DNA of 64,000 nt from Marinibacterium profundimaris (GTDB taxonomy: Bacteria; Pseudomonadota; Alphaproteobacteria; Rhodobacterales; Rhodobacteraceae). The notes beneath the pieces were generated by a model. It worked only from the letters and a program-made list of their open reading frames with translations. It searched no databases and had not been told where the DNA came from. This document shows, in pieces, positions 1 through 64,000 of this stretch. The first letter of the stretch is position 1; each line of letters starts with the position of its first letter. Both the position numbers and the translations under genes were made by a program. Where the stretch lies: the NCBI RefSeq assembly GCF_002210095.1, contig NZ_AQQR01000016.1, forward strand, positions 18,887-82,886. The letters run 5' to 3'.

Positions 1-1
1 C

Positions 2-1111
2 TTCATGTCCGAGTTCCACCATCTGAACGCGGAAATGGACGACACCGACGATTTACCCCCTTCGGTTTTTCCAAAGCTGGGCGAAATGGGCTATCTGGGC
101 CTGAACGTGCCGCCGGAATTCGGCGGCGCGGGGCTGGATTTCACCTCGGCCTGCATCATCACCGAAGAGCTGTCGCGCGCCTCCGCGGCCATCGGGCTGA
201 CCCATGTGGCCCATGACAACTTGTGCGTCAACAATATCTACCGCAACGCCAATGACGATCTGCGCCGCAAGTATCTGCCGGGGCTTTGCAATGGCACGCT
301 GATCGGCGCCCTGGGTCTGACCGAACCCGGCGCGGGGTCTGATGCGCTTGGCTCGATGCGGACCACGGCCAAACAAGATGGTGACGACTACATCCTGAAC
401 GGCGCCAAGATCTACATCACCAATGGGCCGATTGCCGATCTGGTCCTTGTCTATGCGAAGACTTCGCCGGAAAAGGGCGCCAAGGGCATTTCCGCCTTTA
501 TCGTGGAAACCGACACGCCCGGTTTCAAGGTGGCACAGAAGCTCAACAAGATGGGATTCCGCGGCTCGCCGACGGGCGAACTGGTATTCGAAGATTGCCG
601 TGTTCCGGCCAGAAACATGGTCGGCAAGCTGGATGGCGGGGTTGCCGTTACCATGTCCGGACTTGATCTGGAACGTGCCATCGTCTGTTTCAACGCCTTG
701 GGCATTGCGCAGCGGGCGCTGGATATTTCCATCGATTATGCCAAGACACGCCAGCAATTCGGCAAACCGATCGCCAGTTTTCAGATGGTTCAGGCGATGC
801 TGGCCGACATGTATACGCAGATCGAGGCCGCGCGCAGCCTGTCCTTGCGCACCGCAGCCATGTGTGAGGGCCTCGAAGAGGGCGAAGGCGGGCGCGGCGA
901 AATCCACAAGCTTACCGCTGCGGCGATCTACAAGGCCGCTGAGGCGACATCCTTCGTGCTCGACAGGGCCGTCCAGATTCACGGCGGCTCGGGTTACATG
1001 CGTGATACAGAAGTGAACCGGCTGTACCGGACCGGTCGCGTACTTGAGGTCGGCGCAGGCACCCAAGAGGTTCGCAAACTCATCATCTCTGGCGAATTGC
1101 TGAAGAACTAG
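2..1111 (+). CDS. Acyl-CoA dehydrogenase, isovaleryl-CoA dehydrogenase-like (5' partial)
   Basis: FAD-dependent alpha,beta-desaturation of an acyl-CoA. The frame is already open at base 2 and the first visible Met falls inside the N-terminal helical domain, so about 20 residues probably lie before the window. Family signatures are TEPGAGSD in the middle domain, the ITNGP FAD strand and the RQQFGKPI helix. The end reads VGAGTQEVRK, with Ala where MCAD has its catalytic Glu. Instead SGLDLERAI carries a Glu at about residue 223, the position used as the base by isovaleryl-CoA dehydrogenases. This argues for a short branched-chain substrate. It heads a run of co-directional genes (SDR, crotonase, two thioesterases). 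The family is certain; the substrate is inferred. Confidence 0.9.
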   Translation, partial: FMSEFHHLNAEMDDTDDLPPSVFPKLGEMGYLGLNVPPEFGGAGLDFTSACIITEELSRASAAIGLTHVAHDNLCVNNIYRNANDDLRRKYLPGLCNGTLIGALGLTEPGAGSDALGSMRTTAKQDGDDYILNGAKIYITNGPIADLVLVYAKTSPEKGAKGISAFIVETDTPGFKVAQKLNKMGFRGSPTGELVFEDCRVPARNMVGKLDGGVAVTMSGLDLERAIVCFNALGIAQRALDISIDYAKTRQQFGKPIASFQMVQAMLADMYTQIEAARSLSLRTAAMCEGLEEGEGGRGEIHKLTAAAIYKAAEATSFVLDRAVQIHGGSGYMRDTEVNRLYRTGRVLEVGAGTQEVRKLIISGELLKN

Positions 1112-1120
1112 GGGCGGAAC

Positions 1121-1975
1121 ATGAGCGAAGCGAAATCAAGGCGTTACGCGTCGGATCTCATGGCGGGCCAGGTTGCCCTGGTTACGGGATCCGGATCTGG
1201 AATGGGCCGGGCGACGGCGATCGAAATGGCCGCTTGCGGGGCCAGGCTTGCGCTGTTCGCGCGCCGCGAAGAGCCGCTGGAAGAGACCGCCGAAATGATC
1301 CGGGCGGCGGGGGGCGAGGCCTTTGTCGTGCCCGGAGACACCCGCGACGAAGACAGTATCGAAACTGCGATGGGGCGGATCAAGGACCACTATGGGCAGT
1401 TGGATGTTTTGGTGAACAATGCCGGCGGTCAGTATATCGCGGCCGCCCGCGATATCACCAACAAGGGCTTTGAAGCTGTGATCCGCAACAACCTGATCGG
1501 GTCTTGGCAAATGACCCGCGCCGCTGCCGATCATTTCATGTACGAAAATGGTGGATCGGTTGTGTTTGTCACCGCCATCTCGGCGCGCACCGCGCTCACC
1601 GGCTTTACACACACCGTCGCGGCCCGCGCCGGTGTGACGGGCATGATGAAAACGCTGGCCGCCGAATGGGGCGAGTACGGCATCCGGCTGAACTGCGTTG
1701 CACCGGGCACGATCAAGACCGATGCGCTTGGCCGCTATCCCATTCCGCCGGAACAGTGGAAAAAGCTGAACCGTTCGGTCCTGAACCGGATGGGCGCGGC
1801 CGAGGACATCGCAGGCACGATCATATTCCTGGCTTCGAAACTTGGCGGTTTCATTACCGGCGAGGACATCTATGTAGACGGCGGTGAGACCCTGCACATG
1901 GGTCATGACGCGCGGGACATGATCAACCCCGCGATGTTCGAGAAACGCGAACGGGGAGATGGCAAGAATGAGTAA
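1121..1975 (+). CDS. SDR family oxidoreductase, PECR/DECR-like (enoyl- or dienoyl-CoA reductase type)
   Basis: Classical-length SDR (284 aa) with the cofactor motif TGSGSGMG near residue 23, NNAGG near residue 105 and a C-terminal FITGEDIYVDGG strand. The usual YxxxK catalytic pair is absent: the region reads HTVAARAGV, so Tyr is replaced by Thr and Lys by Arg. That AARAG form is typical of peroxisomal-type trans-2-enoyl-CoA and 2,4-dienoyl-CoA reductases rather than alcohol dehydrogenases. I therefore infer NAD(P)H-dependent reduction of an unsaturated acyl-CoA. GGGGCGG precedes the ATG. The 3' end overlaps the next gene by 8 bases, so translation is probably coupled. Confidence 0.85.
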   Translation: MSEAKSRRYASDLMAGQVALVTGSGSGMGRATAIEMAACGARLALFARREEPLEETAEMIRAAGGEAFVVPGDTRDEDSIETAMGRIKDHYGQLDVLVNNAGGQYIAAARDITNKGFEAVIRNNLIGSWQMTRAAADHFMYENGGSVVFVTAISARTALTGFTHTVAARAGVTGMMKTLAAEWGEYGIRLNCVAPGTIKTDALGRYPIPPEQWKKLNRSVLNRMGAAEDIAGTIIFLASKLGGFITGEDIYVDGGETLHMGHDARDMINPAMFEKRERGDGKNE

Positions 1976-2771
1976 ACACCCAGTCCTTCTGGAGATTTCC
2001 GACAGGATCGCCACGGTAACGCTGAACGACCCCGAGCGTCGCAATCCGGTTACCGGGAACGACATGATCGCTGCCCTTCTGGAGACCTTCGCCAAGGTGC
2101 AGGCCGATCCGCAGGTCAGCGTGATGATTCTGACCGGGGCCGACCCGGCCTTTTGTGCCGGCGGGGACATCAAGGAGATGAACGATCCCGACAGTGTGTT
2201 CCGCAAGGAGCCGCTGGCGGCGGCGCAGAGCTATGTTGATGGGGTGCAGCGGCTGCCGCTTGCGCTCTACAACATGGATATTCCGACCATCGCCGCAGTC
2301 AACGGCCCGGCGGTGGGCGCGGGGTGCGACCTGACCATGATGTGCGACATGCGCATCGCTTCGGAAAAAGCAAGGTTCGGCGAGGTGTTTCTGAATCTCG
2401 GAATCATTCCGGGCGATGCGGGCAGCTGGTTCCTGTTGCGTCGTCTGGGCCACCAGAAGGCCGCCGATCTGACCTTCTCAGGGCGCATGGTCGAGGCCAA
2501 GGAAGCGCTGGAGCTTGGTATGGTGCTTGAACTTGTGCCTCATGAAAAATTGATGGAACGGGCCCGCGAACGGGCCGCTGTCATCGCCGCGAAACCGCCG
2601 CGCGCGGTGCGGGTCGCCAAGCGTCTGATGCGCAATGCCGAACGGATGGACCTGCCGGATTTCCTGAATTCCGCGGCGGCCTATCAGGCGCTCATGCATC
2701 AGACCGAAGACCACCACGAGGCGGTTGCTGCGTTCGTCGAAAAACGAAAACCCAATTTCACGGGGCGTTAA
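1968..2771 (+). CDS. Enoyl-CoA hydratase/isomerase family protein
   Basis: Crotonase-fold protein of 267 aa with the CoA/oxyanion-hole motif FCAGGDIKEM near residue 65 and GAGCDLTMMCD near residue 112. Both canonical hydratase glutamates are replaced: the first falls on Asp in GAGCDLT and the second on Phe in FGEVFLNLGIIPG. Simple syn-hydration by the rat-type mechanism is therefore unlikely; isomerase, hydrolase or lyase chemistry is possible. I chose the ATG at 1968 because GGGGAG (1953-1958) then sits about 9 bases upstream. The in-frame ATG at 1959 directly abuts that sequence. It overlaps the end of the upstream SDR gene by 8 bases. Confidence 0.85.
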   Translation: MSKHPVLLEISDRIATVTLNDPERRNPVTGNDMIAALLETFAKVQADPQVSVMILTGADPAFCAGGDIKEMNDPDSVFRKEPLAAAQSYVDGVQRLPLALYNMDIPTIAAVNGPAVGAGCDLTMMCDMRIASEKARFGEVFLNLGIIPGDAGSWFLLRRLGHQKAADLTFSGRMVEAKEALELGMVLELVPHEKLMERARERAAVIAAKPPRAVRVAKRLMRNAERMDLPDFLNSAAAYQALMHQTEDHHEAVAAFVEKRKPNFTGR

Positions 2772-2783
2772 AGGAAAGATCGC

Positions 2784-3266
2784 ATGTCAGACATCACCCA
2801 AAAGAAGATGGAGCAAATCGCGCAGATGTGGAATGCGCGCGGCAAGGGTCTGATAACGCATATGGCGCTTGAGATCGAAGAGGTCTCGACCGAAGGTGTT
2901 CGGGTTCGGATGCCGTTCAATCCGGACTTTTGCGTCGATGCGGAACAATCACTGCTCCACGGTGGTATCCTGACGGCACTTCTGGACAGTGTCTTTGGAC
3001 TGGCGAACTTTGTTGCCATCGAAGGCGTCAGTACCATGGCCACTCTTGACCTCAGAGTTGATTACCTGCGCCCGGCCCGTTCGCGCGCGGATGTCATCGT
3101 TCAAGCGCATTGTTTTCGCAAGACCCGTCACATCGCCTTCAATTCCGGCAGCGTCTGGTTCGCGGGCCATGAGGATGCTGAAATAGCCAGGGGAACCGCC
3201 TCGTTTGCATTGACGCGCGGCGAAACCAGCCTGTTTGACGCAATGACAAAAGGAAAAACCTCGTGA
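2784..3266 (+). CDS. PaaI-type hotdog thioesterase
   Basis: 160 aa hotdog-fold acyl-CoA thioesterase. It shows the PaaI signature LLHGGILTALLDSVFG (HGG followed by Asp on the central helix) near residue 55 and a VDYLRPA strand near residue 92. It would hydrolyse acyl-CoA intermediates, probably for CoA recycling or overflow. GGAAAG lies upstream of the ATG. The stop codon overlaps the next gene's ATG (TGATG), so the two thioesterases form a translationally coupled pair. Substrate unknown. Confidence 0.85.
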   Translation: MSDITQKKMEQIAQMWNARGKGLITHMALEIEEVSTEGVRVRMPFNPDFCVDAEQSLLHGGILTALLDSVFGLANFVAIEGVSTMATLDLRVDYLRPARSRADVIVQAHCFRKTRHIAFNSGSVWFAGHEDAEIARGTASFALTRGETSLFDAMTKGKTS

Positions 3267-3667
3267 TGGACGTGCAAACTGTCAATGCCAATGTATCCCG
3301 GGTGCCGTTCTTCCGATTTCTCAACTTTGAGGTCAGAAGTCTAGACAGTCTCCATGCTGAGGCGGAAATGACCTTTGATGACCGCCATATCGGTAACCCG
3401 ATCATGGAGTACTACCATGGCGGCATAATCGCGAGTTTTATGGAGGCCACTGCCGCCATCGCGGTACAGCCCGATTTCGCCGACGTTCCGGCCAAGCCGA
3501 TCAACCTGACCGTCGATTACCTCAGACCCGGTGTGAAGGGACCGCTTTTTGCCCGCGCTAACGTCACGCGCAAAGGCAAGCGGATGGCAAGCGTCAGCGT
3601 GCTCAGCTGGCAGACGGATCGGGAAAAGGCGGTTGCCGAAGGGCTGTATCACTTCCTTCTGGTCTGA
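3266..3667 (+). CDS. PaaI-type hotdog thioesterase (second of pair)
   Basis: 133 aa hotdog protein, paralogous to the upstream thioesterase. Its core reads YYHGGIIASFMEATAAIA, so the catalytic acid on the helix is Glu instead of Asp; LTVDYLRPG follows. The ATG at 3266 forms TGATG with the previous stop, and a GTG at 3263 is an alternative. Two adjacent hotdog subunits with different acid residues could be a heteromer. That is an inference from adjacency only. The 3' end overlaps the convergent TetR-like gene by 19 bases. Confidence 0.82.
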   Translation: MDVQTVNANVSRVPFFRFLNFEVRSLDSLHAEAEMTFDDRHIGNPIMEYYHGGIIASFMEATAAIAVQPDFADVPAKPINLTVDYLRPGVKGPLFARANVTRKGKRMASVSVLSWQTDREKAVAEGLYHFLLV

Positions 3668-5049
3668 CCGGGGCAACCGCTTTCAGGGCTACCTTGTCCT
3701 GTGGACGGGGCCGCTTCCCGGTTACAAATGCCTTCCAGTAACAGATTGATGAGCATGCTGGAGAATTCAGGCAGTGATAGATATCCTTCCACTCCTGCCT
3801 TGTTCGGGTCGAACCATTCCACCGTCCAGTTTAAGGCACCCAACATCACCTGGCGCAAGGGGACGATCTTGATATCCGACCGTATGGCACCGTCGTCCTG
3901 AGCTTCACGGAGTATCCAATCCCAGAGTTTTCCATACTCATGGCGAATACCCCTGTGCCTCTCCCTGAAATGATTGGGGAGCATTCCATAACTTCGGATG
4001 TTCGCCGAGGTAAATTCGCTTGCCTTGAAGAGGAAATCCAGGTGCGTCCAGATTGCGGTCGCTATCCTGGCGTGATGATCGTAGGGGGCATCGAATTGCC
4101 GAACGGCGGCTTCGACACCTGATAGCAGGTCCTTTAGTCCGACGTTCAGCACTTCGTCAACGATCGCGTCCTTGGAATTGAAGTGGTAATAGACGCTGCC
4201 CGCTTTCAAGCCAGCATTGTCCGCGACCTTTCTCAGAGTCGTCGCCTTGTAGCCATTGTCCCTCAGAACGCGCGCTGCGGCCGTTAGTATTTCTGCACGG
4301 GTCTTAGCCGCCTTGCTGCCAGGGTCCGGAGTTTTGACGGGAGTGGCGGGACACAGCTTCAAGCCTTCTGTATCAGCACTGTCATGCAAACACATTCCGT
4401 CAAGTATCAGCTTACTCATTCGTTCCGCGAGGATGCGCACCGGATACTTGTCGACATCGTACCATTCCACGGTCCAGTTCATGGCACTCAGGATGAACTG
4501 GCGGATCACAGCAGTGGATATGTCACTTCGAAGGTGGCCGGCGCGTTTGGCGTCATTCAGGAATTTGCCCCAGGCACCTGCATATGATGCACGCAATTCG
4601 CGATGCGGGGCGCGTGTTTCGTCCGACAACATCGGATAGTTCCGAATATTAGCTGACGTAAAGTCACTGTCGGTCAACAGATAGGTAAGGTGTGTTTCAA
4701 TCAGGGTTCCGAAAGTCTTGCGAAAATCCTCCGAACTTGTCGGTGCCGGCCGAACGATTTCACTGACCGTCTGATATAGTTGACGGACGCCAATTTCGAG
4801 AACTTCGCTCAGAATTTGGTCCTTGGATTGAAAATGGTAATAAATGCTGCCGGCCTCAATGCGGGCTTCCTGCGCGATGTCGCGCATCGTCGTTGCATGA
4901 TAACCTTGATACCGAAAAAGTCGCGCGGCCGCAGCGAGTATGGCTTCGCGGGTCCTCTCCGACTTGCTTAGATCGTCATACACTATCTTGGTATCTTCAC
5001 TCTGTCGTGCCATCCATTGTCGATACTTGTTGGCCCTGTGGCTGTCCAT
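3649..5049 (-). CDS. Tandem TetR/AcrR-family regulator (two TetR units in one chain)
   Basis: Transcriptional repressor of 466 aa, about twice normal TetR length. Two complete TetR copies are separated by about 216 residues. HTH unit 1 includes RTREAILAAAARLF...GSIYYHFQSKD (about residues 32-76) and unit 2 includes KTRAEILTAAARVL...GSVYYHFNSKD (about 249-294). The ligand domains repeat too: TSANIRNYPML/TSANIRSYGML and NWTVEWYD/NWTVEWFD. It is thus a covalent pseudo-dimer. I chose ATG 5049 because an upstream in-frame start at 5100 would put the palindrome at 5059-5074 inside the coding region. With 5049 the palindrome lies 9 bases upstream, as expected for autorepression. It is divergent from badH. 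Confidence 0.92.
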   Translation of the reverse strand: MDSHRANKYRQWMARQSEDTKIVYDDLSKSERTREAILAAAARLFRYQGYHATTMRDIAQEARIEAGSIYYHFQSKDQILSEVLEIGVRQLYQTVSEIVRPAPTSSEDFRKTFGTLIETHLTYLLTDSDFTSANIRNYPMLSDETRAPHRELRASYAGAWGKFLNDAKRAGHLRSDISTAVIRQFILSAMNWTVEWYDVDKYPVRILAERMSKLILDGMCLHDSADTEGLKLCPATPVKTPDPGSKAAKTRAEILTAAARVLRDNGYKATTLRKVADNAGLKAGSVYYHFNSKDAIVDEVLNVGLKDLLSGVEAAVRQFDAPYDHHARIATAIWTHLDFLFKASEFTSANIRSYGMLPNHFRERHRGIRHEYGKLWDWILREAQDDGAIRSDIKIVPLRQVMLGALNWTVEWFDPNKAGVEGYLSLPEFSSMLINLLLEGICNREAAPSTGQGSPESGCPGQTRRK

Positions 5050-5058
5050 TGCAATAAA

Positions 5059-5074
5059 TCTAACAGACGTTAGA
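5059..5074. promoter_or_regulatory. Operator palindrome TCTAACAGACGTTAGA (site A)
   Basis: Perfect 6-bp arms TCTAAC/GTTAGA around a 4-bp spacer, in the divergent region between the tandem TetR gene (start 5049) and badH (start 5138). Close copies lie at 16623-16638, 29592-29607 and 40249-40264, each at the head of a catabolic operon. Its place beside the regulator gene makes it the likely autoregulatory operator. Confidence 0.8.
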
Positions 5075-5137
5075 ATACATCCGAGAGAGTGTCGAATCAA
5101 CTCTTTTCAAGGTGCAACGGAAGAGGAGGACCTCCAC

Positions 5138-5899
5138 ATGCGAGGATTGAGTGGAAAACGGGTCGTCGTGACCGGCGGTGGGAGCGGCATCGGCCGAGCG
5201 GTTTGCGAACGGTTCGGCGCAGAGGGCGCCGAAGTTGCCGTTTTCGATCTGAACAAGGATGGGGCGGATGAAACTGTCCGACTGATCATCGACGCGGGTG
5301 GAAAGGCCCAGGCCTTCAAAGCGGACATCACCGATCGTTCTCAGGTCGACATGGCAGTGGCCGCGTTCGAGGCCGGAGGCCCGATTGACGTGCTGGTGAA
5401 CAACGCCGGCTGGGACGTGATCAAACCGTTCCTCGATACCGATGCCGATCTTTGGAAAAAGGTCATCGACATCAATCTTTATGGCCCGCTCAACATGCAT
5501 CACGCGGTGCTTCCGGGCATGGTCAAGAACGGCAGCGGCCGCGTGGTCAATATCGCGTCCGACGCCGGACGCGTCGGATCATCCGGCGAGGCTGTGTATT
5601 CGGCCTGCAAAGGTGGCATCATCTCGTTTACCAAGACCGTGGCGCGCGAACTTGCACGCAATGGCATTCAATTGAACGCGGTCGCCCCCGGACCGACCGA
5701 CACGCCTCTGTTCGCGCAGGTTGCCGAAGGCGAGGCCGGTCAAAAGATCGCTGAGGGTCTCAAGCGGGCGATTCCGATGAAGCGCCTGGCGCAGCCGTCA
5801 GATTACCCGGGCATCATCTGTTTTCTGTCGTCCGACGACGCGGGATTCATCACCGGTCAGGTGATTTCGGTTTCGGGCGGCTTGTCCATGCACGGTTGA
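5138..5899 (+). CDS. badH: BadH-like SDR (2-hydroxycyclohexanecarboxyl-CoA dehydrogenase family)
   Basis: 253 aa SDR with cofactor motif TGGGSGIG near residue 12, NNAGWDVIKPF near residue 87, catalytic Ser in VNIASDAGRVGSSGEAVY and the YSACK Tyr/Lys pair. These signature stretches match what I recall of Rhodopseudomonas BadH, which oxidises 2-hydroxycyclohexanecarboxyl-CoA to the 2-keto compound with NAD+. The start is fixed by AAGAGGAGGA at 5121-5130, 7 bases before the ATG. It is transcribed divergently from the tandem TetR, with palindrome site A between them, and is followed by a terminator-like hairpin. BadI, the ring-opening partner, is not obvious in the window, so the exact substrate may differ. 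Confidence 0.82.
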   Translation: MRGLSGKRVVVTGGGSGIGRAVCERFGAEGAEVAVFDLNKDGADETVRLIIDAGGKAQAFKADITDRSQVDMAVAAFEAGGPIDVLVNNAGWDVIKPFLDTDADLWKKVIDINLYGPLNMHHAVLPGMVKNGSGRVVNIASDAGRVGSSGEAVYSACKGGIISFTKTVARELARNGIQLNAVAPGPTDTPLFAQVAEGEAGQKIAEGLKRAIPMKRLAQPSDYPGIICFLSSDDAGFITGQVISVSGGLSMHG

Positions 5900-5965
5900 A
5901 ACGCTGACAGCTGCGACGGAGACAAGGCGCTGCTGCCAAACCGTGCCAAGAGTTACTCCTCGACT

Positions 5966-5994
5966 GGCCGCGCCTTATGTGCGGCCCCTTTTTA
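5966..5994 (+). terminator. Rho-independent terminator after badH
   Basis: GGCCGC (5966-5971) pairs with GCGGCC (5981-5986) across a 9-base loop, followed by CCTTTTTATT. It lies 66 bases after the badH stop and just before the synthetase gene at 6012, which suggests badH is monocistronic. Confidence 0.6.
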
Positions 5995-6011
5995 TTGTAG
6001 AAAGGTTGCGA

Positions 6012-7949
6012 ATGTTTCAGCCAAGCTCTGAAATCCAGCGAACAAGCACGCTGACCGCTTTTCTGAATGACTGTGAGATTGACAGCTACGAGGAGCTCGT
6101 CGGCCTATCGAACGAAGAGCCCGAATGGTTCTGGGGCCGGATCATCGACCATGCCGGCATGCGGTTCGCGCAGCCTTACACCCGGTTGCGAGATATCTCC
6201 ACAGGGCCCGAATCGATCAGATGGGCCGTGGGAGGCACGTTGAATCTGACAGAAACCTGTCTTGACGCCCGAATTGCCGATGGCCTGGGCGACAAGACCG
6301 CAATCGACTGGGTCGGTGAAGACGGAAGCCGCCGTCGCTGGACCTACTTCGACCTTGCCGCCGAAGCCTCCCGCGTCGCCTCGGCCCTTGCCGCGCGCGG
6401 TGTAATGCCGGGTCAGGCGGTGGGCATTTGTATGCCGATGATCCCCGAAATCGAGGCCGCGCTTCTGGGTATCGCGCGGCTGGGCGCGGTTGCGGTACCG
6501 CTGTTCTCCGGCTTTGCGCCCCATGCCATCGTATCGCGCCTGAGCGATGCGGATGCCGTAGCGGTGTTGACAGCGGATGCCACACCCCGACGAGGCAAGC
6601 CGGTCTGGATGGAGGCGACCCTTGCCCAGGCTTTGACCGACGTACCATCGGTTCATACCGTTATCAGCCTGCGACGGTTCGGCGGTGCAGTGGCCGATCC
6701 GGTCCGCGATCTGGACTGGAGCGAAACCATAGGCCGCGCCAGTCCGGAGTTTGCCGCCGTTCCGGTCAAGGCCGAAGACACCTTTCTGATCGCCTATACT
6801 TCGGGCACCACCGGGCGGCCCAAGGGCGTCGTGCATACCCATTTGGGCGTGCAGGCGAAGGCCACGGCCGATATCCTGCTTTGTCTCGACATGAAACGGG
6901 ACGACCGGCACCTCTGGATGACCGACATGGGGTGGGTCATGGGACCGCTCACCCTATTGTCGGTGCTCTTGGCCGGTTCGACTCTGGTACTGGCCGAGGG
7001 CGCACCATCAATGTCCGGCGATCCCTTCAGGCTGCTGCGTCTTGCGTCCGAAATGGAGGTCACACATCTCGGCGTGGCCCCGACTCTGATACGGCAGTTC
7101 ATGACGCAGGATACGGAAACTTTGTCGGGCTACGACCTGTCGCCCCTGCGGATTGTCGCCTCGACCGGTGAACCTTGGACCGACGACGCCTGGCTCTGGC
7201 AGCTCGATCATATCTGCCGCCGCCGCGCCGTGCCGCTGAACATCTCGGGCGGGACCGAGCTTTTTGGCGCGATCCTGACCTCGACCGTGCTACACGAGAT
7301 CAAGCCCGGCGGATTTTCGGCCCAGGCACTTGGCGTCGGCGCCAAGGTGCTGCGGGAAAACGGCAGTGAAGCCGCGCCGGGCGAGGTGGGGGAACTGGTG
7401 GTGACTCAACCGCCTTTGGGTTTGACCCCGGCCATCCGGGGCGACCGCGAGCGCTACCTTGAAACCTATTGGTCCACCTTCCCGGGCATGTGGCGACACG
7501 GAGATTGGGTGCGCTGCGATCCGGACGGGACATGGTATATCCTGGGCCGGTCCGACGACACGCTGAACATCGCCGGCAAACGCATCGGCCCGCCCGAGAT
7601 TGAGGCGGCCCTGACCGAAACCGGAGAGGTGGTGGACGCCGCTGCCATTGCTGCACCCGACGATATCAAAGGCGTGGCCGTCGTCTGCGTCTGTGTGGCA
7701 GCCCAGGGCGTCACGCCTGACGCAGAGCTTGTGGAGCGGCTCAAGGATCGGGTCGGAGAGATCGTCTCGAAACCCTTCCGCCCGCGCGAGATCCACTTTG
7801 TCGAGGCCCTGCCCAAGACCCGCAGCATGAAAACCATGCGCCGGATCGTGCGCGCGGCCTTTCTGGGCGAAGATCCGGGCGATCTGTCGTCGATCAGCAA
7901 CCCGGAAACCATTCAACCCATCGCAGACCTGCAAAAGGAAAAGCCATGA
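6012..7949 (+). CDS. Acetyl-CoA synthetase-like acyl-CoA synthetase (AMP-forming)
   Basis: 645 aa AMP-forming ligase that activates a carboxylate to its CoA thioester with ATP. The length and N-terminal extension resemble ACS/acetoacetyl-CoA synthetase types. Motifs in order are P-loop YTSGTTGRPKG near residue 262, NISGGTE near residue 410, WRHGDW near residue 495, GRSDDTLNIAGKRI hinge near residue 512 and KTRSMKTMRR near the C-terminus. The last holds the catalytic, normally acetyl-regulated Lys, but Met replaces the usual Gly before it. I chose ATG 6012 (AAAGG upstream), because an earlier ATG at 5943 would translate through the terminator hairpin. The next gene starts on ATGA overlapping this stop. 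Substrate unknown. Confidence 0.85.
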   Translation: MFQPSSEIQRTSTLTAFLNDCEIDSYEELVGLSNEEPEWFWGRIIDHAGMRFAQPYTRLRDISTGPESIRWAVGGTLNLTETCLDARIADGLGDKTAIDWVGEDGSRRRWTYFDLAAEASRVASALAARGVMPGQAVGICMPMIPEIEAALLGIARLGAVAVPLFSGFAPHAIVSRLSDADAVAVLTADATPRRGKPVWMEATLAQALTDVPSVHTVISLRRFGGAVADPVRDLDWSETIGRASPEFAAVPVKAEDTFLIAYTSGTTGRPKGVVHTHLGVQAKATADILLCLDMKRDDRHLWMTDMGWVMGPLTLLSVLLAGSTLVLAEGAPSMSGDPFRLLRLASEMEVTHLGVAPTLIRQFMTQDTETLSGYDLSPLRIVASTGEPWTDDAWLWQLDHICRRRAVPLNISGGTELFGAILTSTVLHEIKPGGFSAQALGVGAKVLRENGSEAAPGEVGELVVTQPPLGLTPAIRGDRERYLETYWSTFPGMWRHGDWVRCDPDGTWYILGRSDDTLNIAGKRIGPPEIEAALTETGEVVDAAAIAAPDDIKGVAVVCVCVAAQGVTPDAELVERLKDRVGEIVSKPFRPREIHFVEALPKTRSMKTMRRIVRAAFLGEDPGDLSSISNPETIQPIADLQKEKP

Positions 7950-8800
7950 TCACTGTTTTCGGAGCCACGGGCACCACCGGCGCCCCTCTTGTCGATACGC
8001 TTATGGCAAAAGGCGCGACCGTGCGTGCTGTCACCAGCGACCCTTCCAGGCTCGATGCGCTAAAAGCCAAAGGATGCGAGGCGGTCGTTGCGAATTTCAC
8101 GGACCCTGCCGCGCTGGCGCGGGCCTGTGACGGGGCAGAAAAGATATACCTGGTCACGCCTGCCCATCTGGACATGCGTCAGTGGAAGGCGAATGTGATC
8201 GCGGCGGCCAAGACCGCGGGGGTGCGCCATGTTGTCGTGGCCACCGGGCTTGGCGCCTCGCCCAAGGCGGGGCTGACATTTGGGAAATGGCATTCCGAAA
8301 CCCAGGAACTGCTGAAGCAAAGCGGCCTTGACTGGACCTTCGTCCAGCCGACCTATTTCATGCAGAACCTGCTCTGGCAGGCCGGCAATATTGCAAAAGA
8401 TGGGGTCTATTACGACGATCTGGGCGGCCCTGTGGCCTGGGTCGACGCCCGCGACATCGCGGATGTCGCCGCCGAGGCGCTGACCGCTCCGGGGTACGAA
8501 GGCAAGGCTCTTGGTCTGACCGGGCCCGAAGCTCTTACCGGAGAAGATATCGCCGCCCTCCTGTCCAGGGTGACCGGGCGCACTGTCACCTGCGCACCCC
8601 TGTCGGCCGAAAATGCCAAGGCGGGCATGGTGGCTGGCGGAATGCAGGACGAGGTCGCCAGAGCCATGGTCGAATTGGCTTCCATCGCGCCCAAGGGCTA
8701 CCTTGCCGGCATCGAGACCACGGTCAGCGATGTGATGGGACGCCCGGCGCGCCGATTTGCCGATTTCGTCGCCGAGAACCGGGATGCTTTCGTCAAGTAA
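7946..8800 (+). CDS. NmrA-like NAD(P)-binding protein
   Basis: 284 aa atypical SDR. It starts with the Rossmann motif VFGATGTTGAPL and has VVVATGLGAS near residue 95 and VQPTYFMQNLL near residue 133. The classical YxxxK pair is absent. NmrA/SDR-a5 members include redox sensors and quinone reductases such as QorB. The gene is coupled to the upstream synthetase by an ATGA overlap and precedes an AraC regulator, so a sensor or small-molecule reductase role in this operon is possible. Function not assigned. Confidence 0.75.
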   Translation: MITVFGATGTTGAPLVDTLMAKGATVRAVTSDPSRLDALKAKGCEAVVANFTDPAALARACDGAEKIYLVTPAHLDMRQWKANVIAAAKTAGVRHVVVATGLGASPKAGLTFGKWHSETQELLKQSGLDWTFVQPTYFMQNLLWQAGNIAKDGVYYDDLGGPVAWVDARDIADVAAEALTAPGYEGKALGLTGPEALTGEDIAALLSRVTGRTVTCAPLSAENAKAGMVAGGMQDEVARAMVELASIAPKGYLAGIETTVSDVMGRPARRFADFVAENRDAFVK

Positions 8801-9509
8801 CCTGATGGCGCCGCCGCTTTATCTCGAACTGGCGCCGCCTGAGGAAGCGGCCAAACAGATCGACCATTTGTTCGTGTTCCGCGATACCGGTGTGCTGAGC
8901 GGTGGTGGACGCGGGCGGTTCGCAACCGACCTCTTTACCCTTTCGGTAACGCGCGACGACAGCGGCGGCGGGCGCGTATCGCTGGCAGAACCGCGCCCCT
9001 ATTTTTCGCCCCGCCCAAGGCCATTCCAGGGTGTCGTGGCCGGGCTGCGACTGTCGTCACGACCGCAGCGATTTCCCGACTCCACAGGGCTGGACATGCT
9101 GGCCTCAGAACTGGCCCGGATTCAGACCGGGGACGATGACCTGCCTGCGCTCATCGCGGTGCTTGACGGCCTTGCGAGAGACCTGCGCTTTGCCGCACCA
9201 ACCGGAGCTTACAGCGACCGGACCAAACGTCGAAAGGTGCGGGCGGAAACCGGCGTGTCGCGGCGGCGGCTTGCGACCTTGCGACGCTTTCGCCGGGCTC
9301 TCGGGCAGCTTGCGTCAAAGACCCTGCCGCTGAGCGATCTGGCGCTGGACGCCGGATATTACGATCAATCTCACTTGTCCGCCGCTTGCCGGATCTTCGC
9401 CGGCAAACCGCCCGGCGCGTTGCGCGCTCTGTCTATTCCGCGTCGTTTTGACCTTTTGCTACAAGATACGCGCCTCAAAGACCGCCTAAGATTGGTCATT
9501 GACGAATGA
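8784..9509 (+). CDS. AraC-family transcriptional regulator
   Basis: About 241 aa. The C-terminal quarter carries an AraC HTH: LRRFRRALGQL, then LSDLALDAGYYDQSHLSAAC and an arginine-rich tail typical of the second helix-turn-helix. The N-terminal part, rich in Pro and Arg (PRPYFSPRPRPF), resembles the DUF6597-like domain found in some AraC proteins, but this is uncertain. ATG 8784 overlaps the previous gene by 17 bases; ATG 8805 (MAPPLYLEL) is an equally good start 4 bases after that stop. It is co-directional with its neighbours and likely a local regulator. Target unknown. Confidence 0.75.
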   Translation: MLSSSNLMAPPLYLELAPPEEAAKQIDHLFVFRDTGVLSGGGRGRFATDLFTLSVTRDDSGGGRVSLAEPRPYFSPRPRPFQGVVAGLRLSSRPQRFPDSTGLDMLASELARIQTGDDDLPALIAVLDGLARDLRFAAPTGAYSDRTKRRKVRAETGVSRRRLATLRRFRRALGQLASKTLPLSDLALDAGYYDQSHLSAACRIFAGKPPGALRALSIPRRFDLLLQDTRLKDRLRLVIDE

Positions 9510-9530
9510 AATCGAAGAGGAAGACCCGCC

Positions 9531-9986
9531 ATGACACAATTCAAACCGAAAAACCCCGACTATGACGCACGCGTGCGCAACAGTTTCGATCGCCAGAAGG
9601 CAATGAACACGTTGGGGATCAGCATTGCCGAGTTGTTACCCGGCCGCATCGTTCTGGAAATGGCACATCAGGTTGCACTGACCCAGCAGCATGGGTTTTT
9701 GCATGCCGGAATCGTGTCGACAGCGCTGGACAGCGCCTGCGGATACGCGGCCTTTTCGCTGATGCCAGCGGACGCGGCAGTGTTGACGGCCGAATTCAAG
9801 ATCAACCTACTCAACCCGGCGGACGGCGCACGGTTTCGCTTCGTCGCTGACGTGGTGAAACCAGGCAGGACGCTGACCATATGCGAGGCGCGTGCCTATG
9901 CCGTGAAGGGCCAGGATGAAAAGCTCGTCGCAACGATGACCGGAACGCTCATGGCGCTGATCGGGCGGGCGGGGGTCGCGGACTGA
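9531..9986 (+). CDS. PaaI-type hotdog thioesterase
   Basis: 151 aa hotdog thioesterase with FLHAGIVSTALDSACGYAA near residue 58 (HAG replacing HGG, helix Asp retained) and LTAEFKINLLNPA near residue 86. A strong GAAGAGGAAG ribosome site precedes the ATG. Its last 25 codons are repeated as a diverged fragment at 12910-12984 on the far side of the tag/MarR/DoxX/GST block, which suggests that the intervening DNA was inserted at this gene's 3' end. Acyl-CoA substrate unknown. Confidence 0.85.
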   Translation: MTQFKPKNPDYDARVRNSFDRQKAMNTLGISIAELLPGRIVLEMAHQVALTQQHGFLHAGIVSTALDSACGYAAFSLMPADAAVLTAEFKINLLNPADGARFRFVADVVKPGRTLTICEARAYAVKGQDEKLVATMTGTLMALIGRAGVAD

Positions 9987-10284
9987 GCGCAACCCGGCCG
10001 CAGCACATCCGATCCGGGCGGCCGGGCCGATTATTCAGACAGCTGGATCAGCTGTTCCAGCGGCTCGCGACCTCGGCCAACCGTTTCCCGTAGGCTCGCG
10101 CGGTATCCAGATCGCCGCCAGCAGGTTCAGACCTGCCAAGCGGTAATGTTAGCCTTTAGCAGTGCGGTCGCCGATTGTCCGTCGTCAGGGTTTTTCGGAG
10201 AGCTGAGACTGTATCGTAACGGAGGATCTGGTTCGGTTTCTGTTCAAGTTTATGCTGCAGCGGCCTGATGCTGCAACCGTAATT
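9987..10284. other. Intergenic remnant DNA, no intact gene
   Basis: No open frame with a credible start. On the minus strand around 10060-10150 a frame reads LDTARAYGKRLAEVASRW before a stop, resembling the C-terminus of a flavodoxin/WrbA-type reductase. The match is too short to call. The stretch looks like decayed coding DNA at the edge of the island that ends at 12984. Confidence 0.4.
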
Positions 10285-10791
10285 GGAACGGATGGACGCC
10301 CACGGTGCCGATGGGCTGCCGTCACGCCGGAGTTTCCAGTCAGGGCTGAGCTGGCGCACCATTCTGGCCAAGCGCGAGAATTTTCGTGCTGCCTTCGCCG
10401 GGTTCGACTTTCGGGAGTTGCGAACTTTGACGACAACGACATTGAGCGCCTACTTGCCGATGAAGGAATTGTTCGCTATCGAGGCAAGATCGAAGCCGTG
10501 ATCAACAACGCTCGCCGTACTTTCGAGGTCGTCCAAGAGGAAGGCTCCTTCGCTGCATTCATCTGGCTATATGAACCTGCCAAGGACGACGCACTGCCAC
10601 AAATGCGGTCCAAATCACCAGCGTCCGAGACCCTGTCCAAAGATCTACGAAAGCTTGGCTTCAAATTCGTGGGACCGACCACCGTATATGCATTCATGCA
10701 GGCCATGGGATTTATCAACGATCACGCAGAAGTCTGTTGGATGCGAAAGGACGTCGGAACAGCCCGAAACACCCTTCGCACACCGACATAG
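10285..10791 (+). pseudogene. tag: Broken DNA-3-methyladenine glycosylase I (tag) remnant
   Basis: Three Tag pieces lie in two frames. The N-terminal zinc/Cys region TDGRPRCRWAAVTPEF starts at about 10285. After a deletion of roughly 30 codons, FQSGLSWRTILAKRENF follows in the +1 frame from about 10335. At about 10412 a one-base loss (GAGTTGCG where GAGGTTGCG is expected) returns the frame to VANFDDNDIERLLADEGIV, continuing through GFKFVGPTTVYAFMQAMGF to the stop. An intact Tag is about 190-200 aa and excises 3-methyladenine from DNA. With an internal deletion and a frameshift this copy is very probably non-functional. It lies beside MarR, DoxX and GST genes in an island. Confidence 0.8.
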
Positions 10792-10878
10792 GCAACTGTC
10801 GGCCAATTAACGTGAAAAAAATCAGGGCCACTTAGCGTGGAAAGTCACAGACAGGTTTCGCGTCAGTCGACCGAGACT

Positions 10879-11307
10879 TCAGAGCCTTGAGAGTAGCGTG
10901 GCCAATTGAGCGGCGTCTTTGGGTTTCAGCTTTGCGCCGATCCTTTCCGACAGAACCCGTTCATAGATCGGCCACATCGCCCTCCTGACAGATTTACCCT
11001 TTTCAGAGATAGAAATGTTTTGACCTCGCCCATCTTCCGAGCAGTTCCGTCGGTCCACCAGCCCTGCTTTCACCATGCGGTCCAGCAACCGCGATGTACC
11101 GTATTGGGGTAACAAAATCCGGTCTTTGAGTTCGAATGGACGGAGTCCGTCCGGGCCTGCCTTCTCGAGTTCGAGAAGCGCGTCATACCATGCAAGTGGC
11201 GGGTATCCTGCCGATTTCAGAGACGATTCGACAGCCTCAAGCAAAACGCGGCTTTTAGTCATGAGGGCTGTCCAGGCGGCCTCAGTAGCATGGTCAATCT
11301 CGTTCAT
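10879..11307 (-). CDS. MarR-family transcriptional regulator
   Basis: 142 aa winged-helix repressor. The DNA-binding part contains LKDRILLPQYGTSRLLDRMVKAGLVDRR (recognition helix and start of wing, about residues 58-85), then GRGQNISISEKGKSVRR (wing). ATG 11307 was chosen over an in-frame GTG at 11316; neither has a strong ribosome site. It is divergent from doxX/GST, and two near-identical 18-bp repeats lie in the shared promoter, so it likely represses itself and that pair in response to a small electrophile or phenolic ligand. The ligand is inferred only from the GST neighbour. Confidence 0.85.
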   Translation of the reverse strand: MNEIDHATEAAWTALMTKSRVLLEAVESSLKSAGYPPLAWYDALLELEKAGPDGLRPFELKDRILLPQYGTSRLLDRMVKAGLVDRRNCSEDGRGQNISISEKGKSVRRAMWPIYERVLSERIGAKLKPKDAAQLATLLSRL

Positions 11308-11322
11308 ATCCAGCACATATCA

Positions 11323-11340
11323 TATACATGTAAGTGCATC
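11323..11340. promoter_or_regulatory. MarR operator-like repeat 1
   Basis: TATACATGTAAGTGCATC matches the second site at 11370-11387 (TATAGATGCAAATGCATC) in 15 of 18 positions. It sits 16 bases upstream of the MarR start. Confidence 0.6.
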
Positions 11341-11369
11341 AACCTTGACGTCGCATGTGACGCGCTATA

Positions 11370-11387
11370 TATAGATGCAAATGCATC
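11370..11387. promoter_or_regulatory. MarR operator-like repeat 2
   Basis: TATAGATGCAAATGCATC contains the perfect inverted repeat GATGCA-AA-TGCATC. It lies 18 bases before the doxX ATG and 47 bases from the first copy, which fits repression of doxX/GST. Confidence 0.65.
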
Positions 11388-11405
11388 GACATATGGGATC
11401 ATATC

Positions 11406-11840
11406 ATGTCACAATCGCACCTCACAGAATTTGGGATATTCCTGCTCCGTATAGCACTCGGTATCATGTTCCTGGCGCACAGCCTGTTTCTCAAGCTCTT
11501 CATTTTCACACTTCCCGGAACGGCGCAGTTCTTCGTTTCGATCGGGCTGCCCGGCTGGTTTGCCTATATGATCTTTGCAGTCGAGGCGATTGCCGGTGCC
11601 CTTTTGGTCCTCGGCGTACAGGCTCGGTGGGTCGCGTCGGCGACCGTGCCCATCTTGGCCGGAGCAACCTGGGCTCACTCAGGAAACGGCTGGATGTTCG
11701 GATACGAGAACGGCGGGTGGGAATACCCGGCCTATCTGACGCTGCTTGCCGTCGTGCAAGGACTTCTGGGCGACGGCCGTTTCGCCCTCAGCCCCTCCTT
11801 CGCGCCCGGCAACGTGCAGATGGAGGGAGAGACAACATGA
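11406..11840 (+). CDS. DoxX-family membrane protein
   Basis: 144 aa inner-membrane protein with about four hydrophobic segments (around residues 8-28, 48-70, 75-95 and 107-125). The DoxX pattern is present: LLRIALGIMFLAHS at the start and GLPGWFAYMIFAVEAIAGALLVLG in the middle. DoxX proteins are linked to redox or thiol stress and sometimes to quinone-dependent oxidases; the exact role here is unknown. The stop overlaps the GST start (ATGA), and the MarR operator-like repeats lie immediately upstream. Confidence 0.85.
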   Translation: MSQSHLTEFGIFLLRIALGIMFLAHSLFLKLFIFTLPGTAQFFVSIGLPGWFAYMIFAVEAIAGALLVLGVQARWVASATVPILAGATWAHSGNGWMFGYENGGWEYPAYLTLLAVVQGLLGDGRFALSPSFAPGNVQMEGETT

Positions 11841-12589
11841 GCCTCCACCTCATTAGCCATGCGCTCTGCCCATATGTGCAGCGCGCAGCGATCTCGCTCA
11901 CTGAGAAAGGTGTCACGTTCGAGAGAACTCACATCGATCTTTCGAACAAGCCCGACTGGTTTCTTGCCATATCTCCGCTGGGCAAGACGCCTGTCCTGGT
12001 TGTGAACGGGACGCCGATTTTCGAATCTGCGGTTATCCTCGAATATCTTGAGGATACACAACCCCACGCGCTTCATCCGCACGACGCTCTCGATCGCGCC
12101 CGCCACCGTGCCTGGATTGAATTTGGATCTGCTGTCTTGAACGACATTGCGGGGTTCTACTCGGCGCCGAACGATAAAGCGTTGGAAGCAAAAGTCGCGG
12201 CGCTCCGCGCAAAATTCCTTCGGCTGGACGCGGAGCTTGGGGAGGGACCATGGTTCGACGGCCACCAGTTCAGCCTCGTCGATGTCGTATTCGGCCCGGT
12301 CTTCCGCTATTTCGACGTTTTTGACGCCATCGGAGAGTTTGGCGTCTTCACAGGGCTTGCCCGTGTAAGGGCCTGGCGATATGAACTGGAGCGTCGGGTT
12401 TCTGTGAAGAGTGCCGTCAGTGAAGACTACCCGACTCTTCTGCGTGACTTCATCAGACGGCGCAATTCTTACCTGTCCCAGATCATGCAGACAGGAGGGC
12501 CGAAGAAGACTGTTACACAGGTGCAATCGGCTGATCGCCGATCACTTGATATCGTTCTGTCGGGCCGCAGTGCAGAACCGGACGTTTGA
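11837..12589 (+). CDS. Glutathione S-transferase family protein
   Basis: 250 aa. An N-terminal thioredoxin-like domain begins LISHALCPYVQRAAISL (CPYV at the usual active-site turn). KTPVLVVNGTPIFESAVILEYL follows with the cis-Pro and ES glutathione-binding pair near residues 50-70, and then an all-helical C-terminal domain. It conjugates or isomerises electrophiles with glutathione; zeta/maleylacetoacetate isomerase-like and omega-like activities are both possible. The last 20-30 residues are polar and exceed usual GST length. Expression is coupled to doxX and probably MarR-controlled. Confidence 0.85.
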   Translation: MSLHLISHALCPYVQRAAISLTEKGVTFERTHIDLSNKPDWFLAISPLGKTPVLVVNGTPIFESAVILEYLEDTQPHALHPHDALDRARHRAWIEFGSAVLNDIAGFYSAPNDKALEAKVAALRAKFLRLDAELGEGPWFDGHQFSLVDVVFGPVFRYFDVFDAIGEFGVFTGLARVRAWRYELERRVSVKSAVSEDYPTLLRDFIRRRNSYLSQIMQTGGPKKTVTQVQSADRRSLDIVLSGRSAEPDV

Positions 12590-12909
12590 GTTCGCTTGGT
12601 GAATACCCGCTCTGTCCCGCACATCGGATAGTCGCCGACTTTCCCTTGAAGGCCCGCAGCAGCCCCAACCGGCACTTGCCGGCATTCCATGCCCGTCCGT
12701 GCGAAGCGCCGGGTGACCTGCTGCCCCCACAGCGCAACCGGGAACAAACCACCGATCGCGCTGATGAATGGCTCAGGGATCGAAGAATCCGCCTGAGCTC
12801 AAACCCCCGGGAAACCCCCAGCCGTGTGGTCCGACAGAGGGCAGCACGTCAATCGCGGGTCAATCTATCCCGGTTGGTGGACCACTTTCAGGGGGCTACT
12901 CCAAAGGGC
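12590..12909. other. Non-coding stretch between GST and thioesterase fragment
   Basis: No supported gene. The segment near 12870-12900 (GTGGACCACTTTCAGGGGGC) resembles the spacer found near IS21-type transposon ends. With the similar AACGTGAAAAAAATCAGGGCC text near 10810, this hints at lost mobile DNA. Weak evidence. Confidence 0.3.
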
Positions 12910-12984
12910 GGGGATGAGAAGCTCGTCGCAACGATGACAGGAACGCTTATTTCGCTAGTGGGGCGAACGGGCGTGGCGGGGTGA
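12910..12984 (+). pseudogene. 3' fragment of a thioesterase gene, duplicate of the 9531-9986 gene end
   Basis: The last 25 codons read GGDEKLVATMTGTLISLVGR..., with 19 of 25 residues identical to the C-terminus of the intact thioesterase (GQDEKLVATMTGTLMALIGR...). Both copies end in a stop directly afterwards. No homology continues upstream, so this is a truncated relic. It marks the right edge of the tag/MarR/DoxX/GST island. Confidence 0.75.
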
Positions 12985-13004
12985 CGATCGGGTCGGAGCA
13001 AAAA

Positions 13005-14525
13005 TTAATCTGCGAGCCGCGCTTCTAGGACATGCCGCTGGACCTTTCCGCTGGTCGATCTGGGAAAATCCTCGAACGCGATGAAGCGAATTTCGCGCGG
13101 CCGTTTGTAGCCTGCGAGGTTGTCGCGGCACAAATTCATCAGCGCTTCGGCATCCGGCCCGTCCTTGCCGCGGGCGACAAAGGCCACCGGACTTTCGCCC
13201 CATTTCACGTCAAATGCCCGTACGACTGCGGCATCGACCACCCCGGGATGAGATAGAAGAACACGCTCGATCTCCGCAGGATAGACGTTCTCGCCGCCGG
13301 TCTTGATCAAGTATTTGGCCCGGTCCACAAAGTCGATGGTTCCGTCCGCATTGCGCCGGAACAAGTCGCCCATGTGGAAAAAGCCGTTGCGAAAGTCATG
13401 GGCATTGGCGTCGTCCGCGTTCCAGTACCCTGAAAACAATGTCGGACCCCGCACAGCCATTTCGCCTGGCGTTCCATCCGTCACTTCTTGGTCGTCGGGA
13501 TCGACGAGCCGAACCTCGCAAAGTGCGCTGATGCGCTTGGAAAGGCGGTCCGGAGTCACACCTGGCGCAATTAGATCGGCGGACCCCGGCGGCAGGCCGG
13601 TTTCGGTTGCGCCGAAGGAATTCAGATAGGGCGTGTGGAGAAGGGCTGTCAGTTCCGCGATCTGATGCGGCGGCACCAGATCGGCCATGGCGCCGCAAAC
13701 TTTGATACCCTTCAGCGGCAAAGGGTTGGCGCGTCGTTCTGCGATAAAGGCGTCCAGCGCACCGGGCATCATCACGAACCAGCCGATCCGGTGGCGCGAC
13801 AGAGCCTCGTTGATGACCGCAGGCTGCAAACCGTCAACCATCACCACGGTTCCGCCCCGCAGGACCGTCGCCAACCCATGATCGGTGGACGCCATGTGGA
13901 ACATTGGCGCCCAGGCGATAAACCCGTCGCCGGGGTCCAGCGCCAGCTGCGCCGCAAAAGCCATGGATCTGGCGATATGCGCGCGGTGGCTGATGAGCGC
14001 GCCCTTGGGCAGGCCCGTGGTCCCTGAGGTATAAAGGATCGTCAGACCAGCCTCTGGATCGTCGACCATGGTTCCGATGCGCGGGTCCGGTCCGGCCGCG
14101 GCAATGGCCGTTTCCAAATCCGGCCCGATAATCAGACAGGGCGTTGCCGCGACGGCCCGGTAAGCTTCTGAAAGGTCCGGTTCGACGACCGCGAGAACCG
14201 GCGCGACCAGATCTATGCAGTGCCGCAGTTCATCGGAAGCAAGCCGCCAGTTCAGACAGGCGACGATCGCGCCGATTCCCGCTGCGGCGAGTTCGACCTC
14301 CAGGTATTCAGAGCGGTTGTGCGACAGGATCGCAATCCTGTCGCCCGGCGCAACGCCCCTGGCCAGAAACACGGCAGCCAGACGATCGACCCGCTCCAGC
14401 AGCTCGGCATAGGTCAATTTCCTGCTGCCGTCCTCGATGGCCAGGGCGCGGGCGCAGTCTTGCGCGCGGGTTCGAAAGATCGAATACAGATCAGCGCGCC
14501 CCGCGCGGATGACGTCGGTCAGCAT
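13005..14525 (-). CDS. AMP-forming acyl-CoA synthetase (class I ligase)
   Basis: 506 aa ANL-superfamily ligase that makes an acyl-CoA via acyl-AMP. Motifs in order are LTILYTSGTTGLPKGALISH (P-loop, about residue 160), YLNSFGATETG (about 296), FHMGDLF (about 393), DRAKYLIKTGGENVYPAEIE (hinge, about 407) and STSGKVQRHVL with the catalytic Lys near the end. Length fits a medium-chain or aryl/alicyclic carboxylate CoA ligase. It is the second gene of a minus-strand pair after the FadH-like reductase (gap about 26 bases), so it probably falls under operator site B. Confidence 0.87.
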   Translation of the reverse strand: MLTDVIRAGRADLYSIFRTRAQDCARALAIEDGSRKLTYAELLERVDRLAAVFLARGVAPGDRIAILSHNRSEYLEVELAAAGIGAIVACLNWRLASDELRHCIDLVAPVLAVVEPDLSEAYRAVAATPCLIIGPDLETAIAAAGPDPRIGTMVDDPEAGLTILYTSGTTGLPKGALISHRAHIARSMAFAAQLALDPGDGFIAWAPMFHMASTDHGLATVLRGGTVVMVDGLQPAVINEALSRHRIGWFVMMPGALDAFIAERRANPLPLKGIKVCGAMADLVPPHQIAELTALLHTPYLNSFGATETGLPPGSADLIAPGVTPDRLSKRISALCEVRLVDPDDQEVTDGTPGEMAVRGPTLFSGYWNADDANAHDFRNGFFHMGDLFRRNADGTIDFVDRAKYLIKTGGENVYPAEIERVLLSHPGVVDAAVVRAFDVKWGESPVAFVARGKDGPDAEALMNLCRDNLAGYKRPREIRFIAFEDFPRSTSGKVQRHVLEARLAD

Positions 14526-14551
14526 GGTTTACCCCTTGCCCGGCCTTCGGT

Positions 14552-16585
14552 TCAGAGACCCTGCGCCAGGCGCACGCCCTCATCAATGGCGCGCAGCGCA
14601 TCCAGTTCAGCGGCCTCTTTTGCCCCGCCGATCATCGTAACCGGGACGCCGCGCGCGGCAAGCTCTTGGGCCAGGGTCCGTTCCGGTTCCTGACCGGTGC
14701 ATAGCACAATTGTATCGGCCGCAATGACCTTTGGCATTCCGTCCGCGACGATATGCAGTCCCGCATCGTCGATACGTTCATAGGTCACGCCGCCCATTGC
14801 CTCGACCCCATGTTTGCGCAGCGCGTTGCGCAGGATCCACCCTGTCGAAACACCAAGCCCCGCGCCCGGTTTGGCCGTCTTGCGTTGCAGCATAACGACC
14901 TTGCGGCGCGACGGTTTCGGTGCCAGAGGGTCGCCCGCCAGGGCACCCGACGATACAAATTCGGGGTCCACACCCCAGGTTTCGCAAAAGACGTCGGAGT
15001 TGGCAGTCTTGGCGGGTTCGGTCACCAAGAACTCGGCCACATCATGACCGATGCCCCCTGCCCCCATCACGACGACACGGTCGCCCGCCAGACGGTCGCC
15101 GGACAGAATTTCGGCGTAAGTCGCGACGCTGTGATGGTCGATACCCGGCAGGTCGGGAATGCGCGGCATGACCCCGGTGGCGATAACCACATGGTCGAAG
15201 CCTTCAAGATCGCTCACGTCAGCACGCTGCCGCAGACGCTGCGTGACCCCGTGTTTTTGCATCTGACCGGCATAATACCGAAGGGTTTCGTCGAATTCGT
15301 CCTTGCCCGGTGCGGCGCGGGCCAGATTCAGCTGACCGCCCAGCTTGTCCTGCGCCTCGAACAGCGTGACAGCATGGCCCAGCCGCGCCGCCTCGGCGGC
15401 TGTGGCCATGCCCGCGGCACCACCGCCAACGACGGCCACTTTCTTTGGCGTGTCGGCTGGCGTATCCCGGAATTCCGTTTCACGCCCGGCCTTTGGATTG
15501 ACCAGACATCCGACCGGACGGTCAGAAAAGATGAAATCCAGACAGGCCTGGTTGCAGGCGATGCAGGTGTTGATCTCGTCCGCGCGGCCCTCTCGCGCCT
15601 TTTTCACGAAATGCGGATCGGCCAGAAACGGGCGCGCCATCGAGATCATGTCCGCATCGCCAGAGGCAAGTATGTCTTCGGCAAGCTGGGGTGTGTTGAT
15701 CCGGTTCGAGGCGACCACCGGGATCGACACGGCCGCTTTCACGTTGGCTGCCGCCTTGCGCCAGGCACCGCGCGGCACCGGATAGGCGATCGTCGGCACG
15801 CGGGCCTCGTGCCAGCCGATGCCGGTGTTCAGAATATCCGCACCTGCGGCCTCGATCTTGCGGGCCAGTGCGGCAATTTCATCGGCGGGCGCGCCGCCCT
15901 CGATCAGATCGGCCGCCGAAATCCGGTAGATGACCAGAAAGTCGGGGCCGCAACGTTCGCGCACCGCGCGCACGATCTCGACCGGGAATCGGTGGCGGTT
16001 CGCGGCGCTGCCGCCCCAGTCGTCTTGGCGCTTGTTGGTATGGGTGACGGTGAATTCGTTGATCAGGTATCCCTCGGACCCCATGATCTCGACGCCATCA
16101 AAGCCTGCGGCCTGCGCATTGGCGGCCGCCACGGCAAAATCCTCGATGGTACGGAGAATGTCGGCTTCGGTCATTTCACGCGGGATGAAACGGTTGATCG
16201 GAGCGCGGATCGGCGACGGGGCGACACAGCCTTCGATCTTGGCATAGCGCCCGGCGTGGAGGAGTTGCGCGCAGATCAGGCTGCCTTCGGCCTGCACCGC
16301 CTCGCAGATCGGGCGCAGGTCAAGCGCTTCTTCCGGGCCATCGATTCGCGGACCTTCTGGATCGAATATGCCCTCGGCATTGGGCGAAAACCCGCCGGTG
16401 ACCAGAATCGCCGCCTCCCCCCGCGCACGCTCGGCGTAAAACGCGATCTGTTTGGCTATGCCGTCAGGCTCGGTTTCCAACCGCGTGTGCATCGACCCCA
16501 TGATGACACGATTTCGCAATGTATGTTGGCCTGCGCGGATGGGCGAGAGCATGGTTTCAAAGCTTCCATCTGGTCTATTTTTCAC
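14552..16585 (-). CDS. fadH: FadH-like 2,4-dienoyl-CoA reductase / enoate reductase (FMN, 4Fe-4S, FAD)
   Basis: 677 aa, close to the length of E. coli FadH. The N-terminal half is an Old-Yellow-Enzyme barrel (LRNRVIMGSMHT near residue 26, GYLINEF with the proton-donor Tyr). A 4Fe-4S ligand set follows in CIACNQACLDF...GCLVNPKAG, then an FAD/NAD(P)H two-dinucleotide domain (VAVVGGGAAGMATA, VVVMGAGGIGHD). It would reduce conjugated double bonds of dienoyl-CoAs or cyclic enoates. The start is a GTG at 16585: AGGAGGAG lies 7 bases before it, whereas the ATG at 16552 has no such site. Operator palindrome B is 38 bases upstream and shared with the divergent ACAD operon. Confidence 0.87.
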   Translation of the reverse strand: MKNRPDGSFETMLSPIRAGQHTLRNRVIMGSMHTRLETEPDGIAKQIAFYAERARGEAAILVTGGFSPNAEGIFDPEGPRIDGPEEALDLRPICEAVQAEGSLICAQLLHAGRYAKIEGCVAPSPIRAPINRFIPREMTEADILRTIEDFAVAAANAQAAGFDGVEIMGSEGYLINEFTVTHTNKRQDDWGGSAANRHRFPVEIVRAVRERCGPDFLVIYRISAADLIEGGAPADEIAALARKIEAAGADILNTGIGWHEARVPTIAYPVPRGAWRKAAANVKAAVSIPVVASNRINTPQLAEDILASGDADMISMARPFLADPHFVKKAREGRADEINTCIACNQACLDFIFSDRPVGCLVNPKAGRETEFRDTPADTPKKVAVVGGGAAGMATAAEAARLGHAVTLFEAQDKLGGQLNLARAAPGKDEFDETLRYYAGQMQKHGVTQRLRQRADVSDLEGFDHVVIATGVMPRIPDLPGIDHHSVATYAEILSGDRLAGDRVVVMGAGGIGHDVAEFLVTEPAKTANSDVFCETWGVDPEFVSSGALAGDPLAPKPSRRKVVMLQRKTAKPGAGLGVSTGWILRNALRKHGVEAMGGVTYERIDDAGLHIVADGMPKVIAADTIVLCTGQEPERTLAQELAARGVPVTMIGGAKEAAELDALRAIDEGVRLAQGL

Positions 16586-16622
16586 TTCGGTTCTCCTCCT
16601 CAAAACTGCACTTGATCTACAA

Positions 16623-16638
16623 TCTAACATTTGTTAGA
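16623..16638. promoter_or_regulatory. Operator palindrome TCTAACATTTGTTAGA (site B)
   Basis: Same 6-4-6 palindrome as site A; here the arms extend to 8 bp (AATCTAAC/GTTAGATT, 16621-16640). It is centred between the divergent starts 16585 (minus) and 16681 (plus) and could control both operons at once. Confidence 0.8.
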
Positions 16639-16680
16639 TTTTTTTGGAAAGAAGATTTTCGCTCATGGGGAGGAGCACCG

Positions 16681-17862
16681 ATGCAATTCCAGCCTACAGA
16701 CGATCAGAAGGCGTTTCGCGAGACCGCAAAGCGCTTCGCAACTGAAAGACTTGCGCCCACATATCAAGAACGCGCCAGCGGCCATACATTCGACCGTGCG
16801 CTGATCAAGGAGATGGGCGCACTGGGGCTGATCGGGGCCGATCTGCCCGAGGAATTCGGGGGACTCGGCGAAAGCTCTGTCACGTCAGGGCTGATCGTCG
16901 AAGAGATCGCCTATGCTGATTTCAACGCAAGTTACGTGCAGCTTCTGGGCTCTCTCATGGGCGGAATGGTTGCCAAACATGCCTCCAAGGACATCGCGTC
17001 GGAATGGGTGCCCAAGGTTGTTTCGGGTGATGCTGTCATTGGCCTGGGCCTGACAGAGCCGCGCGGCGGTTCGGATGCGGCGAACCTGATTCTGAGGGCC
17101 GAGAAATCCGGCAACGGCTGGCGGCTGAACGGTGAAAAGACATCCATGAGTTTTGCCAGTCAGGCGGATGCGGCGGTCGTCTTTGCCCGTACCGGCGATC
17201 CTGACGGCGGCTCACGCGGGGTCAGCGCCTTTTTCGTCGATCTGAACCAGGAAGGCATCAAGCGCACCCATTTTGACGACATCGGCACCAAGCCTGTCGG
17301 GCGCGGCTCGGTTTTCTTTGACGATGTTTTCGTGCCGGCTGAAAACATGATGGCGGAACAGGACCGTGCCTTTGGCACGATCATGGCGGGCTTCGACTAT
17401 TCCCGCGCACTGATCGGGCTGGAGTGCCTGGGGGCCGCGCAAGCGTCGGTGGATGAAACCTGGGCCTACGTTCAGGAGCGCGAGGCATTCGGGGCCCCAA
17501 TCGTGCAGTATCAGGGTGTCAGCTTTCCCTTGGCCGAGGCCGAGACCCAACTTACCATGATGCGCCAGCTTTGCTATTACACGCTGGACCTGCGCGACCG
17601 TGGCCTGCCCCACACCTCTCAGGCCGCCATGTGCAAATGGTACCTGCCCAAAACCGCCTGCGAGATCCTGCACCAGTGCCTGATCCTGCACGGACATTAC
17701 GGCTACACCACCGACCTGCCCCACCACCAGCGCTACAACGATGTGCTCGGCTTGCAGATCGGTGACGGGACCGCGCAGATCCAGAAGCTGGTGATCGCCC
17801 GCGAGAAGGTCGGTCGCATGGCGCTGCAGTATGACAAGAAGGCGAAGGGAGCCGCCAAATGA
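16681..17862 (+). CDS. Acyl-CoA dehydrogenase, AliB-like (cyclohexanecarboxyl-CoA dehydrogenase type)
   Basis: 393 aa FAD-dependent ACAD and first gene of an 11-gene operon. Signatures are LGLTEPRGGSDAANL (middle domain), GFDYSRALIGLECLGAA, the EREAFGAPI helix and the C-terminal LGLQIGDGTAQIQK. The residue at the MCAD Glu376 position is Asp (IGDGT). The EPRGGSDAAN and GFDYSRALIGL stretches resemble AliB cyclohexanecarboxyl-CoA dehydrogenases, fitting the BadH-like gene nearby; this is recall, not a database hit. The start follows GGGGAGGAG. The 3' end overlaps the hydratase gene by ATGA, and operator site B is 43 bases upstream. Confidence 0.85.
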   Translation: MQFQPTDDQKAFRETAKRFATERLAPTYQERASGHTFDRALIKEMGALGLIGADLPEEFGGLGESSVTSGLIVEEIAYADFNASYVQLLGSLMGGMVAKHASKDIASEWVPKVVSGDAVIGLGLTEPRGGSDAANLILRAEKSGNGWRLNGEKTSMSFASQADAAVVFARTGDPDGGSRGVSAFFVDLNQEGIKRTHFDDIGTKPVGRGSVFFDDVFVPAENMMAEQDRAFGTIMAGFDYSRALIGLECLGAAQASVDETWAYVQEREAFGAPIVQYQGVSFPLAEAETQLTMMRQLCYYTLDLRDRGLPHTSQAAMCKWYLPKTACEILHQCLILHGHYGYTTDLPHHQRYNDVLGLQIGDGTAQIQKLVIAREKVGRMALQYDKKAKGAAK

Positions 17863-18638
17863 GCGGCCCCATCCTCGTCACTTCCGAGGGCAACACCGGC
17901 ATCATCGAACTTGCCCGCCCCGAGAAATTCAATTGCCTGTCACTTGACGTGCATGAGCGCATTTCTGCTGCGCGGTCGGAATTCGAGGCGAACCCGGATA
18001 TTCGGGCGATCCTGATCCGGGCGCAAGGCAAGAACTTTTGCACCGGCGCCGATCTGGTGGAAGTGAAAGGTAAATTGAACGATCCCGCCGCGCTGGACCA
18101 TTTCATCGCCTTTGGCATGAAAAACCTGCGTGCGCTCGAAACCTCCTCCCTCCCTGTCGTAGTCGCAGTGCAGGGGTTGTGTCTGGCCGGCGGGATCGAA
18201 CTGATGCTGGCCTGCGACGTGTGCTTTGCGGCCGAAAGCGCCCAGTTTGGCGATCAGCATGCGCAATTCGGGCTGATTCCCGGTTGGGGTGGCTCGCAGC
18301 GGCTGACGCGGCTAATGGGGGAACGCCGGGCGCTTGACCTGATGTTCTCAGCGCGCTGGCTCAAAGCCGACGAGGCCAAGGAGGTCGGGCTGGTCAACTA
18401 CATCGTACCGGATGCGGATCTGCACCAGGCCGCGCTGGAATATTGCGAAAAGATCGCGACCCGCTCGCGCCCAGGTATCGCGGAAATGAAGCGGCTGGCG
18501 CGCGAAGGTGCAGATCTCGGCATCGACCAGCAGATGCGGCTTGAGCGTGACGCCGCCGTGCGCGCACTGCCCAGCGATGACGTCGCCGAGGGGCTCGATG
18601 CATTCGAGAACCGGCGCGCCCCCGAATTCAAGGCTTGA
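17859..18638 (+). CDS. Enoyl-CoA hydratase/isomerase family protein
   Basis: 259 aa crotonase-fold protein with FCTGADLVEV near residue 59 and GLCLAGGIELMLACD near residue 106, the latter containing the first canonical Glu. The second catalytic Glu is missing: the matching stretch reads FGDQHAQFGLIPGWGG, with His in that place. Single-acid crotonases include isomerases and other non-hydratase members. Placement directly after an AliB-like dehydrogenase suggests the BadK step (hydration of a cyclic enoyl-CoA), but the residue change leaves the reaction open. Coupled on both sides. Confidence 0.83.
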   Translation: MSGPILVTSEGNTGIIELARPEKFNCLSLDVHERISAARSEFEANPDIRAILIRAQGKNFCTGADLVEVKGKLNDPAALDHFIAFGMKNLRALETSSLPVVVAVQGLCLAGGIELMLACDVCFAAESAQFGDQHAQFGLIPGWGGSQRLTRLMGERRALDLMFSARWLKADEAKEVGLVNYIVPDADLHQAALEYCEKIATRSRPGIAEMKRLAREGADLGIDQQMRLERDAAVRALPSDDVAEGLDAFENRRAPEFKA

Positions 18639-18647
18639 GGACGAAAC

Positions 18648-19808
18648 ATGGAATTCACTCTGAACGATGAACAGCGCCAGATTTACGAATATGGCGGTCA
18701 GCTGGCGCAGACATATGACAATGCTTATTGGCTGGAACACGCGCGCAAGCACGAGTTTCCCCACGATATGTTCAAGCAGGTTGCCGATGACGGTTTTCTC
18801 GGCATCATGGTGCCTGAGGAATACGGCGGCGCGGGCCTCGGTATGACCGAAATGGCGCTGTTCATGGAAGGCACCGCCAATCACGGCATTCCGCTTTTGA
18901 TGATGGTGGTCGGGCCGACCATGTCGCTGGCTCATATCGCCAGCCACGGGAGTGAATTCCACAAGAAAGAGCTGCTGCCGGCGGCCTGCCGCGGTGATAT
19001 CCAGTTCTGTTTTGCGATCACGGAACCGGGCGCCGGGTCGAACACGATGAAGGCCACTACGCTGGCCAAACGTCGGGGCAACCGGTTCAGCCTGTCGGGC
19101 GAAAAGACCTTTATCACTGGCGCCGAGGTCTCGGACTATTGCCTAGTCGTGGCGCGAACCAAGCCGCATACCGAGGTCAGCCGCAAGACCGACGGCTTTA
19201 CCCTGTTCGCAGTGGATCTGAAGAAAAAGGGCGTCGACAAGCAGCGGGTGAAGATCTCGATCCCCCTGCCCGAGGAACAGTGGACCCTGTTCTTCGACGA
19301 GGTGGATCTGGGCCCGGAGGATGTGGTCGGCGAGGTGGACGAAGGGTTCTCGATCCTGTTCGACAGTCTCAACCCCGAACGCATCATCCTGGCCGCCCTG
19401 TGCTGCGGCATCGGCCGGTTCGCCCTGAACAAGGGCGTGGCCTATGCCTCCGAACGCAATGTGTTCGGCCAACCCATCGGTGCGCATCAGGGCGTGCAGC
19501 ACCCGATGGCCAAGGCGCACACAGCGGTCGAGATGGCCAGCCTGATGACCCGTCGCGCGGCCTGGGAGTTTGACAACAAACTGCCGGCAGGGGCGTCGTC
19601 AAACATGGCAAAATACGCCGCCGCCGAAGCCGGGATCGAAGCGGTGGACGCCGCGCTGCAGGCGCATGGCGGATCGGGCTTCACCGAGGATACGGGACTA
19701 TACGAGATGTACCCGCTGGTGCGCTTGTTGCGCACGGCGCCCGTGAACCGCGAGCTGTGCCTCAGCTTCATCGGCGAAAAGGTCATGGGTCTGCCGCGGT
19801 CTTATTGA
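18648..19808 (+). CDS. Acyl-CoA dehydrogenase (APV...SY C-terminal subtype)
   Basis: 386 aa ACAD with VPEEYGGAGLGM near residue 55, FAITEPGAGSN near residue 122, GEKTFITGAE and QAHGGSGFTEDTG. The C-terminus reads RTAPVNRELCLSFIGEKVMG and has none of the usual YEGTxxIQ segment, so the MCAD-type base is absent. The same ending occurs in the ACADs at 27536 and 37738 and in the dead one at 34152, a local paralogous subgroup. Start ATG 18648 follows GAGGA. Substrate unknown; second oxidation of the operon. Confidence 0.86.
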   Translation: MEFTLNDEQRQIYEYGGQLAQTYDNAYWLEHARKHEFPHDMFKQVADDGFLGIMVPEEYGGAGLGMTEMALFMEGTANHGIPLLMMVVGPTMSLAHIASHGSEFHKKELLPAACRGDIQFCFAITEPGAGSNTMKATTLAKRRGNRFSLSGEKTFITGAEVSDYCLVVARTKPHTEVSRKTDGFTLFAVDLKKKGVDKQRVKISIPLPEEQWTLFFDEVDLGPEDVVGEVDEGFSILFDSLNPERIILAALCCGIGRFALNKGVAYASERNVFGQPIGAHQGVQHPMAKAHTAVEMASLMTRRAAWEFDNKLPAGASSNMAKYAAAEAGIEAVDAALQAHGGSGFTEDTGLYEMYPLVRLLRTAPVNRELCLSFIGEKVMGLPRSY

Positions 19809-19834
19809 TCGCTCTGCCCGACATGGAGAACGAC

Positions 19835-21226
19835 ATGCAATTTGGAATGCGCTTCAGGCGGCAGGATGCCGCCGACAAGGTAAATGATCGCTTCTGGCAC
19901 ACGATCGAGGGCACACCGCTCGACGAGGTGCGCCGTATTCAGGAAGAGCGGCTGCGCGATCAGATGGCGTATCTCAAGGCGAACTCGACCTTCTATCAGG
20001 AAAAGTTCGCCGAGGCCGGTGTGGACTTCGACGATATCCGCACCATCGAAGACCTGCAAAAACTGCCCTATACCTACAAGACCGAGATCCGCGAAAGCCT
20101 CGCTGCCGAGCCGCCCTTTGGCAAGCACCGTGCCGCGCCCATGTCGGACATCATCCAGATGCAGGCCTCGTCGGGCACGACCGGCAGCCCCTCATATGTG
20201 GCCCTGACAGAATCCGACGCCGAGATGTGGCACGAGATGACAGCGCGCTGCTTCTTTGCCAATGGCGTGCGCCCCGGCGACATGGTGTTGCACGCGTTTT
20301 CGCTGGCCAAGGGCTTTGTCGGCGGCATCCCCGTGATGCAGGGGTTGCAGTATATGGGCGCGATCGATGTGCCGGTGGGGGCGGATGGCGGTGCCGAACG
20401 GCTGCTGCGTGCCTGCGCGGATACGCGCCCGCGCTGCATCGTTGGTGCTCCGAATTTCGTTCTGCACCTGGCCGAAAAAGCGCCCGAAGTGCTGGGCTGC
20501 AAGGCTAGTGAGTTGGGCGTGGAACAGGTCATCGTCGGTGGCGAACCCGGCGGCGGCATCCCTGCTATCCGCGCCAAGATCGAAGCGGCTTGGGGGGCGA
20601 AATGCACCGAAATGCTGGGCGGAACCGATCTGGGCGTGACTTACTGGGCCGAGTGCGACGAACAGTCGGGAATGCATATGGTCAACATGGACTATATCAT
20701 CACCGAATTGCTCGATCCCGATAGCGGCAGGATCATTCCCTGGGAAAAGGGCGCCGAGGGCGAGATGATCTATACCGCGATCGGCCGCCAGGCGAGCCCG
20801 CTCGTGCGGTTCCGGTCAGGCGACTATATCGAGGTCATCGACACCGAATGCGCCTGCGGGCGCACCGGCCCCAAGATCCGCTGCACCGGTCGCACCGACG
20901 ACATGCTGATCGTGCGCGGGGCCAATGTATTCCCGTCCGCCATCAACAGCGTAATCACCGAGATGGTGCCAGACACCAATGGCGTCATGCGGATCGTCGC
21001 TGATTTCGAGGGCCACACCACGCAGGGCGCGCTGACGGTGATTGTCGAACGCGGCCCCGGTCGTGATCCGGCCGATGACGCCGCCCTCAAGAAGAAGATC
21101 GAGCAACGCCTGCGCGACGCGCTTGTCTTCAAGGCCGACGTTCACCTGGTGGCGGCTGACACTTTCGAAAAACCCGGCGCCGCCAAGGTCGCCTTTGTTC
21201 TCAGGGAATATCCGAACCTGCCATGA
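19835..21226 (+). CDS. Phenylacetate-CoA ligase (PaaK)-family adenylating ligase
   Basis: 463 aa PaaK-type AMP-forming ligase. Motifs are MQASSGTTGSPSYVALTESD (substrate/ATP P-loop, about residue 108), EMLGGTDLGVTYWAECDEQ (about 261), RFRSGDYIEV and RTDDMLIVRGANVFPSAI near residue 355. Members of this family activate phenylacetate and related carboxylates, so this is the likely entry enzyme for the operon's substrate. GGAGA at 19825-19829 favours ATG 19835; an in-frame ATG at 19823 is the alternative. It ends in an ATGA overlap with the carboxylase beta subunit. Confidence 0.85.
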   Translation: MQFGMRFRRQDAADKVNDRFWHTIEGTPLDEVRRIQEERLRDQMAYLKANSTFYQEKFAEAGVDFDDIRTIEDLQKLPYTYKTEIRESLAAEPPFGKHRAAPMSDIIQMQASSGTTGSPSYVALTESDAEMWHEMTARCFFANGVRPGDMVLHAFSLAKGFVGGIPVMQGLQYMGAIDVPVGADGGAERLLRACADTRPRCIVGAPNFVLHLAEKAPEVLGCKASELGVEQVIVGGEPGGGIPAIRAKIEAAWGAKCTEMLGGTDLGVTYWAECDEQSGMHMVNMDYIITELLDPDSGRIIPWEKGAEGEMIYTAIGRQASPLVRFRSGDYIEVIDTECACGRTGPKIRCTGRTDDMLIVRGANVFPSAINSVITEMVPDTNGVMRIVADFEGHTTQGALTVIVERGPGRDPADDAALKKKIEQRLRDALVFKADVHLVAADTFEKPGAAKVAFVLREYPNLP

Positions 21227-22830
21227 CCAAAATGAAATCCCTGCTTGATACCGGGTCCGACGACTTTCGGGCAAATGACGCACACTACCGTGAAAAACTC
21301 TCCGATCTGCACGCGCTGCGGCTGCTGCAACGTGTCGGCGGCCCCAAAAAGGCGCGCGACCGGCATGTGGAGAAGGGCAAGATCCTGCCGCGGGAACGGA
21401 TTGAACGCCTGATCGACCCGGGCACACCATTTCTGGAACTCGGAGAACTTGCCGGGTTGAACAAATACAATGGCGTGCCGCCGGGCGCGGGCATCATCAC
21501 CGGGATCGGTGTGATCGAGGGCCGTCAATGCATGATCATCGCCAATGATGCCACGGTAAAGGGCGGCACCTATTTCGGCATGACATCGCGCAAACATGTG
21601 CGGGCGCAGAAGATCGCATGGAAGAACCGTCTGCCCGTTATCACCCTCGTGGACTCCGGCGGCGCCTTCCTGCCGGATCAGGAAAACATCTTTCCCGACG
21701 AAGGCCAGTTCGGGTCCATCTTTCACCAACAGGTTGGCATGTCCGGCGATGGTGTGCCGCAAATCGCCGTGGTCATGGGGCCCTGCACTGCGGGTGGTGC
21801 CTATATCCCCGCGCTCTGTGACGAAGTGGTGATCGTGCGCGGTCAGGGCTTTATGTATCTGGGCGGACCGGAATTGACCTTTGCCGCAACCGGCGAAAAG
21901 GTCGAAGCCGAAGAACTGGGTGGCGGCAAGATGCATTCGTCCGTCTCCGGCGTGACCGACCATTTGGCTGAAGATGACGCCCATGCTCTGGCCATCACGC
22001 GCGAAATTGTCAGCCATCTTGGCGAAAAACCCCAACCCCGCAAGACGCCCGAAGCGCCCCGTGCGCCCGCCTACCCGGTCGAAGAGATTTATGGACTCAT
22101 CAGCCGCGACCCCAAGGTACCGACCGACAACCGCGAAATCGTGGCTCGGTTGGTCGATGAGAGCGATTTTCACGAATTCAAACCGCTTTATGGCGACACG
22201 ATCATGACCGGCTGGGGTCGCATCCACGGCCACGAGGTCGGTATTCTCGCCAATACAGGTGTGCTTTTCGTCGAAGCCGCGCTGAAGGCCACGCATTTCA
22301 TCAATCTCTGCGTGCAGCGTGATATTCCGCTGCTGTTCCTGGCCGATGTGAACGGCTTCATGGTCGGGCGCGAGGTCGAGCAGATGGGCATCGCAAAAGC
22401 CGGTGCGAAGATGATCACGGCCATGTCTTCGGCCCGGGTGCCGAAATTCACAATCATCACCGGTGGCTCTTACGGGGCCGGATACCTGGCGATGCTGGGC
22501 CGCCCGTTCCAGCCGGACGCAATGTTCGCCTGGCCGACGGGACGGTCGGCGATCATGGGGCCGGAACAGGCCGCCAGCGTGCTAGCTCAGGTCCGCGCGC
22601 AGATCAACGAACGCGAAGGCAGAAACTGGACCGCCGAGGAGGAGGAGGCCTTCAAGGCACCGATCCGCGAGGAATACGAAGATTTTCAGGGAGCCTATAA
22701 TTTTGCTTCCAACCTTTGGATCGACAGCGTGATCGAGCCCTGTGAGACCCGTGACGTCATGGCGCTGATGCTAGATGTGACATCGCGCAGACCCAAGGTC
22801 GAGACCAACTTCGGCGTGTTCAGGATGTGA
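21223..22830 (+). CDS. Acyl-CoA carboxylase carboxyltransferase (beta) subunit, MCC-like
   Basis: 535 aa carboxyltransferase. It carries two crotonase-fold halves with SGGAFLPDQENIFPD near residue 145, MGPCTAGGAYIPALCDE near residue 185, FLADVNGFMVGREVEQMG near residue 367 and GGSYGAGYLAML near residue 407. The length, the FLPDQ...FPD segment and GFMVG are typical of 3-methylcrotonyl-CoA and geranyl-CoA carboxylases, as opposed to propionyl-CoA enzymes. It transfers CO2 from biotin to the gamma carbon of a beta-methyl enoyl-CoA. The biotin-bearing partner follows 10 bases later, and an HMG-CoA-lyase-like gene follows that. Confidence 0.9.
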   Translation: MTKMKSLLDTGSDDFRANDAHYREKLSDLHALRLLQRVGGPKKARDRHVEKGKILPRERIERLIDPGTPFLELGELAGLNKYNGVPPGAGIITGIGVIEGRQCMIIANDATVKGGTYFGMTSRKHVRAQKIAWKNRLPVITLVDSGGAFLPDQENIFPDEGQFGSIFHQQVGMSGDGVPQIAVVMGPCTAGGAYIPALCDEVVIVRGQGFMYLGGPELTFAATGEKVEAEELGGGKMHSSVSGVTDHLAEDDAHALAITREIVSHLGEKPQPRKTPEAPRAPAYPVEEIYGLISRDPKVPTDNREIVARLVDESDFHEFKPLYGDTIMTGWGRIHGHEVGILANTGVLFVEAALKATHFINLCVQRDIPLLFLADVNGFMVGREVEQMGIAKAGAKMITAMSSARVPKFTIITGGSYGAGYLAMLGRPFQPDAMFAWPTGRSAIMGPEQAASVLAQVRAQINEREGRNWTAEEEEAFKAPIREEYEDFQGAYNFASNLWIDSVIEPCETRDVMALMLDVTSRRPKVETNFGVFRM

Positions 22831-22840
22831 GGAGCGAACC

Positions 22841-24847
22841 GTGAAAATCAAAACGCTTCTGATCGCCAACCGCGGCGAAATTGCCTGCCGGATCGCGCGC
22901 ACTGCGCGGGCCAGCGGTATCACACCTGTCGGCATACATTCGCAGGCCGACGCCAATGCCCTGCATGTCCGCGAGATCGGCAAATCTGTCTGTATCGGCG
23001 GCGGACCGGCCTCCGAAAGTTACCTGAAGATCGACGCGGTGATTGCCGCCGCGCAATCGGTGGGCGCGGATGCGATCCATCCCGGTTACGGCTTTCTGGC
23101 CGAAAACCCCGATTTTGCCCGCGCGGTCGAAGCCGCCGGCATGATATTCATGGGGCCGACGCCGGAAACGCTGGAACGTTTCGGCGACAAGGCCAGCGCC
23201 AAAGAGGCCGCCGTGGCGGCCAGCGTCCCGGTGATTTCGGGCGCCGAAGGTGCGCGGTCCGATCCCGAGCAGATTGCCGAGGAGGTGCGCCAAATGGGCC
23301 TGCCGGTGCTGCTCAAGGCTGTCGGCGGCGGTGGTGGGCGAGGGCAACGGCTCGTCACCGACGAAACCACGCTGGTCGAGGACATCGAAGGCGCGCTGCG
23401 CGAAGCAAAATCCACCTTCGGTTCCGAAGGGCTGCTGTTGGAGCGTTTCCTGCCCGAGGCGCGCCATGTCGAAGTGCAGATCGCAGGTGACGGCAAGGGC
23501 CATGTGGTGCACCTGTTCGAACGCGATTGCACGCTTCAGCGCCGTCACCAGAAGGTCATCGAGGAAGCCCCGGCCTGGGGATTGCCGCGCACGCTTCTGG
23601 ACGACATCGCGCGCGACGCGGTGCGCCTCGGTGAAACGCTGGACTATCGCGGGCTGGGCACGGTCGAATTTCTGGTCGCGGGGGACGAATATTTCTTTCT
23701 TGAGGTGAACCCGCGCATTCAGGTGGAACATCCCGTCACCGAAGCGATCACCGGGCTGGACCTTGTCGCGCTTCACCTGCGCATTGCCGAAGGCGCGGGC
23801 CTCGGGCTGGTGCAGGAGGATCTGGCGATCAACGGCCATGCGGTCGAGGCACGGCTATACGCCGAAGATCCGGCGATGCAATTCGCCCCGTCGACGGGTA
23901 CGCTCACCACGCTCAGCCTGCCATCGGGCCTGCGTATCGACAGCGGCGTCGAGGAAGGCGATGCCGTCACGCCCTACTACGACCCGATGATCGCCAAGCT
24001 GATCGTGCACGCGCCCGACCGGGAAACCGCATTGGCACGTCTGGCCACGGCGCTTGATCATGTCGCGGTCGAAGGTGTCGAAACCAATCGCGCCTTTTTG
24101 ACGGCGCTGGCGCGAAACCATGAATTCGAACGGATGCAGGTGCATACCCGCTGGATCGACGGCAGGCTGGATGAGCTGACACAGGCACCCGGCCTGACCC
24201 GCCCCGATCTGTGGAAAGCAACCGCTGCCATTCTCTTCGTGACCCAGTCGCGCAGCGACACAAACGCCAATCCCTGGACCAACCGTGATGCCTTTACCGG
24301 CTGGCGGCTTGGACTGGGCGGCGATGCGATGGAAGCGGGGCAGCGCGTGACGCTTACCGATTCTGACGAGGTATCCGAGGAATTGCGCGTCAGTCCTGTC
24401 AAACCGGGTGCCAGATACACCGTCTATTCGGAAAACGGCGAGGCGCTGACACTGTCGGCACGCGAAATCACGCCGGGCCGTTGGCGCCTGAACGAGGGCG
24501 ACACTGTCCACCTGATCGAGGCACGTCTGCATGCCGGCGTGATCGAACTGGGCACGCCCGAAGGCCGCCTGGTCTTCCGCCCCGCCGCGCCCCTTGCCTT
24601 TGCCGGCGGCGATGCCGCGGCGGATCGCGCCGTGACCTCTCCGCTGACCGGCATGATTGTCGAAATCAAGGTCTCCGATGGTCAGAGCGTGGCCGAAGGC
24701 GACGTGGTTGCGGTCATGGAATCCATGAAACTCGAAATCTCGATCCGGGCGGCCGCGGCCGGGATCGCCAGCCACATATCCGTCTCGAATGGAGACATGG
24801 TCGACCGGGGCCAGGTCATCGCCGAGATTCTGCCATCCGAGGAGTGA
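22841..24847 (+). CDS. Acyl-CoA carboxylase biotin carboxylase/BCCP (alpha) subunit
   Basis: 668 aa. A biotin carboxylase domain fills roughly residues 3-445 (LLIANRGEIACRIART, HPGYGFLAENPDFA, ATP-grasp loop KAVGGGGGRGQRLV, ERDCTLQRRHQKVIEEAP, FLEVNPRIQVEHPVTE), followed by a linker domain. The C-terminal biotinyl domain holds the acceptor Lys630 in VMESMKLEIS, 38 residues from the end. It carboxylates biotin with ATP and bicarbonate for the beta subunit just upstream. The start is GTG with GGAG 9 bases before it. Subunit order and MESMK motif fit methylcrotonyl-/geranyl-CoA carboxylases; substrate unproven. Confidence 0.92.
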   Translation: MKIKTLLIANRGEIACRIARTARASGITPVGIHSQADANALHVREIGKSVCIGGGPASESYLKIDAVIAAAQSVGADAIHPGYGFLAENPDFARAVEAAGMIFMGPTPETLERFGDKASAKEAAVAASVPVISGAEGARSDPEQIAEEVRQMGLPVLLKAVGGGGGRGQRLVTDETTLVEDIEGALREAKSTFGSEGLLLERFLPEARHVEVQIAGDGKGHVVHLFERDCTLQRRHQKVIEEAPAWGLPRTLLDDIARDAVRLGETLDYRGLGTVEFLVAGDEYFFLEVNPRIQVEHPVTEAITGLDLVALHLRIAEGAGLGLVQEDLAINGHAVEARLYAEDPAMQFAPSTGTLTTLSLPSGLRIDSGVEEGDAVTPYYDPMIAKLIVHAPDRETALARLATALDHVAVEGVETNRAFLTALARNHEFERMQVHTRWIDGRLDELTQAPGLTRPDLWKATAAILFVTQSRSDTNANPWTNRDAFTGWRLGLGGDAMEAGQRVTLTDSDEVSEELRVSPVKPGARYTVYSENGEALTLSAREITPGRWRLNEGDTVHLIEARLHAGVIELGTPEGRLVFRPAAPLAFAGGDAAADRAVTSPLTGMIVEIKVSDGQSVAEGDVVAVMESMKLEISIRAAAAGIASHISVSNGDMVDRGQVIAEILPSEE

Positions 24848-24851
24848 TGAA

Positions 24852-25811
24852 ATGAACGACTTTCCCAAATTCGTCGAATTTCGTGAAGAAGGCCCGCGCG
24901 AGGGTTTTCAGATCGAAAAGAAGATTTATCCGATCGAAGAGCGGATCGAACTGATCGACATGCTCAGCGAAACCGGTCTGAAGCGCATTCAGGTCGGAAG
25001 TTTCGTCAGCCCGAAATACGTACCGCAAATGGCCGACACCGGCGAGTTGTTCCAGCGTATCAAGCGCAAGCCGGGCGTGAATTACACATCGCTGTGGCTG
25101 AACGACAAAGGGTTTCGCAAGGCCCTGACCGCGCATGAGGTCGATATCGACCCGCGCCTGCTGTTCTATCCCTCCGAGGCATTCGCCCAATCGAACAACA
25201 ATTGTTCCTCGGCGGAGATGCGGGAAAAACAACGCGACTGGGTCCGTCTTTACAAGGAAGAAGGATATACCGTCGACGCGGCCTATGTGATGACGGCCTT
25301 TGGCTGCAACTTCGAAGGCCCCATCCCGCAAGAGCGAATCTTGGACGATTTCCGCTTTATCCTTCAGCTGTGCGAAGAAGAGAACATCCCCGTGCCGATC
25401 CTCGTGGTCGCCGACACCATGGGTTGGGGAAACCCCGAGGCGGTCAAACGGATGATCGGCGCGCTGCGCGAAATGGCGCCCGAGGCGCGCATCGGTATGC
25501 ACATCCATGATACGCGTGGGCTGGGGATCGCCAATCTCCATGCCGCCCTGTCGATGGGCGTGGACATGTTCGAAAGCTCGGTCGCCGGTCTTGGCGGCTG
25601 TCCTTTCGCGGGCCACGGTCACGCCCGCGCCGCAGGCAATGTCTGCACCGAGGATGCGGTGTTCCTGTGTCACGAGCTCGGCATCGAAACCGGCATTGAT
25701 CTGGACAAGCTGATCGCAGCGGCGAACAAGGCAGAAGAGATCATCGGCGTGCCGCTCATGGGCCGGGTCATGCATACCGGCGGCCTGGACAAATATCGCA
25801 AGGCAAGCTGA
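24852..25811 (+). CDS. Hydroxymethylglutaryl-CoA lyase family protein
   Basis: 319 aa TIM-barrel lyase of the HMGL/DRE-TIM type. The N-terminus reads EEGPREGFQIEKK where classical HMGL has EVGPRDGLQNE, so the metal-binding Asp becomes Glu. GMHIHDTRGLG (metal His pair) near residue 217, AGLGGCPFAGHGHARAAGN near residue 250 (catalytic Cys) and CTED are retained. It should cleave a 3-hydroxy-3-methyl-type acyl-CoA into a keto acid plus a shorter CoA ester after the carboxylase and hydratase steps. GAGGAGTGATGAA precedes the ATG. The variant motif suggests a substrate larger than HMG-CoA (inference). Confidence 0.85.
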   Translation: MNDFPKFVEFREEGPREGFQIEKKIYPIEERIELIDMLSETGLKRIQVGSFVSPKYVPQMADTGELFQRIKRKPGVNYTSLWLNDKGFRKALTAHEVDIDPRLLFYPSEAFAQSNNNCSSAEMREKQRDWVRLYKEEGYTVDAAYVMTAFGCNFEGPIPQERILDDFRFILQLCEEENIPVPILVVADTMGWGNPEAVKRMIGALREMAPEARIGMHIHDTRGLGIANLHAALSMGVDMFESSVAGLGGCPFAGHGHARAAGNVCTEDAVFLCHELGIETGIDLDKLIAAANKAEEIIGVPLMGRVMHTGGLDKYRKAS

Positions 25812-25823
25812 GGGAGAATGAAG

Positions 25824-26738
25824 ATGACAAAGGCACTTGATGGGAAGGTGGTTCTGGTCACCGGGGCCGGCGGTGGGATCGGGCGTGATATCGCCTTGAT
25901 GGCAGCCTCGGAAGGCGCCGCCGTGGTGGTCAATGATCTGGGCGCGTCACTGAAGGGCACCGGACAGACGGAAACCGCGGCGCAGAAAGTCGTTGAAGAA
26001 ATCAAGGCGGCGGGCGGCGATGCGATCGCCGATGGCGGCAACGTCACCGATCCGGACGCCGCGCGCGCGATGATCGAAGCCGGAGTCAGCGAATTCGGCC
26101 GCATCGACGCGGTGGTGAACAACGCGGGCATCCTGCGCGACGGGTTCTTCCACAAGATGACCTACGAGGATTTCGACGCGGTTGTGAAGGTCCATCTCTA
26201 CGGTGCGTTCAACACCAGCCGCGCGGCGGCCGATTATTTCCGCGAACAAGAGGGCGGTGCTCTGGTGCACATGACCTCGACCTCGGGGCTGATTGGCAAT
26301 CTGGCGCAGGCGAATTATTCGGCGGCAAAGCTGGGCATCGCGGCCTTCTCGAAATCGGTCGCGCTCGACCTGAAACGCTGGAACGTGCGGTCAAACTGCA
26401 TCGCGCCCTTCGCCTGGAGCCGGATGATCTCGTCTATCAAGACAGACACCCCGGAACAGGCGGCACGGGTCGAAAAGATCAAGGAAATGACACCGGCCAA
26501 AGTCGCTCCAATGGCCTGTTTCCTGATGAGCGACCGCGCGGCCGACGTGTCCGGACAGATCTTTGCGGTTCGCAAGAACGAAATCTTCCTGTTCAACCAG
26601 CCCCGCCCGGTGCGGTCGGTTCATTCCGGTGATGGCTGGACCGCCGACGAAATCGCCGAGCGTGCCATTCCCGCGCTCAAATCGCAATTCACACCGCTCG
26701 AAGTTTCGGCGGATGTCTTTTCGTGGGATCCTGTCTGA
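25824..26738 (+). CDS. SDR family 3-hydroxyacyl-CoA dehydrogenase-like protein
   Basis: 304 aa SDR with TGAGGGIGRD near residue 14, a long insert after VVVNDLGAS, NNAGILRDGFF near residue 96, catalytic Ser in MTSTSGLIGN and YSAAK (Tyr/Lys). VNDLG...NAGILRD and the roughly 300 aa length resemble the dehydrogenase unit of peroxisomal multifunctional enzyme 2, which oxidises 3-hydroxyacyl-CoAs. The ATG at 25824 gives a 6-base gap to AGGGAGA; ATG 25818 would directly abut it. TGATG links it to the citryl-CoA lyase gene. Likely role: oxidation of the hydroxyacyl-CoA made in this operon. Confidence 0.83.
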   Translation: MTKALDGKVVLVTGAGGGIGRDIALMAASEGAAVVVNDLGASLKGTGQTETAAQKVVEEIKAAGGDAIADGGNVTDPDAARAMIEAGVSEFGRIDAVVNNAGILRDGFFHKMTYEDFDAVVKVHLYGAFNTSRAAADYFREQEGGALVHMTSTSGLIGNLAQANYSAAKLGIAAFSKSVALDLKRWNVRSNCIAPFAWSRMISSIKTDTPEQAARVEKIKEMTPAKVAPMACFLMSDRAADVSGQIFAVRKNEIFLFNQPRPVRSVHSGDGWTADEIAERAIPALKSQFTPLEVSADVFSWDPV

Positions 26739-27532
26739 TGGGAAGACGCAAAGAAAAAATCAGCTCCGACATTGCCTGGAGCACCTCTGACAAGATCAGC
26801 GTGCGCGGGCTCGATCTGCCCAACGAAATCCTGGGCCACATGAATCTGGGCGATCTGGCGTTCCTGCAACTGACCGGTCGCAAGGCGACGCCCGAGGAAA
26901 GCCGGGTGTTCAACGCGATCGTCATCACCCTGGTCGAACATGGCATCACGCCCTCGGCCATTGCCGCGCGTATGACCTATATGGGGGCGCCGGAATCGCT
27001 TCAGGCGGCGGTTGCCGCCGGGCTTTGCGGGCTGGGTACGGTCTTTGTCGGCTCGATGGAAGGCGCATCCAGGATGCTTTACGAGGCGCTGCCGCAGGAC
27101 AAGCTGGGCACCGGCGCCGATCTGGATGCGATCGCGGTGGAAACGGTTGAAAAATTCCGCGCCCGCAAGATGATCGTGCCGGGGCTCGGACATCCGGTGC
27201 ACAAGCCGGTCGATCCGCGCACACCTCGCCTGTTCCAGATCGCTGCCGAGAACGGCAAGTCCGGTGAATACATCGAGTTGATCCAGAAAATTCAGGCCGT
27301 TGCCGAAGAAAAATCGGGTAAGATGCTGCCGATTAACGCCACCGGGGCGATCGGAGCAATCTGCTGTGAATTTGGCTTCCCCTGGAAGATCGTGCGGGGC
27401 TTTGGCGTCATGGCACGCGCCATCGGTCTTGTCGGTCATATCCTCGAAGAGAGCGAAAACCCGATTTCCTATGAGCTTTGGCAGCGTGCCGAGCAGGAAA
27501 TTCTTGAAACGTCGGGTCCGGGAGCGAAGTAA
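26738..27532 (+). CDS. Citryl-CoA lyase family protein (citrate synthase-like)
   Basis: 264 aa, about the size of the citrate-synthase-like C-terminal part found in citryl-CoA lyases. Recognisable features are AFLQLTGRKATPEESRVFNA near residue 43, the SAIAARMTYM helix and VPGLGHPVHKPVDPRTPRLF near residue 147 (the GHPVYK...DPR active-site strand of citrate synthases). Members cleave citryl-CoA-like 3-hydroxy-acyl-CoAs to acetyl-CoA plus an oxo acid. With the HMGL-like gene there are thus two retro-Claisen/aldol lyases in one operon. Start by TGATG overlap with the SDR stop. Confidence 0.82.
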   Translation: MGRRKEKISSDIAWSTSDKISVRGLDLPNEILGHMNLGDLAFLQLTGRKATPEESRVFNAIVITLVEHGITPSAIAARMTYMGAPESLQAAVAAGLCGLGTVFVGSMEGASRMLYEALPQDKLGTGADLDAIAVETVEKFRARKMIVPGLGHPVHKPVDPRTPRLFQIAAENGKSGEYIELIQKIQAVAEEKSGKMLPINATGAIGAICCEFGFPWKIVRGFGVMARAIGLVGHILEESENPISYELWQRAEQEILETSGPGAK

Positions 27533-27535
27533 CCG

Positions 27536-28699
27536 ATGCAGACGTCAGTCCCAGACACTCATACCGATCTGCGCGATGCCTTGCGCGCACTTTGCGCGCA
27601 GTTTCCGCCAGAATATCATCGCAGGTTCGGCGAAAACGAAACCTACCCCGAGGAATTCGTCGATGCGCTGACCCGCGAGGGCTGGCTTGCCGCAATGATC
27701 CCCGAGGAATACGGCGGCTCGGGTCTGGGCCTGACGGAAGCCTCGATCATCATGGAGGAGGTGAACCGCTGCGGCGGAAACGCGGGCCATTGCCACGGGC
27801 AGATGTATAACATGGGCACGCTTCTGCGACATGGTTCGGATGAGCAAAAGCAGACATACCTGCCCGGCATCGCCAGCGGCGCGTTGCGCCTGCAATCCAT
27901 GGCCGTGACCGAACCGACAACCGGGACCGACACCACCAAACTGAAGACCACCGCGGTCAAGAAGGGTGACCGGTATGAGATCAATGGCCAGAAGGTCTGG
28001 ATCAGCCGTATCCAGCATTCTGACCTGATGATCCTGCTGGCACGCACCACGCCGTTGAACGAGGTCACGAAAAAGTCGCAGGGCCTGTCGATCTTTATGG
28101 TCGAACTGAAAGAGGCCATCGGCAACGGGATGGAGGTCCGCCCCATCGCCAATATGCCCGGCCACGAAACCAATGAAGTGTTTTTCGACAACTTGGAAAT
28201 CCCCGCCGAGAACCTGATTGGGACCGAGGGGCGCGGATTTTACCATATTCTTGACGGGCTGAATGCCGAACGGACCCTGATTGCGGCGGAATGTATCGGT
28301 GATGGATACTGGTTCGTTGACAAGGCCCGCATCTATGCCGGCGACCGCATGGTCTTTGACCGTCCCATCGGCCAGAACCAGGGCGTGCAATTCCCTATCG
28401 CCAGGTCCTATGTGAACATCGAGGCCGCCAATCTGATGCGCTTTGAAGCCTGCAGGCGGTTCGATGCTGGGCTGGATTGCGGAGCACAGGCGAATATGGC
28501 CAAGCTGCTGGCTTCGGAGGCCAGCTGGGAAGCGGCCAATGCCTGCATCCAGACCCATGGCGGCTTCGGTTTCGCACGGGAATACGATGTCGAGCGCAAG
28601 TTCCGCGAGGCGCGCCTCTATCAGGTCGCCCCGATCTCGACCAACCTGATCCTGTCATATGTCGGAGAACATATCCTCGGCATGCCAAGATCGTTCTGA
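27536..28699 (+). CDS. Acyl-CoA dehydrogenase (APV...SY C-terminal subtype)
   Basis: 387 aa ACAD with IPEEYGGSGLGLTEA near residue 50, AVTEPTTGTDTTKLKTTAV (variant EPTTGTDT in place of EPGAGSD), GQKVWISRI, RMVFDRPIGQNQGVQFPIA and QTHGGFGFAREYDVER. The C-terminus reads VAPISTNLILSYVGEHILGM and lacks the Glu segment. It closely resembles the ACAD at 37738 (same TEPTTGxDTTKLKT block) and the pseudogene at 34152. It sits 3 bases after the citryl-CoA lyase stop. Substrate unknown. Confidence 0.86.
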   Translation: MQTSVPDTHTDLRDALRALCAQFPPEYHRRFGENETYPEEFVDALTREGWLAAMIPEEYGGSGLGLTEASIIMEEVNRCGGNAGHCHGQMYNMGTLLRHGSDEQKQTYLPGIASGALRLQSMAVTEPTTGTDTTKLKTTAVKKGDRYEINGQKVWISRIQHSDLMILLARTTPLNEVTKKSQGLSIFMVELKEAIGNGMEVRPIANMPGHETNEVFFDNLEIPAENLIGTEGRGFYHILDGLNAERTLIAAECIGDGYWFVDKARIYAGDRMVFDRPIGQNQGVQFPIARSYVNIEAANLMRFEACRRFDAGLDCGAQANMAKLLASEASWEAANACIQTHGGFGFAREYDVERKFREARLYQVAPISTNLILSYVGEHILGMPRSF

Positions 28700-28710
28700 A
28701 GGCCAGGGTT

Positions 28711-29550
28711 ATGGGTGAGATCGACCTTGACGCGCTGGCGCCCTGGCTGGGACGCACCGAGACCAAGGAAGATGTTCTGACGCAGGGGCTGATCGACAAA
28801 TTCCGCGCCACGCTCGGTCCGCATCTTTGGGACGGATCAGGCGATGTCCCGCTGGGAATTCATTGGTGCATTGCCCTTGATACCGTGCCAGCTGCCGCCC
28901 TTTCAGCAGACGGCCATGCCGCGAGGGGTGGATTTCTGCCCCCAGTTCCGCTGCCCGCCCGCATGTGGGCGGGCGGCGATGTTACGCATATCGCGCCGCT
29001 GAAGACCGGCGAAACCATCACCCGCCGCTCGGTGATCGGGGACATAACGGCCAAGCAGGGCCGCAGTGGCCCATTGGTTTTTGTGACCGTCGAGCACGAG
29101 TATCTGAGTGGCGAACGGCTTTGTATCCGGGAGCAGCAATCGATCGTTTATCGTGAGATTTCCACCCCCCGCACGGGCGAGAGCGCAGCTGACGCGGGTG
29201 ACCCCACCACGCTTAGATCGACGCTGACACCGGATCCTGTTCTTCTGTTTCGCTATTCGGCGCTGACGTTCAATGCCCATCGCATTCACTATGATTACGT
29301 CTACGCCACCGAAACCGAAGCCTATTCCGGACTTGTTGTGCATGGTCCATTGCAGGCCACGCTGCTTCTGAATCTGGCGGCGGATGCGTTGAAGACATCG
29401 CCCCACCGGTTTTCGTTCCGCGGCCTCGCGCCACTCACCCTGCCCTGCGAATTGCAACTGCACAATGAAGAGACCGGCACCTCCGGGACAGTCTGGTGTC
29501 AGGATCAAAACGGTCTTCGAAGCTTTTCCGCAGAGTACGCGGCTGTCTGA
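28711..29550 (+). CDS. MaoC-like/FAS1-type dehydratase (mesaconyl-C4-CoA hydratase-like)
   Basis: 279 aa double-hotdog protein of the HTD2/mesaconyl-CoA hydratase type. The N-terminal hotdog contains PPVPLPARMWAGGD (about residue 79). The C-terminal hotdog carries the active motif RYSALTFNAHRIHYDYVYAT (about residue 184) followed by LVVHGPLQATLL. These enzymes reversibly hydrate branched dicarboxylyl-CoAs. As the last gene after carboxylase and lyases, it could supply the methylglutaconyl-CoA hydratase step that the operon otherwise lacks, given the incomplete active site of the upstream crotonase. Weak ribosome site; ATG 28711 best fits the domain start. Confidence 0.83.
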   Translation: MGEIDLDALAPWLGRTETKEDVLTQGLIDKFRATLGPHLWDGSGDVPLGIHWCIALDTVPAAALSADGHAARGGFLPPVPLPARMWAGGDVTHIAPLKTGETITRRSVIGDITAKQGRSGPLVFVTVEHEYLSGERLCIREQQSIVYREISTPRTGESAADAGDPTTLRSTLTPDPVLLFRYSALTFNAHRIHYDYVYATETEAYSGLVVHGPLQATLLLNLAADALKTSPHRFSFRGLAPLTLPCELQLHNEETGTSGTVWCQDQNGLRSFSAEYAAV

Positions 29551-29591
29551 TCGGTTTCCTTTGGTAGCGGATTCAGTTGTTGACCAATTTT

Positions 29592-29607
29592 TCTAACATC
29601 TGTTAGG
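29592..29607. promoter_or_regulatory. Operator palindrome TCTAACATCTGTTAGG (site C)
   Basis: Matches sites A and B at 11 of the 12 arm positions. It lies 66 bases before a 28-codon leader ORF and 154 bases before the ABC ATPase gene. Confidence 0.75.
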
Positions 29608-29672
29608 CTGTGCGGAGAGACTTGGTAAATAGACCAGGCAAACCTCTGAATTAAGAGGTGGGAGGAGGAACA

Positions 29673-29759
29673 ATGCGAGGAAAACTCGTAACCAACGGAA
29701 AACCGTGCGGTCAGGCTATGCGTGCCTCCATGAGGTGTTGGGGAAAGCACGGATTGTAA
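29673..29759 (+). CDS. Putative 28-codon leader peptide
   Basis: ATG CGA GGA AAA CTC ... GGA TTG TAA encodes 28 residues with Cys12 and Cys22 and several basic residues, beginning MRGKL and ending KHGL. It has the strongest ribosome site nearby (GGGAGGAGG, 29660-29668), preceded by a 6-bp hairpin ACCTCT/AGAGGT (29642-29659). The stop lies 1 base before the ATG of the ABC ATPase, whose own upstream sequence has no clear Shine-Dalgarno. This pattern suggests translational coupling or attenuation. I know no homologue; it could be chance. Confidence 0.5.
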   Translation: MRGKLVTNGKPCGQAMRASMRCWGKHGL

Positions 29760-29760
29760 C

Positions 29761-30540
29761 ATGACCACGAATAACGGGCACGTATCGTCACCGCTTGCGG
29801 TGCGTGGTGCAACTTTGAAATTTGGCGGCGTGACGGCGCTCGACGATGTGAGCATCTCCGTGGCCGACGATGAATTGCTTGCAATCATCGGCCCGAATGG
29901 TGCCGGAAAAACATCACTTCTGAACGTTACCGCGGGCTTCTATCGTCCACAGCAGGGCCGTGTCGAATTGTCCGGGCAGGACGTGACCGGCCTGCGTGTT
30001 GACCAGATCGCGCGACGCGGTCTGGCGCGGACGTTTCAGGGCACCCATCTTTTTGCCGGGCAGACCGTGGTAGAAAACATCATGATCGGTCGTCACATGC
30101 TGATGAAATCGAATGTGATCCAGGCCTTTTTCCAGTTCGGTCCCGTGATGCGCGAAGAAACGGAACATCGAGAAGCCGCAGAAGAGATTATCGACTTTCT
30201 AGAGATTGAGGCAATTCGCAACCGGCCCGTGGGGACGTTGGGATATGGGTTGCGAAAGCGTGTCGATCTGGGCCGTGCATTGGCGCAGGAACCATCGATC
30301 CTCCTGATGGATGAACCGATGGCCGGCATGAACTCGGAAGAGAAAGAAGACCTGGCGCGCTTCATTCTCGATGTGCGCGAGGCACGCAAGATTCCAGTGG
30401 TTCTGGTCGAACACGACATGGGCGTCGTGATGGACCTTGCCGACCGGATCGTGGTGCTTGATTTCGGGCGGGTCATCGCCGAAGGCACCCCGGAAGAAAT
30501 CCAGAACGACCCGGCTGTGATCAAGGCGTATCTGGGGTAG
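29761..30540 (+). CDS. Branched-chain amino acid-type (LivG-like) ABC transporter ATP-binding protein
   Basis: 259 aa ATPase with Walker A GPNGAGKTS near residue 44, Q-loop RTFQGTHLF near residue 90, a variant signature GTLGYGLRKRVDLGRAL (LivG-type, not LSGGQ), Walker B ILLMDEPMAGM and H-loop VEHDMGVVMDLA. It would drive uptake of a hydrophobic or carboxylated substrate through LivH/LivM-type permeases. No permease, periplasmic binding protein or LivF gene exists in the window. The expected downstream genes are replaced by the IS5-family element, so this ATPase may be orphaned. Probably under operator site C. Confidence 0.9.
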   Translation: MTTNNGHVSSPLAVRGATLKFGGVTALDDVSISVADDELLAIIGPNGAGKTSLLNVTAGFYRPQQGRVELSGQDVTGLRVDQIARRGLARTFQGTHLFAGQTVVENIMIGRHMLMKSNVIQAFFQFGPVMREETEHREAAEEIIDFLEIEAIRNRPVGTLGYGLRKRVDLGRALAQEPSILLMDEPMAGMNSEEKEDLARFILDVREARKIPVVLVEHDMGVVMDLADRIVVLDFGRVIAEGTPEEIQNDPAVIKAYLG

Positions 30541-30544
30541 CGAA

Positions 30545-32605
30545 ATGGCTAAACAACGGACAGCAATGGCCTTTTCGGACCCGGCGGTGACACATAGCGA
30601 AACCCTGCCGCAGGTTTTGCTCGCGCGAGCGACATCCACGCCGACCAATCTCGCCGAACGGCACAAGCGCCTGGGCATCTGGCGAGAATTCACCTGGGCG
30701 GATGTTCTTGACAGGGTTCGTGCCCTGGCTCTCGGGTTGGAGAACCTGGGCTTGTCGGCTGGCGAATCCGTCATGACGATCGGCGAAAACGAACCCGAAC
30801 ATTTCTGGGCTGAATACGCCGTCCAGTCGTTAGGCGGCAAAGTCCTGTCTGTCTATCCGGATCAAAACGCCGAAGAAATTCTGTATCTGGCCGAAGACTC
30901 GCAAACGCGGATTTTTCTGGCGCAGGATCAGGAGCAGGTCGATAAATGCATCGAGATCGCGGGCAAGTACTCGGGCGCCCTGGCGATCGTTTACTGGGAT
31001 GACTCCGGTCTATGGGGCTATGATCATCCCCTTTTGCATTCGTTTGAAAGTGTGAGCGCGGCAGGGCGTCAGATCCACGCCAAGGAACCCGCCAGATTTG
31101 AAAAACACGTAAAACGTGGACGGGCGGACGATACCGCCTTGCTGTCCTATACCTCGGGGACCACGGGAAAACCCAAGGGCGTTGTCATCAGCCATCGCTA
31201 CCTGTTCGACAACTGCTCGCGGGTGATGGGGGCAATAGAAATCGCGCCCGGCACCGAATACCTGACCTACATTTCGCCTGCCTGGGTAACAGAGCAGATA
31301 TTCGGCCTGTCGATCGGTTTGATTGCGCCCATGGTCGTCAATTTCCCTGAAGGCCCTGAAGACGTACTGACCAACATTCGCGAACTGGCGGTTGACGCTC
31401 TGGTGTTCAGTCCGCGCCAGTGGGAAAATCTTGCCTCCATCGTGCAGGCCCGAATGCTGGGTGCGGGCAAGATCCGTACGGCGATGTACAATTGGGGGAT
31501 GGAGGTCGGCTGCGCCGTTCATGTCGAACGGCTGGAAGGGCGAAAGCCCAGCCTTGCAAAGCGCCTGCAGCTTCCCTTCGCCGAGGCGCTCGTGCTGCAT
31601 CACCTGCGCGACAATCTTGGCCTTGGTAAGGCCAAAAATGCAATGAGCGGCGGCGCCCTGATGGCGCCAGACGTTTTTCGTATGTTCCACGCCATGGGCG
31701 TCAAACTGCGCAACGTGTATGGCGCGACCGAAATCGGCCTTCTGACCGCGCATGTCGGCGAAAGCTATCAGCTGGAAACCAGCGGCAGTTGGATGCAAAG
31801 CAACAAGAACTACGGCGAACCGCTGGAATACAGGGTTTCGGACGACGGGGAGCTACAGGTACGTGGCGGATCAGGCTTCGGTGGCTATCACGGCAAGCCC
31901 GAGAAGACCGCCGAGGAGCTGACCGAAGACGGTTGGTACAAAACCGGTGACGCGGTGTCGATGACCGACGATGGCGAACTCTTGTTCTTTGACCGTGTCA
32001 AGGACATGCGCCGCCTGGCAAACGGTCACAGCTATCCGCCGCAATTCATCGAAACGCGGTTGCGGTATAGCCCCTTCGTCAAGGACCTCATGACATTGGG
32101 CGACGAACGCCGGAACTTCGTCAGCGCGCTTATCAATATAGATATGGAAGTTCTCGGCCGTTGGGCTGAAGAGAACAAGATTAATTTCTCGACCTATACC
32201 GATCTCTCGCAGAAACCAGAAATTCTGGACCTTATCAAAGGCGAAGTAGCGCGCATCAATGAGCTTTTGCCCGACGGTTCGCGCGTGGCACGGTTTGCGA
32301 ACTTCCCAAAGGAACTCGACCCGGACGAAGGCGAGTTGACCCGCAGCCGGAAACTGCGGCGGACCTTTCTGGAAGAGCGATATGCGAAACTTGTCGATGC
32401 GATTTATGGCGGTGATGCACAGACCGACCTTGAAATCGCGGTGACCTATCAGGATGGCCGCCAGGTGACTCTGTTGCGCAAATCGGGTGATGGCCGAGGT
32501 TCCCCTTTCCCCGGACGGACTTATCCCACAGCTTCCGTGACGGGTATGCCGAGCGCGGTGTATCCGTTCAGGACGGCGATGCGGACCTGGAGTTCAGCGA
32601 CCTGA
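30545..32605 (+). CDS. Long-chain FadD-like acyl-CoA synthetase, 3' end replaced by IS sequence
   Basis: AMP-forming ligase of the long FAA1-like type, starting 4 bases after the ABC ATPase stop. Motifs are LLSYTSGTTGKPKGVVISHR near residue 199, NVYGATEIG near residue 392, WYKTGDAVS and LTRSRKLRRTFLEERY near the C-terminus. Host-derived coding ends near base 32466 (about codon 640). The remaining roughly 46 codons run through the IS left end and are foreign. Intact relatives end about 10-20 residues further on, so catalytic regions are complete and activity may survive. Pairing with a LivG-type ATPase suggests uptake-coupled activation. Confidence 0.85.
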   Translation: MAKQRTAMAFSDPAVTHSETLPQVLLARATSTPTNLAERHKRLGIWREFTWADVLDRVRALALGLENLGLSAGESVMTIGENEPEHFWAEYAVQSLGGKVLSVYPDQNAEEILYLAEDSQTRIFLAQDQEQVDKCIEIAGKYSGALAIVYWDDSGLWGYDHPLLHSFESVSAAGRQIHAKEPARFEKHVKRGRADDTALLSYTSGTTGKPKGVVISHRYLFDNCSRVMGAIEIAPGTEYLTYISPAWVTEQIFGLSIGLIAPMVVNFPEGPEDVLTNIRELAVDALVFSPRQWENLASIVQARMLGAGKIRTAMYNWGMEVGCAVHVERLEGRKPSLAKRLQLPFAEALVLHHLRDNLGLGKAKNAMSGGALMAPDVFRMFHAMGVKLRNVYGATEIGLLTAHVGESYQLETSGSWMQSNKNYGEPLEYRVSDDGELQVRGGSGFGGYHGKPEKTAEELTEDGWYKTGDAVSMTDDGELLFFDRVKDMRRLANGHSYPPQFIETRLRYSPFVKDLMTLGDERRNFVSALINIDMEVLGRWAEENKINFSTYTDLSQKPEILDLIKGEVARINELLPDGSRVARFANFPKELDPDEGELTRSRKLRRTFLEERYAKLVDAIYGGDAQTDLEIAVTYQDGRQVTLLRKSGDGRGSPFPGRTYPTASVTGMPSAVYPFRTAMRTWSSAT
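32467..32484 (+). repeat. IS left terminal inverted repeat
   Basis: GACTCTGTTGCGCAAATC, two mismatches from the complement of the right end. Confidence 0.75.
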
Positions 32606-33453
32606 CGGTCGAAGTCCCGCGCCATAAGGCGCTGCCCCAGCAACTTCACACAGTGCATCTTTGTCTCAACGCGGCTTCGTCGGTGGTATCCGCTCCATCG
32701 TCGCCAGAGCGCGCGGCCCAGGTATTTCGCCGCGCGCAGGGCCTCGTTTCGCGCCACGGCTCCGGCGGTGATGGTCTTCCAGGGCTTCGCGTTCTTGCGG
32801 GGCGGGATGACGGCATGGGCGCCGCGGTCGGCAATGGCGTCGTGGCATTTACGTGTGTCGTAGGCACCGTCGGCGGTGACGCTGCCGATCTGCTCGTGAG
32901 CCGGGATCTGGTTGAGCAGGTCAGGTAGCACCGGCGCATCGCCGATGTGGCTCCCGGTGATCTCGACTGCGCGGACCTCCAGTGTTTCCTCATCAATCCC
33001 GAGATGGATCTTGCGCCAGACGCGCCGTTTGGGACCGCCATGCTTGCGGGCGTGCCATTCGCCTTCGCCCTCGACCTTGATGCCGGTGCTGTCGATCAGC
33101 AGGTGCAACGGCCCCTTGGAGCCGCGATACGGGATATTGACGGCCAGCGTCTTCTGGCGGCGCGACAGCGTGCTGAAGTTGGGCACCGTCCAGTCGAGGC
33201 CAACCAGCCGCAGCAGACTTTCGACGAACCCGGTCGTCTGTCGGAGCGCCATGCCGAACAGCACCTTCATCGAGAGGCACGTCTGTATGGCGGCATCGCT
33301 GTAGCTCTGCTGGCGGCCACGCCTGCCTGTCGGCACGGCCTCCCAGCTCATCTCGGGATCGAACCAGATCGTCAGCGAGCCCCGGCGCTTGAGCGCTTCA
33401 TTGTAGGCTGGCCAGTTCCTGGTCTTGTATGTCGGGGGTGTGGGGCTGCTCAT
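32521..33453 (-). CDS. IS5-family transposase
   Basis: 310 aa DDE transposase. The N-terminal part RRGSLTIWFDPE and the segment RQTTGFVESLLRLVGLDW are typical of IS5/IS903-like proteins. Catalytic residues are visible: Asp in LLIDSTGIKV, Asp in VTADGAYDT and Glu in RSRVETKMHCVKLLG. The frame is intact, so the element could still be mobile. It starts inside the IS, 64 bases from the right inverted repeat. Confidence 0.92.
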   Translation of the reverse strand: MSSPTPPTYKTRNWPAYNEALKRRGSLTIWFDPEMSWEAVPTGRRGRQQSYSDAAIQTCLSMKVLFGMALRQTTGFVESLLRLVGLDWTVPNFSTLSRRQKTLAVNIPYRGSKGPLHLLIDSTGIKVEGEGEWHARKHGGPKRRVWRKIHLGIDEETLEVRAVEITGSHIGDAPVLPDLLNQIPAHEQIGSVTADGAYDTRKCHDAIADRGAHAVIPPRKNAKPWKTITAGAVARNEALRAAKYLGRALWRRWSGYHRRSRVETKMHCVKLLGQRLMARDFDRQVAELQVRIAVLNGYTALGIPVTEAVG

Positions 33454-33498
33454 GCATCCCAGCTACCACGCTGGATTCATGAGATGAATCCCACACGG

Positions 33499-33516
33499 GA
33501 TTTGTGCAACAGAGCC
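33499..33516 (-). repeat. IS right terminal inverted repeat
   Basis: Plus strand GATTTGTGCAACAGAGCC; complement GGCTCTGTTGCACAAATC. It abuts the truncated TRAP binding-protein gene. Confidence 0.8.
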
Positions 33517-33905
33517 ACCGTATCGTAGAAAGCCGGCGTGCCGACCGTACTTTGCGAGAACAGACCCGGCAGCGTGTGCACACCGGCCAGCGGCATCGTG
33601 CCTCCGTTATAGGCCGGTGGAACATAGCCTATGTCCACCACGCCCGATTGCACCATCGAGAACATGTCGCGAAGCGAGCCCATCTGCCCGGCGCCGAAAT
33701 ACTGGAACTTGACCTCACCGTCGGTCAGTTCGGTCACCCGCTCCATCCAGTATTCGGTGCCGGTTTCGACGATGTAGTGGCCCGGCGGAAAAGTGTCCGC
33801 CACCTTGAGGGTCGTCTCGGCCAAGGCCACCTGCGGCGCCAGCGCACCCGCAATTATCAGCGCCGCGCCTGCGGCAAGCCGATCCAGTCCGTTCAATACG
33901 GTCAT
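33517..33905 (-). pseudogene. TRAP transporter DctP-type binding protein, 3' truncated by IS
   Basis: N-terminal 130 residues of a periplasmic solute-binding protein. A signal peptide is visible (LAAGAALIIAGALAPQVALA, about residues 10-29), then TTLKVADTFPPGHYIVETG and FGAGQMGSLRDMFSMVQSGV, typical of DctP proteins. Intact members have about 330-340 residues; here the frame enters the IS end after FYDTVA. The ATG has GGGAGGGAG upstream. The membrane subunits of this transporter are absent, presumably lost with the 3' part. A GCACATATATG motif lies 188 bases upstream. Confidence 0.82.
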
Positions 33906-34092
33906 CGTAATTCTCCCTCCCTGCGTCGGCCGACGCTTCCCGAACCCGGCCCCTCTCGTAGCGTTTCGGCGGGTGCCTCATGGACCGTTTCGTGGCCCGT
34001 CCGTAGGTCGGCCTTCCTGGTTCGACGCAACCACACGGCACGCGGCCCGGTCAATGCGGAAGCGGTGCCCACTCCGATGCGGTCACCAGATC

Positions 34093-34103
34093 GCACATAT
34101 ATG
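34093..34103 (+). promoter_or_regulatory. Motif GCACATATATG (copy D of GCACATATGTG)
   Basis: One mismatch from GCACATATGTG. It lies between the broken TRAP gene (start 33905) and the ACAD remnant, and would have controlled the TRAP gene. Other copies are at 50615, 52511 and 57869. Confidence 0.5.
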
Positions 34104-34151
34104 CTATTGCGCTAACCGAAGCCGCAGCGACAGCCACGCGCCAATCAAGGG

Positions 34152-34495
34152 TCAGCAGGACTTGGACATCCCCGGCGCTTTCTCGGCCACGTAAGAGAGG
34201 ATCAGTTCCTCGCTGACCGGCGCGATGAAGTGCAGCACGCTTTCTCGGAAATACCGCTCGACGTGAAATTCCCGCGCGAAGCCAAAGCCGCCATGGGTGC
34301 GCACCGCCCGGAACGCCGCTTCGTAGGCTGCCGATCCTGCGAGGGTGCGCGCGGTATTGGCCCGGAGCCCGCAGGGCCTGCCCTGAACGTAAAGCGCGGC
34401 GGAACTGAAGACGCATCCACACCGAAGCGAGCGGATGCTGGATAGACTGGTTCTGACTGATCGGACGACCGAAGACGACGCGCTCGCGCGAAAAG
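34152..34495 (-). pseudogene. Acyl-CoA dehydrogenase C-terminal remnant with frameshift
   Basis: The minus strand begins near 34495 with SRERVVFGRPISQNQSIQHP, the FAD-helix of an ACAD, but is open at neither N-terminus nor a start codon. Near 34410 the frame is lost and homology continues in another frame: SAALYVQGRPCGLRANTART, then RTHGGFGFAREFHVERYF and IAPVSEELILSYVAEKAPGM before the stop. The ending identifies it as a fourth member of the APV-type ACAD subgroup (18648, 27536, 37738). Truncation and frameshift make it non-functional; it is another casualty near the IS junction. Confidence 0.8.
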
Positions 34496-34655
34496 GCCGG
34501 TGCCTGCCTCATGGGACCACTGCAACCCGCTGCCGTCAATTTACCCTGACTTTGCAAAAAGCCAACGCCAGTGGGCTACCGATTCTGACCAGGGTCAGAA
34601 CCTACTCTTTTGCCAGGGGGGGCAAAAAAATCACGACGGGTGGGGATCCCGATGT

Positions 34656-35459
34656 TCAACAGACTCTAGGATCATGACCTTTCTTTCCCAGATGCCGAAC
34701 AATTTCTTCACGCATGATCCTAACAATCTCGTTCTCGGATCGCTGGATGACATCCGTTGGGGCACCAACCCCGACGGCAAAAAGGCGGGAACTCTGGTGG
34801 CTGGGAAAGGGCATGGAGATCAATCCGGCGCCTTTGACGACTTGATCGGTTGAAAGATAGTACCCCTTGGCACGGGTCTCGGTCAACGAGGCGACGAAGG
34901 CCTTCACGTCCACCGCCGGTTTGTCGGGCGCACGATAGGCATTGATCTTTCGTAACAGGCGGCACACTTCTTCATCGCTGAAGCGGCTCATCAGAACCCG
35001 CCCCACCCCCGAAGTCCCCAGCGGACGTCGCGTGCCGAGTGAAATGTGGTGGATCGGCGACTTCTTCGGACGGATTACTTGGACATACTCAGCTTCGTCA
35101 CCGTTCTTTGTTCCCAGGACAACGACATGCTGCGTCCGTTGCGCGATCGCCTTGAGCAGCCGCTGGATGATGCCTTCGCCGAACAGATCCGGGTTCATCC
35201 ATGAGCCCAGAAGAGGGACGCGCTCAGTGGGGAAGTAGTTCTTGTTTCGGGCATCGTGCGTCAGGAAGCCGAGGCTGACCATGCTCTTCAAGAGCGCCGA
35301 GGTACTCGATTGCGGATACCCCAGCTTCTTGGATACTTCCACGACCGTTAGCGGCCGTCGCACCTCGTCGAAATATACCAACGTTTCACAGGTGCGGGCG
35401 ACTGATTTCACGACGTGGTCCCCGCCGGTCTTCGCCAGCGCCTGATGCGCGTCCTCCAT
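34656..35459 (-). CDS. IclR-family transcriptional regulator
   Basis: 267 aa. An N-terminal winged helix (VVKSVARTCETLVYFDE, then VVEVSKKLGYPQSSTSALLKSMVSLGFL, about residues 18-68) is followed by an IclR effector domain (VQVIRPKKSPIHHISLGTRRPLGTSGVGRVLM near residues 125-155 and STDQVVKGAGLISMPF). ATG 35459 is preferred because GGGAG then has a 6-base gap; ATG 35465 is adjacent to it. It is one of two IclR genes in the window and may act on the adjacent TRAP remnant or on the GCACATATGTG sites (inference). A half-conserved palindrome (TCTGTC-N4-GTTAGA, 35525-35540) lies 66 bases upstream. Confidence 0.88.
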   Translation of the reverse strand: MEDAHQALAKTGGDHVVKSVARTCETLVYFDEVRRPLTVVEVSKKLGYPQSSTSALLKSMVSLGFLTHDARNKNYFPTERVPLLGSWMNPDLFGEGIIQRLLKAIAQRTQHVVVLGTKNGDEAEYVQVIRPKKSPIHHISLGTRRPLGTSGVGRVLMSRFSDEEVCRLLRKINAYRAPDKPAVDVKAFVASLTETRAKGYYLSTDQVVKGAGLISMPFPSHQSSRLFAVGVGAPTDVIQRSENEIVRIMREEIVRHLGKKGHDPRVC

Positions 35460-35599
35460 GATCATCTCCCAGCATACTATTATATGAACAGCATTCCGAT
35501 ATAAGAATGATCGCGTATGCGGTTTCTGTCAACTGTTAGAAAATCGTAGAAGGCTCGCCGCATACTCTCAGGGGGTCGGGAACATTTCGGGCTCGTTTG

Positions 35600-37714
35600 T
35601 CAGTGGCCGCCTCGCTTTGTGGGGATGATGACGCCATCAGCGGCCACGGCGCCCTGGCCACTGGGCCCGACGATCAACGGGTTCACATCAATGGTCTCAA
35701 GCGCTGCCCCGTGATAGGCGGCAAAGGCCGACAGGCGCGCAAGGGCGTCGGCGAGCGCGCCGATGTCGCGTTCGGGCGCCCCCCGGAATGCGTCCAGCAG
35801 TTTTCGACCGTGGATTTCGTCGATCATGCGGCGCGCTTCGGCGGGACCGAAAGGAGCAACCCGGAAGGACACGTCTCCCAGCGCCTCGACCAGCACGCCG
35901 CCCAGACCGAACATGACCACCGGGCCGAACGCCGGATCCTGGGTCACACCCAGTATGGCCTCCAGCCCAGGTGCTGCCTGTTCCGCCACGACCAGACCGT
36001 CGATTCGCGCATCGGGCGCTTTCTCGGACGCCAGTTCCAGAATGCGCGCTCCGGCTGAGCGGACCTCTTCGACCGAGCGCAGGTTCAGCGCCACGCCACC
36101 GATATCGGATTTATGCAGGATGTCGGGCGAGGCGATCTTCAACACGATCGGAAAGCCCATCTCCTGCGCCGCCTCGGCTGCCGCCTCCGGAGTCCTGGCC
36201 AGGGTTTCGCGCACGATCCCGATGCCGGCCTCGGCAAGCAGCGCCTTGGCCTCGATCTCGTTCACCATGCCGTCCGGCAACGGCGACAGGTCGGACAGTT
36301 CGGGTATCGGGTCATGTTCGCCGGCCCGCGCGAAGGACCTGGCGAAATAGCGCAATGCGGCCATCGCACGGACCGCGCGTGTCGGTTCCTCGAACACGAT
36401 GAACCCCGACTTTTCATATGCGGCACGACCCTCGGGTTCGGTCAGCGAACAGAACAGCATCGGCCGGCCAGGAAACTTCTCGCGGATGCGCTCCAGCCCG
36501 GTCCGGATGGCTTCGTTCAGGTCGGCGACAAGACCGACCGTGGACATGAAGATGATGGCTCCGTCGATTTCGCCGTCGCCAAACAACACATCCATGTTGG
36601 TTTCCAGCAGGTCGATCTGGTTGACCAGCTGCGCCGTCACATCGACCGGGTTTCGGACACCTGCGAAAGGCAGCACCTCTTTTAGTTTTTTCTGCGCGTG
36701 ATCGGGAAGCGCGGGCACATCCAGTTTCAGTTTCTCGGCTTCGTCGGCCATCAGCACCCCGACGCCGCCGGACACCGTCACAAGACCCAGCCGGTCACCC
36801 TGCATCATCGAACCGGATTCGGCGCAGGCATAGGTCACATCGAACATTTCGTCGACCGATTGCGCCCGGTAGACGCCGTATTGCCGAAAGGCCGAGTCAT
36901 AGACCGCGTCGGACCCCGCCAGCGAGGCGGTATGCGATTGCGCGGCCTCGGCACCGACCGCGCTGCGGCCGACCTTCATCATGACCACCGGCTTTTCGCG
37001 TGCGCGCGCCAGTTCAAGGGCCTCGACCAGCCTGTCGCGGTCGGTCGCGCCTTCGAGGTATCCCATGATTACGCGGGTTTCGTCATCCTGCGCGCAATAG
37101 GCCACCGCATCGGCGAAATCGACGTCGCAGGAATTGCCCGTCGTCGCCCAGAGGTTCACACCAAGTCCGCGCATCCTGACCAGCGTCATGCAATACGACC
37201 CGAAGGCGCCGCTCTGGCTGACGATCGACACGCCGCCAGGCTTGGGCAGGTGCTTTTCGACCCCCGGTGTGAAGGTGGCGTAAAGATTGTGGCGCACATT
37301 GGCGATGCCAAGGCAGTTCGGCCCGACAAGCCGCATACCCCCTTCGCGCGCGATATCCACCATGCGCGCCTGAAGCGCGGTGCCTTCGGCATCAACCTCG
37401 GAAAACCCCGAGCTGAAGATCACCGCCCCCCGCACGCCGCGGGCCGCGCATTGCTCGACCGCTTGAACCGCCAACGGCGCGGGCAACGCGATCACCGCCA
37501 GATCCGGGGTCGTCGGGGCCTCGGAGATCGACGGATAGGCCGTCAAACCCTGCACCTCGGGCGACTTCGGATTTATCGGCAGGATCGGGCCGTCGAACCC
37601 GTGACGTATCAGAAAATCCACCGGCCGTCCGCCGATGCGCTTGGGGTCACTCGACGCGCCGATCACGGCAACAGAACGAGGGGCGAAAATGGCATCCATT
37701 CCGTCAATTCGCAT
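35600..37714 (-). CDS. ADP-forming acyl-CoA synthetase (fused alpha-beta, NDP-forming)
   Basis: 704 aa NDP-forming acyl-CoA ligase. Residues 1-460 hold the CoA-binding/ligase part (SVAVIGASSDPKRIGG, RLVGPNCLGIANV, VSQSGAFGSYCM and SHTASLAGSDAVYDSAF with the phosphorylated His). Residues 480-700 hold an ATP-grasp domain (LAEAGIGIVRETLARTPEAA, FPIVLKIASPDILHKSDIGG, FGPVVMFGLGGVLVEALGDV). It makes acyl-CoA from acid, CoA and ATP with ADP and Pi, reversibly. AAAGGAAG precedes the ATG. It is the third gene after CaiB and an ACAD, all minus strand, downstream of operator site D. Confidence 0.88.
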   Translation of the reverse strand: MRIDGMDAIFAPRSVAVIGASSDPKRIGGRPVDFLIRHGFDGPILPINPKSPEVQGLTAYPSISEAPTTPDLAVIALPAPLAVQAVEQCAARGVRGAVIFSSGFSEVDAEGTALQARMVDIAREGGMRLVGPNCLGIANVRHNLYATFTPGVEKHLPKPGGVSIVSQSGAFGSYCMTLVRMRGLGVNLWATTGNSCDVDFADAVAYCAQDDETRVIMGYLEGATDRDRLVEALELARAREKPVVMMKVGRSAVGAEAAQSHTASLAGSDAVYDSAFRQYGVYRAQSVDEMFDVTYACAESGSMMQGDRLGLVTVSGGVGVLMADEAEKLKLDVPALPDHAQKKLKEVLPFAGVRNPVDVTAQLVNQIDLLETNMDVLFGDGEIDGAIIFMSTVGLVADLNEAIRTGLERIREKFPGRPMLFCSLTEPEGRAAYEKSGFIVFEEPTRAVRAMAALRYFARSFARAGEHDPIPELSDLSPLPDGMVNEIEAKALLAEAGIGIVRETLARTPEAAAEAAQEMGFPIVLKIASPDILHKSDIGGVALNLRSVEEVRSAGARILELASEKAPDARIDGLVVAEQAAPGLEAILGVTQDPAFGPVVMFGLGGVLVEALGDVSFRVAPFGPAEARRMIDEIHGRKLLDAFRGAPERDIGALADALARLSAFAAYHGAALETIDVNPLIVGPSGQGAVAADGVIIPTKRGGH

Positions 37715-37737
37715 GGGTCTTCCTTTGATACTCTAAA

Positions 37738-38904
37738 CTAGTAGGATTTCGGCAGGCCGAGCGCATGTTCCGCGATGAACGACAGCACCAGTTGCGGGGT
37801 GACCGGCGCGATGCGGAACAGGATGGCTTCCCGCACAAGCCGCTCGACATGGTATTCCTTGGCATAGCCGAAACCGCCGAAGGTAAGCTGCGCGGTCTGC
37901 GTCGCCTTCACCGCCGCTTCGCCCGCCAGGTATTTGCCTGCGTTGGCTTCGTTTCCGCAGGGCTTGCCGGCATCGTAAAGCGCGCCGGCGTTCATCGCCA
38001 TGAGGTTGGCGGCTTCCAGCTCGGCCCAGCAGGCGGCCAGCGGGTGCTGCACACCCTGGTTCTGTCCGATCGGCCTGCCAAAGACGACACGCTCATTGGC
38101 GTAATCCGCCGCACGCCGAAGCGCGTTGCGCCCGATGCCCACCGCTTCGGCGGCGACAAGCACCCTTTCGGGATTCAGCCCGTGCAAGATCTGGCGAAAG
38201 CCCTGACCTTCCTCGCCGATCAGATCTTCGGCCGGGATCGGCAGCCCGTCGATGAACAGCTCGTTTGAATCGACGCACTTGCGACCCATCTTCTCGATCT
38301 CGCGCACCGTCACGAACGTCCGATCAAGATCGGTGTAGAACAGGCTCAGGCCTTCGGTCGGTTTTTTGACCTCTTCAAGCGGGGTGGTGCGCGCCAGAAG
38401 CAGGATCTTGTCGGCCACCTGGGCGGTCGAAATCCAGACCTTCTGCCCATGTACGACATAGCGGTCGCCCTGACGCACGGCGCGGGTTTTCAGCTTGGTC
38501 GTGTCGAGGCCGGTCGTCGGTTCGGTGACACCGAAACAGGCCCGTTGCTCGCCGGCCACCAGTGGCGGAAGATAGGTCTTCTTCTGGTCCTCAGTGCCGA
38601 ACTTGACGACCGGATTCAGGCCGAAGATGTTCATATGGATCGCCGAGGCGGCGCTGTTGCCGCCCCCGGACTCTGCGATCGCCTGCATCATGATCGCAGC
38701 GTCGACAATGCCAAGTCCGGCGCCGCCGTAGGCTTCGGGGATGGCGATTCCCAGCCAGCCATCGCGGGCCAGCTTCTGGTGCAATTCGTGCGGGAAGCCG
38801 CCTTCGCGATCCCGGTTCAGCCAGAACTCGTCGTCGAACTCTTCGCAAATCCGCAGGACGGCATTGCGGATTCCCTGCTGATCGGATGTCATCTGATAGG
38901 TCAT
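37738..38904 (-). CDS. Acyl-CoA dehydrogenase (APV...SY C-terminal subtype)
   Basis: 388 aa ACAD with IPEAYGGAGLGIVDAA near residue 54, GVTEPTTGLDTTKLKTRAV, HGQKVWISTAQ, ERVVFGRPIGQNQGVQHPLA and LTFGGFGYAKEYHVERL. The C-terminus reads IAPVTPQLVLSFIAEHALGL, with no YEGT/Glu segment. Very similar in plan to the ACAD at 27536. TTGAGGAGAAC precedes the ATG. Middle gene of a minus operon with CaiB and an ADP-forming ligase, consistent with activation by CoA transfer followed by desaturation (inference). Confidence 0.87.
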   Translation of the reverse strand: MTYQMTSDQQGIRNAVLRICEEFDDEFWLNRDREGGFPHELHQKLARDGWLGIAIPEAYGGAGLGIVDAAIMMQAIAESGGGNSAASAIHMNIFGLNPVVKFGTEDQKKTYLPPLVAGEQRACFGVTEPTTGLDTTKLKTRAVRQGDRYVVHGQKVWISTAQVADKILLLARTTPLEEVKKPTEGLSLFYTDLDRTFVTVREIEKMGRKCVDSNELFIDGLPIPAEDLIGEEGQGFRQILHGLNPERVLVAAEAVGIGRNALRRAADYANERVVFGRPIGQNQGVQHPLAACWAELEAANLMAMNAGALYDAGKPCGNEANAGKYLAGEAAVKATQTAQLTFGGFGYAKEYHVERLVREAILFRIAPVTPQLVLSFIAEHALGLPKSY

Positions 38905-38934
38905 GGTGTTCTCCTCAAATCTCGCAGTCCGCTC

Positions 38935-40149
38935 TCAGCGTTTCGGTTCGGCTACAGTGCCGTTTTCGGTGAGCTTGTCGATCTTCCCGGCGTCGTATCC
39001 GAGCTCTTCCAGCACTGCGCGGCTGTCGGCGCCCAGCTCTCTGCGCCCGAGCCAGCGCAGCCGTCCCGGCGTCTTGTCCAGCTTTGGCACGGGTCCGACG
39101 ACCTTGGTGTCGTCGCCCTCGACCCCGACGATGTCGCCGCGCGCGGCGATCTGCGGATCGGCAAGGATGTCATCGACGTCATAGACCATCGCCGCCACGG
39201 CATCGTGGGCCTGGAAGATGTCAATCGCCTTCTGCGCGTCATGCTGTGCCACAAATGCGCCGAGACGGTCCACAATCTCGTCCATGTGCTCCGCGAAGCC
39301 ATCGAGGCTTTGGAATTGCGGCTGTTCCGCCCATTCCTTTCCGCCCGCGGCTTCCAGAAGCCGCCGCCCGGTCGCCGCACTCCCTGCGCTGATTGTGACC
39401 CATTTCCCGTCCCTGGCGCGAAACACCCCCGCCGGGGCGTAGGAATTGGGTGCCTGAAGTCCGTTTCGGTCAACCGGTAGCCCCGCGCCGGTTCGCGTCG
39501 GAACGTGATAGTCGATCAGGCGCAACAGCGGCTCGAAGATGGCCAGGTCCACCACCTGGCCCCTGGCGCTGCCGTTCTGCACCGCATGAAGCGCCATCAT
39601 CGCGCCGTAGGCCGCCATCAGGCCGGTGGTCGAATCCGCGGCGGGAAAGCCGGGGTGCATCGGCGCGTTGTCGGCAAAGCCGGTGATGTGCGCCAGTCCG
39701 CTCATGGCCTCGCCGGCCCGACCGAAACCCGGCCACGAGGAACGCGGCCCGGTCTGGCCATAGCCCGAGATCCGCACGATCACCAGATCGGGATTCCAGC
39801 CATGCAGAACCTCTGGCGCCAATCCCGCCCTTTCAAGCACGCCGGGGCGGAAGTTTTCGATAAGAACCTGCGCGTTTTCGACCAAGCGGCGCAGAACCTC
39901 GCGGCCGTCTTCGGTTTTCCAGTCCAAGGCAACCAGTCGCTTGTTTCGGGCCAGCGTCTTCCACCACACACCGACGCCATCCTTGGCGCGCGCGCTCAGA
40001 ACCCGCAGCATGTCGCCCTGCCCCGGCCGTTCGATCTTGATCACATCGGCGCCGAAATCGGAGAGCAGAGCGCCGCACATCGGCGCGGCAATCACATGCC
40101 CCATTTCAATCACCCTGAGATCGCTCAGCGGCCCGTCTGTTATCTTCAC
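38935..40149 (-). CDS. CaiB/BaiF family CoA-transferase (family III)
   Basis: 404 aa family III CoA-transferase. It begins LSDLRVIEMGHVIAAPMCGA, with DFGADVIKIERPGQGD, NKRLVALDWKTEDGREVL, LIENFRPGVLERAGL, IVRISGYGQTGP and AADSTTGLMAAYGAM, where Asp is the likely thioester-forming catalytic residue. It moves CoA between carboxylates without ATP, or acts as a racemase in some relatives. It starts at GTG 40149 with GGGAG 8 bases upstream. First gene of the minus operon; operator site D lies 100 bases upstream and is shared with the divergent plus operon. Confidence 0.88.
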   Translation of the reverse strand: MKITDGPLSDLRVIEMGHVIAAPMCGALLSDFGADVIKIERPGQGDMLRVLSARAKDGVGVWWKTLARNKRLVALDWKTEDGREVLRRLVENAQVLIENFRPGVLERAGLAPEVLHGWNPDLVIVRISGYGQTGPRSSWPGFGRAGEAMSGLAHITGFADNAPMHPGFPAADSTTGLMAAYGAMMALHAVQNGSARGQVVDLAIFEPLLRLIDYHVPTRTGAGLPVDRNGLQAPNSYAPAGVFRARDGKWVTISAGSAATGRRLLEAAGGKEWAEQPQFQSLDGFAEHMDEIVDRLGAFVAQHDAQKAIDIFQAHDAVAAMVYDVDDILADPQIAARGDIVGVEGDDTKVVGPVPKLDKTPGRLRWLGRRELGADSRAVLEELGYDAGKIDKLTENGTVAEPKR

Positions 40150-40248
40150 TCGGTAGTCTCCCAGATTGTCATTTCTCGGTCGTCAAGCCCTAACCTCCGG
40201 GTCCAGCGCCCTCAGTCTCATCGGAACCTAAATCCATTGCGAGAACAA

Positions 40249-40264
40249 TCGAACGCCCGTTAGA
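40249..40264. promoter_or_regulatory. Operator palindrome TCGAACGCCCGTTAGA (site D)
   Basis: Same 6-4-6 layout as sites A-C with one arm mismatch (TCGAAC for TCTAAC). It lies between divergent starts 40149 (minus) and 40308 (plus). Confidence 0.65.
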
Positions 40265-40307
40265 TCATCGAAACGGACAATAAAATTTTCACTTGACGGA
40301 GAAAGAA

Positions 40308-41723
40308 ATGGCTGAGCCAAACACGAATCGAATGGCGGTTCGCCGACCTTCGGTTGCAGAGGCATTGGACGCTCTGTTCGATCCCAGCACCATCGCGGTC
40401 GTCGGGGCCTCCCGCACCAAGGGCAAGCTCGGGCAGGCCGTGCTGGCCCTGCTGAAGAGCAACGGCTATCGCGGCAAGATCATTCCGGTGAACCCCTCGG
40501 GCGGCGAAATCGAGGGGCTTGCGGCAGCACGCAGCCTGGAGGAGATCGACGGCCCGATCGACGTGGTCGTTCTGGCAACCCCGGTCGGCGTCGCTCTCGA
40601 TGCGCTGGAAACCTGTACCCGGCTCGATGTGAAAGTCGTGGTCGGGGTGACCTCCGGCTTTTCGGAAGCCGGGGAAGACGGCCACAACAACGAGATGCGG
40701 CTGCGCCGGATCATGCAGGACGCGCCCTTTCGCCTGGTCGGGCCGAACTGCGAAGGCGTGGTGCGCCCCGCGTCGGATCTGCAATTGACCTTCAGCCCCA
40801 TGTTCAACGGTCTCAGGCCCGGCCCCGTGGCCATGATTTCCCAGTCCGGCGCGCTAGGCGGCCTTATGGCGTTGCGTCTGGGCGAACGCGGCGTGGGGAT
40901 CAATGCCATCGTCTCCAGCGGCAACGAAACGGATCTGACCGCCGCGGATCTGCTCGAATATCTCGGCAACGATCCGCAGACCCGCGTGGTTCTGTGCTAC
41001 GTCGAGGAACTGCGCGACGGGCGCCGCTTTGCCGAGGCGGCCCAACGACTCACAAGAGCCGGAAAGCACGTCGTTGCGGTCAAGGGCGGACGAAGCCGCG
41101 CCGGATCGCGCGCTGTCGAATCGCATACCGGCGCGATGGCCGGAGACGACCGGGTGATCAGTGCGGTCTTCCGCGAAACCGGGGTTTTCCGCGCCCGGGA
41201 ATCCGTGGCTGCCGTCGATGCCGTCACGGCCCTCGCCGCAGGCAGGCGGCCTGCCGGCAACCGGGTCGGAATCATCTCTGTCACCGGCGGGCTCGGCGTC
41301 GAGATGACCGACCTGGCCGAAAGCGCTGGCTTCGAGGTTCCGGTCCTGGACGAGGCGACGCAGACCGCGCTGTCGCGCTATGTGCCGTTCTACGGCTCGG
41401 TGTCGAATCCGGTCGACCTGACCGGCGTCGTTCTGGCGAATCCCACCTATGTGGGCCGTTGCCTCGAGGCCGTAGCGGCCGATCCGGGCGTGGATATCGC
41501 CATCGCAATTATCACATTTGTGCCGGATCAACAGTTCATCGAGGCTTTGGCCGAGGCGTTCGACAGCACCGGCAAGCCGATCCTGATCGTCTGGACAGGC
41601 TCGGCGCGCAGCAATGCCTCGGGCGAAGCTCTGCGCGAACGGGCTGTCCCGGTTTATGATTCGCCCGCGCGGGCGGCCTCGGGCCTTTCGGCGCTAGCGG
41701 CTACGACTGGAGAAGTGGCATGA
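40308..41723 (+). CDS. ADP-forming acyl-CoA synthetase, CoA-binding (alpha) subunit
   Basis: 471 aa, corresponding to the N-terminal two thirds of the fused ligase at 35600. Motifs are TIAVVGASRTKGKLGQ, RLVGPNCEGVVRP, MISQSGALGGLMALRLGERG and SHTGAMAGDDRVISAVF with the phospho-His. The ATP-grasp half is encoded separately by the next gene (ATGA overlap), so this is a split NDP-forming ligase. ATG 40308 has GGAGAAAG 6 bases upstream, preferred over a TTG at 40293. First gene of the plus operon that ends at the terminator near 45700; operator site D is 44 bases upstream. Confidence 0.86.
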   Translation: MAEPNTNRMAVRRPSVAEALDALFDPSTIAVVGASRTKGKLGQAVLALLKSNGYRGKIIPVNPSGGEIEGLAAARSLEEIDGPIDVVVLATPVGVALDALETCTRLDVKVVVGVTSGFSEAGEDGHNNEMRLRRIMQDAPFRLVGPNCEGVVRPASDLQLTFSPMFNGLRPGPVAMISQSGALGGLMALRLGERGVGINAIVSSGNETDLTAADLLEYLGNDPQTRVVLCYVEELRDGRRFAEAAQRLTRAGKHVVAVKGGRSRAGSRAVESHTGAMAGDDRVISAVFRETGVFRARESVAAVDAVTALAAGRRPAGNRVGIISVTGGLGVEMTDLAESAGFEVPVLDEATQTALSRYVPFYGSVSNPVDLTGVVLANPTYVGRCLEAVAADPGVDIAIAIITFVPDQQFIEALAEAFDSTGKPILIVWTGSARSNASGEALRERAVPVYDSPARAASGLSALAATTGEVA

Positions 41724-42391
41724 CCCCGAGGGAAACACTGGAAAACTGGCAGCGCGCCGGGCGTAAAGTGGTCCACGAGGCCGACTCGAAGGACCTGCTG
41801 CAACAGATCGGTATACCGGTGCCGAAACGCGATCCCGCCGAGGGGCGCTGTGTCGCCAAGCTGTGTCACGACGACTACCCGCATAAGTCCGATCATGGTC
41901 TCGTCCGACTGGGTCTCTCGCCTCAAGAGGCGAATCAGGCCGCCACCGAAATGGCAGAACGGTTTGTGGGCGGTACGGCGCTGATCGAGGAAATGGAAGA
42001 AGGGTCCGTGGCCGAATGGATCATAGGTTGCAAACGCGACGACACCTTCGGTCCGATCGTTCTGGCCGGCCCCGGCGGCATTCTGGTGGAACTGATAGAC
42101 GCGGCCGAAATCCGGCTTGCGCCCGCAGGGCCGCAAACCGCCGAGGCGATGGTGAATTCAGGTCCCGGTGCCAGATTGCTGGCGGGGCTGCGCGGCGCGG
42201 AACCCGCCGACAAGGGGGCCCTGGCGGACCTGATTTCACGCATATCTGTTTTCTTCGCCGAAAACGCCGATCTGATCTCGGAAATTGAAATCAACCCTGT
42301 GATGGTTCGGGCGGACGGGAAAGGATTGGCTGCTGCCGATGCCTTGATCGTGTTGGCACCCAAGGCGAATGAACAGGAGAATTTAACGTGA
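41720..42391 (+). CDS. ATP-grasp (beta) subunit of ADP-forming acyl-CoA synthetase
   Basis: 223 aa ATP-grasp protein matching the C-terminal domain of NDP-forming ligases: LLQQIGIPVPKRDP, CVAKLCHDDYPHKSDHGLVRLGL, FGPIVLAGPGGILVELIDAA and ISEIEINPVMVRADG. It phosphorylates the alpha subunit's His from ATP or regenerates ATP in reverse. Coupled to alpha at 5' (ATGA) and to the MaoC gene at 3' (overlap). The fused version of the same enzyme sits on the opposite strand of the same divergent promoter, an unusual duplication. Confidence 0.85.
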   Translation: MTPRETLENWQRAGRKVVHEADSKDLLQQIGIPVPKRDPAEGRCVAKLCHDDYPHKSDHGLVRLGLSPQEANQAATEMAERFVGGTALIEEMEEGSVAEWIIGCKRDDTFGPIVLAGPGGILVELIDAAEIRLAPAGPQTAEAMVNSGPGARLLAGLRGAEPADKGALADLISRISVFFAENADLISEIEINPVMVRADGKGLAAADALIVLAPKANEQENLT

Positions 42392-42888
42392 TACGTCACC
42401 CTTTCGGAGAGTTGTCACTGGGCCAGACCGGCGTTTCGAGCGGGCGGACGGTGACGGAAACCGATGTCGTCAATTTCTGCATGCTCACCGGGAACTGGCT
42501 CGAACTGCATTCCAACATCGAGCATGCCAAGGAGGCGATATACGGCCAGCGCCTTGTTCAGGGCAGCCTCGTGTTTTCCATCGTCAACGCGATGATCCCC
42601 TTCGACAGCTCCGTGCTCGCTGCCTTCTACGGCTGCGACAAGCTGCGCTTTCTGCGGCCGACCTTCATCAACGACACCCTCTGGGCACGCGTCGAAATCG
42701 CCGATCTGAAGGATCATGACGAAAAGCACGGTGTCGTAACCAGCAAGCTGGAAGGCATCAACCAGCGGGACGAAACGGTGATGCGCTGCGAGTTCAGCCT
42801 GCTGATCCGAAAGACCCGTCTCGATCGCCCCGGAGAACCGCCCAAAATCCGGGCCGCGCACGACACCACACAAGGAGAGAGCGCATGA
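42388..42888 (+). CDS. MaoC-like hotdog protein (hydratase motif altered)
   Basis: 166 aa single-hotdog protein of the MaoC family. The active region reads VVNFCMLTGNWLELHSNIEHA, then YGQRLVQGSLVFS. Active R-specific hydratases have D-x4-H (for example GDxNPxH); here Asp is Asn (GNWLELH) while His is kept. Activity may be reduced, or it may need a partner, as in heteromeric hydratases. GTG start at 42388 overlapping the previous stop. In the operon with an ACAD, an Ltp2-like protein and a DUF35 protein it occupies the hydration step of a side-chain cleavage module. Confidence 0.8.
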   Translation: MIRHPFGELSLGQTGVSSGRTVTETDVVNFCMLTGNWLELHSNIEHAKEAIYGQRLVQGSLVFSIVNAMIPFDSSVLAAFYGCDKLRFLRPTFINDTLWARVEIADLKDHDEKHGVVTSKLEGINQRDETVMRCEFSLLIRKTRLDRPGEPPKIRAAHDTTQGESA

Positions 42889-44027
42889 ACTTCCTGACCC
42901 CCGAGCAGGAGATGTGGCGCACGACCGTCGAGCGTTTCATCGACGAGGAGATCGGCCGCGACTATATCCGCAAATGCGATCTCGAACGCGAATACCCCTA
43001 TGAGGCCTATGAAAAGGTGGCCAAGCAGGGCTGGCTCGGCATCCTGTTCTCGGAAGAGAGCGGCGGGCTGGGCGGCGACATCATGGATTATGCGCTGATG
43101 TGCGAGGGGCTGGCAAAATACGGCTTCGACTTTTCCACCGGCCTGATGGTCGCCACCTTCACCGCGATGAATATCGAGAAATTCGGCACGCCCGAACAGA
43201 AAGAGCGGTACATCCAGCCGTTCCTGGATGGTGACATCCGCTTCTCGATCTCGATTTCCGAACCCGGCGCCGGGTCGGACGCGGCTTCGACCAAGACCCG
43301 CGCGCGGCGCGACGGCAACGGCTGGGTGGTCAAGGGGCAAAAGCTCTGGTGCTCGGGCGCAAAGGCCGACAATGCGATCCTCGCCATGCTGACCCGCACC
43401 GACCCCGACGCGCCAAAGCACAAGGGGCTGTCGGTGTTCCTGATCCCCAATGACACCGAGGGTCTGGACATCCGCAAGCTGCCGACCCTGGCGCGACGCG
43501 CAACAGGCACCACCGAGATTTTCGTCGATGACGTGAAACTGCCCGCCGATGCTCTGCTGGGCACCGAAAACGAAGGCTGGAAAATCATCACCGACCACCT
43601 GGAACTGGAGCGTGTCGCCGTGGCCGCCGCCTATGTCGGCAACGCCCAGACAGCGGTGGACGATGCCCTGCGCTACGCCCATGAGCGGATTCAGTTCGAC
43701 AAGCCGATCTTTGACTTTCAGGTGATCCGCCACATGCTGGCCGACATGCAGACCCAGGTCGACGCCGCGCGGCTGCTGGTCTATCGCGCTGCCAGTCTGG
43801 CCGCGGCCAAGACGCCCTGCACGCGCGAAGTGTCGATGGCAAAGCTCTTTGCCTCCGAGACCCTGCAAACCGTCACGCGCAACGGCATGCAGATCCTCGG
43901 CGGCCATTCCATGCTGCCCGAGGCGGATATGGAACGCTATTTCCGCGAAGGAATGCAAAGCACCATCGGTGGCGGGACCTCGCAGATTCAGCGCACGCTG
44001 ATCGCCAAGACCATGCGCCCGAACTGA
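42885..44027 (+). CDS. Acyl-CoA dehydrogenase
   Basis: 380 aa ACAD with FSEESGGLGGDIMDYA near residue 46, ISISEPGAGSDAAST near residue 122, KGQKLWCSGAKADN, LPTLARRATGTTEIFVDDVKLP, ERIQFDKPIFDFQ and ILGGHSMLPEADMERYFRE. The C-terminus has STIGGGTSQIQRTLI, with Gly at the MCAD Glu376 position. LELERVAV might supply a base in the IVD-like position. It is coupled to the MaoC gene by ATGA overlap and precedes the Ltp2/DUF35 pair. Likely desaturates the acyl-CoA that is then hydrated and cleaved. Confidence 0.86.
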   Translation: MNFLTPEQEMWRTTVERFIDEEIGRDYIRKCDLEREYPYEAYEKVAKQGWLGILFSEESGGLGGDIMDYALMCEGLAKYGFDFSTGLMVATFTAMNIEKFGTPEQKERYIQPFLDGDIRFSISISEPGAGSDAASTKTRARRDGNGWVVKGQKLWCSGAKADNAILAMLTRTDPDAPKHKGLSVFLIPNDTEGLDIRKLPTLARRATGTTEIFVDDVKLPADALLGTENEGWKIITDHLELERVAVAAAYVGNAQTAVDDALRYAHERIQFDKPIFDFQVIRHMLADMQTQVDAARLLVYRAASLAAAKTPCTREVSMAKLFASETLQTVTRNGMQILGGHSMLPEADMERYFREGMQSTIGGGTSQIQRTLIAKTMRPN

Positions 44028-44075
44028 CCTCGGGACCGCTTTGGGACACCACCGCACAACAAAGGGAAAGAGCAT

Positions 44076-45248
44076 ATGAAGAACGGACGCGATCCGGTGA
44101 TCGTCGGCCTTGCCGACGCGCCAATCGAGGACGGGAAATTTGTCACGAAGGCTTCGGTTCTGGGCCATGCCGCCCTGGTGGCAAAGGCCGCCGTCGAAGA
44201 AGCCGGCCTGACGCTGGACGATGTGGACGGTCTTCTGACCGCCGGCATGTGGGGCGTACCGGGGCCGGGGCAGCTTGCGACGGTGACGCTGGGCGAATAT
44301 CTCGGCATCATGCCAACCTATGTCGACGGCACCAATATCGGCGGCTCGGCGTTTGAGGCGCATGTCGCCCATGCCGCGATGGCGCTGCGCGAGGGCTATT
44401 GCGAGGTGGCGCTGATCGTCTACAGCTCCGACCAGAAATCCTTGCGCAGCCGCAATCTGGGGGGGCGCCCCTCGGTCCTGTCGATGCAGCACGAAACACC
44501 CTACGGGATGCCGACGCCGGTGGGTGGCTACGCGATGGCGGCGCAGCGTCACATGCACGAATACGGCACCACCTCCGAGAACCTGGCCGAGATCGCCGTC
44601 GCCACCCGGAAATGGGCGCAGCTGAACCCCGCCGCGACGCGGCGCGATCCGCTTTCCGTCGACGACGTCCTGTCCAGCACGATGATCTCGGAACCGCTGC
44701 ACCTGCTTGATTGCTGCCTCGTCACCGACGGCGCGGGCGCCATCGTGATGACCACCGCCGAACGCGCCAAGGACCTCAAGACCAAACCCGTCGGGGTCAA
44801 GGGCTATGGTGAGGCACACACCCATTGGGCCATCGGAGAGATGCCCGATCTCGCCCGCCTGCTGCCGGCGCAAAAGGCTGGCGAAACCGCGATGAAAATG
44901 GCCGGTGTAAGCCATTCCGACATCGACGTGGTCGAGGTCTATGACAGTTTCACCATCACCGTCCTGCTGACGCTGGAGGCGCTGGGTTTCTGCAAGATCG
45001 GCGAAGGCGGCGATTTTGTCTCTGGCCAACGCACGGCGCCGGGCGGCGCCTTTCCGATGAACACCAATGGCGGCGGCCTGTCGGCGCTGCATCCGGGCAT
45101 GTACGGGATGTTCCTGCTGATCGAGGCCACCCGCCAGTTGCGGGGCGTCTGCGGCGACCGGCAGGTCGCGGGTGCCGAGACCGCGCTGGTGCATGGCACG
45201 GGGGGCACGCTGTCCTCTGGCGCGACCGTGATTTTGCAGAAGGACTGA
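44076..45248 (+). CDS. Thiolase-fold protein, Ltp2/SCP2-like (probable retro-aldolase)
   Basis: 390 aa SCP2-thiolase-like protein. The nucleophile region reads VDGTNIGGSAFEAHVAHAAM and has no Cys where thiolases carry it. IDVVEVYDSFTITVLLTLEALGFCKIGEGG and NTNGGGLSALHPGMYG follow. Loss of the thiolase Cys, VYDSFT with its Tyr, and an adjacent DUF35 gene match the steroid side-chain aldolases Ltp1/Ltp2, which work with a DUF35 partner. I infer retro-aldol release of a short acyl-CoA from a tertiary or beta-hydroxyacyl-CoA. A true thiolase is less likely. AAAGGGAAAG precedes the ATG. Confidence 0.83.
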   Translation: MKNGRDPVIVGLADAPIEDGKFVTKASVLGHAALVAKAAVEEAGLTLDDVDGLLTAGMWGVPGPGQLATVTLGEYLGIMPTYVDGTNIGGSAFEAHVAHAAMALREGYCEVALIVYSSDQKSLRSRNLGGRPSVLSMQHETPYGMPTPVGGYAMAAQRHMHEYGTTSENLAEIAVATRKWAQLNPAATRRDPLSVDDVLSSTMISEPLHLLDCCLVTDGAGAIVMTTAERAKDLKTKPVGVKGYGEAHTHWAIGEMPDLARLLPAQKAGETAMKMAGVSHSDIDVVEVYDSFTITVLLTLEALGFCKIGEGGDFVSGQRTAPGGAFPMNTNGGGLSALHPGMYGMFLLIEATRQLRGVCGDRQVAGAETALVHGTGGTLSSGATVILQKD

Positions 45249-45252
45249 GCCG

Positions 45253-45657
45253 ATGAGCACTGAAAAACCGCTTCCGGTGATCGACCACGACAGCGCCCCC
45301 TATTGGCAGGCCGCACACGAGGGCCGTCTTGACATCCCGCTGTGCGGCGATTGCGGCAAGCATCACTTCTATCCGCGGGCGATCTGCCCGCATTGCCATT
45401 CCGACAACCTGAAATTCGACACGGTCAGCGGGCGTGGCGAGGTGCATACCTTCACCATCGCCCGCCGCCCGGCAGGCCCGGCCTTTGCCGACGACGTTCC
45501 CTATGTCGTCGCGCTGATCGAACTGGAAGAAGGCCCGCGGATGATGAGCCGGATCCAGACCGACGACCCGGAGAAAGTGCATATCGGGGCCAAGGTCGAG
45601 GTGACCTTCGTGAAAGCCACCGACGAGATCACCTTTCCCTACTTCAGGATGACCTGA
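45253..45657 (+). CDS. Zn-ribbon OB-fold (DUF35) protein
   Basis: 134 aa. An N-terminal helix (APYWQAAHEGRLDIPLCGDC) leads into a zinc ribbon with CGDCG and CPHCH pairs (about residues 36-53), then an OB-fold (GEVHTFTIARRP...YVVALIELEEGPRMMSRI). DUF35 proteins partner thiolase-fold enzymes and open the acyl-CoA site or supply structure, as in ChsH2(DUF35)-Ltp2. It directly follows the Ltp2-like gene (4-base gap) and is the last gene of the operon, before a perfect terminator. Confidence 0.87.
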   Translation: MSTEKPLPVIDHDSAPYWQAAHEGRLDIPLCGDCGKHHFYPRAICPHCHSDNLKFDTVSGRGEVHTFTIARRPAGPAFADDVPYVVALIELEEGPRMMSRIQTDDPEKVHIGAKVEVTFVKATDEITFPYFRMT

Positions 45658-45691
45658 GACAGCGGGCACAGGTCCGCGCAACCAATCGTAA

Positions 45692-45724
45692 AAGGGCCGC
45701 CGCAGAATACCTGCGGCGGCCCTT
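45692..45724. terminator. Strong bidirectional terminator
   Basis: Perfect 14-bp stem AAGGGCCGCCGCAG / CTGCGGCGGCCCTT with a 5-base loop AATAC, then CTTT on the plus side. It lies between the convergent DUF35 gene and the TRAP permease gene and can end both. Confidence 0.9.
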
Positions 45725-45746
45725 CTTTGTGAAAAAGGCGCAGGTG

Positions 45747-47690
45747 TCACCCGGAACTGAGGGTCCGTCGCTCTCCACGAAGAAAACGCCATGCAATCAG
45801 ACCGGTCAATGCCAGCCCGCCGATAATATCGGCCATCGGCGCGGCATAGAACAGCAGCGCGGCCGCCGCCAGAAACAAGCCCCGGCCGATAAAGGACAGC
45901 GTTCCCCGAAGGTAACCGCTGAACCCGACACTGACAGCAAAAACCGCGGCGCTTGCCACGCCAACGTCCAGAATGACCTGACCGGTCCCGCCCTGTGCGA
46001 GGATCCCCGGCCGGAACACAAACAGGAACGGCACCACATAGACCGCCCCGGCCAGTGACAGCGCCCGGCCCGCCACTTTCCAGAAATTGGCCCCGGCCAG
46101 TGCGGCGGCGGCGTAGACGCTGGCGCAGACCGGCGGCGTGATGGCTGACAGGATCGCGTAGTAGAAGACGAACAGATGCGCCGTCAGTTCCGGCAGGCCA
46201 AGCCGCACGAGGCTGGGCGCGGCAACCGCTGCCGCCAGAACATAAGAGGCCGTGGTCGGCACATCCATGCCCAGCACGATCGACAGCACAGCCGCCAGCA
46301 GCAGGGCGACGATCAGGCCCTGATCGGACACCGAAAACAGCAGATTCGAGATTTTCACCCCCGCGCCCGTCGCTGTCAAAACCTTGACGACGATCGCGGC
46401 ACAGGCCAGCAGCGCGGCGATCATCACCAGCGCGCGACCGGCCTCGACCATCCCCTCGTAAACGTCGCGGGCCAGCCCGGTCCAACATGCCTTCAGCCCC
46501 TGCCCCCTTGTGGCGCGGCCAAAGGGGCGCACGGCCGCACAGGCCAAGATCAAAACGATGATCGACGCGGCACCGGCAAAGCTTGGCGTGTAACCCTGGA
46601 AAAGAAAGTAAACCACTGTGGCGATAGGAAGAAACAGCGGGATCGCCTTGTCGGGCGCCAGGAAATCCGCCGGTTTCGGCATTTCGTTTTTTGGGGTGGG
46701 CTGAAGGCCCGTGCGGCGCGCATAAAGGTCCACCCCGAGCCATATCGCGAGGTAGTAGAGAAACGCAGGACCGACCGCTGCCACGGCGATCTGGGTGTAG
46801 GGAATGTTCAGGAACTCGGCCATGATGAACGCCCCCGCCCCCATCACCGGCGGCGTCAGCTGGCCGGCGGAAGACGCAACCGCCTCGACCGCCCCGGCAA
46901 AGGCCGGCGGATAGCGCAGCCGCTTCATCGTCGGGATGGTGATCGAACCCGTCGCCATCACATTGGCCACCGCCGATCCGGTCACTGTCCCGAACATCGC
47001 CGAGGACAGGGCGCAGACCTTGGCGGGGCCGCCAAACGTGCGTCCAGCGATCCAGGTTGCCATTTTCATGAACACGTCGGTTGCCCCGGTGGACAGCAGC
47101 AACGCCCCCAAAAGCACATAGATCGTGATGACCCGCGCGCCCACATCCGCCAGATAACCGAAAATGCCGGTGGTCGAACTGTAAAAGGTCTCGACCGCCG
47201 TTCGCGCCGAAACGCGCGGCGGGCGCCAGCCCCCGTCGATCAAATCGTATCCGAAGTAATAATAGAGGACGGTGATCAGCGCCAGCAAGGGCAGGAACCA
47301 GCCGATCACCCGGCGAGCCGCTTCGAGCGTCAGCAGGACGGCCAGCAACCCGGCGGCCTTGTCGAGCGGGCCGTACTGCACCATGATGTCGGAAAAACGA
47401 TCCCGGTTGAGGATCACATAAAGGCACACGCCAAAGGCCAGTAGCCCGAGTGTGATGTCGATGGCCCGTTCCAGGCCGTTTCGGCCGCCGGTCCGCGACG
47501 CGCGCGCGGCGTACAGGAAAAAGGCACCGCCCAGACCGAAGCCGATAAAGATCGGTCGTTGAACCAGCGGTTCGAACTGTCCGAACAGGGCATTGTAGAA
47601 ATGCAGCGCGACGAATGCCGCAAACAACGCGCCGAGCGCCTGCGCGCCGCGCCGTTCCCAGCGCGAAGCTTCGGTCAATGAGTGTTTCAT
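45747..47690 (-). CDS. TRAP transporter fused permease (TAXI type, DctQM)
   Basis: 647 aa polytopic inner-membrane protein combining the small (4TM) and large (12TM) TRAP permease parts. The early hydrophobic helices are GAQALGALFAAFVALHFYNA and the following ones. The conserved large-subunit region is FGGPAKVCALSSAMFGTVTG, then SITIPTMKRLRYPPAFAGAV and QLTPPVMGAGAFIMAEFL. It imports an organic acid using a Na+/H+ gradient, fed by the TAXI binding protein encoded just upstream. ATG 47690 has GGGAGGAAAC directly before it. It is the last gene of a minus operon that begins with the CoA-transferase genes. Confidence 0.9.
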   Translation of the reverse strand: MKHSLTEASRWERRGAQALGALFAAFVALHFYNALFGQFEPLVQRPIFIGFGLGGAFFLYAARASRTGGRNGLERAIDITLGLLAFGVCLYVILNRDRFSDIMVQYGPLDKAAGLLAVLLTLEAARRVIGWFLPLLALITVLYYYFGYDLIDGGWRPPRVSARTAVETFYSSTTGIFGYLADVGARVITIYVLLGALLLSTGATDVFMKMATWIAGRTFGGPAKVCALSSAMFGTVTGSAVANVMATGSITIPTMKRLRYPPAFAGAVEAVASSAGQLTPPVMGAGAFIMAEFLNIPYTQIAVAAVGPAFLYYLAIWLGVDLYARRTGLQPTPKNEMPKPADFLAPDKAIPLFLPIATVVYFLFQGYTPSFAGAASIIVLILACAAVRPFGRATRGQGLKACWTGLARDVYEGMVEAGRALVMIAALLACAAIVVKVLTATGAGVKISNLLFSVSDQGLIVALLLAAVLSIVLGMDVPTTASYVLAAAVAAPSLVRLGLPELTAHLFVFYYAILSAITPPVCASVYAAAALAGANFWKVAGRALSLAGAVYVVPFLFVFRPGILAQGGTGQVILDVGVASAAVFAVSVGFSGYLRGTLSFIGRGLFLAAAALLFYAAPMADIIGGLALTGLIAWRFLRGERRTLSSG

Positions 47691-47775
47691 GTTTCCTCCC
47701 GAGACGGCGGGGCGCATGTGGCGCCCCGCTCGACCGGTCCGTTCGACCGGCAGTATGACCGTCCGCAGTGCGGAA

Positions 47776-48747
47776 TCAGTTGCCGACGGCTTCTTTCCAG
47801 TACCGCACCGCGCCCGGATGATAGGGTACACCGGCCTCGATGGTGGCGACGGCATCGGCGGCGATGTCGTACTCCGCCAGCTGCGGCCAGGCTTCGACCA
47901 GCAGATCCATGTTCTGGTGGATGCTGCGGGCGATGTCATAGGCTGTGTCGTCGTCCATGACGCCGGTGCGGGTCAGGAAGAAGACGTTGAGCTTAGGCAC
48001 CCGCATCTCCTCGGATCCCGGAATAAGCCCTGCGGGGAGGGTTGTGAAACCGACGCCCTCCATGGCTTCCGTCGCCGCTTTCTCCTGCTCTTCGGAGAAA
48101 CCGATCAACCGCATCTCGGTGCTTGTCATCAGCTCTTGCAGGGTCGCATCGACAGAGTTTGCGGCACCGTATTTGCTGTAGCCGATGATCTGGCGGTTCT
48201 TGATGCCTTCCACCGCGTCACCGACGGCACCATGCACAAGGTCGGCGTTGATGTCGAACATCGACAGCACGGTGGTTGTCAGGGTCTCGGCGGCCGACCC
48301 CCGGATACCGGGATTGAACTTCTTGCCATCCAGATCGTCGAGCGTGGTCACACCCGATTCCTCGGTTGCGGCAATCAACAGGACCGACGCGCTGTAGGGA
48401 TAGAGCGCAACCGTATCGGGAATGGCGTTGCCTTCGAACTTGCCGGTTCCGTTTCGGGCCGAGATAAGAATGTCGGTGGTGGCAAGGCCGAGATCGATTT
48501 CGTCCCGCGCGAGGCGCAGGACATTGTCCACGCTGGCGCCGGTCTCGATCACGTTGACGGTGGTATCTTCCATGCCGGTCTCGATCGCCTTGCTCATCGC
48601 CACCGAGATCGTGAAGTGGCTGGACGTCGGGCTGGTGGTCCCCATCGTGAGATCCTTGGCCGAAACCACCCCGCCCACAAGCATGGCACTCAAGGCCGCA
48701 GCGGCACCGATTGCCGTCCGGTTTCTGGTCGTTACGCGTTTGAACAT
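47776..48747 (-). CDS. TAXI family TRAP transporter solute-binding protein
   Basis: 323 aa periplasmic protein with signal peptide (TAIGAAAALSAMLVGGVVSA, about residues 11-30), then LTMGTTSPTSSHFTISVAMSKAI, ETGASVDNVLRLARDEIDLGL and GKKFNPGIRGSAAETLTTTVL, typical of TAXI receptors. It binds the substrate and delivers it to the fused permease encoded downstream. GGGAGGAAGAC precedes ATG 48747; an upstream in-frame ATG at 48771 would spoil the signal-peptide position. Ligand unknown; by context an organic acid handled by the IpdAB-like pair. Confidence 0.9.
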   Translation of the reverse strand: MFKRVTTRNRTAIGAAAALSAMLVGGVVSAKDLTMGTTSPTSSHFTISVAMSKAIETGMEDTTVNVIETGASVDNVLRLARDEIDLGLATTDILISARNGTGKFEGNAIPDTVALYPYSASVLLIAATEESGVTTLDDLDGKKFNPGIRGSAAETLTTTVLSMFDINADLVHGAVGDAVEGIKNRQIIGYSKYGAANSVDATLQELMTSTEMRLIGFSEEQEKAATEAMEGVGFTTLPAGLIPGSEEMRVPKLNVFFLTRTGVMDDDTAYDIARSIHQNMDLLVEAWPQLAEYDIAADAVATIEAGVPYHPGAVRYWKEAVGN

Positions 48748-48789
48748 GTCTTCCTCCCAGTCGTTGTTCAAATTATCGGAACCTGCGCG

Positions 48790-49557
48790 TCAGGCGCGCA
48801 GAGTTCCGGTCTTGTCGATCCGCTCACGCAGGACAGTCAGTTCCTCCTCTGTTGGCGGCGGCGTCTGTGGCACGTCTCCCCTGATCCCAAGATCGAACCC
48901 CGTGTGGCGCTGAACCTCTTCGGGCGTATTGCCCGCATGGACCGATTTCAGTCGCATCCGCAGCGTCGCCGGGTCGAAATCCATGACAGCGCGTGGTGTC
49001 ACCACGAACCGCGGTCCTTCCTTTTTCAGGCCGGCGGCGCGTTTCGCCTCGGGCCCGGAAAGGTGGCCCGGTATGGTGATGAAGTCCACTTTCTCGACAA
49101 AATTTCGCGTAGTATGAACCGTGGGGCAGACATAGAATCGCGTGGAGGTGTGGCAGTAGGACAGGTTGGCCGCCCCCGGCCCGCGCATCCCGGGCGCGTC
49201 GAGCGTGCCACCGACGTGATGCAAGTTGATGTTGCCGTAGGAATCGTGCTGCAACCCGCTGTGAAAGAAGAAGTCCAGGCCGTGATGACTGTGGCCGAAA
49301 AGCTCGATGAAGGTTTCGGCAGCCTCACAGCGGCCCAAGGCACGGTCATCCAGCATGGACGGATAAAGATGCCCCGGCAGCGGATTGAAGAACATCTCTC
49401 CGCCGACTGTCAGGTTCGGTGCGTGCAGTTCACGCGCCAGAGCGATCGCCGCCATCGGGACCAATGCAGCAGCACCCGCCGCGCCCAGCTCGCCATCGGC
49501 CAGGTCGCGGGCCAGCACGACAACCATTTGCTCAAGGGGGGAAACCGCCGCGCTCAT
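48790..49557 (-). CDS. CoA-transferase beta subunit, IpdB-like
   Basis: 255 aa family I CoA-transferase-fold subunit. Visible pieces are LTVGGEMFFNPLPGHLYPS near residue 49 (Glu in a GGE turn), FFHSGLQHDSYGNINLHHVG near residue 97 (the DxYGNxN segment also found in IpdB) and a C-terminal PPTEEELTVLRERID. IpdAB in steroid degraders are CoA-transferase-like proteins that hydrolytically open the last ring, while glutaconate CoA-transferases share the fold. Either a ring hydrolase or a true transferase is possible. The start overlaps the alpha subunit's stop by 4 bases. Confidence 0.82.
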   Translation of the reverse strand: MSAAVSPLEQMVVVLARDLADGELGAAGAAALVPMAAIALARELHAPNLTVGGEMFFNPLPGHLYPSMLDDRALGRCEAAETFIELFGHSHHGLDFFFHSGLQHDSYGNINLHHVGGTLDAPGMRGPGAANLSYCHTSTRFYVCPTVHTTRNFVEKVDFITIPGHLSGPEAKRAAGLKKEGPRFVVTPRAVMDFDPATLRMRLKSVHAGNTPEEVQRHTGFDLGIRGDVPQTPPPTEEELTVLRERIDKTGTLRA

Positions 49558-50492
49558 CTCTTCCGTGTCTCCGCTTCGAGCCGGGCGAAATATTCGGCGC
49601 CGCCGACCGCTTCAATATAGTCACCCTGGCTTTTCGGCCCCGTCACATGACGCGCGATGTAGTCGTCCAGTCCTGCGCGGTCGCCGGTACGGGCGGCGTC
49701 GCCCAGATCTGCGTAGGCGTCGATATGATCCTCGTCCATCGCGTAATGGGGGAAGCTCGCGGTGGGATGCGCGCCGTAAGGCACCTCGACCACGGCATCG
49801 ACATAGTGGGACGGCACCGTAACCCGCGACGGATCGTCAAGGATCACCTCGTCCGGCACGATCCTGTCCACGCTGGCAATGACAATGTCCGAAGCGCGCG
49901 CCATCAGCTGATCGGCATAGACCATGGTGCTGAGATGGCGCAGGTTTCCCCAGCGGTCGGCCTCTTGCGCGTGCAGGAACGTGACGCGGGGCCGGATCGG
50001 CCCGACGGCGTGGATGCGGCGTCCCGAAAAGGGGCAGTCGATTTCGCGTATCAGCGGATTGTGCTTCAACACGTCCGACCCGCGCAGCGCGTCGATCGGC
50101 TGGAACGGCACGCCGTGGGCCGAGGCCATCAGCCCGCCGACCACGGTCAACGCGTCAAGCGCGTGGGCGGTCACCTGCCCTGCCTCGACCGCGCGGCGGA
50201 AATTGGGGCAAAGCCGGTTCTCCAGCGTGACGCCGGGAATGAACACCTGCTCGACCGCGCCTGTCGCGATCATCAGATCGACGTCATAGCCCGCGCCGGG
50301 CGAGGAATAGACATGCAGGTCCTTTGCGCCCGCTGCCAGCAACCCGCGCACCAATGCGACCGGCCGGCCCTGCTTGAACAGCCCGCCAAGGCATAGTTCA
50401 GGACGTTCCTGCAAAGCGTCCCGGGCCAGATGCGCTGCGTCCTGCAGCCCCGTGACCTTGCTGCGACGCGTGGGTTTCGTTTGGCCGTTCAT
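49554..50492 (-). CDS. CoA-transferase alpha subunit, IpdA-like
   Basis: 312 aa. It begins after MNGQTK with LCLGGLFKQGRPVALVRGLL near residue 35, YSSPGAGYDVDLMIATGAVE near residue 63, FLHAQEADRWGNLRHLST near residue 173 and VDRIVPDEVILDDPSRVTVP near residue 207. The last block resembles IpdA and glutaconate CoA-transferase A subunits. It pairs with the beta gene (4-base overlap) and heads the operon with the TAXI-TRAP genes, so uptake and CoA-ester processing are co-expressed. Motif GCACATATGTG lies 123 bases upstream. An open frame continues upstream to 51035 but antisense to another gene; ATG 50492 is the natural start. Confidence 0.82.
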   Translation of the reverse strand: MNGQTKPTRRSKVTGLQDAAHLARDALQERPELCLGGLFKQGRPVALVRGLLAAGAKDLHVYSSPGAGYDVDLMIATGAVEQVFIPGVTLENRLCPNFRRAVEAGQVTAHALDALTVVGGLMASAHGVPFQPIDALRGSDVLKHNPLIREIDCPFSGRRIHAVGPIRPRVTFLHAQEADRWGNLRHLSTMVYADQLMARASDIVIASVDRIVPDEVILDDPSRVTVPSHYVDAVVEVPYGAHPTASFPHYAMDEDHIDAYADLGDAARTGDRAGLDDYIARHVTGPKSQGDYIEAVGGAEYFARLEAETRKR

Positions 50493-50614
50493 CGTATGGG
50501 TCGTCGCTCCGATGCTTCTGTTTCCCTGGCAGACCGCCGGGAAATTTGCGCAGAACAACTGTACTGGAACCCACGCAATCCAGCACCCTCCGCCATGTGA
50601 CAGGCATGATCGAA

Positions 50615-50625
50615 CACATATGTGC
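50615..50625 (-). promoter_or_regulatory. Motif GCACATATGTG (copy A)
   Basis: Minus strand CGCACATATGTGTTCG containing the perfect palindrome CACATATGTG. Upstream of the CoA-transferase/TAXI-TRAP operon. Confidence 0.6.
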
Positions 50626-50665
50626 GATTGGCCGCGCCCGGACCCGGATGAAAAATCCCCGTCGC

Positions 50666-52093
50666 TCAGAACAGCCCTGTAGCGACACCGCCACCGACAA
50701 TGAGGGTGATGAGGACGATGCTGGCAAGACCGAAAACTCCGTTCCAGCGAAAACCGATGGTCAGGGGCCGTTCCCCGACGATTGAGGAGGCATAAACGAC
50801 GGCAGTGATGGCAGGCCCCATGCAGATGATGCTGCTCCAGCCGCCGGCCAGTGCAAGGCCCAGAGCGAGCGGCGACAAACCATCCACGCCGACGCGGTTG
50901 ACCACGTCCGCCAGCAGCACCACCGAGATCATCGGGTGCACACCCAGCAGCCCCGTCACGAACACCGTCATGATCAACAGCACAACGGTCAGGACAGGCC
51001 GCGCGGCAATCCAGCCCAAGTGGTCGGCAATCCACTCGACCGGGACCACTTCCAGCGCGACAAGGCCGATGAACCCCGCCGAAGCGATAACGCTCATCTC
51101 GGTCGCGAACCCTGAAGCCTGGGCCACGAACCGGCGCGACATGTCCGAAATGCCGCCGATGCCCTTCCGCAGACCCGACCAGAGAAGCGCATAGACCGGC
51201 ACGATGGCGATCAGGACAGTCTGGAAACTGTATTCCGTCGCCCTATCCAGAGCCACCACAACGCCCCCGAGTACAAGGATATGACCAGCAACGATCACGA
51301 CCGACCAATGCGCCCAGTCCGGCAAGTCCCCGGTCAGGGCCGCGACCCGACCGCGCGCCGATGGCGGACGCCACCATTCCAACGTGTCGAACAGCCACCC
51401 CAGAAGGAAAAGCACCCCGGCCAGCGCGATTCCGATAGGCGCCAGATGCGCCCATTCGAGATCCGGAATCGTGAGAATCATCAGATTCAGGGCGACGCCG
51501 AACGGCGTCCAGAACGCGATCGAGGAAAACCCCCGCATACAGGCGCTTACCATCCTGCGCTTGCGGGCCTCGTACACCACATCGTCCATTTCATGGCGAT
51601 GGGCCTGCAAGCCTTTCATGATGACCTCAAGCATAACGCCCAGCCCGCCGAGGTTCAGCAGCACGCCGAACAGGTGGCCCCCTGCACTCAGAGAGGCGTA
51701 GCGGCGGGTCGGCGGCTGCAACGTCAGGAATTCTCCAGCGACCTCTACAACCGGGTCCTGCGTGGCCGCGATGCGTAGGAATGCGACAGCCGTCAGCAGC
51801 GCGGACAGGAAAACGACACGCCCCGCCGCCTCGGCGAAAATGCGCGTTTCGATACCTCCAGCCAGCGCCAGAACGGCAATCGCGAACGAGAAGAAAAGCA
51901 GCACCCATCCGACGCGGGCAATGCTGCGGAACGCTATCACGAGATAGACGCCAAAAAACGGCACGGCCGCGATCGACACGCCGCTGGCGGGGAAGACACC
52001 CTGCGCGATGCCACCGCCAAGACAGATCATCAGACAGATAGTGGCAATCGGGTTGCGCACGGCGCGCCGTTTCAGAACGTCAATGAACAACAT
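50666..52093 (-). CDS. Polytopic membrane protein of unknown function (possible transporter)
   Basis: 475 aa, very hydrophobic, with roughly 11-12 membrane segments, for example IATICLMICLGGGIAQGVF, VGWVLLFFSFAIAVLALAGG, SVVIVAGHILVLGGVVVALD, VLTVVLLIMTVFVTGLLG and IVLITLIVGGGVATGLF. HPMISVVLLADV and GWSSIICMGPAITAVVYASS near the C-terminus recall re-entrant regions of ion-transporter-superfamily carriers, but I cannot place it in a family. No signal peptide. It is oriented like the CoA-transferase/TRAP operon and lies upstream of it; copy A of the GCACATATGTG motif falls between them, so it may be a separate unit. Confidence 0.7.
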   Translation of the reverse strand: MLFIDVLKRRAVRNPIATICLMICLGGGIAQGVFPASGVSIAAVPFFGVYLVIAFRSIARVGWVLLFFSFAIAVLALAGGIETRIFAEAAGRVVFLSALLTAVAFLRIAATQDPVVEVAGEFLTLQPPTRRYASLSAGGHLFGVLLNLGGLGVMLEVIMKGLQAHRHEMDDVVYEARKRRMVSACMRGFSSIAFWTPFGVALNLMILTIPDLEWAHLAPIGIALAGVLFLLGWLFDTLEWWRPPSARGRVAALTGDLPDWAHWSVVIVAGHILVLGGVVVALDRATEYSFQTVLIAIVPVYALLWSGLRKGIGGISDMSRRFVAQASGFATEMSVIASAGFIGLVALEVVPVEWIADHLGWIAARPVLTVVLLIMTVFVTGLLGVHPMISVVLLADVVNRVGVDGLSPLALGLALAGGWSSIICMGPAITAVVYASSIVGERPLTIGFRWNGVFGLASIVLITLIVGGGVATGLF

Positions 52094-52510
52094 CTGCCCC
52101 CGCTTTTCCTAAGCCGTATGGCCTGTCCGCAAAGCGTCGGCAGATCCGACCGCGTCAGAAACGCCGGTCGGACAACCATGTCGCCGATTCCGGATTCATC
52201 CCGTGCGGTACGCAACCCGCTCATATCGCCAGCGCGTGAACGGCGAGAGCGACTGCCTGACGCGGCCGACGGACCCGGTCGCGAATCTTTGCGAAATGAA
52301 AGTCTGACGGAAACGGCGTGGTGCAATGCCTTGTCGCGTTCCCGCCCTGGCCTTACAGAGAATTTACACCGGCACCCCAGCCACGCTCGCCCTTCTTTTA
52401 GCGGTTTTTCTGACACGCCCGGCGCCCGATCTTCAAGGGATTCAGATGAAGGTTTGCACCCAGGCTGCCGCAGACTCAGCGGGAATCACAACGCTCGTAT
52501 CCTTCTTCAA
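52094..52510. other. Intergenic region, divergent promoters
   Basis: About 500 bases separate the divergent membrane-protein (52093) and PrpD-like (52594) genes. I see no credible gene here. The 3' part holds the CACATATGTG palindrome at 52511. Confidence 0.5.
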
Positions 52511-52521
52511 CACATATGTGC
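52510..52521 (-). promoter_or_regulatory. Motif GCACATATGTG (copy B)
   Basis: Plus strand ACACATATGTGC, perfect CACATATGTG at 52511-52520, 73 bases before the PrpD-like start. Confidence 0.6.
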
Positions 52522-52593
52522 AAACAGGAGGTCACCCGAATTGATAGCACCTCCCGACATGAGGCAAAGTGCAATACCAGAGAGGATCAGCAA

Positions 52594-54024
52594 ATGACCA
52601 GTGATTTCACCCGCCGTCTAACGCGGTTCATCGCCGCGCCACATCGGCTGGACGCTGCAAATGCAGAACCGGCCGCGCTTTGCGTGGAGGATACGGTGGC
52701 CGTCATCTATGGCGGGTGGCACGAGCCGGTGGTCCGCCGACTGGCGGCACTTGACGGGGACGAAGCGGCCACGCCGATGGGCGCAGTCGGAAAGGGCGGC
52801 GTAGAGTGGGCCGCGTTCCTCAACGCCGTGGCCGGTCACGCGCTGGACTTCGACGATGTCCACACGCTCAGCGTCACGCACCCCAGTGTGGTCTTCGTGC
52901 CGGCGCTGCTGGCCATGGCAGACGTGCGGCCAGAGACGGCCGCCCGTGTCGCCCCCGCGCTTGCGGTGGGAGCGGCCGTCAATGTCGCGCTAGGACAGGT
53001 TCTCGGCTTTGGTCACTACGACAAGGGCTGGCATGCCACATCGACGATCGGGGCCGTGGCCGCGGCGGCAGCGGTCGCGCATCAGCTTGACCTTGACGAC
53101 GAGGCCATCGGAAACGCCCTGTCGCTGGCCGCGTCACTGGCCGGCGGATTGCAGATCAATTTCGGCGCGATGGCAAAACCGATCCAGGCTGGCAACGCCG
53201 CCCTTGTCGGAGTGCGCGCCGCTCGCATGGCCGAAGCCGGGATCACCGGCGCCCCCGACATCTTTTCGCGGCGCGGCTTCTTCGATCTTTATGCCGGTCC
53301 GGACGGGCTTGCGACCGACCCTGCGGAAGTGGTGTCAAAGATCGATCTGGGCAGCGTGTCGCGCAAGCTTTATCCGTGCTGCTATCTCACGCACAGGATG
53401 ATCGCCGCAGGGCGGCATCTATATGCCGAACGCGGCGGCGACGCGGTGCCCGGGGACTCGGTGATCGAAATGACAGTGCCCAAGGGCGTCATGGTGCCCC
53501 TGCATATCACCAATCCCAAGGACGGAATGGAAGCCAAGTTCTGTGCCGCCTATACCCTGTGCGCCGCCCTGCATCAGGGCCAGGTCGGGCTCGCGGATTT
53601 CGAGGGCGACAGCCCCCACCGGGCTGAGATCCGTCGCCTGATGGACATGGTGACCATCGAAACGGAACCGGACGCGGGGCAGGATCGCGTCGGCGTGGAC
53701 CATGGGGCGGTCCATGTCCGCCTGCGAAGAGGCAACGAAACCCTGGCCGAAACCTCGGTCGCGGCACATCCCGGATCGCCCGCGGACCCGGCGACGCCAG
53801 CCGAGATCGGTGACAAGATCGCCGATTGTCTCGAGAAATACCGCCGGGACGGCGGAACGCCGCCCGCCTCCGGTACGTTTCGTCAGGATCTGCGCACACG
53901 GCTGCATCTGCCGCCGCTGCGCGCTTCGATTGAAACCGACGGCCAATCACATCACGCCCGTCACAACACACCAGAACACGGCACTTCAATCGCCAACCAA
54001 GCACTGTCTGAAAGGACCACCTGA
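52594..54024 (+). CDS. MmgE/PrpD family protein
   Basis: 476 aa member of the 2-methylcitrate dehydratase/cis-aconitate decarboxylase fold. Characteristic parts are HALDFDDVHTLSVTHPSVVF near residue 90 (DDxH...HPS active-site block), GFGHYDKGWHATSTIGAVAA near residue 145 (the GWHxTxxxG signature), LQINFGAMAKPIQAGNAA near residue 185 and SRKLYPCCYLTHRMI. Many catabolic clusters use such proteins as dehydratases or isomerases of carboxylic acids; the actual reaction here is unknown. GAGAGGA precedes ATG 52594. Its stop overlaps the first ACAD of a pair (TGATG). Confidence 0.87.
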   Translation: MTSDFTRRLTRFIAAPHRLDAANAEPAALCVEDTVAVIYGGWHEPVVRRLAALDGDEAATPMGAVGKGGVEWAAFLNAVAGHALDFDDVHTLSVTHPSVVFVPALLAMADVRPETAARVAPALAVGAAVNVALGQVLGFGHYDKGWHATSTIGAVAAAAAVAHQLDLDDEAIGNALSLAASLAGGLQINFGAMAKPIQAGNAALVGVRAARMAEAGITGAPDIFSRRGFFDLYAGPDGLATDPAEVVSKIDLGSVSRKLYPCCYLTHRMIAAGRHLYAERGGDAVPGDSVIEMTVPKGVMVPLHITNPKDGMEAKFCAAYTLCAALHQGQVGLADFEGDSPHRAEIRRLMDMVTIETEPDAGQDRVGVDHGAVHVRLRRGNETLAETSVAAHPGSPADPATPAEIGDKIADCLEKYRRDGGTPPASGTFRQDLRTRLHLPPLRASIETDGQSHHARHNTPEHGTSIANQALSERTT

Positions 54025-55082
54025 TGGAGTCGATGATCTTCGACACGGCCGAGCGGCTTTTCCGCGATCATGTCAGCCACGGCCTGCGCGAGGACGCCGC
54101 CGCCGGACAATGCCCCGAGGCCCTCTGGACGCGGATCGAAGAGGCCGGGTTGCACATGGCGCTGGTGCCCGAAGAGGCTGGCGGCTTCGGCGTGCCCGCT
54201 TCCGAGGCGCTCGGGCTTGTGCGCATTGCCGGGGCGCATGGCCTGCCCCTGCCACTCGCCGAAACCCTGATCGCAAATGCGGTTCTGGCGCGCGCGGGTC
54301 TGGCCCTGTCCGGCGGCAGGCTGACCATTGCCGAGGGCGACGGGCTGCAGCTGGAACGGCGGGGCGGTGCCGTGCATGCAAGCGGACACCTGACGCTGGT
54401 GCCTTTTGCCCGCTGGGCGGACCGGATCGTGACCATTGCCGCACTGGATGGCGCCGATCACGTATTGTCCCTGCCGGTGAAGGATCTGACCGTCACCCCG
54501 GCGCGGGATCTTGCCGGGATGCCGCGCGACGATGTCGCGGTCGATCTCGACCTGCCCGGGGCCAATGCCGCCGCCTTGCCCGTGTCGATGGGCGGGATGC
54601 GCAGGCTGGGTGCGCTTGTCCGCAGCTTGGCCACCACCGGTGCGATGGAAACCATCCTGAAGATGAGTGTCGAATACGCCAACGACCGGGTCCAGTTCGG
54701 ACGGCCGATCGGCAAGTTTCAGGCGATTCAGCAATACCTCGCAACGATGGCCGGAGAAACCGCCGCTTCGCGCACTGCCGCCGAAATGGCGGCCGACAGC
54801 TATGACACAGCCGCCTTTGCGCTGAACGTTGCCGCCGCCAAAAGCCGCGCCGGAGAAGCTGCGGAAACGGTCGGTGCGCTGGCTCATCAGATTCATGGGG
54901 CCATCGGCTATACCCAGGAACATGCGCTGCACCATTTCACCAAACGGATCTGGAGCTGGCGCGACGAGTTCGGCACCGAACTGGACTGGACAAAGGAACT
55001 GGGACGGGCCGCGCTGTCTAGCCCCCACGACACCTTCTGGCATTTCATCACTGACAGCACAGCACAAGGCGCAATGGCATGA
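54024..55082 (+). CDS. Acyl-CoA dehydrogenase, short subunit of a pair
   Basis: 352 aa, shorter than a standard ACAD (about 380). The N-terminal domain is compressed (LVPEEAGGFGVPASEALGLV) and the EPGAGSD region is degenerate. The C-terminal half keeps YANDRVQFGRPIGKFQAIQQ and HQIHGAIGYTQEHALHHFTK; no catalytic Glu segment is seen at the end. Such subunits occur in heteromeric alpha2beta2 ACADs of steroid degraders (ChsE1-ChsE2 type) beside a second subunit, here the next gene with an ATGA overlap. I infer a heteromer. Confidence 0.84.
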   Translation: MESMIFDTAERLFRDHVSHGLREDAAAGQCPEALWTRIEEAGLHMALVPEEAGGFGVPASEALGLVRIAGAHGLPLPLAETLIANAVLARAGLALSGGRLTIAEGDGLQLERRGGAVHASGHLTLVPFARWADRIVTIAALDGADHVLSLPVKDLTVTPARDLAGMPRDDVAVDLDLPGANAAALPVSMGGMRRLGALVRSLATTGAMETILKMSVEYANDRVQFGRPIGKFQAIQQYLATMAGETAASRTAAEMAADSYDTAAFALNVAAAKSRAGEAAETVGALAHQIHGAIGYTQEHALHHFTKRIWSWRDEFGTELDWTKELGRAALSSPHDTFWHFITDSTAQGAMA

Positions 55083-56227
55083 CACTCACCGCGTTTCCTT
55101 CACCCCCGCCCGGCGCCGACTATGACGATCTGCGGCAAGAGGTCCGTGCATTTCTAGCCAAAGAGCTGGCCGATTTCCCGCCCGAAAAACGCGCCGAGTC
55201 GTGGAATGGGTACAACCGTGACTTTTCACGCAAGCTGGCGCAGCGCGGCTGGGTCGGCATGACTTTTCCCAAAGAATACGGCGGTCACGCACGCAGCGCA
55301 CTGGAACGCTATGTCGTGTCTGAAGAACTGCTGGCTGCCGGTGCGCCGGTAATTTCGCACTGGATCGCCGATCGTCAGAGCGGCCCGCTGATACTTGCCA
55401 AGGGCACCGAAGATCAGAAACGCGCGATCGTGCCGCGCATCGCCGCGGGAGAGCTCTGTTTCTGCATCGGGATGAGCGAACCGGATTCCGGCTCGGACCT
55501 TGCGGCCACGCGCACCGTAGCCACCGAGGTCGAGGGCGGTTTCCGCGTCAATGGCACAAAGGTCTGGACGACCTATGCGCATGTGGCCGATTACATGATC
55601 CTGTTCTGCCGCACTGGCAAGAGCGACGACCGCCACGGCGGGATGAGCCAGTTTCTGATCGATCTCAAGACCACCGAGAACATCCAGATCAGCCCGATCA
55701 TCGATCTGGGTGGCGAACACCATTTCAACCAGGTCGTCTTCGACAACACCTTCCTGCCATCCGATGCGCTTCTGGGCCAACAGGGCGAGGGGTGGTCCCA
55801 GGTCATGAGCGAACTGGCCTTCGAACGCAGCGGACCGGAACGATTCCTGTCGTCCTTCGCCCTGATCGAAGAACTGATCCGTTTGCTGCGCAAAGACTCC
55901 ACCGAGGCGCAACAGGCCGAGATCGGCCGCCTGTCCGCGCATCTGAAGGTACTGCGGCAAATGTCGCGGTCGGTGGCCGGGATGCTGAACGAGGGCGAGA
56001 ACCCAGCGCTTCAGGCCGCCATCGTCAAGGATCTCGGTGCGCTCTATGAACAGGACATTCCGCGCCTGGCCCGTAGCCTCTTGTCCCGCCCGGCCGTGCC
56101 TGGAGGACGCGACAGCTATGCAGCAGTGCTGGCCTATACGGAACTCGCGGTACCGTCGTTCTCGCTCCGGGGGGGCACCCGCGAGATCCTGCGCGGCATC
56201 ATCGCGCGCGGACTGGGATTGAGGTAA
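55079..56227 (+). CDS. Acyl-CoA dehydrogenase, long subunit of a pair
   Basis: 382 aa with FPKEYGGHARSALERYVVSEE near residue 63, CIGMSEPDSGSDLAATRTVA near residue 131, NGTKVWTTYAHVADYMILFC, LGGEHHFNQVVFDNTFLPSD and LAFERSGPERFLSS. The C-terminus has SLRGGTREILRGIIARGLGL, with Gly at the Glu376 position. The Glu in LAFERSGPE could serve as base, as in the LERSG-type ACADs. Together with the preceding short subunit it makes a probable heteromeric dehydrogenase. Convergent with the IclR gene, 32 bases apart. Confidence 0.86.
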   Translation: MTLTAFPSPPPGADYDDLRQEVRAFLAKELADFPPEKRAESWNGYNRDFSRKLAQRGWVGMTFPKEYGGHARSALERYVVSEELLAAGAPVISHWIADRQSGPLILAKGTEDQKRAIVPRIAAGELCFCIGMSEPDSGSDLAATRTVATEVEGGFRVNGTKVWTTYAHVADYMILFCRTGKSDDRHGGMSQFLIDLKTTENIQISPIIDLGGEHHFNQVVFDNTFLPSDALLGQQGEGWSQVMSELAFERSGPERFLSSFALIEELIRLLRKDSTEAQQAEIGRLSAHLKVLRQMSRSVAGMLNEGENPALQAAIVKDLGALYEQDIPRLARSLLSRPAVPGGRDSYAAVLAYTELAVPSFSLRGGTREILRGIIARGLGLR

Positions 56228-56259
56228 CGGGGGGCTCGGCCAGCCGGAGCGGGGCGTGT

Positions 56260-57078
56260 CTAATTCGGGGCCATCCCAGTCCGACCGGGACGATAGCCTA
56301 GCGCCAACGAAAGTTGTTCGGCGCTCGCTTTGGCCGCTGTGACGCAAAGCTTCCGGTTCCTCTCTGCGCGTTCCAGAGGGGCGCCGATCACCAGGGCTCC
56401 TGCCAGGCACCCATCGGCCCGAAACACGGGCACACCGAAGCCTGCGGCGTCTACATGCGCGGTGCCGACCGTTCTGGCGTAGCCGGTTTTGCGAATCTCT
56501 GAAATCATGCGCCGTAATGCATTTTCGTCGGTGATCGAATTGCCGGTAAGCGGCGTCAATTCCGTCCGTTCGAAATACGCGTCAAGCTGCTCGGGCGTGT
56601 CATAGGCCAGCATGACAAGACCCGATGCCGAACAGAACAGGGGCCGATCGACACCCGTCTGGGCAACGTACCGAACGGGCTGCTCGCTTTCGATGACCGA
56701 TGAATAGACAACGCGATCACCATCCCGGACGGCATAGAGAACCGTCTCGCCCGTCTGCTTGACAACCTCGCTCATCACACCGCGCAGGATCGACTCGAAC
56801 GGGTGGTTGGTAAGGATGGACTGCGCGAACTGGAAAATCCTCGGCCCGAGAAGATAGGTGTCCTTCTCGCGCATCAGGTAACCTTTTTCCGTGAGAGGGC
56901 GCAGCAGCAACAGCAAACTGCTCTTGGGGCAATTTAGCGCGCCGCTGAGTTCAGAGAGCGTCATGCGCCGGTCGCTTTGCGCCACCAGATCGAAGAGCGC
57001 AAGGATGCGGTTCAGGGACCGTGGCCCATCCGATTTACGCCCGGCAGATCCAATTTCATCAGATTGCGCGGTTTTCAT
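56260..57078 (-). CDS. IclR-family transcriptional regulator
   Basis: 272 aa. Winged helix SLNRILALFDLVAQSDRRMT...LSGALNCPKSSLLLLLRPL (about residues 20-66), then the effector domain with VIESEQPVRYVAQTGVDRPLFCSASGLVML (about 126-155) and GVPVFRADGCLAGALVIGAP (about 221-240). GGAGACGCAGAT precedes the ATG. It lies between two ACAD-pair operons and close to two GCACATATGTG copies (52511 and 57870), making it the best candidate to read that motif; not proven. Confidence 0.9.
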   Translation of the reverse strand: MKTAQSDEIGSAGRKSDGPRSLNRILALFDLVAQSDRRMTLSELSGALNCPKSSLLLLLRPLTEKGYLMREKDTYLLGPRIFQFAQSILTNHPFESILRGVMSEVVKQTGETVLYAVRDGDRVVYSSVIESEQPVRYVAQTGVDRPLFCSASGLVMLAYDTPEQLDAYFERTELTPLTGNSITDENALRRMISEIRKTGYARTVGTAHVDAAGFGVPVFRADGCLAGALVIGAPLERAERNRKLCVTAAKASAEQLSLALGYRPGRTGMAPN

Positions 57079-57177
57079 ATCTGCGTCTCCCGTTTCGCCC
57101 GGTTACTAGCAAAACCGGGGCGGCAGTCCAGCCATTTACGGCCAGAGGAGTACTCCCGCATCGTATCAGAGACGGGT

Positions 57178-57660
57178 TTACGCTTCTCCCGGCTCCTTGT
57201 CCGTCGTTCGTGCCTTGATCATCCGCAGGGGCGTGTATTCCAGCACCTGCTCTCCGGTCTGTTTGAATACCCTGTTCCGGGTCCGGACCAGGCCGCGGTT
57301 CGGCCGGCTTTTCGAGCGGCGCGACTCGGTCACCTCGACCTCGCAATGGATCGTGTCGCCCGCGAACGTTGGTCCCAGAACCTTCAACTCCATTTCCAGA
57401 AAGGCAAAGCCCGTGTGTTGCATCGTGGACTGGGTCAGCAGACCCTCCATGAAGCAATAGACTAGGGAGCCGGGGGCGGCGAACCCCGGCATGTTGGATT
57501 CCTTTTCGCGGAAGTCTCTGTTGATGAACAGCACTTCGAGCATGCCGGTGACACTGACGAAATTCGTGATGTCTGTTTTGGTCACGGTGCGGCCGATGGT
57601 CCGAAACTTGCGCCCCACCGGCAAATCTTCATAACAAAATCCAAGGCCCACAGTTTCCAT
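57178..57660 (-). CDS. MaoC-like hotdog protein lacking the catalytic dyad
   Basis: 160 aa MaoC-fold protein: FCYEDLPVGRKFRTIGRTVT, ITNFVSVTGMLEVLFINRDF, FAAPGSLVYCFMEGLL, FLEMELKVLGPTFAGDTIHC and VEVTESRRSKSRPNRGLVRT. In active hydratases the fold carries Asp and His within the block here reading TGMLEVLFINRD; both are replaced (Met, Phe). It may be a structural subunit, a binding protein or an enzyme with another mechanism. AAGGGAACG precedes the ATG. Same strand as the IclR gene and 99 bases upstream of it, so possibly an operon with it. Confidence 0.8.
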   Translation of the reverse strand: METVGLGFCYEDLPVGRKFRTIGRTVTKTDITNFVSVTGMLEVLFINRDFREKESNMPGFAAPGSLVYCFMEGLLTQSTMQHTGFAFLEMELKVLGPTFAGDTIHCEVEVTESRRSKSRPNRGLVRTRNRVFKQTGEQVLEYTPLRMIKARTTDKEPGEA

Positions 57661-57868
57661 GCCGCTCGTTCCCTTGTTAAGTCCCGTCTTCTGCGAAGGC
57701 TAGTCCACGCCAGTCCCACAACCTGAACATTCCCCACTCTCGGAAGGTTAAGGTGCCAGAGCCGGGCCAATCAATCGAAGCGACCATTTTTTCGGGTCTG
57801 ACGTGAATCAAGCACATTCATGATGAATCCGGCTTGTCGGTCTTTTTCGCCGTTCTCATCGCGACATT

Positions 57869-57879
57869 GCACGTATGTG
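57869..57879 (+). promoter_or_regulatory. Motif GCACGTATGTG (copy C)
   Basis: One mismatch from GCACATATGTG. Between divergent starts 57660 (minus, MaoC-fold) and 57984 (plus, ACAD). Confidence 0.5.
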
Positions 57880-57983
57880 GTTTTGTGCGACCGCCGGCCG
57901 TTAGTGTTTGGTCAGGCCCGGACGCCAACCTAACGTCGGCCAACAAGCACTCGGCATCCACAACCGCAAGGAGTCATTCAGGC

Positions 57984-59096
57984 ATGAATTTCGGTTTTTC
58001 CGAGGAGCAGGATACCATACGCGAAACCCTGGCCCGAATGCTTGGCGATCACGCCACCCTGGAGGTCGCGCACAACCGCCTCGACAGCGGGGAAGGGTTC
58101 GATACGGCAACCTGGTCCGCACTGGCCGAAGGCGGCTGGCTTGGCCTCGCCATGTCGGAAGAAGAGGGTGGCTCGGGGATGGGCGCGGTGGAACTGGCCA
58201 TCCTTGCAGAAGAAATCGGTCGCTGCCTGGCCGCCGTACCTTTCATCCCGGTCCTTTGTATGGCGGTTCCGGCCCTTCAGTCCGCCGGCACGGACGACCA
58301 GCGCAAATCGCTTCTGCCCGGCATCGCCGAAGGCCGCACGATCATAGCGACAGCGCTTGCCGAAGGCGGGGGTCTCGCACCTGACACCGTATCGGCGAAA
58401 GTGACGCGGGATCGCCTTTCGGGGCAGAAAACGCCGGTCACCTTTGGCGCCGAGGCGACCCACGCTCTTGTCGCTGCGACCGATGAAGAGGGCACGCCGC
58501 GTCTCTATCTTGCGGATCTCTCCGCGTCGGGTGTGACGACGCGTGCGCTCGACCCGGTCGACCGCACGCGCCCGGCGGCCGAGATCGTTTTTGACAACAC
58601 GCCGGTCGAACTTCTGCCCGGCTCGGACCCCGCGGCGATCAAGCGTCTTCTGGACGGCGCCGCAGTGCTGGCCGCCTTCGAACAGATCGGCCTTGCCGAG
58701 CGCGTGCTTGCCCTGACCACCGCCTATGCCCGCGAGCGGCACGCTTTCGGGCGTCCGATCGGCGGCTTTCAGGCGGTCAAGCACCGGCTCGCGGACATGT
58801 TCGCCAAGATCGAACTGGCGCGATCCAATGCCTTCTTCGGAGCCTGGGCGCTGGCGAGCGGCGACAACCGACTGCCCGAAGCGGCCGCCGTCGCGCGCCT
58901 CACAGCACTCGATGCCGTGCAATTCGCCACCGAGGAATCGATCCAGCTTCACGGCGGTGTCGGGTTCACATGGGCCGCCAACCCGCATCTTTTCCTGCGG
59001 CGCGGCTGGCAGTTGAAGGCAGAACTCGGCCCGACCGCCATTTGGCGCGAACGGCTGCTCGGGCATCTGGCGGACGCCCCACGGACCGCAAGCTAA
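57984..59096 (+). CDS. Acyl-CoA dehydrogenase, short subunit of second pair
   Basis: 370 aa with MSEEEGGSGMGAVELAIL near residue 54, a degenerate middle domain (TALAEGGGLAPDTVSA in place of EPGAGSD), YARERHAFGRPIGGFQAVKH and QLHGGVGFTWAANPHLFLRR. The C-terminus has no Glu segment. The companion gene 16 bases downstream encodes a long ACAD, repeating the short-long arrangement of 54024/55079. AAGGAG lies upstream of ATG 57984; the frame extends to 57834 but with no start site there. Copy C of GCACATATGTG is 104 bases upstream. Confidence 0.85.
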   Translation: MNFGFSEEQDTIRETLARMLGDHATLEVAHNRLDSGEGFDTATWSALAEGGWLGLAMSEEEGGSGMGAVELAILAEEIGRCLAAVPFIPVLCMAVPALQSAGTDDQRKSLLPGIAEGRTIIATALAEGGGLAPDTVSAKVTRDRLSGQKTPVTFGAEATHALVAATDEEGTPRLYLADLSASGVTTRALDPVDRTRPAAEIVFDNTPVELLPGSDPAAIKRLLDGAAVLAAFEQIGLAERVLALTTAYARERHAFGRPIGGFQAVKHRLADMFAKIELARSNAFFGAWALASGDNRLPEAAAVARLTALDAVQFATEESIQLHGGVGFTWAANPHLFLRRGWQLKAELGPTAIWRERLLGHLADAPRTAS

Positions 59097-59112
59097 CAAG
59101 GAAATCGGACAC

Positions 59113-60339
59113 ATGGATTTTAGCGACAGCCCCGAAGAAGCCGCCTTTCGTGCAAAAGCGCGGGAATGGCTGGACGCCAACGCAACCCTGCGGGACGGCA
59201 GCGAGAAGGTTCAGGATCACTTCATGGCCCGCGACGCCGACGAGGTCGCGCGAGCGCGGGACTGGCAGGCCCGCAAGGCCGAAGCGGGCTGGGCCGGACT
59301 GACTTGGCCGCGTGCCTTCGGCGGCCGCGGCGCCACGCCGATCGAACAGGTGATCTGGAACCAGGAGGAAGGCCGCTATGCCGTTCCGCCCAACGCCTTC
59401 CTGATCGGCATCGGGCTGGTCGGGCCGACGGTCATGATCCACGGCACGGAGGACCAGAAAACCGCGATTCTGCCGCGCGCCCTGACCGGCGAGAACATCT
59501 GGTGCCAGTTGTTTTCCGAACCCGCCGCCGGCTCCGACCTGGCCGGAATACGGACCCGCGCGCGGCGCGATGGCAACGACTGGGTGATTTCCGGCCAGAA
59601 AGTCTGGACCTCGGGGGCGCATTATTCCAGCCACGGCATCCTTCTGGCGCGCACAGACCCGTCGGTGCCCAAACACAAGGGGATGACCATGTTCCTCGTG
59701 GACATGTCCGACCCGGCCATCGAAACGCGCCCGATCCGCCAGATCTCGGGCGGGGCCAGCTTCAACGAGGTGTTCATCGACGACCTGCGCGTGCCGGACA
59801 GCGCCCGTCTGGGCGGCGAATCCGAAGGCTGGAAGGTGGCGCTGACGACGCTGATGAACGAACGGTTCAGCATCTCGGTCGGACGCGCCAGCGGCGGAGC
59901 GCGCGCCGAGGAGCTGATCGACCTGGCCGCCCGCGTCGAACGCAACGGGCGCCCGGCCATCGAGGACGGCGAAGCGCGCGCGCGGATCGCTGACTTCATC
60001 GCGCGGCAACGCGGACTCGAATTCACGTCCTACCGGGTCATGACGTCGCTTTCGCGCGGCGAGGCACCGGGGGAGGAAGGCTCGATCGGAAAGCTGCTAC
60101 TGGGCAAGCTGCGGCAGGAGATGGGCGCCTTCGGGATGGAACTGGCAGGGACTGCGGCGGGCGTGTCGACGGCCGCCGGCGACGATACCGCGCGCTGGCG
60201 CAACGAGTATCTTACGGCGCCGGGCAACCGCGTCGCCGGCGGGTCCGACGAGATCCAGCGCACGATCATCGGCGAGCGCATTCTTGGGCTTCCGCCGGAA
60301 ATACGCGTCGACAAGAACGTGCCGTTCTCGGAACTTTAG
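59113..60339 (+). CDS. Acyl-CoA dehydrogenase, long subunit of second pair
   Basis: 408 aa with WPRAFGGRGATPIEQVIWNQEE near residue 74, QLFSEPAAGSDLAGIRTRAR near residue 136, GQKVWTSGAHYSSHGILLAR and GGASFNEVFIDDLRVPDSAR. The C-terminus reads GNRVAGGSDEIQRTIIGERIL, the GSDEIQR form of FadE-like long subunits. With the short partner it likely forms a heteromeric dehydrogenase for a bulky acyl-CoA. AACAAGGAA precedes the ATG. The TAXI-TRAP genes and a thioesterase follow on the same strand. Confidence 0.87.
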   Translation: MDFSDSPEEAAFRAKAREWLDANATLRDGSEKVQDHFMARDADEVARARDWQARKAEAGWAGLTWPRAFGGRGATPIEQVIWNQEEGRYAVPPNAFLIGIGLVGPTVMIHGTEDQKTAILPRALTGENIWCQLFSEPAAGSDLAGIRTRARRDGNDWVISGQKVWTSGAHYSSHGILLARTDPSVPKHKGMTMFLVDMSDPAIETRPIRQISGGASFNEVFIDDLRVPDSARLGGESEGWKVALTTLMNERFSISVGRASGGARAEELIDLAARVERNGRPAIEDGEARARIADFIARQRGLEFTSYRVMTSLSRGEAPGEEGSIGKLLLGKLRQEMGAFGMELAGTAAGVSTAAGDDTARWRNEYLTAPGNRVAGGSDEIQRTIIGERILGLPPEIRVDKNVPFSEL

Positions 60340-60385
60340 GCAAATTGCCGACTGAGCCCGAATAACCAATAGGGAGGAGACTACC

Positions 60386-61534
60386 ATGAACTTCAGATGG
60401 ACAAGCGTCGTGGCTGCCGGGTGTCTAGCGATGGCTTCACCGGTTGGCGCACAGAACATCGAACTGCCCGACATCATCACCTGGTCGGCCTATGACACGG
60501 GATCAGCCGGCCACGCACATTCCATCGCCATCGGCAACATGATGCGCAACCGTTTTGGAACGACGATCCGAGTGCTTCCCGGGCGCAACGATGTATCGCG
60601 GATGACGCCTCTCAAGAATGGCACGGTGGATTACTGCCTGTGCGGAATCGCCTCCTATTTCGCCGCCGAGGGCGTGTTCCTGTTTGCAGCGCCGGAATGG
60701 GGGCCGCAGCCGATCCGGGCGGTTATTCAGGCTGTCGGCGACTATGGCCTGGGCGTGGTTGTCGCCGCCGATGCCGGCATTGAGACGATTGCCGACCTCG
60801 AGGGCAAACGAGTCGGCCGCGCCACCAGTTCGCCCGCGATCGACGTAAACATGGAGGGTTTGCTGGCTTTTGCGGATCTGACATGGGACGATGTCGAAGC
60901 CGTTGAATTCTCGGGTTATGTGAATTCTCTCAAGGGCATCCTTGAGGATCGCGTCGATGCGGCCTTTGCGCTGACAACCACCACTGTGAACTACCAGATC
61001 GAGTCCAGCCCGCGGGGTATCAAGTGGCTTGAAACCCCCGCCGAGGATACCGAAGCTTGGGCCCGCTATACCAAAATAACGCCGTACGTGACGCCGCACA
61101 TGGTGTCGGTCGGGCCGGGGATCGACCCCAAGGCACCGCTGCCCATGGCACAATACCCCTATCCGATTCTCGTCACCGAAGCCGATCAGGATGCCACCGA
61201 GGTGCGCAACATCGTCGCCGCGCTTGACGTCGGTTTTGACGAATTCAAGGACGCAGCCCCCGGTGCCAATGCCTATGCAATCGATCGCCAGATCCTTAGT
61301 TGGGTGATGCCGTGGAGCGATGGAAGCGTCGCCTACTTCAAGGAAAAGGGCATGTGGACCCCGGAGCACCAGGAGAACCAGGACAAGTTGCTGGAACGGC
61401 AAAGGGTGCTTTCCGAAGCGTGGAGCGGTTTTGTCGAAGGTGCTCCCGAGGGTGAGGAAGAGTTTGCCGCCGCCTGGATGAAGGCACGCGCCCAGGCGCT
61501 TGAGGCAGCAGGTCAGGAAGTCTACTTCCGCTGA
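60386..61534 (+). CDS. TAXI family TRAP transporter solute-binding protein
   Basis: 382 aa periplasmic receptor, longer than the TAXI protein at 47776. Signal peptide SVVAAGCLAMASPVGAQ (about residues 7-23), then WSAYDTGSAGHAHSIAIGNM, GRNDVSRMTPLKNGTVDYCL, GIETIADLEGKRVGR and YPYPILVTEADQD. It delivers an unidentified organic acid to the fused permease encoded next. GGGAGGAG precedes the ATG. It is the second TAXI system in the window; the two receptors are clearly different proteins, implying different ligands. Confidence 0.88.
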   Translation: MNFRWTSVVAAGCLAMASPVGAQNIELPDIITWSAYDTGSAGHAHSIAIGNMMRNRFGTTIRVLPGRNDVSRMTPLKNGTVDYCLCGIASYFAAEGVFLFAAPEWGPQPIRAVIQAVGDYGLGVVVAADAGIETIADLEGKRVGRATSSPAIDVNMEGLLAFADLTWDDVEAVEFSGYVNSLKGILEDRVDAAFALTTTTVNYQIESSPRGIKWLETPAEDTEAWARYTKITPYVTPHMVSVGPGIDPKAPLPMAQYPYPILVTEADQDATEVRNIVAALDVGFDEFKDAAPGANAYAIDRQILSWVMPWSDGSVAYFKEKGMWTPEHQENQDKLLERQRVLSEAWSGFVEGAPEGEEEFAAAWMKARAQALEAAGQEVYFR

Positions 61535-61565
61535 CTTTCCACAATCGCACAAGTCAGGAACAACT

Positions 61566-63533
61566 ATGCCACATCAACCGCAGGCCACAACGGTACAGCC
61601 GATAGGCACGAGCAACGAGCCGACCGGTCTGCGGTTGATGCTTGCGGCGTCGGCGCTTCTTTTGTCTGCAGCGTCGGCCAATCATATCTTCAATCTCGGG
61701 TTCTTCATGAACGTCCGACTGCTGGAGATTCATTACCTCTACCTGATGTTGTTGCTGACGTTACCGCTCGCCTACCTTGTCTTTCCATGCAGCAAGACAA
61801 ACCCGCACGGGTCAACGCGATGGTGGGATTATTTTCTTGCCCTCCTCGCTTTGATAACTTGCGCATTCTTCGTCTATTACGGGCGCAGCGTGGTGAACAA
61901 AGGCTGGGATTTCGCGGCCCCCACCCATGCCGTGATTGCCAGCTTCGCCTTCTGGTTTCTGCTGCTCGTGGCGGCGCGGCGCACCGGCGGCTGGACGCTC
62001 TTTGTCGTCATCCTGATGTTTTCCATCTATCCTTTGATCGCCAATCATGCGCCGGGACCGATCCAGGGTTTCCAGCGCCCGCCGATTGAGACGGCGATCT
62101 TCCACGCCATGAGCGGCGAAAGCGTTCTGGGCATCCCGATGCGCAGTTTCGTCAACCTTGTTGTCGGCTTCATGATCTTCGGGGTTGCGATGCAGCACAC
62201 CGGTGCGGGGCCGTTCTTTATCGACCTCGCCTTTGCCGCGCTCGGGCATGTGCGGGGCGGCCCAGCCAAGGTCGGCGTCTTGACCAGTGCGCTGACCGGA
62301 TCCATGAGCGGCAGCGTCATCACCAATGTGCTTACCACCGGGTCTATCACCATTCCGGCCATGAAGAAGGTGGGCTTCCGGCCCAGCTATGCCGCCGGGA
62401 TCGAGGCGGCGGCCTCGACCGGCGCGGTGCTGATGCCTCCGATCATGGGGGCCACGGCGTTTGTCATGGCGAGCTTCCTGCTTACGGACTACACCAACAT
62501 CGTGGTTGCGGCGGTGCTGCCCTCGCTACTCTATTTTTTCGGTCTCTTCGCCCAGATCGACGCATACTCGGCGCGCAACGGGCTGAAGGGCGTGCCCCGC
62601 GCCGATCTTTCCAGATTCGGAAAGGTGCTGCGCGAGGGCTGGTATTTCCTCGCCGTCTTCGGGCTTCTCATCTGGATGCTGCTTTATCTCAAGCGCGAGG
62701 CGATCGCCCCGTTCTATGCAACCGCGCTGCTGATCGTTCTGAACCAGTTGCTGTCGAAATCGCGCTGGGGTCGGCAAGAGCTGATGAACTTCCTGGCGGC
62801 GACGGGGCGGCTGTTTGTCGAACTGATCGCAATCCTCGCGGCTGTCGGGCTGATTGTCGGCGGGCTGGCGGTGACCGGCATGTCCGGCACGATCAGCAAT
62901 GATCTGCTTTTCATCGCGGGCGGCAACACCTTCCTGCTGCTGCTTCTCGGCGCCCTGACCAGTTTCATCCTCGGGATGGGCATGACGGTGACGGCCGCCT
63001 ATGTCATCCTCGCGGTGTCTCTGGCCCCGGCCCTGGTCGCCGGAGGGCTCGACCCGATCGGCGTCCATCTGTTCATCCTCTACTGGAGCATGCTGAGCTA
63101 CATCACCCCACCCGTGGCGCTGGCGGCTTTCGCCGCGGCGGCGATTGCCCAAGCCCGGCCCTTCGCTGCGGCCTATGAGGCGATGAAGCTGGGCACCATC
63201 ATCTATATCGTGCCCTTCTTCTTCGTCCTCGATCCTGCGTACACCCTCCAGGCAGGGTTCGTCGACAGTGCCCTGACAATCCTGCGCGCAGGTATCGGCA
63301 TTCTGCTGATCTGCGCCGGATTGCAGGGATACCTGCTGGGCGTCGGCCGTATCGAACCCGGTCCCACGGGCGCGATTGCGCGGCTTCTGCTCGGGATTGC
63401 CGGTCTGGCCTTCGCCCTCCCCTCGACCGCGATGCTGGCAATTCCGATCGCTGCGGCGGTAGGCGTCGGTGTCGCGGTGACGGCGCTGGCGGCGGTCATC
63501 GTGACGTTCTCGCGCAACCGAAAGGCCAACTGA
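61566..63533 (+). CDS. TRAP transporter fused permease (TAXI type)
   Basis: 655 aa polytopic protein with DctQ-like helices in the first 170 residues and a DctM-like domain thereafter. Conserved parts are HVRGGPAKVGVLTSALTGSM, SVITNVLTTGSITIPAMKKVG, TGAVLMPPIMGATAFVMASF, SFILGMGMTVTAAYVILAVS and LFILYWSMLSYITPPVALAAF. It pairs with the TAXI receptor 31 bases upstream for secondary uptake of a carboxylate. The stop is followed after one base by the thioesterase ATG. The N-terminal 20 residues are polar and Thr/Gln-rich. Confidence 0.9.
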   Translation: MPHQPQATTVQPIGTSNEPTGLRLMLAASALLLSAASANHIFNLGFFMNVRLLEIHYLYLMLLLTLPLAYLVFPCSKTNPHGSTRWWDYFLALLALITCAFFVYYGRSVVNKGWDFAAPTHAVIASFAFWFLLLVAARRTGGWTLFVVILMFSIYPLIANHAPGPIQGFQRPPIETAIFHAMSGESVLGIPMRSFVNLVVGFMIFGVAMQHTGAGPFFIDLAFAALGHVRGGPAKVGVLTSALTGSMSGSVITNVLTTGSITIPAMKKVGFRPSYAAGIEAAASTGAVLMPPIMGATAFVMASFLLTDYTNIVVAAVLPSLLYFFGLFAQIDAYSARNGLKGVPRADLSRFGKVLREGWYFLAVFGLLIWMLLYLKREAIAPFYATALLIVLNQLLSKSRWGRQELMNFLAATGRLFVELIAILAAVGLIVGGLAVTGMSGTISNDLLFIAGGNTFLLLLLGALTSFILGMGMTVTAAYVILAVSLAPALVAGGLDPIGVHLFILYWSMLSYITPPVALAAFAAAAIAQARPFAAAYEAMKLGTIIYIVPFFFVLDPAYTLQAGFVDSALTILRAGIGILLICAGLQGYLLGVGRIEPGPTGAIARLLLGIAGLAFALPSTAMLAIPIAAAVGVGVAVTALAAVIVTFSRNRKAN

Positions 63534-63534
63534 A

Positions 63535-63975
63535 ATGAGCGCACAGAATGGCAAACCCGAGGTCCCTGCCCCGTTCAATGCCTTGCTGGGCGTCCGATTC
63601 ATTTCCTGGTCCGATGACATGGCGGAACTGCAATTGACGATCACCCATGACCATCTGAATGGCGCCTTCGCGGTCCATGGCGGGGTTTTCGCAACCATGC
63701 TGGACAACGCGGTCACCTTCTGCGCGGCCTTTGCGGGCGAAGGCCGTCCCGGTCATCGCTGTCTGACGCTCTCTCTCACCACCAGCTTTGTCGGCCCGGC
63801 GATCGACGGCGACGTGCTGACGGCACGCGCGCGCATTGTCGGTGGTGGGCGCAAACTGGTCTTCGTGCGGGGCGAGGTCGTCAATCAGGACGGGCGTCGT
63901 CTGGCACATGGAGATGCCGTGATCAAGCGGGACACACCGCCCTCGGGCCAACCCGAGCCGAGCGGCGGAAACTGA
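63535..63975 (+). CDS. PaaI-type hotdog thioesterase
   Basis: 146 aa hotdog thioesterase with AVHGGVFATMLDNAVTFCAA near residue 44 (HGG plus helix Asp) and LTTSFVGPAIDGDVLTARAR near residue 82. It starts 1 base after the TRAP permease stop and is thus part of the ACAD-pair/TRAP operon. Likely hydrolyses an acyl-CoA intermediate or product. A ribosome site follows near the window end, so the operon continues. Confidence 0.86.
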   Translation: MSAQNGKPEVPAPFNALLGVRFISWSDDMAELQLTITHDHLNGAFAVHGGVFATMLDNAVTFCAAFAGEGRPGHRCLTLSLTTSFVGPAIDGDVLTARARIVGGGRKLVFVRGEVVNQDGRRLAHGDAVIKRDTPPSGQPEPSGGN

Positions 63976-63990
63976 TCCGCAGAATTCAGT

Positions 63991-63999
63991 AAGGAGGGG
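63991..63999 (+). promoter_or_regulatory. Shine-Dalgarno sequence for a gene beyond the window
   Basis: AAGGAGGGG at the last bases shows that another plus-strand gene begins just outside the window. Confidence 0.5.
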
Positions 64000-64000
64000 G

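What the first reader, a model, noticed from the sequence alone, without database searches (positions are those of the whole stretch)
5059..40264. Four-site regulon of the palindrome TCTAAC-N4-GTTAGA across 35 kb
Sites at 5059, 16623, 29592 and 40249 share the same 6-4-6 geometry and little else. All four are intergenic at operon heads; A, B and D lie between divergent genes. One abuts the tandem TetR gene. Together they would govern badH, fadH/AMP ligase, the 11-gene carboxylase operon, the ABC ATPase/FadD unit, the CaiB operon and the Ltp2 operon. This gives the whole 5-45 kb block one logic and predicts the regulator's operator.
Basis: partly seen in the sequence, partly recalled or inferred. 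Interest (0 to 1): 0.85.

Follow-up and report, generated by a model that had tools for sequence, protein, structure and literature searches.

The report
Duplicated TetR repressor and its regulon
The same short DNA palindrome stands in front of more than a dozen gene groups on two pieces of this bacterium's genome, including the gene for a TetR protein that carries two repressor units in one chain; that protein likely reads the palindrome and would switch about 75 genes, predicted to break down branched or ring-shaped acids, as one unit.

Summary
Genome-wide, all 5 exact and all 9 at-most-one-mismatch copies of TCTAACN4GTTAGA lie on two contigs holding 2.5% of the genome. The window has the four reported sites plus a two-mismatch site at 35525, identical in a relative. 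The "N4" is not free: 118 of 119 distinct sites read TCTAACRNNYGTTAGA. Sites are kept at orthologous promoters and follow their genes after rearrangement. Likely regulator: the double-length TetR beside site 5059. Of 394 family genomes, the 11 that encode it are exactly the 11 with four or more exact sites, and 78 of 80 named loci carry the operator at its start. Its halves are 43% identical and arose by one internal duplication; the AlphaFold model matches Mce3R, the first double TetR solved, over 361 residues. Mce3R binds a non-palindromic site, so a duplicated TetR on a palindrome is a new variant of a known kind. Binding, repression, ligand and substrate are untested. A single TetR in the same cluster is the main rival.

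The parts
5059..5074 (.). operator TCTAACAGACGTTAGA between tandem TetR (-) and badH-like SDR (+)
   Evidence: a site with at most one mismatch stands at the tandem TetR start in 78 of 80 named loci, exact in 59 of the 78
5072..5100 (-). predicted promoter of tandem TetR: -35 TTGATT (5100-5095), 17 bp, -10 TATTCT (5077-5072), overlapping the operator
   Evidence: of the 78 loci, 57 have TTGATT and 41 have TATTCT at these places, 35 have both; promoter function inferred
5049..5076 (+). predicted promoter of badH-like gene: TTGCAA (5049-5054), 16 bp, TAGAAT (5071-5076), operator inside
   Evidence: read from sequence; inferred
3649..5013 (-). tandem (double) TetR, 454 aa, two TetR_N and two TetR_C_24 domains; likely start codon at 5013
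   Evidence: start inferred
5138..9986 (+). predicted unit: badH-like SDR, AMP-dependent ligase, NmrA-like, AraC-type HTH, thioesterase-like
   Evidence: badH model matched below its curated cutoff; thioesterase-like read by eye
16623..16638 (.). operator TCTAACATTTGTTAGA between FadH-like (-) and acyl-CoA dehydrogenase (+)
   Evidence: identical in G161, G204, G355, G189
16612..16640 (+). predicted promoter TTGATC, 17 bp, TAGATT; operator in the spacer and -10
   Evidence: inferred
13005..16585 (-). predicted unit: FadH-like reductase, AMP-dependent ligase
16681..29550 (+). predicted 11-gene unit: acyl-CoA dehydrogenases, ECH, PaaK-like ligase, biotin-dependent carboxylase beta and alpha, HMG-CoA-lyase-like, SDR, citryl-CoA-lyase-like, dehydratase-like
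29592..29607 (.). operator TCTAACATCTGTTAGG upstream of ABC ATPase/ligase unit
   Evidence: identical in G161 and G204, exact consensus in G355
29761..32605 (+). predicted unit: LivG-like ABC ATPase (by eye), AMP-binding ligase
35525..35540 (.). additional operator TCTGTCAACTGTTAGA (2 mismatches, R..Y kept) upstream of IclR regulator
   Evidence: identical 16-mer upstream of the IclR orthologue in G355, the only relative read that has it
34656..35465 (-). IclR-family regulator
40249..40264 (.). operator TCGAACGCCCGTTAGA between CaiB unit (-) and acyl-CoA synthetase unit (+)
   Evidence: TCGAACAGCCGTTAGA in G355
35600..40149 (-). predicted unit: CaiB/CoA-transferase III, acyl-CoA dehydrogenase, ADP-forming acyl-CoA synthetase-like
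40332..45657 (+). predicted unit: split acyl-CoA synthetase (two genes), MaoC, acyl-CoA dehydrogenase, Ltp-type thiolase, small protein (DUF35-like guessed from position)

Best explanation
The palindrome TCTAACRNNYGTTAGA is likely the operator of the double TetR protein encoded beside site 5059, which would repress its own gene and about 75 predicted catabolic genes in some 18 predicted transcription units, the four reported sites being part of this set. Shown: the sites, their confinement to two contigs, their conservation at orthologous promoters, their co-occurrence with the double TetR gene, the protein's two similar halves, and a confident predicted model with both halves in one TetR-like body. 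Inferred: each half reads one half-site (half-site centres 10 bp, one helical turn, apart), so that one polypeptide covers one palindrome; it sits on the spacer or -10 of the promoter and blocks RNA polymerase; an acyl-CoA intermediate of the pathway would release it. The duplicated protein would keep a palindromic operator because its two reading helices have stayed nearly identical.
Against: No binding, footprint or expression data. The single TetR C8:7365-7994 has almost the same reading helix, lies in the same cluster, has its own variant site and is matched at E<=1e-60 in 10 of the 11 genomes (the tenth, in G354, groups with neither in the tree), so co-occurrence alone does not tell the two apart. 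G131 keeps three sites at regulon promoters without a double TetR found in its assembly. G402, the cleanest case, is a metagenome-assembled genome. Counts with mismatches do not stand out: 9 against 6 for the backwards control at one mismatch, 22 against 145 at two. The -10/-35 boxes at the TetR are both intact in 35 of 78 loci only. Repression rather than activation rests on promoter overlap alone.
Confidence: 0.8

Rival explanations
1. The single TetR (C8:7365-7994, 209 aa) is the main reader of the palindrome, and the double TetR is a co-regulated passenger or modulator.
For: Same reading helix (AGSIYYHF), linked to the cluster; a variant site, CTAAC-N4-GTTAG with both outermost bases changed, stands just upstream of it in six genomes read (G000, G161, G204, G355, G189; G044); G131 keeps sites and encodes a 35-36% identical single TetR, but no double TetR was found there.
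Against: No orthologue-level match in 4 of 15 genomes of distant loci (G402, G405, G406, G408), which keep the double TetR and sites, though G405, G406 and G408 have other, 36-43% identical, TetR frames. Its own site departs at the outermost base pair in all six genomes read, whereas the double TetR's own site is exact in 59 of 78 loci.
Confidence: 0.12
2. Both TetR proteins read the same operators: the double TetR as master repressor and the single TetR as a second input that responds to another intermediate. (This is compatible with the best explanation.)
For: Both genes sit next to sites of this family and share the reading helix.
Against: No direct evidence for shared sites; the single TetR is missing at orthologue level from four genomes.
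Confidence: 0.35
3. The palindromes are chance matches or structural DNA features of a catabolic island.
For: One- and two-mismatch matches are not rare in such genomes.
Against: 5 exact sites against 0.017 expected; conservation at orthologous promoters and R..Y in 118 of 119 sites.
Confidence: 0.01

Closest known systems
Mce3R of Mycobacterium tuberculosis (double TetR repressor; PDB 9b7y; PMC11667970)
   Same: Two TetR units in one chain; autoregulated; controls lipid and cholesterol metabolism genes (abstract and passages); best structural match over the whole chain.
   Different: Mce3R binds 25-bp asymmetric sites with two unlike HTHs and is described as a fusion of two distinct TetR sequences; here the halves are 43% identical, come from one internal duplication, and the predicted operator is a palindrome. 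Structural identity only 16-17%.
AtuR of Pseudomonas (single TetR of acyclic terpene utilisation)
   Same: TetR at a cluster with AtuA and acyl-CoA carboxylase genes.
   Different: Single TetR (recalled); operator AGCAAGCGCTTGG inverted repeats (passage in PMC9973270), unlike TCTAAC.
KstR2, FadR (Bacillus), AibR: single TetR repressors released by acyl-CoA (ligands recalled or from PDB titles)
   Different: Single units; their operators were not compared here.
PsrA / FadP / LiuQ TetR regulons of Proteobacteria
   Same: TetR regulons of fatty or branched acid degradation (table and passages of PMC5343134).
   Different: Treated there as ordinary TetRs; LiuQ and FadP are given as unique to betaproteobacteria among the regulators studied; no TCTAAC operator or double TetR appears in the passages seen.

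Membership tests
TetR/AcrR family | N-terminal TetR_N HTH domain above Pfam cutoff | tested here: met
   PF00440 121.8 bits against cutoff 24, two stretches
TetR/AcrR family | TetR-type ligand-binding/dimerisation domain | tested here: met
   PF17932, two stretches; model matches TetR structures over both halves
Double TetR repressors (Mce3R type) | Two complete TetR units in one polypeptide | tested here: met
   the 120 homologues listed of 281 carry the same Pfam domains at 343-486 aa (which does not count copies of a domain)
Double TetR repressors (Mce3R type) | Both units folded into one omega-shaped body, as in 9b7y | tested here: met
Mce3R itself (orthology) | Closer to Mce3R than to single TetRs by sequence | tested here: not met
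   single TetRs such as 4mxm and 2ibd outscore 9b7y in both sequence searches
Mce3R itself | Non-palindromic operator | tested here: not met
   predicted operator is a palindrome
AtuR | Operator AGCAAGCGCTTGG | tested here: not met
   the conserved operator here is TCTAACRNNYGTTAGA
AtuR | Single TetR unit | tested here: not met
Direct regulator-operator pair | Binding of protein to site | not testable with these tools

The most novel reading that the evidence does not exclude
A natural single-chain TetR: one gene duplicated and fused so that a single polypeptide reads both halves of a perfect palindrome, turning a dimeric repressor into a one-molecule switch, while pairs of these proteins bridge operators held 82 bp apart (as at the thiolase promoter) to loop DNA; regulator and operator set move between bacterial orders together and keep a regulon of about 75 genes.
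Probability: 0.3. Interest if true: 0.7.

Novelty: new variant of a known kind. Interest (0 to 1): 0.58.

Why it matters
Mce3R, reported in 2024 as the first double TetR structure, binds an asymmetric site, so it is open whether fusing two TetR units goes with giving up the palindrome. This family is a counter-case by internal duplication, in bacteria not known as pathogens (recalled), with an operator defined to the base and many natural copies. It makes single-chain repressor logic directly testable and gives a genome-wide map of an uncharacterised catabolic pathway.

Tried and rejected
Chance matches: rejected by clustering, R..Y and conservation. The palindrome at window 34584: rejected as a member (C..G instead of R..Y, not seen in the relatives' stretches). 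Further two-mismatch hits in those stretches (G204:2505317, G355:4608, G189:116046) are unassigned. Geranyl-CoA (Atu) pathway as the substrate: AtuA is present, but two of the three carboxyltransferase subunits, compared with solved structures (C8:11235-12842 and window 21223-22830), resemble methylcrotonyl- and acetyl-/propionyl-CoA enzymes more than geranyl-CoA carboxylase, so the substrate stays open. Sterol side-chain breakdown was considered because of an acyl-CoA dehydrogenase like Tcur3483 and an Ltp-type thiolase; ring-cleavage genes were not looked for systematically. The ten family genomes with one exact site: five show an unrelated TetR divergent from an efflux-adaptor-like gene, a sixth shows the adaptor (names read by eye), one (G131) is a regulon promoter, three are unassigned. 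Paper searches in which I saw nothing on this operator or on alphaproteobacterial double TetRs: (listings of an open-licence library; one search was swamped by chemistry papers, and two listed papers with the words 'two TetR-like', PMC5906575 and PMC6678751, were not opened). One paper was not held.
Full report
1. The observation. Two are exact and two have one mismatch; a first-order Markov model of the window expects 0.0002 exact and 0.013 at-most-one-mismatch sites per 64 kb. The window is contig C8:18887-82886 of a 6.15-Mb, 60-contig genome. The nearest named genome by the tandem TetR is Salipiger pentaromativorans P9, 98%. Searching the genome with up to two mismatches gives 22 places. 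All 5 exact and all 9 with at most one mismatch lie on C8 and C13, 153 kb of 6152 kb; the chance of 9 of 9 is about 4e-15 if places fell at random. Of the 13 two-mismatch places 5 lie on C8/C13 and 8 elsewhere. The Markov expectation for the genome is 0.017 exact and 1.23 at most one mismatch. Counts with mismatches are not the argument: the backwards-pattern control finds 6 against 9 at one mismatch and 145 against 22 at two, and one simulated half-genome, scaled up, gave 0, 4 and 36.

2. A sharper motif. Among 119 distinct sites with at most one mismatch in loci I held (window, own-contig stretches, 80 named loci, 20 stretches of relatives; many are orthologous, so not independent), 118 have a purine and a pyrimidine at the outer positions of the supposedly free N4. 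The motif is TCTAACR-NN-YGTTAGA with A/T-rich flanks. In the 22 places, found without this rule, 13 of 14 on C8/C13 obey it against 1 of 8 elsewhere (Fisher p 0.0004). Window 34584 is the one on C8 that does not; window 35525 does.

3. The full regulon. Synteny by tblastn in stretches of five relatives (G161, G204, G355, G189, G131) supports these sites in the window's genome: C8:8021 (upstream of a single TetR), C8:10267 and 10349 (thiolase / hexapeptide protein, divergent), C8:17513 (enoyl-CoA hydratase unit with AtuA and an acyl-CoA carboxylase / acyl-CoA dehydrogenase unit), window 5059, 16623, 29592, 35525 and 40249, and C13:17365, 21026, 37240 and 39703. Each lies at the same promoter in the relatives that keep the genes and were read there; 35525 and 40249 could be checked in G355 only. 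One exception was found: G189 lacks the second site of the thiolase pair at two mismatches or better. C8:8021, C8:10349, window 35525 and C13:39703 have two mismatches here; the last is exact in G355. Three further two-mismatch hits in those stretches stay unassigned (G204:2505317, G355:4608, G189:116046). With my own gene calls the 13 sites head 18 predicted transcription units with 76 genes, among them acyl-CoA dehydrogenases, hydratases, three biotin-dependent acyl-CoA carboxylases, ligases, thiolases, CaiB transferases, ETF and ABC-transport genes. Unit borders are inferred from strand and spacing; some members were named by eye or not searched.

4. Promoters. At the tandem TetR the operator begins inside a TATTCT box, 17 bp from TTGATT. 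Of the 78 named loci with the site, 57 have that TTGATT, 41 that TATTCT and 35 both. At 16623 and at badH the operator fills the spacer, and its last bases form the -10 (TAGATT, TAGAAT). This is the layout of a repressor that blocks RNA polymerase; function is inferred. The likely start codon of the TetR is at 5013: of the relatives printed, L067 and L099 lose the ATG at codon 18 of the long frame, and L095 and L097 have stops after it; L097 also lacks the ATG at codon 30, so its start must lie elsewhere.

5. Which protein reads it. The tandem TetR has two TetR_N and two TetR_C_24 domains. In 394 genomes of the family, 21 have an exact site: 11 have four to seven, 10 have one. The tandem TetR is found at E<=1e-60 in 11 of 394 (four candidates per genome scored), and these are the same 11. 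Of 196 named loci found the best 80 were kept; 78 of 80 have a site with at most one mismatch at the gene's start, 59 of them exact, down to 53% identity and including Hoeflea, Labrenzia, Mesorhizobium and Bradyrhizobium. The two without are L101, cut by its contig end, and L110 (Acidocella). In the Acidocella genome (G402) the gene instead closes a unit headed by an exact site 2.6 kb upstream, and 7 of 7 sites in that genome head homologues of regulon genes in rearranged operons.

6. The rival regulator. A single TetR (C8:7365-7994) sits in the same cluster and shares the reading helix. It is matched at E<=1e-60 in 10 of the 11 genomes, the tenth (G354) of unsure orthology. Of 15 genomes of distant loci, 11 have it at E<=1e-70, while G402, G405, G406 and G408 do not, yet keep the tandem TetR and sites; in G402 the only matches are the tandem's own halves, while G405, G406 and G408 have other, less similar TetR frames. 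Its own site is a variant with both outermost bases changed in all six genomes read. Against my reading, G131 has three sites at regulon promoters, a 35-36% identical single TetR, and no tandem TetR found in its 260-contig assembly.

8. Against what is known. Mce3R is a double TetR from a subfamily said to occur infrequently; it binds two 25-bp asymmetric sites separated by 53 bp, and its authors suggest looping (PMC11667970: abstract, passages, sections 15 and 25). That is 78 bp from centre to centre. At the thiolase promoter here two operators lie 82 bp apart in five genomes (G000, G161, G204, G355, G044) and 83 in G131; the second is missing in G189. G061 has a pair 78 bp apart at a promoter I did not align, and G405 a pair 82 bp apart at another promoter. 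The likeness is suggestive only. AtuR has another operator (PMC9973270 passage). I saw no paper on this operator or on double TetRs of alphaproteobacteria in the listings (open-licence papers only).

9. Verdict. The finding holds and grows: a conserved regulon of about 18 predicted units whose operator and likely regulator travel together. As a kind of system it is a TetR regulon; the unusual parts are the duplicated, single-chain regulator and its palindromic operator. The one other genome of the same genus in the sample (G239) has neither protein nor exact site, and 11 of 394 family genomes have the set, so the cluster is patchy and probably mobile (inference).

Noticed in passing
C8:7365-7994 (outside the window, about 11 kb upstream): A single TetR paralogue with a variant site (CTAAC-N4-GTTAG, outermost bases changed) at its start, in six genomes read; possible second layer of control.
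   Followed up: partly
C8:10267-10282 and 10349-10364: Two operators 82 bp apart at the thiolase promoter, spacing 82-83 bp in six of seven genomes read.
   Followed up: partly
34584-34599: A perfect inverted repeat TCTGACCAGGGTCAGA that fits the geometry but not the motif, not seen in the relatives' stretches read.
   Followed up: partly
32605-34650: After the ligase gene, G204 and G355 carry genes with weak matches to C13 transporter and enzyme genes, while the window has a short TRAP solute-binding-like fragment (by eye); an apparent replacement or deletion.
   Followed up: no
48790-50492: A CoA-transferase-like pair; the larger subunit matches solved CoA-transferase alpha subunits and glutaconate CoA-transferase (IpdA likeness recalled). 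No operator was found in front of it.
   Followed up: partly
L021, L024, L027, L033, L034 (site at 1501): The exact palindrome TCTAACATATGTTAGA lies between an unrelated TetR and an efflux-adaptor-like gene (by eye) in other genomes; a different TetR may use nearly the same operator.
   Followed up: partly
L141 / G131:C70:4453-4965: G131 keeps three regulon sites and a distant single TetR, but no double TetR was found; unexplained.
   Followed up: partly
L112, L114, L115 (8001-10075): Tandem TetR matches spanning about 2.07 kb instead of 1.3-1.5 kb; an insertion or two matches, not resolved.
   Followed up: no
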